Below, piece by piece: positions 1 to 64,000 of a stretch of DNA of 64,000 bases (positions within the stretch are counted from its first letter, which is position 1; every line of letters starts with the position of its first letter). The translations under genes and the position numbers were made by a program. The stretch is from contig OX439048.1 of NCBI GenBank assembly GCA_949317995.1, positions 65,973,375-66,037,374 of the forward strand. Reading direction: 5' to 3'. The notes below the pieces were generated by a model. That model saw only the letters and a list, made by a program, of their open reading frames with translations, ran no database searches and was not told the origin of the DNA. This DNA is from Acholoe squamosa. Its lineage: Eukaryota > Annelida > Polychaeta > Phyllodocida > Polynoidae.

Positions 1-428
1 ATTGGTCATTTAAAGTGCACAACTGTGAGGTATGGTAGTGAAAGAGCCAGTCAACCAGGTTGAGGTGGAGGCTTATCAGGAATTACCAGGGTCTGGGGGC
101 ATCATGGACGGTAGATCTCTCTCAGTTTTAATATCCTGTCTGCTAATGAAAATACAACAGAACCCCAGGAAGTTTCCTACAGCACGTGTTCTGCTATATA
201 CAGTGTTGTTGGACATTTTCCCAAATCTCATTTCCATGTGTGTATGCTAGTCTGTATATCAGGGTCTCTGTATCAGTACATTTACATAATTTAAGTTATG
301 GAGATGTTCTCAACATGGTATCACTAGACATTACAATTTGAAAGCCTTTAAATTAGAGTGGTGACCGTAGGTAATGTACCATGACTGCTCTTTGCAAGCA
401 ACATTGAGTGTAGTAATAACACAGTGCA
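1..428 (-). repeat. Long repeat copy alpha, Y block (edge of window)
   Basis: Read on the minus strand, positions 250 to 60 align with 53,880-54,080 and 27,470-27,650. Shared landmarks, in order, are GGAAATGAGATTT, a TCCAACAACACT..TATATAGCAG segment, and a TTCTGTTRTRTTTTC..GACAGGATAT segment. A more distant copy lies at 58,130-58,270. A 72-codon plus-strand frame at 32-250 exists only because this repeat happens to lack stops, and I do not regard it as a gene. The sequence continues beyond the left edge. Confidence 0.6.
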
Positions 429-791
429 GGAGGGTGTTGCTCTTATAGTAAAAGGAAGAGCTGGCTAAAAATGCCCTCATTTCCAGTCCTTTCTTTTCAT
501 GTAGCTATAACTTGTCCCTTTTGTTGCTCACAAGTGGTCATTCAAGTATGGTGCTAAAAAAGGGGGATTTGAGTAGGTACCTAGTTGGGAGAAGTCAGTC
601 AGTATAATATACTATAGAGTGTGTGACATGAGTAGGTACCTGATAGTGCAGCTCTCTCTGTTTTAAACAAGGCATGTGATGTTTCAGACTAATGTGGTGA
701 GTGCAAGTACTTAGGTGAAGCAGTGCATGACTTGTTTAGAAAAGAGGGATAAATACTCACAGCTCTTTTTACAATAGAAGCAACACCCTCC
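429..791 (+). mobile_element. MITE family A, copy 1
   Basis: A 363-bp element bounded by GGAGGGTGTTGCT at the left and AGCAACACCCTCC at the right. The inverted termini extend roughly 30 bp with interruptions (AAAGGAAGAGCTG against CAGCTCTTTTTAC). It has no coding capacity. Copies lie at 12,728-13,091 (same strand, same length) and 50,588-50,927 (minus strand, one end missing). No clear target-site duplication is seen, so the superfamily is not assigned. Confidence 0.8.
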
Positions 792-1160
792 ACATGTATA
801 CCAGTACAATCGGCTGTGGTCACTGGATACAAGGCTGTAATGGCATTAGGGTTCCACTACAGTTTGAATTAATTTTGCCTCAGCTGAGAGTCCCTTTTCA
901 GCTGTTTTCCCTGGTTATAGATGCATGTTTTAGCACTATACCGCTGGTAGATAGCTGAAGTACATCTTCACTCCTTCTCCTTCCCTCCCTATCCCACATA
1001 CAGGGCGCCAGCGACCTCTCACTGCCACATAGTAATCATAACCTTGACCCACTGCTCCCAAAGTGCATAATATTATCACAGAAGCATCTTCTCCAAACCA
1101 CATACCGAATAACCCAGCTAAATATCCTGAAATATCACACATGGCCTGACCCAGCAATAT
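792..1160 (-). repeat. Long repeat copy alpha, Y block start
   Basis: On the minus strand, 1157-936 reads GGGAGCAGTGGGTCA then GGTTATGATKACY and a GGGATAGGGAGG segment. It aligns with 25,590-25,670 and 52,680-52,760, and its tail AGCTATCTA aligns with 52,990-53,010. The 73-codon minus-strand frame here is a by-product of the repeat. Confidence 0.55.
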
Positions 1161-2429
1161 GTAAGTAGCTAAAGTAGAATGTTTTTACAGTGACTCAATT
1201 AGAATGGAAATTGGAGGCAATTTTATGGCCATGGATATTGTAAATCTAATCAAAATAAAAGTGGTATTTCCAACCCTGCATTATAGAGGCTTTGTTTTTG
1301 ATGTTATTTTATAGACCTTCAATATGGACTATGATAATCCATTCCTGAACTTTATCATCACAATCTCAGTATCAAATACTTCCTCTACACAGTAATAACC
1401 ATAGCATTACAGTAAAGATTGAAATGTATGCATCAGAGCATAATCCAGTGAAAACTTCTATCCCAAACTATTCTGGCCATGAATCTTGTGATGTAATCTT
1501 ACATAATCATTGGTTTGTATTCAACTAAATGTAGAAATAGGTGTATAAGGACTGGTCAACTCGAGGTGAAATGGTGGTCATCTCAAGGTAAAATCGGTAT
1601 GTTCTAGGAAATAAGTCCAATACAGAAAAAATTTTAACATTTCTGCTGTTTCCTTATGCTATCATTTAGCAAAGATATTTATGAATTCCTAGAGTGAAAA
1701 TGTTGTATATTCATCTTCAAATTATCGAACCAAAGTTGGAGAATTCTGATGAAATGGCCAGCTGGTCATGGTAAAAACCATTGAAACATGGGAACGTTAG
1801 TGTATTATCATGATTGATAATTACTTCATATATTCCAGGACATCATTCTATGGGGTACTATTACACCTCTATTTCAATGATATTAGGGTTCAAGACCAAT
1901 ACAGTACATGTGAGAGTGAAAAAATCTAGCTAACAGGTGGTCGACTCTAGGTATGTGGTCGTCTTTAGGTTAATCTACCCTATACCAACTTTGTATGTTC
2001 ACCAGTGGGTCCCTGAAATCTGGTGTGCCAACGTGGGGGCTTGGGCTTACCTTGGATACAGGACTTTTCGGCTGAAAGAATGGTAGAGAAAACTTTCTAC
2101 AATGTATCAATTTTGCCACATTTTTCTTGTTTAGGATAAATTACTTCAAAAGCATTACTCTATAGTGGGTGGGGCAATAGTCAATGGAATCAGGGTTTCT
2201 TTGCTTCTAGGCTCATTTTTTTACTCTCCTTGCTATAGTCTATAATGCAAACCCCTTGCATTAGGCACACATTATGTTCGGGAAGACGCTATATGCTACA
2301 GCAGAAGTATGAAATTGTCCATTTAAGCTATATGTGGTTCATTCACCAGGTTTTACAGTATTCCCAACAGTAGCGGAGAAAGGCAGCATGGACAATACAT
2401 TTTTTAATTAAGGCCAGAAACAATATCTT
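1161..2429. other. AT-rich sequence, no gene seen
   Basis: No open frame, RNA gene or terminal inverted repeat is recognisable. Two diverged direct repeats of about 35 bp lie at 1,554-1,592 and 1,939-1,972, each with the pattern GGTCRACTC.AGGT..GGTCRTCT..AGGT. The motif recalls the sub-repeats of the foldback elements at 6,404-6,672 and 49,921-50,224, so this may be an old relic of that family. Confidence 0.4.
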
Positions 2430-2770
2430 TCTGATTCTTGAAATTTCACGAGTTTTGGGAATCAATCTGTTGCTTTTGGATTGCTCATTTCTCATCTCCT
2501 GCTAATAAAAATAGAGTCTCATGTAACAGAAACCGTCACTCACTCTTAGGCAAGGTCATTAGTAAGGCTCTGAATGACAATAATCATTTGTAAATGACTC
2601 AATGGGACCATATAGATCCTTTTAATGGGGTGAAAATAACACCAATCACTATTCAATGAAGATGCCTCTCCTCATGGAGGGTTCAAGAAAAAGACAGTGA
2701 ATATTGTTGCAAGAGGCTGAGGACGAGTAGTTGAGTAGCAGATACATGTGTGATATAAGACCTGGTAGGA
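2430..2770 (-). repeat. Long repeat copy alpha, segment between R2 and Y
   Basis: This aligns in reverse with 50,935-51,250. Shared landmarks, in plus-strand reading of this copy, are CTCCTGCTAATAAAAATAGA, then CCTTTTAATGGGGTGAAAAT, then CCAATCACTATTC and a GGTTCAAGA..AGACAG..GAAT segment. The order relative to R2 matches copy gamma, which supports a single long inverted copy. Positions 2,771-3,040 hold nothing recognisable; the 65-codon frame there has no support. Confidence 0.6.
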
Positions 2771-3040
2771 GTGATGCCCGTCAACGGTGTCATGGGTGTT
2801 GATTCACAAGTAGAAAAGCTCCCAGAATTGACACTTTGCAATAACTGCTTTGTCCAATATTCATATAATCGATATGAAAAAGATGTGACAAAAAGCTATA
2901 CATATCCCACAAAAATCTTCTTTCTTTTTTCTTGTAACAAACAGTCATTCACCAATGCACAATGTTAGTTGGCAGCATAATATTTCCTCTACAGTGACAG
3001 CAATTCACTCTCAGAACAATTACAACACATGGATCACTTC

Positions 3041-3475
3041 TCACAAAATGTGCCATAATGATGGTGGAATTAGCCAGATATCTTTCAAGAAGTCAATCCA
3101 AAAGGGGCTAATCATGGAGCCAGATTTGTGAAATGGGTTATTGATCTATTTTGACTATTCCTTCATCTGATATGTGAATCAGACTCAAACTAAAGCCAAA
3201 CTAAAATGTCCTCTAAGAGGAGGTCTATAATTGCTGGTGTGCTTTATGTGGAACTAAGCACTACATTTCTAAGACAGGCTTAGTTTGCCAGAAAGTATAT
3301 GACTCTTTCATCCTAGCCTGGTACTTTTACTCTACCTTCCTATTAGAATCAGAAGGGATTTCTAAAAGAAATACTTTAGCACAGTTGGAAAACATCCCCT
3401 AGAATTCTTTCATATCTATGTGGTAATTGATCCAATTAAAAGAAGCATGTCTTCTGCTGATAAATCATGACTGAG
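3041..3475 (-). repeat. Long repeat copy alpha, segment next to R2
   Basis: This aligns in reverse with 24,740-25,020 in copy beta. Landmarks are GATGGTGGAATTAG, GGGTTATTGATC, AAGGGATTTCTAAAAGAAAT, ACTTTAGCACAGTTG and CCAATTAAAAGAAG. It is diverged, with small insertions and deletions, and shows no coding signal. Confidence 0.6.
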
Positions 3476-3487
3476 ATGAGGGTAGTT

Positions 3488-3597
3488 CCCAGGTAGCAAG
3501 GATACATTGGGCCAATGTCGGCTTGTATTGGGCCAATGTCGGCTTATATTGGGCCAAGCTTGGACAAGCATGGCCCAATGCTCCATTGCTGCTTGGG
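3488..3597 (+). mobile_element. MITE family B, copy 1 (110 bp)
   Basis: The left end CCCAGGTAGCAAGGATACAT and the reverse complement of the right end, CCCAAGCAGCAATGGAGCAT, form inverted termini of about 27 bp. The interior is two to three direct repeats of a 22-24 bp unit containing TTGGGCCAATGTCGGC. A second copy of the same length lies in opposite orientation at 26,706-26,815. The target duplication is not clear. Confidence 0.75.
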
Positions 3598-4109
3598 CTT
3601 TGTTGTAGGTAGAGGTTGTTAAACATAGTGCCTGAGACAGGGTGATGTTTGTTGAGATGCTTTGTATGGTTTAGTAGAATCATAAGGGATTTCTCAAAAG
3701 TACTCATGGCCAACTATTACTTATGTACACTGAGGTAGAGGCTGTGTAAAGAAATAGTAACTTTTCTAGGGTAAAGTTGAGAATGCTAAGCTACATTTTC
3801 AAAAATTTGATAATCTCCAACTTTGGTGATGAGGTGTAATAAAACAATTCTTGGCACAGGGATTTGATTTTCACTACACATAAAGACATACTTTATGGGT
3901 TTAATAACTGTCTGATTAAAAACGTTGCATATGTGAGGTTAAAAAAGTATGGTTTTATGCCATGGGCTATGAAAACTGACCAGTTAGGAGTTGGTGACTT
4001 GAATCAGCCTTTCTAATCAGCCAAGACATAGGGCTTTTGGTAAAATAAACTGTCATTAAGTAATATTGAGTTTGTCAATTCAATGGTCCTCACGCTGGTG
4101 AACATTGCT
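3598..4109. other. No recognisable feature
   Basis: AT-rich sequence with no open frame of note, no inverted termini and no clear match to other parts of the window. Confidence 0.4.
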
Positions 4110-4860
4110 CACTGAATCACCCCAGATACGAAGCTGGCCATATCATTCCCAGTCGGACCACTTTCCATGATAATCTATATGAGAGAGGAGAGAGATATAT
4201 GGCTAAATTTAATCCAACATCAGAGCTGTAGTGTAATCCTAAGAAAAACTCTGTATAGCTTCTGAGATAGCTATGGAGACTAACAAATCATCTTCCAAGA
4301 TGTCCCTCTTCACTAATCTACAAGATAAGTACCCGGTCTCTTTTCTCATCTCTCAAACCGACACTATCAAAATCTGTGCAAAAAACATTGAGGGGATAAG
4401 GGGATTATGAACAATTATATGTATCTAGACAAAATCTAGACAAGTTTTGATATTTTCTGAGGGCCCTCAGTTCAACCTCCGAAGTGTTGGTTCAAAACTG
4501 CACCTCTAAATTATAATACTAAAACAAAGGCTGCTAAAGCCCATCTCACACCACTGCCATGTTCTAGCACCAAAGGAAACTGCAAGACCTGATTGCAGGT
4601 CTTCACCAATCTTGCCTCTATATCCCTCCCTACCAATGACACTTACATGAGCCCTGTGCCGCTTTCAGCCCAATGGTCATTATGACCTTCACCTGCAGCG
4701 ACTACAGCCAATATCACAGAATCTCCCCTTGTCTGAGTTGAACCAACATACCCATTCATAACTTACACCTCTGATATATTAAGCCTCTCAGGTTGTTATG
4801 GTTTCTAGTGGTAAACATATTCAGTAAAAAGAGAAGGTAGATCTAACATAGTATATATCC
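4110..4860 (-). repeat. Dispersed repeat R2, copy 1
   Basis: This aligns in direct orientation with 5,455-6,730 and in reverse with 22,985-23,095 and 49,000-49,910. Plus-strand landmarks, in order, are CACTTTCCATGATAATCT, CACATCAGAG, CCAAGATGTCCCTC, CCTCAGTTCAACCTCC, CATGTTCTAGCACC, GACCTGATTGCAGG, ATATCCCTCCC, AATGGTCATTATGACC, CATTCATAACTTACACCTC and CTCAGGTTGTTATGGTTTCT. This copy has no foldback insertion after the ACACCTC landmark, so it is the empty site for the insertion at 6,404-6,672. Confidence 0.75.
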
Positions 4861-5274
4861 TGTCTCGACCACAAGGCACATTTGTTCCTTATCTCTACCA
4901 ACCTGGACTCGCTCATGACAGGTGACATGGATTCAGAACTGATTTCATCTCATTACCTACAATATGACTTATGCTACCTTGAGTAGGGAGGAGGCATAGA
5001 CCTTAGCTGCAGTAAATTGAGATCTATGGAGATACAGCTTTCTCTGCACAATAGGGAGCCTAAGTCTCGCAATAAACTATGTCGTAAAAAAAATTCTGAT
5101 TTGGAACTAAAATAACCAATATTTGAATTGACCCAAAGGCCCACCATATATGAAATTTTAAGGCTCAACTCTCATTCTTAAAAAAGTTATGCCAGGCCTA
5201 AAATTTTCCCCTATCCTTCAAGCTTGCGGGCGATAATTTGCTGAGCTCAGAATCCGCCTGCACGTGACGTGACT
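4861..5274. other. No recognisable feature
   Basis: Between two R2 copies. A 64-codon minus-strand frame is present but shows no domain or splice context. No inverted termini are seen. Confidence 0.4.
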
Positions 5275-6403
5275 TCACCTCCCTATTGGCCTATAATACT
5301 GCTTCAGATGTGACACAGGCAAATTATTAAAAAAATGATGGCTATCCCTCCATGTCAGATTCTGTGATATATGTGACAGAGACACATGTGTGATTAAAAC
5401 TGTATAGCTAAGATGATAGCTACTCATGAAGGTCAATATATCAGCAATAGTAACTGCGGCCATGACAGATACAAAGCTGACCGTATCACTCCACGCCACT
5501 TTCCATGATAATCTCTGTGACAGAGACATACACAGCCAATCCCACATCAGAGACATATCATGTACACACAAGACAAAGTCTAGATTGCAAAGAAGATGGC
5601 TGCTCAGATAGGGTTATATATCAGTGAAGGCGGATGGTGTCTGAACAGTTATGCAAACAAAATTTATACGATTCTTGTATTATCATCTACCAAGATGTCC
5701 CTCGCCACAAGTTATCAGTCTGATCATTCTCTTCCCAACCAAACACAGTGAGGAAAACATTAATGAGGGCATCCTTTTCTTATTATTTCACTGTTATGAA
5801 TATACTATTCACAGTTTTTGATAGTTGCACCTTTCGTGATAATTTAAAATTTCTAGTATAAAATACCTAACGTATGTATAAGTATGTAGAGGTCAAGTCA
5901 AGGTTGGACAATCAACGCGCTGATACAACAAAAGTGTTCAGAACAGGCATCAAGTGAGGTTCGGAAGTTACTAGGCAGTCTATACAGTCAGATATTAAAC
6001 ACTGATATTTGGGAACCTCTGGCAGTGTGTGGATCTTTTTTTATGAAGGTCCTCAGTTAAACCTCCAAAGTGTTTGTTCAAAGCTTTAAATGTTGAGACA
6101 CAGGCTGCCAATGCGCTTCTTATTTTCTAGTCCTTCATTTTCTGACCCTAATTTTACCATCACTGTCATGTTCTGGCACCAGAGGTGCTTGGAGACTAAA
6201 TCCTGCAGGACCTGATTGTAGGCTTTTACCAATCCAGCCTTGCTGTCCCTCCCTCTGAATGACACATACGTGGGACTGCTTTCAGACCATTGGTCATGTC
6301 ATCATAACCCTCATCAGTGGCCACTTCAGCCAATATAACAGAATCTCTCCTTGTCTGACTTGAACAAACATACCCATTCATAACTTACACCTCTTATATA
6401 CAT
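5275..6403 (-). repeat. Dispersed repeat R2, copy 2 (interrupted)
   Basis: This is the longest R2 copy, aligning with copy 1 and in reverse with 22,985-24,670 and 49,000-49,910. The stretch CTCCATGTCAGATTCTGTG at 5,348-5,366 matches, in reverse, the sequence just right of the 67-bp array (24,590-24,615). The stretch CCTCCCTCTGAATGACACAT at 6,247-6,266 is the single-copy form of the 67-bp unit's core. R2 is broken at 6,403 by a foldback element and resumes at about 6,673 (CTTCTCAGGTTGTTATGGTT) until the transposon at 6,733. Confidence 0.75.
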
Positions 6404-6672
6404 CACTGAAAACATGGAAGATCCGAAACTAGTCAGTGGTGACCACTTTAGGTCCTCAGGTTAACGATACCTAAAACTACAACTTTAGGTAGTCAAAATG
6501 ACGACTTTAGGTCATCATCCTGATGACCTGAGTCATCAATATGATGACTCTGTACTGTCAGGATTGTCATCCTGAAGATGGTTGACTACCTAAAGTTGTA
6601 GGTTTAGGTATCGACAACTTGAGGACCTAAAGTGGTCACCGCTGACTAGTTTCAGATCTTCCATGTTTTCTG
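6404..6672. mobile_element. Foldback (palindromic) element FB, copy 1
   Basis: A 269-bp near-perfect palindrome. The left arm starts CACTGAAAACATGGAAGATC and the right arm ends GATCTTCCATGTTTTC. The arms are built from short sub-repeats of the type CTTTAGGTNNTC and TGACGACTTTAGG, and the centre is AGTCATCAATATGATGACT. It sits inside R2, and R2 copy 1 (around 4,776-4,790) and gamma R2 (around 49,015) lack it. A second copy is at 49,921-50,224, where TA flanks both ends. It probably belongs with TA-duplicating (Tc1/mariner-like) non-autonomous elements; that family call is inference. Confidence 0.85.
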
Positions 6673-6732
6673 CATGCTTCTCAGGTTGTTATGGTTTCTT
6701 CCATTGGTGAACGTATTAAGGAAAAGAAGATG

Positions 6733-8231
6733 CCCAGCAAATTGTCGTGACTCCTCGTCAACCTGTGTGAAGTGGCTCACACATGTCGCTAGATGGAACA
6801 CGACGTCGCTATAGCACAAGTTCACCAGGAATAGCAATGGTGGTGATCACATGGCCTGACCTCAGATGGCGAGGATGGTGATCACTCAGACTCACCAGGG
6901 ATGGCGACGCGGGTGATCACTCACCTCGCTAGATGAAACACGCACCTCGTCATAGCACATGTTCACCAGGGATGGCGAGGATCGTTATCACTCATCCTCA
7001 CCAGGGATGGCGACATGAGTGATCACTCATCCTCACCAGGGATGACGACATGAGTGATCACTCACTTCGCTAGATGAGACGCACACCACGTCATAATACA
7101 CATTCACCACAGATGGCAAGGATTGTGATCAGTCACCTCGCTAGATAAAACGCGTACCTCGTGATAGCACAGGTTCACCACAGAGGGTGAGGATCTTGAT
7201 CACCCACACTCACCAGGGATGGCGACACGAGTGATCACTCACCTCGCTAGATGAAACGCGCACCACATCATAGCGCAGGTTCACCATGGATGGCGAGAGT
7301 GGTGATCACTCAGACTCACCAGTGATGGCGACGCTGGTGATCACTCACCTTGTTAGATGAAAACCTCATGATCATGGACATTGGTAATCATGCAGCCTCA
7401 CATCTGCCAGATCAAAGTATGTTTTGCCAGAGAAGGTATTGCCATATGTATCTTCCCTCTAACCACAGACAAGGTGTTCATGTTGATATTTCCCTATGTA
7501 TTTTTCCTGTAACCAGAGAAAAGGTGTTTATGGATAGTTGCTTTCATTTTGAAGATACCTCTATCTAAATTCAATTGATATTCTCTCTATATAATCTTGT
7601 TTGATTCAACTCTGAAGTATTACATGGAAATCAGTGTGAAACAAAGCACATTTGATACGTATGGGACTTATACTTCATGCCCACACTTCCTAGATAGGCT
7701 ACATGTTGAACAGTGGTGCTGTCTCAACAACTTTGGCAATGGTGGTGATAAGTTGCCACTGTGAGTGAGAGTCAGTGACAGATGATGCAATCCTCAGAGA
7801 GCATTGACCTGGAGTGACACAAATTCACGTATTGAGTGAGACCAATGTTGGCAATGGTGGTGATAAGTCGCCATTTTGAGAGAAGATTAACTAGGAGTGA
7901 TACACACTCACGCAGTGAGTGAGAGCCATGTGGCAATGCAGGTGAAAAGTTGCCATTCTGACTGAGAGTTGACAGGCAGTGGCACATACTCACGCAGTGA
8001 GTTAGATCCATGTTGGCGATGGTGGTGATAAGTCACCATGCTTTGTGAGGGATGACAAGGGGTGGCACATACTCACGCAGTGAGTGAGATCATGTTGGCG
8101 ACTGTTGTGATAAATCGCCATGCCATGTGAGACTGACACACAGTGGCGAAAGATGACGCAGTGAGTTATCACTCAGAAAGGAGTCACCATTGATGACCAA
8201 TCATGGCGACAGATAACGACAATTTGCTGGG
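6733..8231. mobile_element. 1.5-kb TIR element with two internal tandem arrays
   Basis: The left end CCCAGCAAATTGTCGT and right end ACGACAATTTGCTGGG are perfect 16-bp inverted termini. The left interior (about 6,840-7,350) holds about five 70-145 bp repeats around GATGGCGAC, GTGATCACTCACCTCGCTAG and GTTCACCA. The right interior (about 7,730-8,190) holds about five 77-bp repeats around GGCGATGGTGGTGATAAGTC and ACTCACGCAGTGAGTGAGA. The two arrays share words in opposite orientation (TGGCGA, GTGAGTGA/TCACTCAC), so they may be extended, internally amplified TIRs. The middle (7,360-7,700) is unique and has no transposase. It is non-autonomous; the superfamily is unknown and the target duplication unclear. 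Confidence 0.8.
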
Positions 8232-8539
8232 TGGTAGAACTGACTTAGAATATAGCAGGAAAAGGAGAAAGCAGAACCTCAAAAAAGGAGGGGGTACATG
8301 TAACAAGATAACACTTGACAAACTGTTTTTATAGTAAACATTGGATCATCTAATGCTTTTACTATGTTATCTAATTGCCCTACTAAAAGAGCTCACGCAA
8401 AGCCTCATTTTATTTGAAACCTGTTGAAACATAAATGTATGATTTTAAAGTGTAACAAAGATTTAATGGTTGAATTATAATGACACTATGTTATGATAAG
8501 TCAGGAGAGTGGAGCAACACAAGGACACAGCCAACTACT
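8232..8539. other. No recognisable feature
   Basis: AT-rich sequence between the TIR element and block R3, with no open frame. Confidence 0.4.
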
Positions 8540-9174
8540 ACATTCATACAACATTTCCAAGCTGAGACTCTAATTACATACAGGGAAAACCTTTTCTAGT
8601 CACTGATCCTCAAGTAGTGTGGTTGAAGCTTTTCCCCGTGGGCAGAATCACTAAGGGGCTGTATCTGTGGGTAACAGATAGTAATTGGAGGTACTCAGGC
8701 CCAAGGCTTAGCCAATAACAGCTGAACAACATGAAGATTTACATATTGACCCATTCATCATTGCCTTAATCTGTTCCTGCTAGCTGCGTTAGGACAACAG
8801 CTGGTTCCTGTTTTCTTAAGTTACGGTTCAAATATTATGTTTTTCTCACAGCCATGACCTTTCAAGGGATCGAGCAATACACATTGGAGGTTGGACATCT
8901 GGCTTATCCACATGTGGAAAATAAGTTTTCAATTGTGCTTTGTTCAATGACCCAGGGTAGGGTTTGAATGCCATATTTGCATAGATAATCTACAAATCTT
9001 TTCTACATATCTAGGGGACCTAGATCTAGAAAAAAAAGTGCTATTTCAAGGCAAAAGCTTGTTTTCAAATCAACTGGGCCCTGGCTCTCTTCTGTATTCC
9101 GCCAATCCTAATCTCCATGGTGCCCAGGGAAATATCAACCAACTACCTGACTTAACTTAGCCATAAGGTGGCTC

Positions 9175-9923
9175 TTAACTCTTCTTTTACCAAGGTGTTT
9201 TTGGCTTAAAATTAGTCTCTATAGACTATCATTATCTTTCAAATGCTGTTTGAATCATGTTGATATTCTAACTAGAAGCTGAGTCATGAGTGTGCAAGGT
9301 AAGCATATGGACAAAAACCAATGGAATCCTGAGTGTCCATATCTATTCTGATAAGGCAGATATGATGGTGATAACATAGCAGGCATATCCTGCAAAATGA
9401 TGATTTTGTCAAACTTTACATAATCATATCTTAGGACTCCCTCTATCAATTTCCATGAAATAAAAAGCACATATTTTTGAATATTTTAAAAATTTTCACG
9501 TCACATGGTCACATGATTACCATGGCAACCAAATTAATCTAAAACCGCTACTTTCAGAGTATCTGTTGCCATGGCAACTGATATTTTTGTCAGGAATCCA
9601 CCAAAATGTATAAAATTGTTGGTACAATCTTTTGCTTCATGAAAAACTATTAAATTATTCTAATTTTTTATGATTTTTTGCCAGTAATAATCATTAGAAT
9701 TGGCCCAAACCTTTCTTAATTCTCTACCATGTTTAGGAGCTCACCCTATATCAGCAAAACTAGAGACTAGTGGTTTAAAATATGAACAGACCTCATACCA
9801 TAGGGCAAGCTCTGAGGAAATCGTAAATTTCATTGAAAATTCAAGGAGAGAGAGGGTACGCTAAATCGGCCAAAAATAGGTGAATTACTTGCAGAAATGC
9901 GCGTTCAGTAAAAGAAGAGTTAA
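9175..9923. mobile_element. piggyBac-type non-autonomous element (TTAA ends)
   Basis: The element starts TTAACTCTTCTTTTACC and ends GTAAAAGAAGAGTTAA: 12-bp inverted termini CTCTTCTTTTAC with TTAA at both outer edges, the target duplication typical of piggyBac. It is 749 bp including one TTAA, AT-rich, with no transposase frame. The flanks rejoin as a continuous R4 sequence (CTTCCTCTTCT then AGCCACCTTAT, read on the minus strand) matching the uninterrupted R4 at 20,478-20,510, so the insertion is precise. Confidence 0.8.
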
Positions 9924-10681
9924 AGCAAGAAGAGGAAGTCCCCAAGGGGGACCCCCAGCACAGTGCTACTGGCAAGGGCAAAGCACGAATTTCAAACAGA
10001 TATTCAAATCTGTTTGCAAAGAGTTAAAAAAACCTGTTCCAATTTAGCCACAGTATTGTCTAGCCCTGTATCTGCTTAGTATTCCCCTCATCCTGTTGCC
10101 ATGGGACCCAGGGAACCTGAACAATCTCCCTGTTACTTATGAATAAGATGCCTTTTAGTGTCGAAAGAGGTAGTCCTCTGGGAACCCAACCTAGTTTTGA
10201 CATCAAAGCTACATCCTTCCCTGACACCGATACTCGACCTACCGGGTCACCATGACATCAAAGGGGTAAACATGGACTGCAGGAATCCTGTAATACAACA
10301 TGGGATGCTGCATACAAACAGACAGATCCACATATAGGTAGACCTACATGTAGGTACACACAACAATGTATTATATCTGTATGAAGATATCAGACAGGAG
10401 GTGCCTTACACTATAAGTATATAGAACCTTACCTACAGGTAAACAGTCCCCCACAAAGTAATCTATACTTACAGTTTACATATGCAATACAATAACAATG
10501 ACTGCTTGAGCATATCTCATTACCAGACCTTGTCATGGTGCCTTATGTTCCCTAAATAATTCCTTTGGCAGAAGTGTTTGCACACACTACAGTCTTAAGG
10601 GGATCTTTACAGGCCTACCACGGAAACACCTCCAGTGACGTATGAGGCATCCCAAGCACATTATTATAGACTACCCAAGGT

Positions 10682-10689
10682 ACACACAA

Positions 10690-10771
<82 letters not shown>
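10682..10771. repeat. (CA)n(TA)n microsatellite
   Basis: A compound dinucleotide tract: about 30 bp of CA followed by about 58 bp of TA. It lies within the alpha long-repeat copy and has no equivalent at the matching position of copy beta. The tract gives spurious low-complexity frames on both strands. Confidence 0.95.
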
Positions 10772-10774
<3 letters not shown>

Positions 10775-11130
10775 ACATGTACTGGGAAAGGGGCTCTTAT
10801 TCCCTTTGCACTAAGGGCCCTTTTCACAGATCGTGTCACATATTATGGTCAAACATCCTGAATATATCCGGGCACTAAGAGGTTCCGCACACAGCCACCC
10901 AGGGGGTGTGGGTGACAGGAAGTCAAACATAGCAGAATGTGGTGGTATATCCTGCATGGGAGTTCATACATACCTGTATTGGGACATTACCGAGGAAGTT
11001 GGAGGTAGCGAGGATTCTTGGGAATGTTGTAGAAGGTTTGGAGGTTGGGTGTAAGTGAAGAGGATTTTGAGCGGATTGACTCCAAGGGCATGTTGGTAGA
11101 ATAACATGAGGCAGAGAGAACAGAGAGCCC

Positions 11131-12727
11131 TGCATTTAGGTACTCTTACATCTGAGGGTCAAGATGAAACAAAATAAAGTTAACTCTAAGCCTAAGATAA
11201 TTACTTCATTAGGTTCTCTTTGCAGGGTAGGGGGTCAGATGATAGGTTAGGTGTATCAAGTATTCCCCCCAATGAAAGGTACTCATCCTCCCCGTCCTTA
11301 CATGTACTGTTGAATTTTTTTTAAGAGCATATGCAAACCTATATTAGAACACACCTGAACACAACAACTTTGCTTTTAGGCCGAGGGGCAGTTCTTAGAA
11401 ATGATACAGGACATCGGTAGCCTTTAATACTCTCACCTCTATCTCTTTCAAAACGACATAGGGAAGGCCCTAGGCCAGGCCCTAGACATCATTTATTCAT
11501 TATAGAGGCATAGGCTACCACTCTGTAAGCAGAGAATGCATTCAGGGTTGGAAGGGCGTGAGAACGTACGGAAGGAAGCGGGAGAGGAGGGACCACCTGG
11601 ACACAGCAGGAGGCTGTTGCGAAAAGATTGAGTTGTTGCTTCCAGGTTAGGTGCCTCACTTCTCACGTCCCTCCTCTACTTAACCACTCAGTATCACTTC
11701 CAACACCATAGTCCAGAAGTAGTCACTTTCCCATAAATCAAACTGTGTTTCGAAAAGTGGTCACACCTGAGTGCTTCCCATACTGCCCACATCTACATAC
11801 TTATGCGACAGAGTGTAGGAAGCAACTTCCAGTTGAGGGGTTGTTCGTAACCACTTCTGGACCACTTCTGGACGAATTCTGTTGGGAAGTGTTATTTGGC
11901 AATGCAATAGAGAAGAAACTACCAGAGATGAGTGCCTTCCGTTTTTGGAAGTACACCTCTGACAGAAGTGGCTTCCAATGGTTTAGCAACAGCCACCAGG
12001 CCTCTCTGACACAGGTATACACACTCAATATACCAGAGAGTAGGGTTAATACCCTAGGCACCAACAGGGTCAGACATGCCTTCTACATCTAAGACTACAT
12101 ACATTTACTAAGGCTACAATGCTCTACTCAGTGTAACAACAGTAAACATGTCCCTCACGTCCTAAGCTGATATGACCTTTGTGTCTTTGAGCTGGATAAA
12201 GGGTTCCCAATGAGACGGTGACAGCTGTGGTATAAAAGGGGCAATGCAGAAACAAGACTGGATAATTCTAAGACACTTGACTTCACCCCCTGACTGACCT
12301 TTATGGATAAACATCCCTTGAATTATTTCATATATCCCTTAGGCCGAAAAAAAGGTTGGTTTCAGGTCACTCGACCTACCTCAGCCAAACAGGGCCAACC
12401 TCAACATTTCAGTAGAAATTTTTAATATTTCTTTTTCAAAAGTTTTCATATTTTTCATAATTGTTCACATCAATTTCATTTTTTTAATAAATTTAATTTC
12501 ACTTGCATCCATGTAAAGAATCCAAGATTTTTACTTAGACTTTCTACATTTTTGCTAGCATAATCGCTAAAAAGTATTATCTGTGATGGTTAATAATGAG
12601 AACAACTCAATAATTTGGCCAACATGTTGCTCAGTGAAACAAAAGACTAGAAAAAAATCCAACCTACTCAAGTTTTGGACAATGTTACCAGAAACTTACA
12701 ATATATCTTTTGGCTAATACCACACAA
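11131..12727. other. Unique sequence, no gene recognised
   Basis: The longest frame is 115 codons (11,745-12,092, plus), overlapped by an 87-codon minus-strand frame. Neither resembles a family I know, and I see no splice context. A good TATA-like box, GTATAAAAGGGGC, sits near 12,230-12,242, but no downstream exon is apparent. From 12,410 to 12,560 the sequence is very AT-rich. A pseudogene or untranslated host exon cannot be excluded. Confidence 0.35.
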
Positions 12728-13091
12728 GGAGGGTGTTGCTCTTATATAGTAAAAGGAAGAGCTGGCTAAAAATGCCCTCGTTTCCAGTCCTTCCTTTTCT
12801 TGTAGCTATAACGTGTCCCTTTTGTTGCTCACAAGTGGACATTCAAGTACAGTGCTAAGGAAGGGGGATTAGAGTAGGTACCTAGTTGGGAGAATTCAGT
12901 CAGTATAATATTCTATAGAGTGTGTGACATGAGTAGGTACCTGATAGTGCAGCTCTCTCTGTTTTAAACAAGGCAGGTGACTTTTCAGACTAATGTGGTG
13001 AGTGCAAGTTGAATGGTGAAGCAGAGCATGACTTCTTTTGAAAAGAGGGCACCTACTGGCAGCTCTTTTTACCATAGGAGCAACACGCTCA
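12728..13091 (+). mobile_element. MITE family A, copy 2
   Basis: Full-length relative of 429-791. It starts GGAGGGTGTTGCT and ends GCAACACGCTC, one base off the perfect terminus. The interior aligns throughout (AAAGGAAGAGCTGGCTAAAA, GAGTAGGTACCTAGTTGGGA, CAGCTCTCTCTGTTTTAAAC). It is roughly 90 percent identical by eye to copy 1. Confidence 0.8.
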
Positions 13092-13992
13092 AGGATTAAT
13101 ATTGGCAGAGTAGGGAAGGCAGTCAATATGATAAATTCTAATCTTTTTTATTAGTTCTTTCCTGAGATTAATAATTTTGATGTATCTGCCAGAATCAATG
13201 TGGGCCTACAGAATGTTAACATCCCTAAGACGAAATGGTCTGAATAGGGAAAAGGTTTTTGCATGGGCTGCAATGGCTCCCACTCGGATGATTTCAGGGG
13301 TGCAGTCATGGCCCTTCAACAAGTAACCTCCTGGGACAGCACAGGAGGAGCTTTCATCACCTGGCAGTTAAAAACCCACTGACTACAGAATGACATCCCT
13401 TTTCTGTGGGAATGGGAATTCCCTTAAGAGTGTGCTCACTCTCTTTTTAAAATTGTCATTTGGCGTTTTATGTATTTTCCATTGATATGTTTCAAAGGTT
13501 CACATGCCATAACAAGAAATTATCAGACAGCATGCATTTATTGAGCACCAAATTTATAGATTAGGTTTTTTGACAAGCCTGCCTATTTTGAGCTAACAGA
13601 ATAGGATCGGGCTTAGAGGGAAACAATCTGGGAGAGGTCGTTAAGAAAAACAAATCCTTTTTTTTTAGGTTATAAGAAGAGGGATGAGTACCTTTTTTTG
13701 TGGGAGAAAAGTCAATAGACCTGACCCGATCAACTGTTCTCCACACTCCCTACAAAGGAAACATCCTAGAATAATCATCCTAGACTTCCAGTGTGCCTTA
13801 TTTTGTTTCAAACTATGGTCTTAGATGTTGGAGGATCTTAATGTAGGTTTGTGTGTTCTCTTTACCTCATGACATTTTACAAACATGCCTCAGGAATTCA
13901 TGTTTTAGGCTACTATCACTAAACGTATACAGCCACTACGATTTGATAACCTAAAATCAAGTGCCAGTGACCATAGGTACTGCCCTACGAAC
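13092..13992 (+). repeat. Long-repeat piece leading into the 66-bp array
   Basis: Positions 13,750-13,865 align with 51,745-51,865: CCCTACAAAGGAA against CCACTACAGAGGAA, then CCTAGACTTCCAG against CCTAGACTTCAG, then TTTTGTTTCA and TGTGTTCTCTTTAC against TGTGTTCCCTTTAC. In copy gamma this stretch is followed about 100 bp later by the single-copy relative of the 66-bp unit. The remainder (13,092-13,740) shows no feature, and a 61-codon minus-strand frame there is unsupported. Confidence 0.5.
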
Positions 13993-16145
13993 AACACTTG
14001 TGTAGCAATCACAGAGAGTTTGGTAGGGCAGTCATAGTGCTGCAGGTACTATATGGCCAGTACTTGTGTAGCAATCACAGAGAGTTTGGTAGGGCAGTCA
14101 TAGTGCTGCAGGTACTATATGACCAGTACTTGTGTAGCAATCACAGAGAGTTTGGTAGGGCAGTCATAGTGCTGCAGGTACTATATGACCAGCACTTGTG
14201 TAGCAATCACAGAGAGTTTGGTAGGGCAGTCATAGTGCTGCAGCTACTATATGACCAGCACTTGTGTAGCAATCACAGAGAGTTTGGTAGGGCAGTCATA
14301 GTGCTGCAGCTACTATATGACCAACACTTGTGTAGCAATCACAGAGAGTTTAGTATGGCAGTCATAGTGCTGCAGCTACTATATGACCAACACTTGTGTA
14401 GCAATCACAGAGAGTTTGGTAGGGCAGTCATAGTGCTGCAGCTACTATATGACCAACACTTGTGTAGTAATCACATTGAGTTTGGTAGGGCAGTCATAGT
14501 GCTGTAGCTTGTGAAGCAATCACAGAGAGTTTGGTAGGGCAGTCATAGTGCTGTAGCTTGTGTAGCAATCACAGAGAGTTTGGTAGGGCAGTCATAGTGC
14601 TGCCGCTACTATACGTCCAGCACTTGTGTAGCAATCACAGAGAGTTTGGTAGGGCAGTCATAGTGCTGCAGCTACTATATGACCAGCACTTGTGTAGCAA
14701 TCACAGAGAGTTTGGTAGGGCAGTCATAGTGCTGCAGCTACTATATGACCAACACTTGTGTAGCAATCACAGAGAGTTTGGTAGGGCAGTCATAGTGCTG
14801 CAGCTACTATATGACCAGCACTTGTGTAGCAATCACAGAGAGTTTGGTAGGGCAGTCATTGTGCTGCAGCTACTATATGACCAGCACTTGTGTAGCAATC
14901 ACACAGAGTTTAGTAGGGCAGTCATAGTGCTGCAGCTACTATACAACCAGCACTTGTGTAGCAATCACAGAGAGTTTGGAAGGGCAGTCATAGTGCTGTA
15001 GCTACTATACAACCAACACTTGTGTAGCAATCACACAGAGTTTGGTAGGGCAGTCATAGTGCTGCAGCTACTATATGACCATCACTTGTGTAGCAATCAC
15101 ACAGAGTTTGGTAGGGCAGTCATAGTGCTGCAGGCACTATATGACCAGCACTTGTATAGCAATCACAGAGAGTTTGGTAGGGCAGTCATAGTGCTGCAGC
15201 TACTGTACAACCAGCACTTGTGTAGCAATCACAGAGAGTTTGGTAGGGCAGTCATAGTGCTGCAGCTACTATATGACCAGCACTTGTGTAGCAATCACAG
15301 AGAGTTTGGTATGGCAGTCATAGTGCTGCAGCTACTATATGACCAGCACTTGTGTAGCAATCACACAGAGTTTGGTAGGGCAGTCATAGTGCTGCAGCTA
15401 CTGTACAACCAGCACTTGTGTAGCAATCACACAGAGTTTGGTAGGGCAGTCATAGTGCTGCAGGCACTACATGACCAATACTTGTGTAGCAATCACACAG
15501 AGTTTGGTAGGTCAGTCATAGTGCTGCAGCTACTATATGACCATCACTTGTGTAGCAATCACAGAGAGTTTGGTAGGGCAGTCATAGTGTTGCAGCTGCT
15601 TTATGACCATCAATTGTGTAGCAATCACAGAGAGTTTGGTAGGGCAGTCATTGTGCTGCAGCTACTATATGACCATCACTTGTGTACCAATCACACAGAG
15701 TTTGATAGGGCAGTCATAGTGCTGCAGGCACTATATGACCAGCACTTGTGTAGCAATCACAGAGAGTTTGGTAGGGCAGTCATAGTGCTGCAGCTACTAT
15801 ACAACCAGCACTCGTGTAGCAATCACAGAGAGTTTGGTAGGGCAGTCATAGTGCTGCAGCTACTTTATGACCAGCACCGGTGTAGCAATCACAGAGAGTT
15901 TGGTATGGCAGTCATAGTTCTGCAGCTACTGGACCATCACACAGAGTTTGGTAGGGCAGTCATAGTTCTGCAGCTACTGGACCATCACAGAGAGTTTGGT
16001 AGGGCAGTCATAGTTCTGCAGCTACTGGACCATCACAGAGAGTTTGGTAGGGCAGTCATAGTGCTGCCGCTACTATATGACCAATCCTGTTTGGCTGTAT
16101 TGTCACTAAAATACGGGTTCCCACTGTGACTTCAAGGTGAGCAAT
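13993..16145 (+). repeat. 66-bp minisatellite, sub-array 1 with right flank
   Basis: About 31 head-to-tail units of 66 bp. The consensus contains TGTGTAGCAATCACAGAGAG, TTTGGTAGGGCAGTCATAGT, GCTGCAGCTACTATATGACC and AGCACT. Variants alternate AGAGAG/ACAGAG and TATGACC/TACAACC. Two shortened units of about 48 bp lie at 14,500-14,600, and three more close the array after 15,920. The array runs into a unique tail (GTCACTAAAATACGGGTTCC) at 16,085-16,145. Because 66 is divisible by three, one frame stays open for 169, 147 and 369 codons, encoding a 22-residue repeat beginning CSNHREFGRAVIVL. The in-frame stops between them and the origin from repeat DNA argue against a gene. Confidence 0.95.
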
Positions 16146-18880
16146 CATAGCTACTGGACCATCACAGAGAGTTTGGTAGGGCAGTCATATTGCTGCAGCT
16201 ACTATATGACCAGCACTTGTGTAGCAATCACAGAGAGTTTGGTAGGGCAGTCATATTGCTGCAACTACTTTATGACCAGCACTTGTGTAGCAATCACAGA
16301 GAGTCTGGTACGGCAGTCATAGTGCTGCAGCTACTGTACAACAGTATGACCAGCACTTGTGTAGCAATCACAGAGAGTTTGGTAGGGCAGTCATAGTGCT
16401 GCAGCTACTATATGACCAGCACTTGTGTAGCAATCACAGAGAGTTTGGTAGGGCAGTCATTGTCCTGCAGCTACTATACAACCAGTACTTGTGTAGCAAT
16501 CACAGAGAGTTTGGTAGGGCAGTCATAGTGCTGCAGCTACTATATGACCAGCACTTGTGTAGCAATCACACAGAGTTTGGTAGGGCAGTCATAGTGCTGC
16601 AGCTACTATACAACCAGCACTTGTGTAGCAATCACAGAGAGTTTGGTAGGGCACACATAGTGCTGCAGCTACTATACAACCAGTACTTGTGTAGCAATCA
16701 CAGAGAGTTTGGTAGGGCAGTCATAGTGCTGCAGCTACTATATGACCAGCACTTATGTAGCAATCACAGAGAGTTTGGTAGGGCAGTCATAGTGCTGCAG
16801 CTACTATATGACCAGCACTTATGTAGCAATCAGAGAGAGTTTGGTAGGGCAGTCATAGTGCTGCAGCTACTATACAACCAGCACTTGTGTAGCAATCACA
16901 GAGAGTTTGGTAGGGCAGTCATAGTGCTGCAGCTACTATACAACCAACACTTGTGTAGCAATCACAGAGAGTCTGGTACGGCAGTCATAGTGCTGCAGGC
17001 ACCATACAATCAGCACTTGTGTAGTAATCACAGAGAGTTTGGTATGGCAGTCATTGTGCTGCAGCTACTATACAACCAGCACTTGTGTAGCAATCACAGA
17101 GAGTTTGGGAGGGCAGTCATAGTGCTGCAGCTACTATATGACCAGCACTTGTGTAGCAATCACAGAGAGTTTGGTAGGGCAGTCATAGTGCTGCAGCTAC
17201 TGTACAACCAGCACTTTTGTAGCAATCACAGAGTGTTTCGTAGGGCAGTCATAGTGCTGCAGCTACTATATGACCAGCACTTGTGTAGCAATCACAGAGA
17301 GTTTGGTAGGGCAGTCATAGTGCTGCAGCTACTATATGACCAGCACTTGTGTAGCAATCACACAGAGTTTGGTAGGGCAGTCATAGTGCTGCAGCTACTG
17401 TACAACCAGCACTTGTGTAGCAATCACACAGAGTTTGGTAGGGCAGTCATAGTGCTGCAGGCACTATATGACCAGCACTTGTGTAGCAATCACACAGAGT
17501 TTGGTAGGGCAGTCATAGTGCTGCAGCTACTATATGACCATCACTTGTGTAGCAATCACACAGAGTTTGGTAGGGCAGTCATAGTACTGCAGCTGCTTTA
17601 TGACCATCACTTGTGTAGCAATCACAGAGAGTTTGGTAGGGCAGTCATAGTGCTGCAGCTACTATATGACCAGCACTTGTGTAGCAATAACACAGAGTTT
17701 GGTAGGTCAGTCATAGTGCTGCAGCTACTATATGACCATCACTTGTGTAGCAATCACACAGAGTTTGGTAGGTCAGTCATAGTGCTGCAGCTACTATATG
17801 ACCAGCACTTGTGTAGCAATCACACAGAGTTTGGTAGGGCAGTCATAGTGCTGCAGCTACTATATGACCAGCACTTCTGTAGCAATCACAGAGAGTTTGG
17901 TAGGGCAGTCATAGTGCTGCAGCTACTATATGACCAGCACTTGTGTAGCAATCACAGAGAGTTTGGTAGGGCAGTCATAGTGCTGCAGCTACTATATGAC
18001 CAGCACTTGTGTAGCAATCACACAGAGTTTGGTAGGGCAGTCATAGTGCTGCAGCTACTATACAACCAGCACTTGTGGAGCAATCACAGAGAGTTTGGTA
18101 TGGCAGTCATAGTGCTGCAGCTACTATATGACCAGCACTTGTGTAGCAATCACACAGAGTTTGGTAGGGCAGTCATAGTGCTGCAGCTACTGTACAACCA
18201 GCACTTGTGTAGCAATCACACAGAGTTTGGTAGGGCAGTCATAGTGCTGCAGGCACTATATGACCAGCACTTGTGTAGCAATCACAGAGAGTTTGGTATG
18301 GCAGTCATAGTTCTGCAGCTACTGGACCATCACAGAGAGTTTGGTAGGGCAGTCATAGTTCTGCAGCTACTGGACCATCACAGAGAGTTTGGTAGGGCAG
18401 TCATAGTACTGCAGCTACTGGACCATCACAGAGAGTTTGGTAGGGCAGTCATAGTTCTGCAGCTACTGGACCATCACAGAGAGTTTGGTAGGGCAGTCAT
18501 AGTACTGCCGCTACTTGACCATCACAGAGAGTTTGGTAGGGCAGTCATAGTTCTGCAGCTACTGGACCATCACAGAGAGTTTGGTAGGGCAGTCATAGTA
18601 CTGCCGCTACTGGACCATCACAGAGAGTTTGGTAGGGCAGTCATTGTACTGCCGCTACTGGACCATCACAGAGAGTTTGGTAGGGCAGTCATAGTTCTGC
18701 AGCTACTGGACCATCACAGAGAGTTTGGTAGGGCAGTCATAGTACTGCCGCTACTGGACCATCACAGAGAGTTTGGTATGGCAGTCATAATACTGCCGCT
18801 ACTCTATGGCCAATCCTGTTGAGCTGTATTGTCACTAAAATACGGGTTCCCACTGCGACTTCAAGGTGAGCAGTCATAGC
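16146..18880 (+). repeat. 66-bp minisatellite, sub-array 2 with duplicated flank
   Basis: About 42 units of the same minisatellite. The last eleven or so (after 18,300) are the 48-bp form, joined through GGACCATCACAGAGAG. The right tail at 18,806-18,880 is nearly identical to the tail of sub-array 1, so an array-plus-flank segment of about 2.7 kb was duplicated in tandem. An open frame of 821 codons spans 16,357-18,822 on the plus strand. It has no signal peptide, domain or non-repeat sequence apart from a few terminal residues. Confidence 0.95.
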
Positions 18881-21800
18881 CTGTTAAGAAATGGCTTCCA
18901 GCAGTTGATCTGCTCCTTGCACTATTCACTTAAACTTTGCCCTAAGCTCCTAACCTTCTACAACTTTCCCCAGCATCCTTGCTACCTGACACTTTCTGGG
19001 TAAAGTCCCCATACAGATATCTATGAACTCCCAGGATGCACCACCACTTCCTGCTGTGTTTGACTTCCTGTCAGCCATACCCCCTGGTGGCTGCAGGAGG
19101 AGCCTCTTAGTGTTGAGATATATTTGGGATGTTTGACGATGATATAGATCTATTTACCCAAAGTAGTGCATGATTAGGTGCTTGGGACACCTCACATGGC
19201 ACTGACGGAGTTTGCTTAGTATGTTGGTAAGGAGATAGACTTAAGGTTTACGGCACGGGCAAAGACTGAGTTGATGTGGTAAGGGCCTGATGTTAGTCTA
19301 AGTATATATAAGGGTACAGCACTCTTAGACGCCTCTCTGCTGCGAGCCACTGTAAGTATACCTGTCACATTGCCTACTGACAGGCATAACAGGTATACTT
19401 ACAGTGGCTCACAGCAGAGAGGCGTCTAAGAGTGCCGTACCCTTATATATACTTAGACTAACATCAGGGCCTAAGCACATCAACTCAGTCTTTGCCTGTG
19501 ATTTACGGTGTGCACAGCCACCTTCCCACATCTCCCACAGGAATTATTTAGGGAACAGAAGAAAATAAGACACCAGTAGCAGGTCTGGTTCCAAGATATG
19601 CTCCAGCAGTTTCTGTTACCCTCAATTAATGTTGTTACTGTAATTCATTTAATCAACCTGCTTAAATTTTACTCCAAAGTTTGCTCATGATCTATGGTTA
19701 AAACTGATAACATTTATTTTATATATTTAACTGGTTCAATGAATTTTATCTATCACCAAATGAGATAAATCCACAGTCATACACAAGAGATGTATCTTAG
19801 TTGGCAATGCTTAGTTTGAAATTAATTGAATGTGACTGTCTGCTTGTTTTTGACAACTTTGCCTAAGTACCCTGTGGTAGGTTGTAATGAAGATGGCCCA
19901 TTTTTACTGTTAGGATGGCACAGCAGAGCTGAAGGTATAGGTTACTGTTTGGGAGTTTGTGTATAGGCTTCTATATACTTATAGTATTGGAGACTTTCCA
20001 TCCAATATCTTCATACAGATATAATACATTGTTGTGTGTACCTACATATAGGTTTACCTATATGTGGATCCTGGGTTCCATCCAGCCTCTGTTTGACTGT
20101 ATGCAGCGTCCCATTTTGTATTACAGGGTTCCTGCAGTCCATGTTTACCCCTTTGTTGTCACGGTGACTCGTCAGTTGGAGTATCAGTGTCAGGGATGGG
20201 TGTAGCTTTGTTGTCAAAACTAGGTTGGTTTCTCAGAGGGGTTCCTCTTCAGGCTCTAAAGGCAGCCTTATTCCTAAGTAAAGCAGAGGAGGTGGCTAGG
20301 GTTTCCCGTGTCAGCTGTCAACAGGATGAGGGTGAGCTATACAATACTTTGGCTGAGTTGGAACAAGTTTTGCGACTCATTGTAAGCAGATTTGAATATC
20401 TTTAAAACATTCGACTCCACATTCATGCTTTGCCCCTGCCAGTAGCAATGTACTGGTGGATCTCCCCCTGGGAACTTCCTCTTTTGGTACTAAAAGCCGC
20501 TTATTAATAAGTAATGGGGCCAAGTTATGCAGGGTGGGTGGCATGAGTTCCCTGAGTACTGAGACATCAGGATGAGGGGGATACAAAAGCAGAGCCAGGG
20601 TTAGAGAATAACTGTGCTGAGTTTTTGAGATTCATTGCCAGCAGATTTGAATACCTTTGATAAATTCAACTTAATATTCTCGTTGCCCTTGCCAGCCACA
20701 TCATGCTTGTGGGCTTACCCTTGTGGACGTTCCCTTGTGGTACTTAAAGCGGCCTTGTCCATATGTAAAGCCAGGTGGGTGGTTGGGATTTCCGTGGACA
20801 CCTTGACAATGGACATGCAGAATATAAAGGAGGAAGCTAGCGCTAGACATTAACCAGTGGACTTGAAAACAAACATCTTTATGTCATTATCTTTTTGTAA
20901 AGCTTCAATGGGTATTACCTAGAAGTAGTTTGATCTTCATAGTCCTCCTAAAGCTGACTAAGGCAATGTAAAAATATAGAGTGCGGTATTTGGTGGTTTT
21001 CTGATAAATCTCTCTTTCATACCTACCATTGGATCAATATTGGAATCCAAATACAGTAGAACAATTTGTCTTTGATGCAACTTAATTTTCTCCCTTTGCC
21101 TTTGTAAGAAGTACCATGTATTGTTATAAGAGTGTCTGTTTGCCCCTTTGCTGTCATGGTAACTCATTGCATGTCGGTTGACCTTGAGGTCAGGGTTAAG
21201 GGTGTTTCCTCTGGGACTTCATGACGACAAGACCAGGGGAATACCAAGGAGGTAGAACAAATGGGTTATTTATTTGGGTCAACCTTTTGCCAAAAGGAAA
21301 TTTTTGTCTTTCCATTTCAACCATCACTCAATATAAGAAAGTATGTGAGTGCCCTTCAAGGTGGTTTAGGGCTGGGGTATAAGTTTTGGGGAGAGGATGA
21401 CCATGGCTTTATCTAGGTTTTTTTTTCTCTGGCTGCACTAAATCATGCATCCTCTGCATTGGTACAGATTTTGGTAAGTTCCCTGGGTGCCACTTTAATG
21501 GACAATGAAGTTGTATATGCATTCTATAATCTATTATGATGCACCATAATGACTGAACAGCACGCGTGGAGGGAAATTTGCCAGTGCTGCATCTACATGC
21601 GTCTGGATGATGCAATAATGCAGTGCTTTTGAATAAAAAATGACACATAATGACAAGGTAGAAGTAAAAGCTACAAAGTTCTATGATACAATACATCAGA
21701 TACGATTTGAAACACTCAGGAATAGTACTAAGCAAGATCAGACACTTTTATTTTCCAAATGTGGACCAGCCAATTGTCCTACCGCTATGGCCTCATCTTG

Positions 21801-22150
21801 TAAAAGAAGATGGCTGCGAGGAATATATATATTATTCTTTTCGGATGCAAAAGGGTGAGTCGATTCTTACAGAAGAGGGGATCATTTGTTATTCCAATTG
21901 AGCTCGCTGGATTAGAGTAAGGCAATTGTGTATAGGTCGATATGTAAATCTTCATGTTGTTTAGCAGTTATTGGCTTGGCCCTGGACCTAAGTACTACCA
22001 ACTACCATCAGTTACCCACAGATAGAGCCCCTTAGTGATTCAGCCCATGGAGAAAAGCTCCAACCACACTACTTGAGGATCACTGACCAGACAAGGATTT
22101 CCCTGCAATTGATTGGAGTGTCAGCTTGCAGATTGTATACTTGTAGCAGT
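18881..22150 (+). repeat. Long repeat copy beta: blocks R5-R4-R3
   Basis: R5 (18,890-19,120) carries CCTTCTACAAC, GAACTCCCAGGATGCACCAC, TTGACTTCCTGTCA and GTGGCTGCAGGAGGA, also present at 29,940-30,040, 55,815-55,890 and, reversed, 10,870-10,965. R4 (19,530-21,430) contains three tandem-like sub-repeats with AAGCAGATTTGAATA and a CCCTTTGTTGTCACGG start. The 21,285-21,420 part matches 47,905-48,030 (TTTTTGTCTTTCCATTTCAA). R3 (21,930-22,150) matches 48,530-48,740 and, reversed, 8,540-8,760. The short frames here (up to 108 codons) are not supported as genes. Confidence 0.75.
19254..19500. mobile_element. Palindromic hAT-like MITE with 8-bp target duplication
   Basis: A 247-bp element whose arms (CACGGGCAAAGACTGAGTTG against the reverse of CAACTCAGTCTTTGCCTGTG) are nearly perfect inverted repeats of about 115 bp around a 16-bp loop. 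Flanks GTTTACGG (19,246-19,253) and ATTTACGG (19,501-19,508) match at 7 of 8 bases, as expected for hAT. Copy alpha lacks it at the matching site (near 10,585). Each arm carries AGTATATATAAGGG and, 46 bp further in, CACTGTAAGTATAC, which resemble a TATA box and a 5-prime splice site facing the centre. Confidence 0.85.
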
Positions 22151-22984
22151 AGACAGTGTGCTTATGTTGCTCCTGACTCATAAATGCCTCAAACATGATA
22201 TCATTCTTTTGTGAGGATCGATTCTGTCTTACACTTTGAAATCATAATTCATATTGTCAGAGCAGGGGGGGGCCAGACCCCTCATAATGTGTCAACCCCC
22301 CCCCCTATAAAATGTACAAGATTCCCACAGCTCAGCACTCAAATTGGACAAGTATGTCATTAAGATACGGAAAATGGCAGATTTGTTTAAAGATAAGCCA
22401 TCAAGGAGTATTCTTTTATATAAATCCAAAACAGTGATGCATTAACACCAATGATAATTTATGGTGGCTGGGGTGGGGCCCCCCAATGAAGATTTGCTTC
22501 CTATGCTTCTGTGTAATAAAAGATTATTTGTCTCAATGAAAGTCACTTATATAATGACTCAGTAATATGATTTCTGATAAGATTGTACGAATTATTCACA
22601 GTATTTATGTTTTTCCTGTACAAAGAGGCATAGAACCGTACATGCCACAATATGTATCAGGCCATAAATATCCTGAAATAAGAGGATTTGTGGTCATGAC
22701 CCATTACTATTGCAAAGGGATGATGCCCAGCATCGTAGACAAATGGTAATAAATGAATCTGTACACTTGAAGGTAGAAGGATTGTTTCCCTAAAAATGAC
22801 CCTATTTGGACCAAAAGCCCATAGGAATTAATGTTAAATAATGGAATTCGCTATAAAATGGGCAATTATTCATATTTATGTTCCCAATTTTTAGAGTAGG
22901 TCCCTCAGTGCACAAGTATTTTGAACACAAAATTTCAAATCCAAGTAGTTACCCCTCGGTGAGCCCTGTCTGACCCCGAGTCGG
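22151..22984. other. Interval between R3 and R2 with a MITE; no gene
   Basis: Apart from the element at 22,263-22,511, nothing is recognised. A 60-codon frame at 22,567-22,749 has no support. The stretch 22,760-22,984 is AT-rich without structure. Confidence 0.4.
22263..22511 (+). mobile_element. hAT-like MITE (CAG..CTG, C-rich ends), copy 3
   Basis: The right end AATGAAGATTTGCTTCCTAT followed by GCTTCTG matches the right end of the element at 25,672-26,194 (CAATGAAGATTTGCTTCCTA, then CGCCTCTG). The left end is decayed (CAGGGGGGGGCCAGACCCC). Both have internal G/C-homopolymer borders and a similar CAAAA..TGATGCAT..CAAT interior. The target duplication is no longer visible, so this is the oldest of the three copies. 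Confidence 0.65.
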
Positions 22985-24670
22985 TGCAATTGACCATATG
23001 TCTGAGCTATGAATGAGCATGTTTGTCAGAATTGGACAGATATTGGCTGTAGTCACCCTGCGTGAGGGTATTGATGACATGACCAATGGTCTCATGTATG
23101 TGTCATTCAGAGGGAGAGGGAGGTATTGTCAGAGCTATACAGACCTCACCTTATGTACACATGTATGTGTCATTCAGAGGGAGAGGGAGGTATTGTCAGA
23201 GCTATACAGACCTCACCTTATGTACACATGTATGTGTCATTCAGAGGGAGAGGGAGCTATTGTCAGAGCTTTACAGACCTCACCTTATGTACACATGTAT
23301 GTGTCATTCAGAGGGAGAGGGAGGTATTGTCAGAGCTATACAGACCTCACCTTATGTACGCATGTGTGTGTCATTCAGAGGGAGAGGGAGGTATTGTCAG
23401 AGCTATACAGACATCACCCTATGTACACAAGTATGTGTCATTCAGAGGGAGAGGTGGGTATTGTCAGAGCTATACAGACCTCACCTTATGTACACATGTA
23501 TGTGTCATTCAGAGGGAGAGGGAGGTATTGTCAGAGCTATACAGACCTCACCCTATGTACACATACATGTGTCATTCAGAGGGAGAGGGAGGTATTGTCA
23601 GAGCTATACAGACCTCACCCTATGTACACATACATGTGTCATTCAGAGGGAGAGGGAGGTATTGTCAGAGCTATACAGACCTCACCCTATGTACACATAC
23701 ATGTGTCATTCAGAGGGAGAGGGAGGTATTGTCAGAGCTATACAGACCTCACCCTATGTACACATACATGTGTCATTCAGAGGGAGAGGGAGGTATTGTC
23801 AGAGCTATACAGACCTCACCCTATGTACACATGTATGTGTCATTCAGAGGGAGAGGTGGGTATTGTCAGAGCTATACAGACCTCACCTTATGTATACATG
23901 TATGTGTCATTCAAAGGGAGAGGGAGGTATTGTCAGAGCTATACAGACCTCACCCTATGTACACATACATGTGTCATTCAGAGGGAGAGGGAGGTATTGT
24001 CAGCGCTGTACAGACCTCACCTTATGTACACATGTATGTGCCATTCAGAGGGAGAGGCAGGTATTGTCAGAGCTATACAGACCTCACCTTATGTACACAT
24101 GTATGTGTCATTCAGAGGGAGAGGTGGGTATTGTCAGAGCTATACAGACCTCACCTTATGTACACATGTATGTGTCATTCAGAGGGAGAGGGAGGTATTG
24201 TCAGAGCTATACAGACCTTACATTATGTACACATGTACGTGTCATTCAGAGGGAGAGGGAGGTATTGTCAGAGCTATACAGACCTCACCTTATGTACACA
24301 TGTACGTGTCATTCAAAGGGAGAGGGAGGTATTGTCAGAGCTATACAGACCTCACCTTATGTACACATGTATGTGTCATTCAGAGGGAGAGGGAGGTATT
24401 GTCAGAGCTATACAGACCTCACCTTATGTACACATGTATGTATCAATCAGAGGGAGAGGGAGGTATTGTCAGAGCTATACAGACCTCACCTTATGTACAC
24501 ATGTATGTGTCATTCAGAGGGAGAGGTGGGTATTGTCAGAGCTATAAAACCCTTACCTTATGTGCACATGTGTCTCTCTCACCTACAGCACAGAATCTGA
24601 GATGGAAGGATAATCAACCGTTTCTTAACCATTTACATCTTAAGTTATTTATGTCACAGGATGCTACATA
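22985..24670 (+). repeat. Dispersed repeat R2, beta copy, host of the 67-bp array
   Basis: The left flank 22,985-23,095 carries GAGCTATGAATGAGCATGTT, TATTGGCTGTAGTCACC and GACCAATGGTCT, matching 49,020-49,125 and, reversed, 6,285-6,400. The right flank 24,565-24,670 carries CACATGTGTCTCTCTCACC and CAGAATCTGAGATGGAAGGA, matching 5,340-5,400 reversed. So the minisatellite is contained in, and made from, an R2 copy. Confidence 0.75.
23091..24575 (+). repeat. 67-bp minisatellite
   Basis: About 22 head-to-tail units of 67 bp. The consensus includes ATGTATGTGTCATTCAGAGG, GAGAGGGAGGTATTGTCAGA and GCTATACAGACCTCACCTTA. Five consecutive units (23,560-23,780) share a CATACATGTG variant, a sign of block amplification. 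All three plus-strand frames stay open (552, 504 and 473 codons), each showing the same three peptides in rotation because 67 is not a multiple of three. Openness in every frame means absence of stop triplets in the unit, not selection for protein. Confidence 0.95.
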
Positions 24671-25076
24671 GATATGAGTTGACATTTTCTGTAGTGGTGA
24701 TCAACGTTTCTGCCAAGGTGAGCATTCGCCTTCTTTTAATTAAACCAATTACCATGTAAATGCGAATGAATTCTAGTGGACATTTCTCAACTGTGCTAAA
24801 GTATTTCTTTTAGAAATCCCTTCTGATTCTAATAACCTAATTTTAGAAGACATTTAAGAGTTCTCTGAGTTTGATTCACATTGGAACTAGGATTAGTTAA
24901 AAAAAAGATCAATAACCCATCTTTCACATCTGGCTCAATGATCAGCCCCTTAAGAAGTGATCTACAGTTCAATAGAAAAATATCTGTCTAATTCCACCAT
25001 TATCATACCGCATTCTGTTAGAAGAGATCCTCATGTTGTTATCTTTCTGAGACTGACGACATCTGCAATCAAGAAG
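24671..25076 (+). repeat. Long repeat copy beta, segment right of R2
   Basis: This aligns in reverse with 3,041-3,475 in copy alpha (CTTCTTTTAATTAAACCAAT, ATTTCTTTTAGAAATCCCTT, GATCAATAACCCAT, CTAATTCCACCATTAT). No coding signal. Confidence 0.6.
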
Positions 25077-25328
25077 TCGACTATAGTAGAACATAGTCGA
25101 CTATAGATTAGTACTAGAATGCCATTCCAGTTGCAGGCAGGTGGAAAATGATTCTCATTCTTCGTGGTCTGTCTTTTCCAACTGCTCCGGGCCTTGCACA
25201 TGCACGGGCTCGGTACCTTACAAAATCCAAGATGGTGACAATAACATTGCCAATCAGGGAAGACGGTGAATAAAATGTGAGTTTTTCTGTAATTACTACT
25301 GTAAAATCATAATATAAATACAGATGTC
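25077..25328. other. Interval with a duplicated GTCGACTATAG motif
   Basis: AGTCGACTATAG occurs twice (25,076-25,107), separated by TAGAACAT. The rest, to 25,328, is moderately CpG-containing single-copy sequence with no gene I can recognise; a 98-codon minus-strand frame extends from here through the adjacent MITE. Confidence 0.4.
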
Positions 25329-25445
25329 CACTGTAAAGTGTCTCGACGACCAATTTCTTCACTCGTGGGTGACAGTCCTCCTGGCTTGTTGGGAACAGAC
25401 TGTCACCCACGCTTGAAGAAATGGTCTTCTCCGCACTTTACTGTG
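25329..25445. mobile_element. Palindromic MITE, 117 bp
   Basis: The left arm CACTGTAAAGTG..GACGACCAATTTCTTCA..GTGGGTGACAGTC is the inverse of the right arm GACTGTCACCCAC..TGAAGAAATGGTCTTC..CACTTTACTGTG. The arms are about 48 bp and the loop about 20 bp. No other copy is in the window, and the target duplication is unclear. Confidence 0.75.
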
Positions 25446-25671
25446 CAACTCTGTGTGTGACCTTATCAACTGGAATCAATGCTCATTGCTGGCTGTCACT
25501 GTAGATGTGAGATCTTAAGCTGTCGATGGATGATTAGGTGTGCAGTTAGGTGCAGAAGCAGGGTCTTAGCTTCTTTGATATTGGCAGTGGGAGCAGTGGG
25601 TCCTAGTTATGATGACCTTTGGGCTGTAAGACATCCCTGCCTATTGGATCGTAAGGGCGGGGGGCAGGATG

Positions 25672-26194
25672 CAGGGGCGTAGGAAAAGGGAGGGCCAGGG
25701 GGGCCTGGGCCCCCCAATCATGAAAGAGGTGGGGCCTGAGTGTGTCTGGGCCCCCCCAATATTTTCCAAGAACTCATAAACACAATGGAAAAGAACCTAA
25801 AACTTTACATCTCAAATTAGATTATTATGTAAGTCTTCAAGTTTTATCAGGATTTCCTGATTTCTGAAGGTTTTGAATGACATGTATTTTCCATATACAA
25901 GTGCTAAGGAGGGCTGTTTGGAAAAAAAGAAGACTTTTATATCTAAAGTAAATCAATGGCTTCCTGATTTTTGTCAATGTCTGACTTACATCTCTGTATT
26001 ATGGTGATGTCATAGGGAGAATGGGGGTCTGAGCCTAAAGTCAGATCCAAAATTTACCAAAAATCACTCTTCTATATGAATTCTAAATGCACATATATAG
26101 ACGCCATCATGCATCAGCCAACAATTAAAGGTGGTTGCAATGGTGCCCTCGCCGGGCCCCCCCCCCCAATGAAGATTTGCTTCCTACGCCTCTG
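25672..26194 (+). mobile_element. hAT-like element with 5-bp target duplication, copy 1
   Basis: The termini CAGGGGCGTAGGAA and TTCCTACGCCTCTG are inverted repeats, with CAG and CTG outermost. GGATG flanks both sides (25,667-25,671 and 26,195-26,199). Gamma at about 52,763 shows the empty site (GGAGCAGGATATCTTACAG). It is 523 bp, non-coding, with G- and C-rich runs just inside the ends. CA..TG ends with a 5-bp duplication suggest the hAT5-type group; this is inference. Confidence 0.85.
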
Positions 26195-26705
26195 GGATGT
26201 AACATAGCTTTCTAGCACCTCTAGACTAGAGTGCATGCAGAACCAGGGAGTAAGGCCAGACAAAAGGAGATGCCATCAGGGCTGGCTTTATGACTGCTTT
26301 TAACAATTTACCATTTCAAAAGGGAACGCCATGCCAGTAGGGGTTATTATAACCATTGGGCTTTAAAAGGTCTCTGTAAGAAGTCCATTTCATGTGGGAT
26401 AGGGAGGGGGAGAAGTAGAAGGAAGGGTGAATCACAGCTATAATGGCACCTCTATACACTGTAAAAAATATTTTAGAAATTTTAGCGAAATCTTTGTACC
26501 AAAGTTAGAGATTTATCGTTATTTTCACAAAGATTAGTACAAGTACAACTGTACTGCCATCTTAGGCTTCATTGTAGAAACTATACTAGTTCACTGCAAT
26601 ACAAGTATAGTGGTTCGCTGTTTGGTTAAAAGAAAATCCATTGTAGATTCAACAGTTATATTTAGAGTGTAGTGCTGACACAAGCTTCTGAAACAACATA
26701 GTATA

Positions 26706-26815
26706 CCCAATCACCAATGGAGCATTGGGCCATGTTTGTCCATGCTTGGCCTAATATAAGTCGACATTAGCCCAATATAAGTCGACATTGGCCCAATGTA
26801 TCCTTGCTACTTCGG
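26706..26815 (-). mobile_element. MITE family B, copy 2 (110 bp)
   Basis: An inverse copy of 3,488-3,597 with the same length. It starts CCCAATCACCAATGGAGCAT and ends ATGTATCCTTGCTACTTCGG, and the internal repeats read AATATAAGTCGACATTRGCCC. It is inserted within the Y block of copy beta. Confidence 0.75.
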
Positions 26816-27088
26816 TAACGATAGACAGAAGACTTTTTCACGGTGTGTTTGTGATCTGATTCTAACCCTTTATACTTGTATATTAAAGATATAGCAAAAT
26901 ATGGAAGACGTTAAAAAGAATCAGGAAGGCATTTCTCAAGATGGTACAATTAGATCCCTTCAAATCATAGTGGGGTTCCTATTTCTAATGCAAAAACAGC
27001 CCTGCATCTAGTGGTCACAACTAATTGCACTGGTACAACTGCCCTAGCAAGTGCTGATTGCAAAAAACAGCCATAGTGCGTTACATAT

Positions 27089-27236
27089 CAGGGGCGTAGG
27101 AAAAGGGGGGCAGGGGGGCCTGGGCCCCCCAATAATGAGGAGGTTCCCTATATAAGCCTATATAAAAATATAGCAGGGCCCCCCCAACCGAGACCCCTGC
27201 CCCCCCCCCAATTAAAATTTGCTTCCTACGCCACTG
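27089..27236 (+). mobile_element. hAT-like MITE with 5-bp target duplication, copy 2
   Basis: A 148-bp short relative of 25,672-26,194: termini CAGGGGCGTAGGAA and TTCCTACGCCACTG, with CATAT on both sides (27,084-27,088 and 27,237-27,241). Only about 60 bp at each end is shared with the long copy, so it is an internal-deletion derivative. Confidence 0.85.
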
Positions 27237-27830
27237 CATATGGCCAACCATTCTAGTTTTCTGAATGTTTTATTGATATATAATAACTGGTGTCCATGTT
27301 TTGTGGTCCCTCTGCAATTGTGGTGGCTGTCTAGTCGTACCATGTCGGAAAATGCCTCCCTGACAATGTAGTGACATAAAAGTTACATAATAATTTGAAT
27401 ATGAATACAGTTTCATATGCCCACGGGTAGAGTACTGAATTAGGATTTGATATACAGGCTAGCGTACACATATGGAAATGAGAACTGAAAAAAAGCATCC
27501 GACAGGACTTTATATAGCAGTAGTACAACCTGCCATCTAGAGAAGATATGCTTCATGAGACTTCCCAGTTGGTGTTCTGTTGCATTTTCATTAACAGAGA
27601 GGATATTGAAACTGAGAAATGTCCACACTCCATGATCCTGGTAAATCCTGTTATCTAACGGTTTTGGCTTGGACAGTGCCTATTTTGTTATAACCCTGGT
27701 GCATTATCAGGCCATAACCCTACTCTGAGACCTTTTGTTTGTCTTTAAGAAGGCGCTGGTTTAAACCTGGATATGTTAATAAAATGGAGAAGTATACAAA
27801 GTCAACCTCGCCATACATTTCCAGTTAAAA

Positions 27831-27904
27831 CCATTCTATGGGAATCGTTCCCAGGCCGCTGTGGCAATAGACAGACTCCCTATCCACTACACTAACCCGA
27901 ATGG
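27831..27904 (-). pseudogene. tRNA-like sequence (SINE head or tRNA pseudogene)
   Basis: Read on the minus strand, it has a 5-prime CCATTC that pairs with a terminal GAATGG, then GGTTAGTGTAGTGGATAG resembling an A box, a short CTGT/ACAG anticodon-like stem, and GGGAACGATTCCC resembling the T arm/B box (GGTTCGANTCC with two changes). The 74-nt length fits a tRNA. The D stem does not pair well and the anticodon loop is not canonical, so a functional tRNA is unlikely. Confidence 0.4.
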
Positions 27905-27929
27905 TACTAGAAGCCAATGTATATGAAGG

Positions 27930-28109
27930 CGGGCTTCCCTAGCCCACTTAAAAGGGTCTATATCTCCTCTTTCCTATCCCCTCAGGATGTGTGTGGTGCA
28001 CATATGCGCGGGCACTGACACATTCCTCTGTTAAATTATCAACCTGTGAAGCACGGGATAGCCACTTAGTGCCGCTAAAGTGCTATAAAACACAAATCAA
28101 TCAATCAAT
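27930..28109 (+). mobile_element. Retroposed LINE/SINE 3-prime fragment with 15-bp target duplication
   Basis: The 15-mer CAATGTATATGAAGG occurs at 27,915-27,929 and 28,110-28,124, exactly flanking a 180-bp insert that ends in a short (AATC)n tail preceded by AAAGTGCTATAAAACACAAA. A tail of 4-bp repeats after a GTGCTATA-like end is typical of L2/CR1-type LINEs and the SINEs they mobilise. The insert starts abruptly, consistent with 5-prime truncation. No RT frame is present. Confidence 0.8.
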
Positions 28110-28289
28110 CAATGTATATGAAGGATTTGATTATAAGTTGTCCGATATATCTGATGTTTGCACATCTCCTTAGCATAGAATCCAATGGTGGCAGGTGGAG
28201 TTATTAACAGGGAAACATCCTAAGGTATCCTAGATGAACATGCCATGCCTAATTTCTCCATATTGTTCGAAATAAATAAGAAACCAATA

Positions 28290-28690
28290 ATTTTTTCATA
28301 TCAATACGTCTCGGAACCCGCCATTGCGGCTTGCTGACCTTTGACCCGTAAGTGTGTCATGTGCGGACATCCAGTCTACTTTCACGTGTCAACACGCCCT
28401 GGCCTGGCTTTTCGCTTCGACTTATAAAGAATTTGCTGGTATTTGGCCTCTATAGAGACCAGAATGGCAATGAAACATGGCAAGAATAATGCTCGGCACC
28501 ATGTAGTAAAGAATAGATAGGTTAAAAGGTTAATTTCATAACATTTCAACGTAAGAAATTGATTATCCACATGACGGGGCAGCAAAGCAACCCAGCAATA
28601 TGGACAAGAAAGCACAGGACGACTTCCGCTGACAATATGGCGAGGATTATTTTTCCTGGATTTATTATGGGGTTATAAGGTAAGAAATTA
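28290..28690 (+). promoter_or_regulatory. Candidate CpG-rich promoter and first exon
   Basis: This stretch is single-copy in the window and visibly richer in CpG than its surroundings (about ten in 150 bp near 28,305-28,430). Motifs include TGACCTTTGACCC (reverse of a DR1 nuclear-receptor site), CACGTG, ACTTCCG (ETS), CCGCCATTGCGG and CAATATGGCGAGG (YY1-like). A consensus splice donor, AAG then GTAAGA, sits after 28,679. The ATGGCG at 28,638 gives only 13 codons before a stop, so any exon would be untranslated or non-coding. A 77-codon minus-strand frame (28,382-28,615) overlaps and ends in a basic tail; I do not recognise it. Confidence 0.3.
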
Positions 28691-28705
28691 ACACAAAATG
28701 GAGAA

Positions 28706-28857
28706 ATATGTTAGATAAACGCATTAATCAAGTTATGAGACAGCACTCGTGGGTTTGGGCTTCAATATTCCACTCCCCGCTGCACGGGTCGTGGAGTATT
28801 AAACCCATAAACCCACTTGTGCTGTCTCGTAACATTGATTTAACGCTACATATACCT
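28706..28857. mobile_element. Palindromic MITE, about 150 bp
   Basis: The inner arms GAGACAGCACTCGTGGGTTT and AAACCCACTTGTGCTGTCTC are inverse, and pairing continues through CAATATTCCACTCC against GGAGTATT and outward through AACGCATTAATCAAGTTAT against GTAACATTGATTTAACGCT. It lies just downstream of the candidate splice donor. No second copy is in the window. Confidence 0.75.
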
Positions 28858-28869
28858 CCAACGTACCTT

Positions 28870-31800
28870 GATGTCAATGTAGTGAAAGATAATTGCAAAG
28901 TTTACAAAAACCCATCCGAATCAAATCTTGAGCTAAGTTTGATATCAGGATCAGAGTGAATCATGATCTGTTTCAGTAACTGAAAACTGAGTACAGTCTT
29001 TTCTTCAGGACATAGCCTAAGTCATGCTAGTCAGATACATGATTGAAATAGCTCAACAATGCCTCTCACACTTGAACAATTATGCCCAATTTAATTGATT
29101 CTCACTGAAGTTACAATTATGTGACTAATTTCACTATCATTCTTGAACTTCTATTTATAAATATATAATTTGGTTCTGGAGCTATCTTAATCATGAGATT
29201 CCCCATCTATAATTTACATCTGATTTCATCTATTTCTTTCCTGACATTTGATATTTAAACACCATCTTTATGGAACTTTCCATGAGAACAGACTTCATCT
29301 GTCTAATTAGTCTAATTTTAGACAAAACATACAGCACCCATGTAGCATCATTATCAACCATAGAACAGTTTTTTTCTAAGAGTTTCTGTAATGGCCCTGT
29401 CTGGGAGAAAACAGCTAGTTAGGGTTCCCTTGCATAATTTGGTTTTATTTCTGTTTATAGGTGATTGAAATTTCATAGAATGAGTAATAGAAAAAGCAGC
29501 AATTACGATCAGAAAACATATTATTCCTAATTAAAAGTACTAAGAAGTCTTCTCTGCCACCTGCCACTGCCACTGTTGGGAGAACTTGCAGACAAAACTG
29601 TAGTCTTAATATAATAGTACATAATTAGAGAAGGAGCAGACATTACTTCAACTGTCACTTGGGTGAATGTTAATTTCTCCTCTAAGGTCGTTGAGTTACA
29701 AGAAGCTAATTAAACTAAATGCATACCATTCCCAACTCTAATATATTTCACCTGCTTCAGTTGTTATCTGAAATACCTGTGATGAAAAGAACCTGGTTAT
29801 AACAAGCATAATTTGGCTAAACCATTTCTACTATTCTTGTTCTAATTCAGCATGGTTTTTCACCTTAAGGGCCTTTCCATGTATGCAGCTCACACCCGTC
29901 CGACCTCCCACTCAGCCCTACTTCCTTCTGTGGTAAGGTCCCCTTAGAGGTATGTATGAACTCCCAGCATGCACCACCACAACCGTGTTTAACTTCCTGT
30001 CACCCACACCCCTTGGTGGCTACAGGAGGAACCTCTTAGTGCCCGGATGTGGGGCTTATCCTGTGAATAATGTAGGTGGGTGCAATTTGGGGATAAGGAC
30101 ATCCAACATGTAGTAAAATATATATCCATATGTTGACTGTAATGCCCTACTATATTTGCCCTGCCAGCACTATCATATGAATTTATGTTTCTCAATGAGG
30201 TCTTTATGTAAACCTTCTTTTACATGACCACACACAAGAACTTCAAAGTTTCAACTTCATTATATTCCTCTATAAGCAGTATTCAATATCATCCTGCATT
30301 CCCTGTTTGCCCCTTTGTTGTCATGGTAAATTGTGGGTTAGGATATCGGTATCAGGGATGAGTGTGGCATTATAGTCAGGACTAGCCATGTTTCCTGTGG
30401 GACTACTGCGTTCTGCTATATAAGCCACCCTGTAACGGTTGTCGGCGAGGAAGTGCTGCATTTCCTGAATACTCAGACACAGGAAGGTGGGGAATAACAA
30501 AGTAAATCTATAAATAGATTAGGGTTGTCAATGTCTTTCTGAGTCTGAGTGTGCCAAGCTTATAGATTCGGAAATGTTTTTTTTTTCCTGAAATAATCCA
30601 AATATTTATTTACATTTTCAGCAACTTTTTAATTTCATTCAGATAGCTGTAGATTTAGAACAAGATTTGCCTTTTCCTCCTAGCTTAAAAATGTTCTAGA
30701 CATTTATATCAGATAGGATAACCCTTGAGCATTCCAGAGATGGGCTCCAGTAACAGCTAGAGCCTCATCCATTTAGAACCCCATCAAAAGAATATGCAAA
30801 GAAAAGATATTTGTTTAAAGGTGAGAGCATAATTAAAGGTTTCATGAAATGAAATCCAATGTTCATTTACAAATGCATATCATATTCTATTAAAATTCAG
30901 ATATGCATTCACAGATTATAACAAAGTTAAAGTCCCCATATATTATGTATTTACATCAATTCTGAACCTCTTGGCTCGGAAATTCAACAGGAGTTTTTGT
31001 AGTCTTAAAAGAGCTGAGAAGGTGGATCAAGCACTAAGGATCATACATCAAATGTCACGCCAACACTTATGGATGAAAGGTTAGAAATTGAGGCTGGGTG
31101 AATCATAGTTGGAATCAGATCCCACTGCAGTTAGGTAGCCAAAGACTGGGGTGAATAGGACTAGATCATGGCCATGTTTGTCTGAGGTGGAGACATCCAG
31201 ACGTCTCACGTTACTCTGACAAGACACGCCACCTCCGTCATTCAGCCTGAGGACAAAGAGCAATGGGGACAGTAGTCTGGGAGAGGACTCTCACAGAAAG
31301 TGAAAAGTGAGTGCCATGGAGTTCATTTCCTTGACTAGTTGACTGTGTAGGAGATTGTGTGCCTCATGCCAGGGTAGGCAAACAACATTCAAATGAGATC
31401 CTAGTCTGAATAAGTTCCCATATTTGGATGAGATTTTGTAAGGTATGGTACATATAACATAGGGCATTAATGAATAAGGATCCTTTCATGTTCCACAACC
31501 TGTGCCTATCATTAGACTGCACTGTTTTCAAAATAATGGTGTCCCAAAATTGCCAGAATTTTGTCATTATTTTCATGGGAATTCTAATGCCGCTGTACTT
31601 ACCTGTTCTACCATCTGGGCCTTCATTGTTGAAACTACACTGCTTATACTGCAATATGATTAGGGTGATTTACTACTCAGTTTCCTGAGTAGGCCCAGTA
31701 GTTTCAACAGTTATTTCTTAGAGTGTGCTCTTATATGAATCAGTAGGAGTATATAGCGAATGAAAGTATTTCACTATGTCAATATACAGTAGTATGATAT

Positions 31801-32278
31801 TCAGCCCTAAACCTGAGCTTGATTGCTCAGATGGCAAGAGTGATCTCACGTCTAGGTCGATTAACTGAAAGCTGCATGGAAGGTGTGGAGATCTGTCATT
31901 GTGAGTAAGAGGGTGGTGGGGGGGTAGGGGAAAGGTGATATTTGCTGGGGGACCAGTGGGTATGGATTGTGATGACCATTGTGCTCGACCGGTCCCAGCC
32001 TAAGGGATATGGCGGGGAAGAGGTATAGTGTTAACATGCAGCACAATGGATGCACACATGACCAGACACTTGAAAATATTTTTAGAAAAATTTTTATATC
32101 CCTATGGGTCCACTTCAGACAAGAGCATCAGGGCACACACATGGATATGATGAATCCACTAGACTTTAAACAGTCTAGTGGATTTCTTACATTGGTAGGT
32201 GTTTGACCAGGGATTAGGAAAGGTAAAATGGCTTTAGTACAGAGCTTGTAGTCAGGCTATGTGACTGGTTTTTAACGC
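28870..32278 (+). repeat. Long repeat copy beta, Z block
   Basis: Colinear with 54,680-57,506 in gamma. Landmarks are GTGAAAGATAATTGC, CAGGACATAGCC, the R5 stretch at 29,940-30,040, GGTTAGGATATCGGTATCAG, a CTATATAA box at 30,417, GAGGAAGTGCTG.TTTCCTG, CTAGATCATGGCCATTT/GTTT, ACATCCAGACGTCTCA, CATTCAGCCTGAGGAC, GGCCTTCATTGTTGAAACTA, AGGTGTGGAGATCTGTCATT and ATCCACTAGACTTTAAACAG. The region 31,080-31,380 recurs again at 36,500-36,810. Minus-strand frames of 96 and 64 codons are repeat by-products. Confidence 0.75.
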
Positions 32279-32507
32279 TTAACCATTTAAGGCCATTAAT
32301 GCATTAATGCATCATACCTGGTTGTAATGATGCGAGTAACTCGCCAGGGCTGCATCAGTGCATGCCAAACCTGTGTTGTTGGTACCCCTGGAGGACGAAT
32401 CATTAATGCTCCAATGAAGTGCTGCCCAACAGACTCACCAGCACTTAATTTGTTGATCATGATGGTCAACGGGCTTGATCCACACCTTCGTCAGCTTAAA
32501 GAGTTAA
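32279..32507. mobile_element. TTAA-flanked MITE (piggyBac-like), family C copy
   Basis: It starts TTAACCATTTAAGGCCATTA and ends CTTAAAGAGTTAA, with TTAA at both edges. The interior has palindromic words shared by family C: ATTAATGCATCATACC, CTCCAATGAAGTGCTG and CAGCACTTAATTTG. The orthologous gamma position carries a relative at 57,507-57,740, so this insertion predates the split of beta and gamma. Confidence 0.75.
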
Positions 32508-32533
32508 ATTGCCACTGATGCATTGAATAAACA

Positions 32534-32867
32534 GGGAGAACTAACCGACCGTGATGTACGAGGTGGCTGATCTACCACGAGGGGGCAGACCCCCCGAGGG
32601 GTGGATCGGCCACCAAGGACACCAGGGGAGTTTAGTTCTCTTTTTATTTTATGTCTTTAGAGGGTTTAAATAAGGAAAAATTAACAAAATCCGTTACCGT
32701 AGTGCCCCGTACGAGAGGCGGTCTGCCATTTTGAATGGTTATATGCGCCTGGAATGAGGCTGCAGTGCTGGATTGGCCGCTGTGGTGGATCGAGACACGT
32801 TACACCACTGGGGGTGTGGCGATCAGCCGCGCAATGCTATCTCTACAGGAAGAAGTTATTCACATAA
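32534..32867. mobile_element. 334-bp GC-rich insertion with 8-bp direct repeats
   Basis: AATAAACA occurs at 32,526-32,533 and 32,868-32,875, bracketing a CpG-rich insert absent from gamma, where ATTGATACATCATGCCC reads through near 57,770. The left part forms a strong hairpin: GAGAACTAA at 32,537 pairs with TTAGTTCTC at 32,632, and GGTGGCTGATC pairs with GATCGGCCACC around a GAGGGGGCAGACCCCC loop. No simple terminal inverted repeat joins both outer ends, so the class is unknown. Confidence 0.55.
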
Positions 32868-33078
32868 AATAAACATCATACCTGGCATGAGGCACCAATG
32901 AAGATTTGCTAGCACCTCATCAGTATCATGAAAACCTTCCAACCCAGGTAGCACAACTAATACAATTTACATAATCTTTATACAAAACCCATCAGCTGTA
33001 TATAAAAGAGATGTAATTCAGATGAGTTGCGTTGAGCCAGTCATGTTGCTGAGAAAAGCTAATTTAAAACAATGTACC

Positions 33079-33552
33079 AGACTGCCAGACTGACAATAAT
33101 ATGCAAATAGGTAGGCATGGTATGGAATGGCATCTGAAGTGGGTTTGAGAACCTTCATAACCATAGGCCTATACAAGAACAGTACAATATATATGTGGAT
33201 CAACACGGTAAAAGGTATGCCCATGCACCCCCTCGCGGGCGTACCTTTTACCGTGTTGATCCACATATATGGGATTTATAGAAGATTGGACATGTGAAAC
33301 ACCCTTTTGTCCTGTTATGTTTCCATAAACGGACAGGATACATGAGAGCGGTTTCAGAAGCATGACTGCCCACGACTGACAATAATATGCAAATAGGTGG
33401 CATGGTATGGAATAGGCCTATACAAGAACAGTACAATATATAATATATGGGATTTATAGAAGATTGGACATGTGAAACACCGTTTGTCCTGTTATGTTTC
33501 CATAAACGGACAGGATATTTTAAAAAAATGAGAGCGGTTTCAGAAGCATGAC
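33079..33552 (+). repeat. Recent tandem duplication within the Z block
   Basis: Two almost identical copies abut: 33,079-33,363 and 33,364-33,552. Both carry CTGACAATAATATGCAAATA, GGCCTATACAAGAACAGTAC, GGGATTTATAGAAGATTGGA and GAGCGGTTTCAGAAGCATGA. The first also has the MITE at 33,194-33,265. The second lacks about 34 bp after GGTATGGAAT and has a short A-run after GACAGGATATTTT. Confidence 0.85.
33194..33265. mobile_element. 72-bp palindromic MITE
   Basis: TGTGGATCAACACGGTAAAA pairs with TTTTACCGTGTTGATCCACA around a GC-rich loop. AT-rich ATATA-type sequence flanks both sides, and the tandem copy at about 33,437 reads CAATATATAATATATGGG with no insert, giving an empty site only about 240 bp away. 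Confidence 0.85.
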
Positions 33553-35009
33553 TGCCCATGACTATGGTATGGTAAATCCTGATAAGCGTCCATCACACCA
33601 TACAAATATCAGTGCAATAGAGAGGGACAAGCAGAAAAGGGATGTCTCCATAACTACACATGTCCTGTCATATGTCTCCTTTTAGATGTCAATCATGACA
33701 TGAGTAAGACATATGTGGTTTGCAATAAAAGTATTTATGGTTAGGAAGGTCTGCAAATCAGGCCTGAGAAAAGTAATACAATGCCAACAGTGGACTAGGG
33801 AAAAACATTGGTCATATCTTCACTAATAAACCTGTCTGTGGAGGAGCCTGAGCCACTGTTGAACAACTCAGTGAGTGTCCTTATCTCCTGGTTGCCATAG
33901 TGATGGCTGATAAGAGATTAGTGCGTGTTGGACCATTCTCCAACAGTGGGAGTAATGCAGGTGGGGAGCTGAGAGAGGGGGTATGGAGTCTACAGAAAAT
34001 GCATGATTTGAAAGTATTTTGATACTGTAAATGCAGCATATCTTTTCATATACAATGTTGTTTTAAATGTGTTCATAAATATACCTGGATATTTATAAGG
34101 TTTACTACTACAGAGGTCTACTTCTTTGCACAAATTATTATTGCCCTGCACAAATTGCTTTTTCTATTCCTGACCTTGTGGTATAGGAAATTCAGCCAGG
34201 AATGTTGGAGGATAGGCCAATGTTATGCACTCCTCCTATGGAGGAGGGTTGCTGCCGTTTTCCAAGCCTGCGAATAGAGATTTGCATCTATCATAATATT
34301 TTATGTATACGGTGCACCTTGTGTGAAGGACATGCCCGTCTCTGCTGGAGAAATTAAAAATGAAATAACTTATGTTGTAATCACAAGAGGAAATCTTACT
34401 ACTATGAATTAGACTTCGCCTCTAAGTCAGAGCCTCTAATCACTCCTAGAGGGCACCTTTTGACTTGTAATATCTTTGGAAATGCCCTGTGGAGCCAAAT
34501 TTTCTTTACAAAAGCTCTTAGTACCATTATAAGTACACTATTGTGTCCTTCAACCACACTGTGGTGCCCTGCAGCGTGGACTAATTAGGTTAAGTTTATT
34601 GTGTGACAATTGTATGATAATTACACAAGTTGTTGACTGCCTCTCCCTGAATGCTGATTTCCATGGTTACAGCCCCAGAGAGTGCCCCTTCTCACATATG
34701 CCAATACACTTACATACAACTGAGAGTTACCATGACTACACCCGTACTCGCTGATTTCAGACTTGGTACTCATATACTTGTCCTGCATGAAAGGCACAAA
34801 ATACCCAGGAGGGTGTTTGTCAACTTGCTACGATTAGATACAGTAAGTATGACTAAGAAGGCTTCCAGTCGTACTGAGCAGTTGCTCAAGCCTAGGTAGT
34901 GCTGCATTTCCTGACTACCAAGACTGCAAGAAGGTGGGGAATGATAAAGTGATTTTATGAAGAGAATAAGCCAATACCTTTTGGGTGATGTGAGGAAGCC
35001 AAGCTTGTG

Positions 35010-37795
35010 AATTCAGGACCTTATTTCAATAGATTCTACGACAGGTTCAGCCGGCTATGACTGGAGATGGGCCAAATCTTACCAGCTGATCTTAGGATTT
35101 TGGCCATAGTGACTAAATAGCTGGCTACATTACTGGATGATCGTACTGCCTACTGGCTAAATAGCCACCAGAGCAGTAACTCAATAAGCAGTGCTTGTAT
35201 GATAGCCCTCTGTGTGAATAATTAGTGGGTAGCCTTAGCTGCTGCCCTCTGCACTCCTTTGCTAAACTGTAGCCAATCTGTGTTCTTTGCTTTGTAATCA
35301 TATAAATATTCTCTCTATATAGACTAAAGATCCAAAAGGCCTTGACCACAGGCCACTCACAGAGGTCAAGGAGCCTTCGTATATATAGCATCCCTGACCT
35401 CAATCATCCTCTGAGAGATTGTGGGATGATAACATCTATGGATTTTTTATCTATTGATTTTGCAAGATTATTCCAATGAATTGTGTTGTACATTTTTTAT
35501 GAGAATTGACCATGTTTGTGACCATGTAACCAGGTGGTATCACCTTTTTAGTTAGGGACAACTATTGTCAGGTGTGGGGGGGGCTGATCGATTTTGGCAG
35601 ATTTTTTTGTGACAAAAATACCCCCCCTAAGAACTGATTTTACAAAATGCCCCCCCCCTAAAAAAAGAAAAATCAGATACACACGTGCAATGATGCATTG
35701 CGATAGGTATTTGAAATGCCCATATTTTAGTTTTGACCCCCCCAATGTGAAGGTTTTAATGGGGTTTGCCCCCCCCCCCACCAAGGAAGTCTTTTTCAAA
35801 ATAACCCCCTATAATAAACAAGCCCCCCCCCCACCTGGCAATAAATCACTTGACCCTTACTGCAGCCCTACGCTCATTTGAACACAGGAGTGAATACTAG
35901 ACCATGAAGGAGGTATGACTGGTCACTATGTAGCAAATAGTGGCTCCTATGACTGGGTGCTATGACTTCATAGTGGTGGGTATTGAGTCAGTAGTTGAAT
36001 AAATAGCAGCTTCTATTTCGAGGTCTGTACTGTAGCTCACTATGTAGTCACTGGTATGGAGTCATTTCTCATAACTCCCACTACGATTTGAGGCCATCCT
36101 GTCATGGAAACTATTGAAACAAGATCCAGAACTTCTTTTCAATGGCTCTAATATGTTGGAATATCAAGTAAATTAGGCTTTACGTTATCTTACGTTAAAT
36201 TTCAGAAGTTACCATAAAGAATATGACTAAGTGAGGACTGGCAAACAGTCGGAATCATGAGTCTGAAGCTAGTTCAAAATCAGCACTAAATCCCATGATT
36301 TCTAAAATTGAAAAACAGGGGAAGATAATAACAACGTTCATATTGTATATCTGTTATTTAATCCTGAAACATCAGGCCTAAAACCTAAAAAAAAAAGGAT
36401 TTGCTGTAAGTGGAGTTTTGAAAGAGTTGGGGGTGTGGGTGAAACATCAAATACCCTCTGAATATGTATGGATGAATGGATATAATATTTAGGTTTGGTG
36501 AAATGAAGTATAAACAGGATAAATTGAACCATATACAGCTGTCTTGTGGTAGGAATAGGCTTGGGGTGAACAGGACTGTACCCTTGCCATATTTGTTTAA
36601 GGTGGAGACATTCAGACATCTCGAGCTACTTTAACATTACCACCTAACACAGCCCACAGCAATTCAGCCTGAGGACAAAAAGGCTGTGGGGCAGAGGCCT
36701 GGGTGTCAATATGCTGGCAGTGCTTTCACAGTAAGTAAATGCAGTGAGATTGTTAGCCTCTGGGTGGAGACAGTGCAGGGAGATTGCGTGCCCGGGGCTA
36801 GGGTAGTTTCTTTGCACGGATCTATGCTACCCCAGCACATTCTGCTATGTTGGAATATAACAATTTGTCTACAGGTGTATTATTTATTTTGTTGTTGTGG
36901 GTAAAGTGTGCAGGTTGTTACATAGGGCATGTAAGTTGGCCTGGATCGTGTTTCAATAGTTTCTATGACAGGACAGCCTCAAATCGTAGTGGGAGGTATA
37001 AGAAATGACTCCATACCAGTGACTCCATAGTAAGCTACAGTTACAGACCTCAAAATAGCAGCTGCTATGTATTCAACTACTGACTCAATACCCACCACTA
37101 TGAATCATAGCACCCAGTCGTAGGAGCCACTATTGGCTTAATAGTGATCAGTCATACCTCCCTCATGGTCTAGTTTGCACTCCTGTTTTCAAATGTGCAT
37201 AGGGCTGCAGTAACTATATAATAATATATATAGGTGATCCCACTTGGTTATACCCACTTATAAATCTCTTACATCATAGCCCTAGCTGCTGGATCAACTC
37301 ACAATGTTATTACAGGGTGAAATGAAGATTGACGTGTAGGCTTGGTGGCACCATGTTTATAATCAGAATATGGTTTCCCATTGTATATTGTGGGGTAAAA
37401 CATGGCCGCAAAAGGCAAAAAAAGGGGCAAGAATGGGAAAAAAAAACAATGCAATGGGTTGGGGTGGTGAGTTTGCAATTTTGACCTAAAGTAACACGAG
37501 GGCCTTTGTCTGAAAACAGGTAGATAATTTACAGAGTTACAGGGTTACAGGTAGTAGTGTGAAGAGGCCAGAATGGGTACATTTGAGCAAAGGAGTGCAA
37601 ACGGCAGCAGGTAAGAGTACCCAAAAATTATATACACAGAAGGCTGTCATACCAGAGGCAGTGCAATCACCCAGTAATGTAGCCAGCTATTTGGTCACTA
37701 TGACCAAAATCCTAAGATCACCTGGTAAGATTTGACCCATCTCAAGTCGTAGCAGGCTGAACCTGTCGTAGAATCTATTGAAACAAGGTCCTGAT
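35010..37795. repeat. Nested 2.8-kb inverted repeat
   Basis: The outer arms are 35,010-35,270 and 37,580-37,795 (ATAGATTCTACGACAGGTTC against GAACCTGTCGTAGAATCTAT). The inner arms are 35,860-36,130 and 36,940-37,210 (CACTACGATTTGAGGC against GCCTCAAATCGTAGTG; CTGCAGCCCTA..CATTTGAA against TTC.AATGTGCATAGGGCTGCAG). The outer and inner arms are themselves related (AATCTATTGAAACAAGGTCC, AACTATTGAAACAAGATCC). The centre (36,130-36,930) holds a delta-copy piece (36,500-36,810, like 31,110-31,375). It may be a composite or foldback element, or an old inverted duplication. Confidence 0.7.
35569..35837. mobile_element. C-rich MITE with CAGGTG..CACCTG ends
   Basis: Termini CAGGTGTGGGGGGGG and CCCCCCCCCCACCTG are inverted. 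Internal runs of seven to ten C recur about every 60-70 bp. It lies in the left limb of the nested inverted repeat, between the outer and inner arms, with no counterpart in the right limb, so it inserted later. Frames of 83 and 95 codons through it are by-products of C-runs. Confidence 0.65.
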
Positions 37796-39320
37796 GGAAC
37801 AACAAAAATGGATGCAAGTAGCCTTAAAATTGGACTGCTAGTTGAGTGCATAATGCGTTGCATCCATAGGCATAAACAAAAAATATCAATCCTCTATAAT
37901 AGTTAATTTCTTTCAAGACTGACTTCATATGATCGTGTCTCAGACATATATATGCAACCAATAGTAATGGCCTGGAATCATACAAATCACTGTGTATTGA
38001 GAAATAGGCGGCCTGTAGTTAGAATGTACTGCGCCATGGCTCCCTGTCCAATTGTGAGGCTATTTGTGTCCATTTTTTTGTTGCGACAGTGGGTGATGAT
38101 GACCAGTTTGCTGCACAGGTCCCAGGCTAAGGGAAAGTGAGGGGGAAAGGTAGGAATTGAGGACGCTATCTAATACAATGGGTGCTAAGACTTATACAGT
38201 GACAGGGGATTACTGTCAGAAAAGAGAAAATGCCTTCTGGAGAGGACAACCTGCATTGGCTATGGGCCTGGGGGGGGGGCGATGCATGTTGATATTATTT
38301 TATACAGAACCACCAGAAATGTATACATTTCAAATAGAGTATCGTATAATGAAGCATGCCGGTTGTATGGATAGTACATTGTTTATCTCTGAGACAGTTG
38401 CAGCACAGAATTAAACCTGAAGCAATATAAACTGTCATCTAGATCTATTTAAGTGCACATTGGGATTTATTGAATGTGGGATGAGTGTAATGTCCTCGTC
38501 TCCTGTTGTGTTTTCATAGACAGACAGGATATTAAAACTGAGAGCGGATCACGCTGTGTGATCCCCCTGATGCTGGGAAATCCTGATACGGCTCCATCAA
38601 AGATATCACAACAGTAGCCTGGAGAAAGCAGAAAAAGAGCCTACGTTATAAACTTGCTAGGAATTCCACCTCAACCACCCCCACATGGAACTTCCCCTAG
38701 AATTCTACTTGAAGGAAAACCAACCCCTACCAATTTTTACCACATTAGCCTTACCCTAAAAATATCCCTAACCCTCACCCTAGCCCTAACCATAGCCCTT
38801 ACCCTAACACTAACCCTTACCCTCATATTCAAAAGTTGTTAGCATTCAAAGTATCTATGGTTAGACAATACAGTCAAACCAATAATTCATAACTTGTAGA
38901 CTGATACATCAGTGGTCTGCATGCAGTCATACTGCCTTGAGAAATGCACCATGCAAATAATCGTCCTAACTGTTTAAAGGCCACTTAGATTCAGGTAGGG
39001 CCATGTAGAGTTGCATCACATCCATCCTTAAAGGGTGACCGAGGGCTCTTGGCATATTGTAAGCACACTACAGTGCCCTTCTGAACAGGCTTATCAGTTT
39101 AAGGGCAGTTTATTATGTGGCAACCATTCACTTGGCATAAATAAGATAATTACCCAATTTGGTCACTATATGCTCCTCTGAATACCGGTTGCCATGGTTG
39201 CATGCCCAGGGATTGTCCCTTATTACATACCACTAGACTATTAGGTAAAAATGGCAGTAGCCATGGCTACTGTACATGCACTCTTAGCTCCAATTGTAAA
39301 TGGGCTATAAAGACCACTGT
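37796..39320 (+). repeat. Long repeat, partial copy delta
   Basis: Positions 38,085-38,150 match 31,945-32,030 (GATGATGACCA..GGTCCCAGGCTAAGGGA). Positions 38,490-38,620 match 58,160-58,300 (TCTCCTGTTGTGTTTTCATA, GACAGGATATTAAAACTGAG, AAATCCTGATACGGCTCC). Positions 39,040-39,240 match 58,480-58,700. With 36,500-36,810 this is a third, shorter copy of the Z block. Confidence 0.6.
38746..38824 (-). repeat. Degenerate telomere-like CCCTAA tract
   Basis: About 80 bp of imperfect CCCTAA/CCTTAC hexamer-like repeats (CCCTAACCCTCACCCTAGCC, CCCTTACCCTAACACTAACC). The C-rich strand is on top. It fits interstitial telomeric-type sequence of an animal using TTAGGG. It lies within the delta copy and is absent from beta and gamma. 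Confidence 0.6.
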
Positions 39321-39987
39321 AGTGGGTACAGTAGAACCTGCTGTTGGGTCATTGGATTTATAATGGCAGTAAATACCACTGTCTTCCAAAAATAAAACCT
39401 TTTACTACTTGCCCCTGTCTGATAGTGTAGTGTCATGGCACAACCCTTGGTGCTTGGAAAATGTAAATATATGCCGCAGCTTGTAGACCATGTCAGACAC
39501 AGGGGGAGGGCAGGGAGGCAGGGGTGGGTAGCAATAACACATTCCCAAAGCTTCCCTAAATCCTCTTATGGTATAGAAGAATGGGCGTAGCTCTCAGGAC
39601 TCCATGGGCTCTTGAATTTTCAAAACCGATTGATGCGAAAAAAAAACACTTTTTTTTTTAAATTTAAAATCAACACTCAAACTTGAGGTGTGGCTTATAT
39701 GTGGGTGCAGGTTATGTGCGTTGATTTATGATAGTTACTTAGTTACGACTAGACCCCTTGATTCTACTGCTGTTGCGACCCTGCATAAAGTGGCCACTAA
39801 TGGTTACACTGGTATCACTACCCTACCAAACCCTATGTAATTACTACATTAAGTGCTGATCGTATGGAGTAATCGTAGTGCATTTCCTATGTGGATGAAT
39901 CTAGTCGTACCATGTTGAGAAATCCCTTCCAGCCGTGATGAGACGCAGATTAAGGAAATGATTGTTACTGTCATTAACAGTTGGTAT
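39321..39987. other. Interval with single-copy relative of the 66-bp unit; no gene
   Basis: Positions 39,815-39,880 read CTACCCTACCAAACCCTATG then TAATTACTACATTAAGTGCT, and then GATCGTATGGAGTA. Reversed, this aligns with the 66-bp minisatellite unit at about 80 percent identity. Relatives are at 27,040-27,065, 51,965-52,030 and 53,720-53,775. A GGTGTGGCTTATATGTGGGT motif near 39,690 resembles the sub-repeats at 51,345-51,430. Otherwise nothing is recognised. Confidence 0.5.
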
Positions 39988-40099
39988 GTTTGGTGTTTAC
40001 AGCTGAAAGGGCACTGGAATCAGCTCCCACAACTTTCAGTAGGTCTGCACTTGTGGCTTTTGATTCAGACCTTTGCTTATTTCCCAGTAAACACCAAAC
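39988..40099. mobile_element. 112-bp MITE
   Basis: GTTTGGTGTTTAC at the left and GTAAACACCAAAC at the right are perfect 13-bp inverted termini. The interior also pairs weakly (AGCTGAAAG..GCACT against AGGTCTGCACT). No second copy is in the window. Confidence 0.65.
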
Positions 40100-40170
40100 C
40101 AAGATACTACATAGTTTTTTGGTTTAACTAGGTTTGGATCCTACCAAATTAGTCTGAATTAATATTTTTC

Positions 40171-40690
40171 GCTTGGTATGTGGACCTTAAAACATCATGG
40201 TTTAGCTACACTCTAGCATTCTTTTTCTATGTTATCCTCCTACCAAAAACCTACCTATAAAAACAAGAAAAAAATATCTTATGATCCTCCTTGTATCAAA
40301 AATATTTTTTGTTTGGGCTGGGATTGAACACAGGATCCCTGGATTTGAAAACCTTTGCTCTACCCACTGAGCTAACCTGGCACTCAATTTCCTTTTACTC
40401 AAGAGTGTAACATATTCTCTTGACTGTAGGTATAAGGTAATGGATATGACATGATGGACCTTTTACCTACATTTATTCATCAGAATTAGTAGTACAGAGG
40501 TAGCAAGGAGGAATCAGATGTAAAAAGGTCTAGGGTTCCTTGAATGGATCTTTTACCAACATTTTTCAAGTGTTTCCCCCCCCCCCGCCACCCTTATTTT
40601 GGTAGGAAAAAACATAGAGAAATGTATTTTTGATATCTATGTATCTAGAACTTAACTAAACCTTAACGTTTTAACCTCCACATACCAAGC
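40171..40690. mobile_element. 520-bp TIR element containing a tRNA-like core
   Basis: The left end GCTTGGTATGTGGACCTTAA and the reverse of the right end (GCTTGGTATGTGGAGGTTAA) begin inverted termini of about 90 bp, including GGTTTAG..A, CTATGTT and CCTACCAAAA. The interior holds a tRNA-like sequence and two diverged GGATCTTTTACCAACATTT-type direct repeats. No transposase frame. The target duplication is not clear. Confidence 0.75.
40309..40381 (-). pseudogene. tRNA-like sequence inside a TIR element
   Basis: Minus strand: GTTAGCTCAGTGGGTAGAGC is a near-consensus A box and D arm, and GTGTTCAATCCC fits the B box apart from one base. Overall it resembles a tRNA-Lys-like scaffold of about 73 nt with weakly paired acceptor and T stems and a loop that would read UCA. 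It is probably a tRNA pseudogene or SINE head carried by the transposon, not a working tRNA. Confidence 0.5.
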
Positions 40691-42199
40691 AAATCTATGT
40701 AGTTGGCACCCAAATCATTTGGTAATCTCATTAACTTATGATACATAAAGATTCTCTTAATTAAGAGCGGGCAGGCATAAATAACCTGTTAGAAAAAAGT
40801 CTGTTGGAAGTTCTCCCCGGTTTTCTAAATGACATACACTTTTGCTCAATCACATCAGGAGCATCACATTGTCACATTGGTAAAGTTAATACTAATTGCC
40901 ATTATGTTATCAATGTTGCATAAGGGCGTAATTTTTGGGCACATACAATTGGCATTTTTCACACTTTTCCATGCTTATGCACCTCATTGGACAATATCTT
41001 GTTTCTTGGTCTTAATGGAAAGAGAACATCCCTAGTTTTCAAATGTATGTCTTTTTTTTTTGCATATCAAACCAAGAAATTTGGACTTGCGATGCCCTAA
41101 AGCTGAAAAAAAGGTAAAGAAATACAAATTTTACCAAAATTCAAGTTCTAATAAAACTATATCACTGATTGAAACTATTGTATGCACAACAAAAATCAGG
41201 AATCATAGTCACACAGCTATAAAGATGGAACTGATACAGATTAGTTTTGTATAAATGGTGGATCCATGGAGCCAAGATGGTGCACTTTCAATGAAACAAG
41301 TCCATCAAATGTTATTATGAGTTTCATTTTTGAAGCCTAATCAGGGAGATTTGTACATGCCCAGAAAATTTGGCCCATAAGCTGTTTTTTTTCAGCTTAT
41401 AAGGGAGATCGGCTTATGAAAGAGTCATTACGCTGAACACCAGGAAGCACTATGAATAGAATGGCAGAATTCTGTACTTATCACATTTTCTGTAATTCCA
41501 GCAAGCCTAGGACTATTGATGTGAGAACTCTGATCAGATTTCTAATTGTGCTGTTTTACAAATTAATTAGTAACAGGAGATATGATTAGCCATTAGTGAT
41601 AATAAGATCTAGATTTCATCGAGCAGCTTTATTTTCACTGGCTATACCCAGACTGTTGCAGGCGTTGAGTAATGTAAGATGCAGTATTTGAAATAGCCAC
41701 ATAACTAGGATTAAATCACTTCTCATGCAAAATGAGATATAATGCCCTTTTGGACATCTCTAAATGAAATAAAATGAGATCTCCCTCTCTCAAGACTTTT
41801 TGCATAAACCTTTATATTCCGTAGAAGCAGAACTCGTCTTACTCATGTCCATGTATGATGCCCAGGGTTGATGTCCAATCGGCATCATGCATTAATGCAT
41901 GAGTGGCCTCCACAGTGTTAGTTAATTTTCCTGAGGTCAAAGAGGTAAAGGTAGGCCCTCGGGTCTAGACAGCTATTGGATTTGGACGGAGGAGAATCTT
42001 CCACAGCACTGACACGGAATGTCCTGTTTCATTGACTACTGTGTATTCTTTGAGGTGTGTTAAGCCTTAAAATAGCAACACTTTAAACTGTTTACAGTTT
42101 CCGCCTAGCTGTAGTGACACCTTCATTACTGGGCTACTTTTCCGACCCACCTTAAAATGGTCTCAATCACATCCTTTGCATGTCTGGTGAACATACACT
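40691..42199. other. AT-rich sequence, no gene seen
   Basis: Frames of 68 and 64 codons (40,829; 41,060) have no recognisable domain. A short hairpin, CATAAGCTG..CAGCTTATAAG with a second GGCTTATG, lies at 41,378-41,420. At 41,865-41,920 the words GATGCCCA, GGCATCATGCATTAATGCAT and GAGTGGCC are a relic of MITE family C. Confidence 0.35.
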
Positions 42200-42480
42200 G
42201 CAAAGGAATGTTGTCAAAATGATGCAGAATTCTTGTCCCAGAATTCCCAGAGATTCCTAGTTCTTTTTTATACATATTCCTTGTGCCACTGTGTTTAACT
42301 ATAGTGACATCTGGGGCTTTACTGCAATAAAAGTTTGTAGGTTCACTGTTCAGTTTATGACTAGATTCAACAGTTGTTTTTTAGAGCGTATATATACAAG
42401 AACAGAGGCACATACATGGCATTTGTTTCTTTACAATGTGACCTATTCATACAATTATAGTACATCAGTCATTTTTTTTT
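42200..42480 (+). repeat. Short Z/Y-related repeat piece
   Basis: Carries GGGGCTTTACTGCAATAAAA, GTTCACTGTTCAGTTTATGA and GATTCAACAGTTGTTTTTTA, matching 26,560-26,690, 31,610-31,730, 56,745-56,830 and, reversed, 45,765-45,880. This core recurs in every long-repeat copy, sometimes alone. Confidence 0.5.
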
Positions 42481-42623
42481 TCTAATTCAGATGTTATCAG
42501 GCTCAAGACTATAATGTTTTTCCATAAGAAATTTGCAGCAAAATATCCTGATACACCTGTATAGGAGCTCATCTTTACCCTTTATGAACTGCACGGTGCA
42601 ATTCAAATACTGCAATGCACCCT

Positions 42624-42790
42624 TTAACCCTTTAAAGGCCACTAATGCAGGAGTGCATAATGCCCATTGGTCTTCATGATGCACCAATGAAGTGCTGGCA
42701 TGACTGCTCAGCAGCACTTCATTGGAGCATCATGCCGACCCTTCGGGGTTGATACATGCTTCAATGAAGTGCTGCGTATATGATGTATCC
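42624..42790 (+). mobile_element. MITE family C, copy (right end unclear)
   Basis: It starts TTAACCCTTTAAAGGCCACT and has CATGATGCACCAATGAAGTG, then CAGCACTTCATTGGAGCATC, an inverted pair, and then a third CTTCAATGAAGTGCTG. The TTAA-type right end is not present, so the copy is truncated or ends in decayed sequence. Confidence 0.65.
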
Positions 42791-42828
42791 AAACAGGTAC
42801 TATTTTATCTTAAATTATCTTGTGATAG

Positions 42829-43204
42829 TGTAGGGGTGTGGTATAACATTACACTCGTAACGTTCATGTACCCGTGGGACTCAGACCAAGGTCTCCAGGT
42901 GTGATGGGGAGTCCAGATGGCAGGTGGTTCATATCAATTACACCAGGAGGCCTTACACTCGTCCATCACACATCATGTCACGGGTCTGAGTTTCGCGGGA
43001 TTTTCCCCTATATAAGGGCAGTTCCTACAGTAGTTCACCAGTAGTGGTCCTACCACTTCTCAGGACACTTCTACTGTTACCTACGGGTAACTGAATGCCA
43101 TCAGGCATGTAGTCTCTATAGGCTGTGGTCGTATGTAACTAAGATTAGAATAAAAGCTTGGTTACCTACCCGGAAACTTCTTCTCTTTTTGTTATGATTT
43201 GACA
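42829..43204 (+). mobile_element. Candidate solo LTR
   Basis: A 376-bp segment beginning TGTAGGGGTGTGG and ending TTTGACA. It contains CTATATAAGGGCAG as a TATA-like box near the middle and AATAAAAGCTTGG as a polyadenylation-like signal in the last fifth, the order expected for U3-R-U5. No internal region or second LTR is in the window, so it would be a solo LTR. A convincing target duplication is not seen and the edges are approximate. Family probably Ty3/Gypsy-like, by inference. Confidence 0.45.
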
Positions 43205-43681
43205 TCTAATTAAAAAGATGAACCACTACAATTCTTTTTTCAGTTCATAGAGAAAAAACATATAAACTACTCTCTGACCACAGGCAGATTCCAAATCACA
43301 GACATATAAAGGGCTGATTCCACTATGTCAGTGTTAATCTGACATATTTTCATGATTATAGCAAATAAATTGGAAAAATGTGGCATTAGCAGAAAATGGA
43401 CCGAAACAATGCGGTGGAGCCAGGCCTTAAAGCACTGGATCCACTGCTGTCAGTCGGGTGAATTTATTCCAATCCAACTGATTTTTTTTTTCAATATTTT
43501 TGCCATATAGCTCAACCAACACCAGTGGAGCTAGTGTTCAAGAGCTGGGTTTACTGCATCATTTGGGTCCATTCTCTGCTACTCTGACAATTTTTTCCCA
43601 TTTATTGACTTTGTACAAATCTGTCAGGTTATTCCAAAATTCTTAGTGTCTCAGTCGAACTGGCCCTTTATCTGGCTGTAC
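43205..43681. other. No recognisable feature
   Basis: AT-rich sequence between the candidate LTR and the 31-bp array. No open frame above 60 codons and no inverted termini. Confidence 0.4.
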
Positions 43682-45042
43682 CTTGTGGAATCTGACTGAG
43701 GTTAGACTGCAGTTTGTGGAATCTGAGGGTAGACTGCAGTTTGTGGAATCTGACTGAGGTTAGACTGCAGTTTGTGGAATTTGACTGAGGTTAGACCACA
43801 GTTTGTGGAATCTGACTGAGGTTAGACTTCAGTTTGTGAAATCTGCCTGAGGTTAGACTGCAGTTTGTGAAATCTGCCTGAGGTTAGACTGTAGTTTGTG
43901 AAATCTGCCCGAGGTTAGACTGTAGTTTGTGGAATCTGACTGAGGTTAGACTGCAGTTTGTGGAATCTGACTGAGGTTAGACTGCAGTTTGTGGAATCTG
44001 AATGAGATTAGACTTCATATTGTGGAATCTGACTGAGGTTAGACTGCAGTTTGTGGAATTTGACTGAGGTTAAACTGCAGTTTGTGGAATCTGACTGAGG
44101 TTAGACTGCAGTTTGTGGAATCTAAATGAGATTAGACTTCAATTTGTGGAATCTGACTGAGGTTAGACTGCAGTTTTTGGAATCTGACTGAGGTTAGACT
44201 GTAGTTTGTGGAATCTGACTGAGGGTAAACTGCAGTTTGTGGAATCTGACTGAGGTTAGACTGCAGTTTGTGGAATTTGCCTGAGGTTAGACTACAGTTT
44301 GTGGAATCTGACTGAGGTTAAACTGCAGTTTGTGGAATCTGACTGAGGTTAGACTGCAGTTTGTGGCATCTGCCTGAGGTTAGACTACAGTTTGTGGAAT
44401 CTGACTGAGGTTAGACTGCAGTTTGTGGAATCTGACTGAGGTTAAACTACAGTTTTTGGAATCTGACTGAGGTTAGACTGCAGTTTGTGGAATCTGACTG
44501 AGGTTAAACTGCAGTTTGTGGAATCTGACTGAGGTTAGACTGCAGTTTCAGGAATCTGACTGAGGTTAGACTGCAGTTTGTGGTATCTGACTGAGGTTAG
44601 ACTGCAGTTTGTGGAATCTGACTGAGGTTAGACTGCAGTTTGTGGAATCTGCCTGAGGTTAGACTGCAGTTTGTGGAATCTGCCTGAGGTTAGACTGCAG
44701 TTTGTGGAATCTGCCTGAGGTTAGACTGCAGTTTGTGGAATCTGACTGAGGTTAGACTGCAGTTTGTGGAATCTGACTGAGGTTAAACTGCAGTTTGTGG
44801 AATCTGACTGAGGTTAGACTACAGTTTGTGGAATCTGACTGAGGTTAGACTGCAGTTTGTGGAATCTGACTGAGGTTAAACTGCAGTTTCAGGAATCTGC
44901 CTGAGGTTAGACTGCAGTTTGTGGAATCTGACTGAGGTTAGACTGCAGTTTGTGGAATCTGTAGGAGGTTAGACTGCAGTTTGTGGAATCTGACTGAGGT
45001 TAGACTGCAGTTTGTGGAATCTGACTGAGGTTAGACTGCTGT
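43682..45042 (+). repeat. 31-bp minisatellite
   Basis: About 44 head-to-tail units of 31 bp. The consensus contains GGAATCTGACTGAGGTTAGA and CTGCAGTTTGT. Common variants are CTGCCTGAGG, GTTAAACTGC and TTTTTGGAATC. One unit near 43,725 is about 8 bp short. No related single-copy sequence was found in the window. Confidence 0.95.
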
Positions 45043-45048
45043 TTACCT

Positions 45049-45490
45049 GTGCCATATAAACAAGGTTACATGGTGTGCTGTATTTGTGCTGTATTCGTTG
45101 ATGTGACACTTGATCCTGGTGTCATCATATTGCTTCCCCTGACTGACACTTCACCCATCAAACTGTGGCCATGCGTAAATAATACAGCCATATACACACA
45201 TTTCTGTTTACTGGACAAACCTGTGAGCCTCACATCAGCCTTATTTGGGGGGAACATGATACTGCATTCTGGTAAGCAGTCTGATCCTGAAGAGGTTTCG
45301 CTTTTAGGTACAGGTAGCTATATTGGATATACTAGAATTCATAAATACTGGGTCGCCCAACACCAGTTATCCAAATACTACTTTTTAAACTGAACTGCGG
45401 AATTAGAAATACTTTTGTAATAAACAAGAATGTAACTGATGTGATAGGTAATAATGTGATGAATAAACATGCTAAAAAAATTTAAAAAAA
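45049..45490 (+). other. Unidentified 114-codon frame followed by polyA-like signal
   Basis: An open frame of 114 codons (45,049-45,393) starts right after the 31-bp array; its first residues include CCICAVFVDVTLDPG. It is followed by AATAAACATGCTAAAAAAA near 45,462, a plausible polyadenylation signal and A-tract. I recognise no family. It could be a terminal exon, a retroposed fragment or chance; the overlapping 63-codon minus-strand frame weakens the case. Confidence 0.15.
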
Positions 45491-46261
45491 CTTTTCATGG
45501 CAGATGGTTCAATACTCCATTATGACATTTGGTGGTCATGAGGAATTAATGCAGTACTGGTGAGTTATTTTGCCAGTCCTTCATTCATCCATCACCCTGT
45601 GCATTTATTTTATGGATTCATCAGATTTCATCTAAAACAGGGCTAATGAGAACAGAGAATGGCCTGTTGATTACCATACTAATTTTTGCCCATTTAGAGG
45701 ATCATATGCTACCACCCTGTGATACAATTTGTTGGTATTTTTCCTATTATGGGCCCTCATTCAGGACCAGTCTGCACTCTAATAAATGTTGAATCTACCA
45801 GGCATAAAACTGAACAGTCGACCACCATAATCACATATTACAGTAACAGGGTAGTTTCTATAATGAAGACGGAGATAGCAGTACAGTAACACAATGAATT
45901 TGACTACATTCTTTTGCACTGTGGTTTCCAATTGTGATCTCCTACAAACTGCTGATAGACAAACCGTCTTATAGAATGAAAGACCACAATGAGGCTAGAT
46001 GGGATCATGTGATCACTGACCCGAAACTCACCCAGAACCTGTCACTGGTGCATTATAGGTGATGTAAAGGGCCTAATAAGTGGTCTGTGAGGAGGAGGAC
46101 AGAGGACCCAAGCGGTATGGGTATTGTGGAAGTCTATGACATAACTGTCTAAGTGCAAATGGAGATTTGTCAGTGGAGCGTGAGACATGAATTCTCACTG
46201 ATTATTGACGGATTGGGAAGTAGTAAATAGGTATAAACTTTATCTTAGCGCAGTGGTCGGT
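45491..46261. other. Mostly featureless; contains a reversed repeat core
   Basis: Positions 45,765-45,880 match, on the minus strand, the AGAAACTA..CACTGTTCA..TTCAACA core found at 42,296 and 31,610. No gene is seen. Confidence 0.4.
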
Positions 46262-46451
46262 TTAACCCTTGAAGGGCTTTTGACACAGGAGTGAGTGCAT
46301 TATGCCTATTGGTCTGCATACCAGCACTTCATTGGAGCATCATGCCTACCCTCCAGAGGTGTATAGATCCCATAGGGATGTCATGATACATGAATGTATC
46401 ATGACTATTGAGTATGATGCATCAATGCATTGATGTTCCTTAAAAAGTCAA
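46262..46451 (+). mobile_element. MITE family C copy; partial copy follows at 46,585-46,665
   Basis: It starts TTAACCCTTGAAGGGCTTTT, has CAGCACTTCATTGGAGCATC in the middle and ends CATTGATGTTCCTTAAAAAG near 46,447. The right TTAA is decayed. A fragment with CATTAAAGGCTGCTGATGCA and CATCATGATGCAACAATGCT follows about 130 bp later. Confidence 0.65.
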
Positions 46452-46711
46452 GCATCCCTACATCAAACAGGCACTGGGGTAAGTGGGTATGGAAATCAAT
46501 ATAGAACACTGAGAACAGGGTTCAAATAAGTGCAAGTTTCAACGTCCTGTGCCAATGAGTATCAAATTAGTGCCGGGCGGCATAACTCATTAAAGGCTGC
46601 TGATGCAGGAGTGTATCCCATTAGTCATCATGATGCAACAATGCTGGCCAGCTCTCAGCCATCTAATGTTGTCAGAGGCTCTGCTGTAGACAGATAATTA
46701 CACTTGGTTTA

Positions 46712-46843
46712 AGCGCTGGTTCCACAGGCATAAATTGGTCGGATTAGCACTAATCCGACCGATTTTTTTCTATAATTTTGATATATTATAAATTGTCGGA
46801 TTAGGGCTATTCCGACCGATTGTATGGCTGTGGAACCAACGCT
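46712..46843. mobile_element. Harbinger-like MITE with TTA target duplication
   Basis: Termini AGCGCTGGTTCCACAG and CTGTGGAACCAACGCT are inverted, and pairing continues inward through ATTGGTCGGATTAG. TTA flanks both ends (46,709-46,711 and 46,844-46,846), matching the 3-bp TWA duplication of PIF/Harbinger. It is 132 bp with an AT-rich loop and no coding capacity. Confidence 0.8.
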
Positions 46844-46846
46844 TTA

Positions 46847-47449
46847 GCAGTTAGTCAGATGGATGTATTGAGATGTGTACCTCTGGAGGTCTCAACATTC
46901 TATGACTGCCCTCGTTCAAATGGTAGTGAGAAGCCTTACTATAATAGCAGAGACTTGGGATGGCCTTTCTTGCATTCATCGCCATGTCAGTTCTTATCTT
47001 GGAATATCCAACATCATTTATATTTGTGCCATGCCTCCAAACTGCCTGACTTGAAAAGAAAAAAAAAATCATGCAAGATCAGAACAAGAAATTGCTGTTG
47101 TCAGCATGCACATATTAATCAAGGGAATCGGTTTAGTCCTGAATGTCTACATTTACAGATTATATTTCATGGTGCGAAACACATAACTTTGTTGCAATGG
47201 CATCAAATCAGAAGTCCCTAGCTAGTTAATATGTTTATGGTTTCACTAAATGTGTTATTTTTCTTATCTTGCAGGTGAGTGAATGAGGATGTGTGAACTC
47301 TGGCTACATCTACCAGGTGGGTGAGTAAAGGAGGACCAAACCCTACTCAACATCAGGCTAGGGCCATTTACACAACCCCACACTCAGAAAAAAAAACCCG
47401 CTATATAGACTTCCGTCTCCGTTTCTTTTCCTTTATTTTCTAAGTGGAA
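46847..47449. other. Sequence with an unidentified 133-codon frame
   Basis: A plus-strand frame at 46,820-47,221 starts inside the MITE and has no recognisable domain. It contains a lysine run from an A-tract near 47,060. A 73-codon minus-strand frame overlaps. AG followed by GTGAGT (about 47,273) resembles a splice donor but has no coding context. Confidence 0.25.
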
Positions 47450-48745
47450 CTATAAGGGAACAAAAGTTGAACGTTCTGGTTTGAGGTTCATTGCAAGCAG
47501 ACTTGAATACATTTAAAAAAAAGTCCACATCATATTCTCTTGTTGTCCTACACAGCACTAAATGGCAATAGGACGAGTGGAATACAAAGGGGAGCCATGG
47601 CTAAACAATACTTGTTTTATTTTGAAAATGAACTTTTTTTAATTCTATTTTTTATGGGTGAAGTTTTAACTTGCATTGCCTAGCAGTTGTATGTTCTTCA
47701 TTGATTGAGGCTTTTCTAAAGAGCAAGCATGGTATTACCTTTAGTTTTCTATAATATGTTCCCTCTAGGACTTCCTCTTCTGAAAATAAAACCCACCTTA
47801 TTAAGAAGTAAAGCATAGTATGTGGTTGGGGTTCCTGGGTACCAATACAACAAGAAGACGGGAATACCAAGCAGAGCCGGACGTAGAACAACTCACTTTT
47901 TTTTTGCCAAAAGGAATTTTTGTCTTTCCATTTCAACCTTCATGCTTTGCCTCAAAATAAGAGATTCTGTGTGTGCCCTTCAGGGTGATTTAGGGGGTAT
48001 GATAACCATAGCTTTATCTAGGCCGGTTTCTCTGGGAGTATGTCTATCAGCACTAAGCCAAGCATACATTATATTTGTGGGTGGAACCGCGGTAAGTACC
48101 CTGGGTCCCATTTTAAATGGGCAAAGTAGCCTATAAGAATTGTATAGTCTGATATGATATACGCAGTAACCTTAGGATGCAGGAATGGCAGGCCTGAGAA
48201 AATTGCCATCTCCACATCCACATGCCTCTTGGTGATGCACTTGTGCAGTGCTGGTGAGGAAATCATGACAACATAGAAGGTATCGCTAGCGGAACAGACC
48301 CCCTAAACGTTTAACACATATTTATATCTTCCTAATAGTTTTTAGTTTTCAGCCAGTCATCCACACTCCAAAATATATGGCTCCATCCTTTAAAATGTCA
48401 TGGCTGTGTGAAATATATAATCATAATCAGATGCTTAAAGGTTAGAAAAATCTTATAGAAAAGGGTGATCAGCTGATCAGTTGCCATGGCAATGCAGAAT
48501 ATTGCTATCAGGAACAGTCAATCGGGCATGGATCAATATGTAAATCTTCATGTTGCTTAGTAGTTATTGGCTCAGCCTTGGGCTATAAGTACCTCCAATT
48601 ACCATCAGTTACCCACAGTTTGAGCCCCTGAGTGATTCAGCCCAGGGAGGAAAGTCCCAACAACACCAGTTGAGCATTACTGACCAGAAAATGCTTTCCC
48701 TGCTAGTGATTGGAGTGCCAGCTTGCAGATTTTATTCAGTAGGCT
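47450..48745 (+). repeat. Long repeat copy gamma: R4-R3
   Basis: Positions 47,490-47,560 carry AAGCAGACTTGAATACATTT, like 20,380 and 20,635. Positions 47,905-48,120 match 21,285-21,510 (TTTTTGTCTTTCCATTTCAA, GTGCCCTTCA, GCTTTATCTAGG, AAGTACCCTGGGTCCC). R3 at 48,530-48,740 carries ATGTAAATCTTCATGTTGCT and CAGTTACCCACAG. It lacks the R5 block seen upstream of R4 in beta. Frames of 94 and 104 codons are discounted. Confidence 0.7.
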
Positions 48746-48984
48746 GTGCCTTTATGTTGCTCCACTTTCCTGACTTGTCCTTCGATATCATGATGTCATT
48801 CTATTGTGACTGTTGATTCTTTAAAATCATGAACGTTCTGACAGTTTTTAAATGAATTGAGGAGTTGTGTGGATGCTTTTAGTAGGAAGATTAGATTATG
48901 TTTGGTACACCTGTTCTGCTCTGTCCTTTTCCTAATATATTCTATGTTAGTTCTAGTTTCTCTTTTGCCCGAATACATCTACCA

Positions 48985-49915
48985 CTAGAAGAAACCATAA
49001 CAACCTGAAAAGCATATATATCAGAGCTGTGAGTTATGAATGGGGATGTTTATTCAAGTCAGAAAAGGAGAGATTCTGTGATACTGGCTGTAGCCACTGC
49101 GGGTGAAGGTTATGATGACCATCGGGCTGAAAGCAGAGGAGGCCTCACGGAAGTGACATTCACAGGGAGGGACAGGGAGGGACAGGGAGGGACAGGGAGG
49201 CTGGATTGGTGACAGCATACAATCAGGTCCTGCAGGATTAGTCAACAAAGCACCTCTGGTGCCGGAACATGGCAGTGATGGTGAAATTAGGGTCAGATAT
49301 AGAATTAGAACAGTGCTTTGCAAACCTGTATTCTAGTATCTAAGGTGCACCTTTGAACCAATGCTGTAAAGGTTGACCTGATGTCATGAAATATCAATAC
49401 CCTGCCAGAGGTACCCACATACCAGTGTTCAACATCTGATTCTGCTTGAAAGAACCACCTAGAGCTTACATTATGTAACTTTCTTCAAGGACTAATGTTG
49501 TATCGGCCATTTGATTCCTATCCATAATTGTACATAAGTTAGGCATTTCAAACCATAAGATTTCAAATATCATTAAAAATGGACAGCAAGTGTAAACAGT
49601 ATTCCATAAGTATCTTATTCTTAATGATTTCTTCACTGTGAATAGTGTTGGTTTGAGAGAAAGGTGGAGACTGAGACTCTTTTTGGAAATTAATGTTAAG
49701 GGCCATCTTGGTAGATGATCAAACTGTATAGTGAAAAACAAGAATTGGTTAGTTTCCTTATCTTTTCAGGGACAATCCACCTTCCCTGATAAATGTATAC
49801 CAAAGCTCAGGAGCCATCTTCTTGGTATACAAACTTTGCCCTATGTGCACACGTGTGTAGTACATCTCTGATGTGGGATTGATGGAGGATCTGACATTGA
49901 GGGATATATATAGTC
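48985..49915 (+). repeat. Dispersed repeat R2, gamma copy
   Basis: This is the reverse equivalent of 4,110-4,860 and 5,275-6,400. Landmarks are CATAACAACCTGA, GAGTTATGAATGGGGATGTT, AGATTCTGTGATACTGGCTG, GGTTATGATGACCATCGGGC, AATCAGGTCCTGCAGGATTA, CACCTCTGGTGCCGGAACAT and CATCTCTGATGTGGGATTGA. At 49,158-49,200, exactly where beta carries the 67-bp array, it has four copies of a 10-bp GGGACAGGGA repeat. The start, 48,746-48,984, shows nothing. Confidence 0.75.
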
Positions 49916-49920
49916 AGGTA

Positions 49921-50224
49921 CACTGAAAACCTAGAAGTTCTGAAACTAGTCAGCAGTGACCACTTTAGGTCCTCAAGTTGACGATAACTAAAACTACAGC
50001 TTTAGGTAGTCAAAATGACGACTTTAGGTCTTCATCCTGATGACCGGAGTCATCAATATGACGACTCTGTACTGTCAGTATTGTCATCCTGATGACTCAG
50101 GTCGTCAGGATGACGACCTAAAGTCATCATTTTGACTACCTAAAGCTGTAGTTTTAGGTATTGTCAACTTGAGGACCTAAAGTGGTCACCGCTGACTAGT
50201 TTCGGATCTTCCATGTTTTCAGTG
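49921..50224. mobile_element. Foldback element FB, copy 2, with TA flanks
   Basis: A 304-bp palindrome related to 6,404-6,672. It starts CACTGAAAAC and ends GTTTTCAGTG with TA immediately outside both ends (49,919-49,920 and 50,225-50,226). It is longer than copy 1 because the central GTCATCCTGATGAC/GTCGTCAGGATGAC words are repeated. It lies at the outer edge of gamma R2. Confidence 0.85.
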
Positions 50225-50587
50225 TATTCCTTAACGTTCTATGACTTAAGTCGTCTGAAGCTCTGTCCTACAGAGCCATCAGATGATCTCAAGTTGTATA
50301 TCTCCCTCCATAGATCTCAGCAAACTGAGATTTATGAATCCTCCCTGTGCAAGGCAAAGGCCATTATGCGTGACTGCACTGCATAACTGAAGGTCTTCCG
50401 AGACCTAATGGACGTGTCTAGCCATACCTTGTTAGAAAACGTCCCACTGGAAGTAATAAGCCATTATTATCTGGAAGCCAGTCTTGAGAAAGGCCTTCTG
50501 GTGATAGTGAAGTAATGTGTCCTATGACAATTAAAAGAACAACTGTTTGCATTCTACTAAGATGAAACTCAACATAAACTATGTTGA
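50225..50587. other. No recognisable feature
   Basis: Single-copy sequence between the foldback element and a truncated MITE. A 74-codon minus-strand frame has no support. Confidence 0.35.
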
Positions 50588-50927
50588 CGGACAGTTGCCC
50601 TTTCTTTATACATGGGTTTGTAGTCACGCTCTGCTTCAACATTCAACTTGCACTCACCGAATTAGTCTGAAAAGGCACCTGCCTTGTTTAAAACAGAGAG
50701 AGAGCTGCACTATCAGGTACCTACGCATGTCACACACTCTATAGTATATTATACTGACTGACTTCTCCCAAGTAGGTACCTACTCAAATCCCCCTTTTTT
50801 AGCACCATACTTGAATGACCACTTGTGAGCAACAAAAGGGACCAGTTATAGCTACATGAAAAGAAAGGCCTGGAAACGAGGGCATTTTTAGCCAGCTCTT
50901 CCTTTTACTTTACGAGCAACACCCTCC
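50588..50927 (-). mobile_element. MITE family A, copy 3 (one terminus lost)
   Basis: A reverse copy of 429-791. It ends AGCAACACCCTCC at 50,927 with the intact terminus, but homology fades near 50,588 and the second terminus is absent. The interior shares GCTGCACTATCAGGTACCTA and CATTTTTAGCCAGCTCTTCC. Confidence 0.75.
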
Positions 50928-50934
50928 AGAAAGG

Positions 50935-52589
50935 CATTTCTTAATATTATTACACATCTCTATCACACACTCGTCTTCAAATGCTTGCAACCAGATTCAC
51001 CGCTGTCTTGAACCACCTTCAGTGAATAGTGATTGGTGTTATTTTCACCCCATTAAAAGGACCTATGATCTCATGGAGTCTCATTTACAATGGATTATTT
51101 TCACTCAGACTCTCGTTAATTAATGATCATGTCTGAGAGCAAACAGACGGTCAGGTTTCTCTTCCATGACATTACTCTATTTTTGTTAGCAGGAGATCAA
51201 ATATGAGAAATACAAGAGTAACAGACCAATTCCCAAAGCTTGTGAAATTCAAGGAATCAGGATAACATTATTCCTGACCTAAATTGCAAATGTATCTGCC
51301 ATGCGGTTTTGTTCCCTTTCTGTTGTGACTACCGTAAAACCTGGTGTATAAGCCACAGCTTAGATAGATTTCAGACCTCTGCAGCCTAACGAGCCTTCCT
51401 GAACTTAAGGTGTGTCTTGTATGAGAGGGTTTCACATAGACTATGCCCAGGAATGACAACCTTTCAGACCCACAGTGTGGTTTATAGCAAAGCCAAACAC
51501 TAAAGGTAATGGCTTGTACTTATAATTATAGCCTAAGCACAGGAATCTCAAGCAATAACAAAGCAAACAAAACTTTCATTATTAAGCTTAGTTAGTAGGC
51601 CGATACACTGATCAATGACTCAGACATAATGTCTAAATGCTACATAATGAATTGAAATGACATAGGGAGCATTTGCGTCATTCAGAACCATGGTATTAAG
51701 TAACAAATCAGCCTTAAAGCAAACCAAACCATATCTGATTAGTTATTGTCCCACCCACTACAGAGGAATCCTAATTAACCTAGACTTCAGCATACTTTAT
51801 TGTGTTTCATCTGTACCCTCAGGTAATCAATATTCTTAATACAGCTGTGTCTGTGTTCCCTTTACACCTGGAAGGCATTTCTCAAGATGGTATGACTAGA
51901 CCTCTTCAAATCGTACTGGAATAACTCACAACAATGCCCTTTTAGCCCTGCATGCATGGTAAGACTGCCCAAACAAACCCTACGTAATTACTACATTATA
52001 TATATGCTGATCATACAGAGCAGTCGTAGCATATTATCTACGATCACCCACTCTAATTTTGAGGGTTTCAAATCATAGTGGCAATCTGCAGTCGTACCAT
52101 ATTGAGAAATGCCTTCCTGGTCTAATTCTGCTCAGACAATGGTTGAGTAGAGCAGAGTAGCACTGGTCACCTTCAGGAGTTCAGCAGCAATTTTGGCCCT
52201 GTCACATAGACCAGGATAATATGATTGCTTCCGAGAAGCAGCTAAAGTTTAGTGGGGAATGCTTTTTTTATGGTTTTAGGATTTGATAACTATAGAACGG
52301 TAATAAAATGACAAAAAGCTGAATTCAGTTGTGTCCTGTGGGATATTCCTGAAGTCTTATTCATGGGGCACCTCAGGTATCAAGGTATAATATCTCCCTA
52401 CTGTATGAAATAGTATCTCTAAATGAAACCTTTGATTGCACTTATTGCATGACATTTTCTAGTAAGAAAGCCCTTGCAATCTGGTTGTCATTTATAGCTC
52501 ACGTGAAGACAACTTAAAAACGATGTTCAAAATCGATAGTCTACTTAAGCTACTTGGACGAAAGCATTCATGGGTAGACAGAGATCTGC
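50935..52589 (+). repeat. Long repeat copy gamma, segment between R2 and Y
   Basis: Positions 50,935-51,250 match 2,430-2,770 reversed. Positions 51,745-51,880 match 13,750-13,865. Positions 51,965-52,030 (CCCAAACAAACCCTACGTAA) are a relative of the 66-bp unit, reversed. Positions 51,345-51,430 contain CTGGTGTATAAGCCACAG and GGTGTGTCTTGTATGAGAGG, an inverted pair typical of small MITEs. The remainder shows no feature and no gene. Confidence 0.55.
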
Positions 52590-54100
52590 TAGAGCCATGT
52601 GAGATTATGAGGTGTGGATGGGTGATTGGATGTGTGGATAGGTGCTGAAGTAGGGTCTTAGCTTCTTTGATATTGGCATTGGGAGCAGTGGGTCATAGTT
52701 ATGATGACCTTTGGGCTGTAAGAAGTCCCTGCCTATGGGATGGGAAGGGGGAGGAGCAGGATATCTTACAGCTTCCTAGCACCTCTAGACTGCATCCACA
52801 AAGACGGAGTAAGGCCAGACAAAAGTAGATAGCATAAGGGCTGGCTTTGGCACCTGCTTTAAGCACTTCACCATTTTAAAAGGGAAAGCCATGTGAGTAG
52901 GGGTTATGATAAGCATTAGGCTGTATGAAATCCCTATAAGAAGTCTCTGCCCATGGGGTAGAGAGCGGATGAAGTAGGAGAAATGATGTATTTCAGCTAT
53001 CTAGCACCTCTCTCCACTGTAAAGAAAATCACTTAGACATAACGACAAAGGTCTGTGTACCAAATTTGCCTTTTACTTTTACAGAGATTCCTCATACCAC
53101 AGTACTGCAATATTTGAGGCTTCAGTATAGGTACTAGGGTGTTTTACTTCAATATGATTTTGGTGGTACACTGCTACGTTCAACATGTATTTCATTTAGA
53201 TTAAATAGTCATTTCTCAAAGTGTAGTGCTGGCAAATGCTTCTAGAACCAGGGAGTAGGATCATACAGGAGGAGCCTCCATGGCCTGCTTTTAACCGTTC
53301 GCCATTTCGAAAGGGAAAGCCACATATGTAGGTCCTTTATTTCTAAACAAAGAGAATGACATAATATGTGTTTGTCAATTCTGAATTTAACCAGTTTGAA
53401 TGATCAAATACTAAAAGAGCTTGTCAGTTGAAGCAAAATTAGGATCAGGATATATGTTTAAGTTGCTTGAACAAAGTCTACTACTATAAATACCAGATGC
53501 ATGGCACAGTAAATGCCTAAACATTAAACCATAGAGGCAGGTGGGATCTTGTATACTGTATTATATGATATAATATTATAGTAAAATATGAAAGAAGTGG
53601 AAAACATTTAGGAAGGCATTTCTTAAGTTGGTAAGACTAGACCCCTTTAAATGTTAGTTTAATCCCTCGCTGTAGTGCCATTATAGCCTCACATCTAGTG
53701 AGCAAAACTGATTGCCCTTGTACAACTGCTCTACCAAATTTTATGTAATTACTAAACTAATTGCTGATCATACTATGTTGGGCAAGGCCTTCCTGAAAAA
53801 GTATACATAACATAACTTTGGGAATGAATGTACATTTTCATATGAATATATGAACAGTACTGAAATAGTGTATTCATATATATGGAAATGAGATTTAAGA
53901 AATGGTCCAACAACACTATATATAGCAGCAGTACAACTTTGGATTTAGAGAGTAGGTACTTTATTAGACTTCTGAGGTGACGTTCTGTTATGTTTTCGTT
54001 AAGAGACAGGATATGAAAAGTGTACGGATCCACACTCCATGATACTGCCAAACCCTTGTAAATCCGGATAAACCCCCTTCCTCTCCATATTGTGTTGATG
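52590..54100 (+). repeat. Long repeat copy gamma, Y block
   Basis: This aligns with 25,490-27,660 without the three MITEs found there, and in reverse with 1-300 and 936-1,160. Landmarks are TCTTAGCTTCTTTGATATTG, GTTATGATGACCTTTGGGCT, CCTAGCACCTCTAGACTGCA, TATAGCAGCAGTACAACTTT and CACACTCCATGATACTG. A 120-codon minus-strand frame (53,773-54,135) is discounted because equivalent positions in beta are broken up. Confidence 0.7.
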
Positions 54101-54229
54101 CAATAGCCAGGGGAATAGATGGAAATAGCCTGCATTAATGCACATGAAAGACATAATCATTTCTATTTTTAGAACTTTTCATAGCTAGTTTAGTTGGTTT
54201 AGGTTTAAACTTTTCATAGTTGGAATACA

Positions 54230-54408
54230 GCTCTGACAAAAAAAAAAATCAGCATGGCTACATTTAGCATTCAGGACTGTCCCTATGGGGTTCATCAGCC
54301 CCCAGAGGGTCCTGGTAAGCAGACTCATCATCACTTCAATGGTGCACCACACTGAGCAATAGGCATGATGCACTTCTACATTAATGGCCCTTCAGGTTTT
54401 AATGTGGC
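54230..54408 (-). mobile_element. MITE family C, partial copy
   Basis: The right portion reads CATCACTTCAATGGTGCACC, then GCATGATGCACTTCTACATT and AATGGCCCTTCAGGTTTTAA, matching family C ends. The left end is not identifiable. A polyA-like run precedes it at 54,238. Confidence 0.5.
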
Positions 54409-54679
54409 TCTGGCTTAGTTATTCATCGGAGTTGTCTCTATACATTATACCGACACTGAGTTACAATGCATTCAAATAATAGGAGAACTTGAACAAGTTC
54501 AGCTATTTAAAACAATGTCTAGCCATTCCAATACTCTTGCAACATGGCCTACAGCAGTATGTTACTTTGCTCTCTCATTATCTTATATCACCACTGATAC
54601 GCTTTTAATTTCCAGGGCTAGAATTTTGTATCAGATACCAATGGTCATATCACCATCCATAACAGCTCAGAAATACCAT
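54409..54679. other. No recognisable feature
   Basis: AT-rich interval before the gamma Z block. Nothing of note in either strand. Confidence 0.35.
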
Positions 54680-57506
54680 ATCTAATGTGAAAGATAATTG
54701 CGAATTATAAATCTTTCTACAGGACAGAGCCTTATTCATGCTAGTAAAAGAAATGATTAAAATAGATCAACAAGCCTTTCCATACTTTTACAATTACACC
54801 CAAGTCAATTGAATCTCACTGCAGTAAGATAAGACCTATGCGACTGATTTCACCATCATTCTTGAGCTTCAATAATTTATGATTGTTTCTTGAGTTATTA
54901 TCTCATGAGATTTGTCATCATTAATTTACAGTGGTTCCATCTTATGTCTGCCTGAAATTCCACTAATTGACGACCATCCTTTATGGAACTTCCCATGAGG
55001 ACAGACATTATCTGTCAAAAAGGTTTAATTTCAGCCTAAATTTCAGCCAAAACATAAAGGACTTTCACTCATAAGGCACCATTATTCACCATGGAATAGC
55101 TTCTTCTAAGACTTTCAGTAATGACCCTGTCTGGGGGAGCTTCCCTTGGATGGTTTGGTTTTAATTCCAAATGAAATTGAAGAATTTGAAAAGCAGCCGT
55201 GTAACAATTAAGATCAGAAAAAAAAATCCTGATTAGAAGTGATCAGAAGTACCTCTGCCACCTGCCTCTTTCCAAAACTTGCAGACAAATCTGTAGGTAT
55301 GAAGGTTAGGGAGGGAGGTGACATGACTTTGACCACGATTTGAGTGAATGTCAACATCTCAGGTTCATTAAGCCTACACATACTCAAGATCACTGAAGTA
55401 GCCAATGGAACTAAGTGCATAGCATTCCTAACTATAATGTTTTTCACCTTATTCAGTGACAATCTGAGCTTCATGATATAACAAGGATTCTATAATTTGG
55501 TCGACCCATTTCTACTATTCTTGTACAGATGGTTTTGGTGAAAAGAAACATTAACTTTTTAAGCCTAACCCTCAGAATTAGTTTGTACCAAGTTTGATAG
55601 TATATCTAAAATGGCTTCCAGTGTAAGCGCCCTTCATGTTTAGAAGTCACCAGTAGGACATATCTGAGAACCTCACTGGCCCCCTACATTGAGTTGTGAC
55701 CTTCTAACTACATACCAATACCCTTCCCTCCAGAGTTGGTGTAGCTGCAGCTCACACTCATCCCAGCTCCAACCCAGCCCCCAGCTCCCACCCAGCCCTA
55801 CTTCCTTCCCGGGTAATGCACCACCACTTCCTGTGGTATTTGGCTTCCTTTCACCCACACCTTCTGGCGGCTGCAGGAGGAACCTAGTCTTGGTGCCTGG
55901 ATGTAGGCCTGGTCCTGTGAAAAATGTAAGTAGGTGGGATGAGCACAGGCAGCATGTCAAGAAACAGAGCCATCTGTTGGCTCTAATGTTCTACTATATT
56001 TGCCCTTTTGTCATAGTAACTTGCTGGTTAGGATATCGGTATCAGGGAGGGGTGTGGGATCGCTGTCAGGACTACACATGCTTCCCTCGGGACAACTACG
56101 TTTGGCTATATAAACCGTCATGTAAGGGTTGTCAGTGAGGAAGTGCTGTGTTTCCTGAAAAACAAAGTAAACCTATAAATAGAACAGGGGTTTTCGATGT
56201 CCTTCTGAGTGTTAAATACAAATATTTGGTATAGAAAATTATGGTTGATGCAAACCATTCACTGTTCCCAATATCTTTAAATATTTTTCCAAAATATGTT
56301 TGTGCCCAAATATTCAAAAGGAGTTTGTCTTTTGAGTAGTCTTGAAAGAACTGAGGATGTGGGTCAAGCATCAAATATCCCGCAAACACTTATGGATGAA
56401 AGGTTAGATATTGAGGCTGTATGAATTGAATCATAGTTCGAGCCAAATACCACTGCATTTAGGTAGCCAAAGACTAGGACAGGACTAGATCATGGCCATT
56501 TTTGGCGGAGACATCCAGACGTCTCAGGTTACTCTGGGGTTCCTTCAGACACACCACCTCAGCCATTCAGCCTGAGGACTAGGGGCAATGGGGGCAGTGG
56601 TCTGGGAGAGGGCTCTCACAGAAAGTGAACAGTATGTGGAGTTCATGTCCTTGACTATTTGGATGCGTAGGAGATTGTGTGCCTCATGCCAGGGTAGGCA
56701 AAAGACATTCAAATGAGATCCTAGTATGTTCTACCATCTGGGCCTTCATTGTTGAAACTACACTGCTTATACTGCAATATGATTAGGGTCATTTACTACT
56801 CAGTTTCAACAGTTATTTCTTAGAGTGTGCTCTTATATGAATCAGTAGGGTTTCATAGCGAGTGAAAGTATTCCACTATGTTAATATGTATACAGCCGTA
56901 TGATGTATAGGCCTAAACCTGAGCTTGATTGCTCAGATGGCAGGAGTGATCCTATATATAGGTTGATTAACTGAAATCTGCATGTAAGGTGTGGAGATCT
57001 GTCATTGTGGGTAAGGTGGGGGGTAGGGGAAAGGTGATATTAGCTGGGGGACCAATGGGTATGGATTGTGATGATCATTATGATTGGCAGGTCCCAGCCC
57101 GAGGAATATGGTGGGATAGATGTATAGGTGTAGAGATGTAGCACACAACTTATGCACACACGACCAGACACAGGAAAATATTTTTAGAAAAATTTCATAT
57201 CCCTACAGGTCCGCTTCAGCCTTGAGCATCAGCGCACACACATGGAGTGGATGGATCCACTAGACTTTAAACAGTATGTATATCAATGCACTCTTGAAAG
57301 TCTGCAGATTTAAACTTCATCCTATGCCTCGATGCATTGATGCATGGGACCGGTTTCCACTGTTAACCTTTCTGACATATACATGACCCAAAGTCTAAGT
57401 GGATTTCTCACTTAACACATTGGTTGCTGTTTGACTAGGGATGAGGAAAGGTGAGTTGGCTTCAGAGCAGAGCTTGCTGTCAGGCTATGTGACTGGCTTT
57501 TGATAC
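54680..57506 (+). repeat. Long repeat copy gamma, Z block
   Basis: Colinear with 28,870-32,278. R5 lies at 55,740-55,900 (AATGCACCACCACTTCCTGT, GCGGCTGCAGGAGGAACCTA). It is followed by GGTTAGGATATCGGTATCAG and a GGCTATATAAACC box at 56,107, and then CATCCAGACGTCTCAGGTTA, GGGCCTTCATTGTTGAAACT and GGTGTGGAGATCTGTCATTG. A 149-codon plus-strand frame (55,689-56,138) lies across R5 and is not conserved in the beta copy, so it is discounted. Confidence 0.75.
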
Positions 57507-57740
57507 TTAACCATTTAAGGACCGATAATGTATCAATGCATCATACCTATTGGACGTAATAATGCGACTACCTTGCCAGCGCTGCATTCATGCATGCCTA
57601 ACCTAGAGTGTTGGCACCCCCCGAGTACCAATCATTAAGTGCTGGTGAGCAGACTCTTCAGACTCTTCAGCACTTCATTGGTGCATCATGAGGACCAATG
57701 GGCATGATGCACTCCTGAATTAGTAGCCCTAGAAAGTTAA
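57507..57740. mobile_element. MITE family C (TTAA-flanked), shared with copy beta
   Basis: It starts TTAACCATTTAAGGACCGAT and ends GTAGCCCTAGAAAGTTAA. The interior contains CAGCACTTCATTGGTGCATC and ACCAATGGGCATGATGCACT. It occupies the same position as 32,279-32,507 relative to the Z block, so it was inserted before the duplication. Confidence 0.75.
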
Positions 57741-58852
57741 GGGCCATTGATCCATTGATACATCATGCCCAGCCAATGAAGATTTGCCAGCACCTCATTA
57801 GAGCATCATGTTTCAAGCTAGATCACACAAATATACTTTGTACATAACTTTTTATATAAAACCCATCAGTCTTATATGTAAGAGACATGTAATTAAGATG
57901 AGTTGTGCTAGTAGGCCCCTAGTGGACATGAAGCCTTAATACATTCGCAGCTCTCAAAGGTAAATGACGACATAGACATTGCCATGGGCAAGTCATTTGG
58001 TCTATGCTGCCTAGAAAAGAGAGTTGTACCACACTACAGGACTGCCAATTATGTAAATGGTATGGAATGGCATCTTAAGTGCGTTTGAAGACCTTTATAG
58101 GCAGAGTCTTGTATATACATGAACAGCACAATTTGATATAGAAAGTGGACAAGTAAAAATAATGTTCTTGTCTCCTGTTGTGCTTTCCTTAACAGACAGG
58201 ATATCAAAACTGAGAACAGTTCAGGCTGCAGGATGCCCAAGGCCTTGGTAAATCCTGATACGGCTCCTTCTATCATGCAGATATCAGTGCAATAGTCAGG
58301 GGAGAGAAGATAAGGGGGACTACAATAAATTAGGCTTTGCTTATACAATCCAGACCTTCTAACCCTTATTGCAGGGTATTTCTTTTTATATCTACATGCC
58401 TTCCATGTGTACAAAAGATTCATAGACACAGACTTGGCAGATGTACTCATAGCATATGTTTGCAGTCATTGCACCTTCATAAATGCCCTGTAGAGCCAAA
58501 TCATCATCACAAGGACTCTTGGTCCTATTGTAAGTACACTAGCCACACCTTGGTGCCCTGCAGCTGAGTCTAGTTAGGTTAAGGGCCGTTTATTGTTTGA
58601 ACATTTTATGTAATATAATTACACAAGTTGGTGACTTCACCTCCCTGAATGCTCATTCCCATGGTTACGGGGCGGAGGTGGTGCCCTCATTACATATGGC
58701 CATGCACTTGTGTACAAGTGCGAGTAACCATGACTACGCCCTTCGTCACTGGTCTCAGTCTTGTTGCTTATATATTTGATGCACATGGAAGCAAGAAGTT
58801 TAGATACTATAGGAGAGGTCACTGAGAGCATAGTCTATGGGTAGAGTGTGAC
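57741..58852 (+). repeat. Long repeat copy gamma, Z block continued
   Basis: This aligns with 32,876-34,850 and 38,440-39,300: AAAACCCATCAGTCTTATAT, GGTATGGAATGGCATCTTAA, GACAGGATATCAAAACTGAG, AATCCTGATACGGCTCCTTC and CCTGCAGC..AGTTAGGTTAAG. It lacks the 72-bp MITE and tandem duplication seen in beta. A 133-codon minus-strand frame (58,049-58,450) runs through repeat sequence and is discounted. Confidence 0.65.
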
Positions 58853-60662
58853 AGGCCACCCCCCTCTACCCCCCCCCCATGAAACTAGGCTACCTTGTGT
58901 CTTCACTGCTGATTTCTATAGAGAATTAGGTGGTTTATGGAGCTGTGGTATTCCTTTATCAGGACGATACTAAAGGGGAAGAAGGAACCACCTAGACCAG
59001 AAAATCCAAATTTTGTGATTATGATTCTCAGAAATTGACTAAAAGTACCCAAAAATGAGGTTTAATGAAGAAAATATTTTAAAGATGTACAAAATAATAT
59101 TCAAAATGATGAGAAGTCTTTACAGACACAACATGTGAACCAGAGTTAGTACCTCAATGCCTATCTCCCAACCTAATAAGTATTCTAACTGTGCATTACT
59201 CTGCCTATCTTACATACTGCCTATCCCTTAGTCTACCTATCACTCATACTGCCTGAATCCAAAGCATCTTAAGTTAAGTAAGACTATCTCCCAAAAGGCC
59301 TAAATACTAAAGCTTACTCCTCACTTTACCTAATCTTCTCTAGTTTCCAATAGTTTACCTATCCTCAATCTGTCTATCATCGATTTTACATACCCTTCAT
59401 GGTGACTATCCCTCCGACCATCATGTTTAAACTGTATTGTTCATCTCTTTATTTAGGCCCTGATGGTTATACATATCTCAGCGTGTGTTTAATTTCATCC
59501 ACCTGTCTCCAGGTCTATGCCTTGTGAAATATACCTATCCCCCTTTATGCCTATCCTCCATTCATATCATTATATAGGTGAACTGAAAGATATGCAGCAT
59601 GAATGATAGGTAGATGTATGAATAAGGTGGATTCTAACCAGTATGGTAGGTGATGGGTTGACTAAGAAACAGTCAACATAATGAAGGTTGGTTGTGATAA
59701 AGGTAGGTTAAGAGAGTTGAGATGGATAAGAGAGCTATATAGAGAGCATGGGGGATAGGTAAGGATGGGTAGCAAGGGGGAAAGTTAGTATGAGCAATTA
59801 CCAATTTGTGGAATAGGCACAGATTACCTTGTAAGATGAGCAAAGGTAAAAAAAGGAAAACATGGGTACTAGGGACAGATATGCAAGTCAGATATGAGGG
59901 ATGTACAGAGTTGGGGGATAGGCACAATGAGGGATAGGTAGGCTTCATGATGGGCATTATTAGGGATAGGTAAAGTTGAAATAGTAGACATGATAAGGAA
60001 TGTACTATTAACAAGTAATGGTTTATATGGTAGAAAAACAGCGCAAATTAAGCATAAGGTCTGAGGGATAGTCACCATGAGCGACACGTAAAATGATGGC
60101 TAGGCAGATTGAGGGTAGGTAGACTAAAGCAAAGAAGGAAAAAATAAAATAATGTAAGGTGAGGGGTAAGCATTATAAGTTAAGCCTTTTAAGAGACCAG
60201 ATTTAACTGTAGATATTTTGGATTGAAGAGATAGGCAGGATGAGTGATAGGTACACAAATGATATGCTGTATGTGGGATAGGCAGAGTAATGCACAGGCA
60301 CAGAACTTGTTTGACTGACAGATAGGCAGACATTTGGGTATGTGGATTGAGGTATTATCTCTGATTTACATGTTCTATATTCAAAGATTTCCAATCATTT
60401 TCAATATCATTTTTGTACATTTTCAAAATATTTCCCTCATCAAACCTCAATTGTTGGTACTTTTGGTCAGATTCTGAGAATAAAGACCATCATTTTTGGA
60501 TTAGCACAATTTTTCTGGTTTAGATGGTCCCTTCATTTCATTTGGTATCCCTTTCATAAAGATACATGATAGCTCCGTAAACCCCCTTATCCTACAAGGG
60601 GCCCAATACTTAACACACAAGGTCACCTAGTTTCATGGGGGGGGGGTAGATGGGGTTAGCCT
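58853..60662. mobile_element. 1.8-kb foldback transposon with tandem-repeat arms
   Basis: The left 285 bp and the right 285 bp are inverted copies. Examples are CCCATGAAACTAGG..ACCTTGTGT at 58,880 against its reverse at 60,620, and GATTCTCAGAA..TGAC.AAAAGTACC at 59,025 against its reverse at 60,450. Inside, the left half is a degenerate array of about 27-bp units with CTGCCTATC and CCCTCATACT, and the right half carries the reverse (GGATAGGTA, GAGGGATAGGCA). This is the classic foldback plan of long arms with internal sub-repeats. No transposase is recognised; the minus-strand frame of 113 codons is sub-repeat sequence. The target duplication is uncertain. Confidence 0.8.
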
Positions 60663-61385
60663 TCACTATAGGACTGTATGGAGTAAACCATCCTATACTG
60701 TACAATCCTTGATGGAAGGTCGGGAGGAAAGATACGTTGGGTTGGATTGCCCACAGAAGATTTAGGAGAACTAGGGGTTATAACCTACCCTAGTTATCCA
60801 TAACTTCCTTTTGTTAAAACATGAATTTATTACACTTTATCAAAAAAGCCATTTTTTAATCGCTGGTTATGAAATCAAATTTATTCTTTGCTTCAGCATC
60901 TAGTACCCTTGAGGTACCAGATAAAGCAAAACTTTTAGGCTGTAAAGCAGCTAGGAAAGTTTGAGTTAACTCGATTTTTTAATCTAGATTGTCCAAAACA
61001 ATATTAAGACAAATAATGTGACATGTATTTCTCTCCTGATAAAACCGAATTGAAGTTTCAAAGTGTACCTTAACAAATGTGGCCTTTAGGAGAGATAATC
61101 TCGCACAGAGTTCCTAGAAACAAGAAAAAGTTAATTTAAAAATGTCTGACATTGTTGTCAGAGTTAAGCCCTGAAATAAGATTGTTATGAAATAGTTTTA
61201 AATAATTCACATGTTAATACCCGTGGCATCATAGAACCAAAATATTAAATCAAAATCATTTGAAATGAGCAAAATGTCTATTCCTAAACATTTGAATAGG
61301 ACCAGTTGGCAATCATCGGACGTCCATGGCCGTATTTGGGTCACAGGTCCTCCCCACTATCTAATCATGTCACTAAGCAAAGTCA
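60663..61385. other. No recognisable feature
   Basis: AT-rich sequence between the foldback element and the 23-bp array. A 60-codon frame enters the array. No inverted termini or repeats shared with other parts. Confidence 0.4.
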
Positions 61386-64000
61386 GGCTGTACTTTGCTG
61401 ACAGAACAGGCTGTACTTTGCTGACAATACAGGCGGTACTTTGCTGACAATACAGGCGGTACTTTGCTGACAATACAGGCGGTACTTTGCTGACAATACA
61501 GGCGGTACTTTGCTGACAATACAGGCGGTACTTTGCTGACAATACAGGCGGTACTTTGCTGACAATACAGGCGGTACTTTGCTGACAATACAGGCGGTAC
61601 TTTGCTGACAATACATGCTGTACTTTGCTGACAATACAGGCGGTACTTTGCTGACAATACAGGCGGTACTTTGCTGACAATACAGGCTGTACTTTGCCGA
61701 CAATACAGGCTGTACTTTGCCGACAATACAGGCGGTACTTTGCTGACAATACAGGCGGTACTTTGCTGACAATACAGGCGGTACTTTGCTAACAATACAG
61801 GCAGTACTTTGCTAACAATACAGGCGGTACTTTGCTAACAATACAGGCGGTACTTTGCTAACAATACAGGCGGTACTTTGCTGACAATACAGGATGTACT
61901 TTGCTGACAGAACAGGCTGTACTTTGCTGACAATACAGGCGGTACTTTGCTAACAATACAGGCGGTACTTTGCTGACAATACAGGATGTACTTTGCTGAC
62001 AGAACAGGCTGTACTTTGCTGACAATACAGGATGTACTTTGCTGACAGAACAGGCTGTACTTTGCTGACAATACAGGCGGTACTTTGCTGACAATACAGG
62101 CGGTACTTTGCTGACAATACAGGCGGTACTTTGCTGACAATACAGGCGGTACTTTGCTGACAATACAGGCTGCACTTTGCTGACAATACAGGCGGTACTT
62201 TGCTGACAATACATGCTGCACTTTGCTGACAATACAGGCGGTACTTTGCTGACAATACAGGATGTACTTTGCTGACAGAACAGGCTGCACTTTGCTGACA
62301 ATACAGGCAGTACTTTGCTGACAATACAGGCGGTACTTTGCCGACAATACATGCTGTACTTTGCTGACAATACATGCTGTACTTTGCTGACAATACAGGC
62401 GGTACTTTGCTGACAATACATGCTGTACTTTGCTGACAGAACAGGCGGTACTTTGCTGACAATACAGGCTGTACTTTGCCGACAATACATACTGTACTTT
62501 GCTGACAATACAGGATGTACTTTGCTGACAATACATACTGTACTTTGCTGACAATACAGGATGTACTTTGCTGATAATACAGGCGGTACTTTGCTAACAA
62601 TACAGGATGTATTTTGCCAACAATAGAGGCTGTACTTTGCTGACAATACAGGCTGCACTTTGCTGACAATACAGGCTGTACTTTGCCAACAATACATGCT
62701 GTATTTTGCCAACAATAGAGGATGTACTTTGCTGACAGTACATGCTGTACTTTGCTGACAATACAGGATGTACTTTGCTGACAATACAGGCGGTACTTTG
62801 CTGACAATACAGGCGGTACTTTGCTGACAATACAGGCGGTACTTTGCTGACAATACAGGCTGCACTTTGCTGACGATACATGCTGTACTTTGCTGACAAT
62901 ACATACTGTACTTTGCTGACAATACAGGATGTACTTTGCTGACAATACAGGTGGTACTTTCCTGACAATACAGGCGGTACTTTGCTGACAATACATGCTG
63001 TACTTTGCTGACAATACATGCTGTACTTTGCTGACAATACAGGCGGTACTTTGCTGACAATACAGGCGGTACTTTGCTGACAATACAGGCGGTACTTTGC
63101 TGACAATACAGGCTGTACTTTGCTGACAATACAGGCTGTACTTTGCTGACAATACATGCTGTACTTTGCTGACAATACATGCTGTACTTTGCTGACAATA
63201 CAGGCGGTACTTTGCTGACAATACAGGCGGTACTTTGCTGACAATACAGGCTGCACTTTGCTGACAATACATGCTGTACTTTGCTGACAGTACATGCTGT
63301 ACTTTGCCGACAATACATGCTGTACTTTGCTGACAATACAGGCGGTACTTTGCCGACAATACATGCTGTACTTTGCTGACAATACATGCTGTACTTTGCT
63401 GACAATACAGGCGGTACTTTGCTGACAATACATGCTGTACTTTGCTGACAGAACAGGCGGTACTTTGCTGACAATACAGGCTGTACTTTGCCGACAATAC
63501 ATACTGTACTTTGCTGACAATACAGGATGTACTTTGCTGACAATACAGGCGGTACTTTGCTGACAATACAGGATGTACTTTGCTGACAATACAGGCTGTA
63601 CTTTGCTGACAATACAGGATGTACTTTGCTGACAATACAGGCGGTACTTTGCTAACAATACAGGATGTATTTTGCCAACAATAGAGGCTGTACTTTGCTG
63701 ACAATACAGGCTGCACTTTGCTGACAATACAGGCTGTACTTTGCCAACAATACATGCTGTATTTTGCCAACAATAGAGGATGTACTTTGCTGACAGTACA
63801 TGCTGTACTTTGCTGACAATACAGGATGTACTTTGCTGACAATACAGGCGGTACTTTGCTGACAATACAGGCGGTACTTTGCTGACAATACAGGCGGTAC
63901 TTTGCTGACAATACAGGCTGCACTTTGCTGACAATACATGCTGTACTTTGCTGACAATACATACTGTACTTTGCTGACAATACAGGATGTACTTTGCTGA
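61386..64000 (-). repeat. 23-bp minisatellite with higher-order repeats, runs off the window
   Basis: About 113 units of 23 bp (top strand GGTACTTTGCTGACAATACA plus GGC), with variants beginning GGATGT, GGCTGT, GGCTGC and CATGCTGT. Long minus-strand frames (up to 676 codons, in all three frames) reflect absence of stops in the unit. A block with rare variants TATTTTGCCAACAATAGAGG at about 62,606 recurs at 63,664, exactly 46 units later. The right end of the array is not in the window. Confidence 0.95.

Follow-up and report, generated by a model that had tools for sequence, protein, structure and literature searches.

An old, decayed cluster of local segmental duplications in mixed orientation probably accounts for a non-coding locus of the annelid Acholoe squamosa

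A stretch of 64,000 bases of the Acholoe squamosa genome (G000:C14:65973375-66037374, hereafter the window), whose end lies ~2.85 Mb short of the end of contig C14 (68,891,374 bases), very probably belongs to an old and decayed cluster of local segmental duplications, in mixed orientation and in non-coding DNA. Measured per 2 kb, its G+C content ranges from 36.5 to 46.6%. Chained pairwise alignment over 264 kb shows six colinear copies at the locus (A to F, Table 1), which together span ~94 kb and are laid out as the inverted copies D and C, then A and E, then B and F.

Results

Six diverged copies share one order of blocks

The window was aligned with itself with its four large tandem arrays masked, and the alignment was rerun over 264 kb with 100 kb of flank added on each side and all TRF arrays masked. 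Copies were defined by chained pairwise alignments (HSP chains) in the 15 pairs among A to F; positions are counted from the window start, negative ones lying to its left. The preliminary description of the window had reported that blocks R5-R4-R3-R2-Y-Z recur in this order on the plus strand, and the masked self-alignment and the chains together recover the blocks, their order and their strands, so that the self-comparison gives a shared block order and not scattered matches. The A-B chain runs from 20624 paired with 47480 to 34793 paired with 58791, and B starts at the 20.6 kb equivalent in A, in agreement with the first R5 having been described as missing from it. The A-C chain lies on the minus strand and runs from 11081 down to -708, beyond the left window edge, as expected for the inverted copy that had been traced from 11.1 kb to that edge. 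The partial Z copy seen earlier at 36.3-39.3 kb corresponds to the Z repeat of E, and the post-Z sequence of E has its counterpart chiefly in F within the 264 kb examined (segment matrix). R5 and the start of Z, which had been listed as separate blocks, are related to each other in the self-alignment (18994-19112 to 29926-30041, 84% identity; 20130-20268 to 30292-30431, 72%).

The best chain took up 18 of 32 HSPs for A-B, 14 of 20 for A-C, 17 of 26 for A-D, 9 of 24 for B-C, 20 of 27 for B-D, 12 of 22 for C-D and 14 of 20 for E-F. Between the two groups of copies, the best chains took up fewer HSPs (A-E 4/11, A-F 3/7, B-E 3/8, B-F 3/7, D-E 3/6, D-F 3/6, C-E 1/1 and C-F 1/3). Neither the reversed sequence nor three first-order shuffles per pair gave a single HSP in any of the 15 pairs. 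The B-C chain includes a match of 50622-50927 with 732-429, a high-copy element, which may stand in this chain by chance and which inflates the B-C identity.

At alignable sites, copies A to D are 77-80% identical to one another, with K2P distances of 0.247 (A-B), 0.270 (A-C), 0.247 (A with D), 0.261 (B-C), 0.239 (B-D) and 0.275 (C-D), while E and F are 84.5% identical (K2P 0.175), and A, B and D are 70-74% identical to E and F (K2P 0.32-0.38; A-E 0.376); all of these divergences are underestimates, because only still-alignable stretches were counted. The combination of high divergence with colinearity over kilobases, which was noted at the outset, is thus borne out by the long chains and the empty controls. 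An assembly error behind the copies is unlikely at such divergence.

Whether the copies build most of the window, as was first stated, depends on what is counted. The chain ends of A, B, C and E enclose ~49 of the 64 kb, and the statement holds for this span, but the chained alignments themselves cover just 25,691 of 64,000 bases (7,948 of 16,251 in A, 9,024 of 11,601 in B, 4,877 of 11,320 in C and 3,842 of 11,001 in E). Minisatellite arrays make up ~10 kb of the window according to TRF, and transposable elements occupy other gaps. The background control, a 20-kb piece of contig C3 at 40.0 Mb, had 8 self-HSPs, made up of six palindromes and two short direct repeats (55 and 85 columns), and a long colinear chain was absent from this one small piece. 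When the 264-kb region was cut into 20-kb slices, the 13 full ones had between 6 and 57 self-HSPs, with slices inside the array as low as 6 and 8. HSP counts per 20 kb do not distinguish the locus, since the copies are too distant to share one slice; it is the long colinear chains alone that set it apart.

Table 1. Copies, repeats, insertions and conserved core at the locus (window positions unless given in kb)
Feature	Position	Strand	Basis or remark
Copy D	-12.5 to -1.0 kb, left of the window	-	pairwise chains
Copy C	1..11288, past the left edge to about -0.7 kb	-	A-C and C-D chains; 11087-11288 pairs with 13889-13682
Centre between inverted C and A	11289..18902		contains the 66/48-bp minisatellite
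Copy A	18903..34882	+	blocks R5-R4-R3-R2-Y-Z; longest copy; chains to B, C and D
Copy E	36322..46376	+	diverged Z tail (~36.4-39.3 kb), then sequence matching mainly F
Copy B	47480..58791	+	without the first part of R5; A-B and B-D chains
Copy F	65.1-81.6 kb, right of the window	+	E-F chain
66/48-bp minisatellite	13,986-18,812		TRF; between C and A; counterpart in C absent
67-bp minisatellite, ~22 units	23093..24571	+	TRF; inside A
31-bp minisatellite	43683..45044	+	copy E; same unit arrayed at the equivalent place in F, 78,053-80,832
Dispersed transposable element in A	25671..26194		short inverted ends at the junctions
Old dispersed element fragment	31540..31729		in part common to B (from 56,727) and D (-9,638 to -9,772)
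High-copy ~365-bp element	414..790; also 12,715-13,090 and 50,622-50,927		inverted ends; outside the duplicated segment proper
Conserved core, ~170 bp	21960..22130	+	present in all four of A-D
Core counterpart in B	~48,550-48,730
Core counterpart in C	~8,590-8,750	-
Core counterpart in D	about -1,310 to -1,480	-

Insertions and minisatellites within and around the copies

We examined the gaps between chained stretches for elements shared by the copies or private to one of them. At the site of the dispersed element of copy A, B is uninterrupted at ~52,760 (A 25505-25670 pairs with B 52597-52762, and A 26195-26703 with B 52759-53257), and the relatives of this element on other contigs are mostly 91-97% identical among the matches listed; hence, the element postdates the duplication. 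The old fragment further along A, on the other hand, holds the same chain place in A, B and D and therefore predates the duplication. A 1.5-kb insertion lies in copy C at 6728-8234, and for parts of it a copy near -44 kb shows ~98% identity. Full-length copies of the ~365-bp element, 94-97% identical, lie on many contigs among the best 40 of 1,953 candidates.

The minisatellites were followed with a unit search over the 264 kb. Position 18903 pairs with 11081 and 13889 with 11087, and as these partners in C are 6 bases apart, the region of the 66-bp array is without an equivalent in C. Short single matches to the 66-bp unit were found in ten places elsewhere, and the unit is also arrayed at 114985-116920 in the right flank, on the opposite strand and ~100 kb off. 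For the 67-bp unit of A, the search otherwise gave just a 24-bp match in C (6,249-6,272). A further minisatellite with a 23-bp unit (~155 units, 61384 to 64971) crosses the right window edge, and its long open frames arise because the repeat returns to the same frame every 69 bases.

The flanks hold duplications of their own, both inverted and direct, on the right (96.7-117.5 vs 137.4-117.5 kb; 113.6-121.9 vs 122.7-127.6 kb), and a direct pair on the left (-44.9 to -31.2 and -37.1 to -21.7 kb). Neighbouring ORFs are LINE-like or resemble glycosyltransferase 92 and death-domain proteins. At L023:410-1541 (minus strand), ~154.4-155.5 kb right of the window start, lie ORFs that by eye resemble the type-B DNA polymerase of a Maverick-like element; Pfam does not bear this name out, as one of them had no match and the other matched only a zinc finger below the cut-off.

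A conserved core in copies A to D

One stretch near 22.0 kb in A stands out by its conservation in the three partner copies, and we looked at whether each copy might have been kept for a conserved non-coding element, such as an enhancer or a long non-coding RNA exon, with the remainder drifting. Here, 59 of 1,090 window positions had an identity of 83% or more to each of the three partners. When 10-bp blocks were permuted, a procedure that understates natural rate variation, none of 500 permutations gave as many such positions, while 3 of 500 matched the observed maximum. Where a column had three partners, the minimum identity averaged 0.65. The conservation of the core exceeds the expectation from simple neutral decay; mild constraint may account for it, as may local gene conversion or chance variation in rate.

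The other tests of the core gave no sign of an RNA element. Among its four sequences, 0 of 45 pairs had changes on both sides; it had no Rfam match up to E 1, and its folding was ordinary (z 0.26 and 0.73). Unusual folding was likewise absent from three conserved blocks on both strands, and the whole window had no Rfam match at the gathering score and no tRNA in a search with the bacterial code. A structured RNA was considered as a candidate and was rejected on the Rfam, tRNA, folding and covariation tests, the last of these being weak with only four sequences. No core frame is open in all four copies; one frame is open in A and B but is broken by a stop codon in C and by a frameshift in D. 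A second block of ~70 bp (A 24761-24835 with C 3407-3341 and D -3003 to -3074) has 92-93% identity and no unusual folding. In summary, the count of conserved positions and the mean minimum identity argue for an element kept in each copy, but the missing paired changes, the ordinary folding, the lack of an Rfam match, the leniency of the permutation and the 3 permutations that attain the observed maximum argue against it, and we consider this explanation unlikely. Old local duplication with subsequent decay is the reading that we prefer.

Coding potential of the copies

Clusters of genes in tandem and inverted order yield maps like the present one, and the core, with its frame open in A and B, lies in all four copies. 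We looked for a trace of coding sequence. When the 264 kb were scanned by codon position in windows of at least 35 codons, 18 of 728 reached p<0.001. All of these fell in two reverse-transcriptase-like regions outside the window, and since these regions scored, the scan is able to detect real coding DNA. In the chains among A to D, third-position bias at p<0.01 was found in none of 783 stop-free windows of ~30 codons, a total in which windows with fewer than 8 differences are counted but unable to score, and from which exons shorter than ~22 codons escape. Open frames under purifying selection were thus not found in the copies. Ten column-shuffled controls gave 0-4 scoring windows among 474-574 stop-free ones; stop-free windows are commoner in the real copies than in these shuffles, which is a point against the reading that we prefer.

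The indels in the A to D chains had lengths divisible by three in 18% of 557 cases. All 28 non-array ORFs of at least 90 aa were searched against Pfam, with nothing near the cut-off; two weak matches, at 12 and 10.2 bits, fell far below the cut-offs. Three of the 12 array ORFs were included in this search, and the high-scoring Pfam matches of three minisatellite frames (e.g., CHDNT and DUF5647) were rejected as artefacts of repeated letters. A coding gene in the unit was rejected on the codon-position, indel-length and Pfam tests, in keeping with the earlier statement that no coding gene explains the repeat. Hence, a decayed or unrecognised gene cluster, with exons that are short, lost or too diverged, is very unlikely: the resemblance of the map to such clusters and the partly open core frame favour it, and the interrupted frame in C and D, the absence of third-position bias within the reach of the scan, the indel lengths and the lack of a Pfam family in the ORFs tested all speak against it.

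Genome-wide searches with parts of the unit

The preliminary description had left two readings, a very large non-coding repeat family or the repeated local duplication of one segment. We searched six probes, each part of a block, against the genome (1,481,437,319 bases in 63 contigs). With the probe 29.0-31.41 kb, 16 of 16 matches were local (C14:65.964-66.039 Mb; 10 of 10 candidates scored), and in the same 1.48 Gb the probes 20.0-21.0 kb and 21.2-22.3 kb had 3 of 3 and 5 of 5 matches at the locus, no match beyond it being listed for the latter, which bears the core. On these three clean probes, the segment is not dispersed.

The three other probes were crowded by dispersed elements, and the best 40 of 2,382, of 14,109 and of 624 candidates were scored, so that the block-by-block search that had been proposed is conclusive for the first three probes only. 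Among these best 40, the matches of the first crowded probe on other contigs fell mainly on 31.52-31.75 kb, with weak ones at 32.28-32.33 and 32.41-32.49 kb; those of the second fell mainly on 25.67-26.21 kb and, less strongly, on 26.70-26.82 and 27.16-27.25 kb; and those of the third extended over 40.92-41.39 kb. The matches listed on other contigs are thus on short pieces of the probes and not on blocks in order. The local copies are missing among the best 40 of 14,109 candidates of the second probe, which covers R3/R2, and R3/R2 is therefore without independent proof of locality. For the bases beyond the three clean probes, among them R3/R2 and parts of Z and E, locality is neither supported nor refuted by the crowded ones.

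Of the two readings, repeated local duplication is the one that stands. A very large dispersed family, such as a giant non-autonomous transposon with several copies here by chance, would fit the kilobase colinearity and the two orientations, but it is hardly credible given that the three readable probes match this locus alone, that every copy found lies within ~94 kb, and that the A-B relation extends past Z as E-F.

Discussion

We propose that a segment of ~11-16 kb, from R5 to Z, was copied locally until it was present four times, as D and C, inverted, on the left, and as A and B, direct. The second direct copy and its neighbour would have come together, the larger block A-E giving B-F at an offset of ~25-35 kb. 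Two or more events may have produced the copies, through unequal exchange or replication-based template switching, and nearby inverted and tandem repeats perhaps assisted the copying. In the order that we infer, R5 and the start of Z would have been related from the formation of the unit on; copying in both orientations would then have given D, C, A and B, and E would have been copied along as F. After copying, the units probably drifted for the most part neutrally, and single copies gained transposons and growing minisatellites. As E-F is less diverged than A-B, this pair may have exchanged sequence later or changed more slowly.

Segmental duplications are usually defined by a length of 1 kb or more and an identity of at least 90%. 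Like such low-copy repeats, the present copies are 10-30 kb segments duplicated nearby in both orientations, together with the transposons inside them; unlike them, they are much older, as judged from the identities given above for A to D and for E-F, with large unalignable gaps and no gene found. Since their identity falls below the 90% cut-off, we call them old and decayed rather than recent duplications. Macrosatellites are head-to-tail arrays of near-identical kilobase units at one locus. The locus shares with them kilobase units at a single site, but its copies are few, stand in both orientations and differ by K2P distances of 0.18-0.28, so that it is not an array of this type. The Sp185/333 (SpTransformer) genes of the sea urchin are reported to form repeat-rich clusters with segmental duplications, and these resemble the present locus in having local duplications beside short tandem repeats (PMC5103432, PMC10887614). 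Those are clusters of genes, whereas no coding gene was found in the units described here. The kind of locus is already known, and it is the instance that is new.

It is quite improbable that the ~170-bp core is a functional non-coding element and that selection retained local duplicates of it in both orientations while the units around it decayed, which would make the locus a regulatory or RNA-exon cluster without a protein-coding gene. If the core were functional, the locus would exemplify the local amplification of a non-coding element. The locus alone alters no general view. It indicates that a stretch in which no genes are visible can be built to a large extent by serial local copying, and that shared and private transposon insertions order the events by which this took place.
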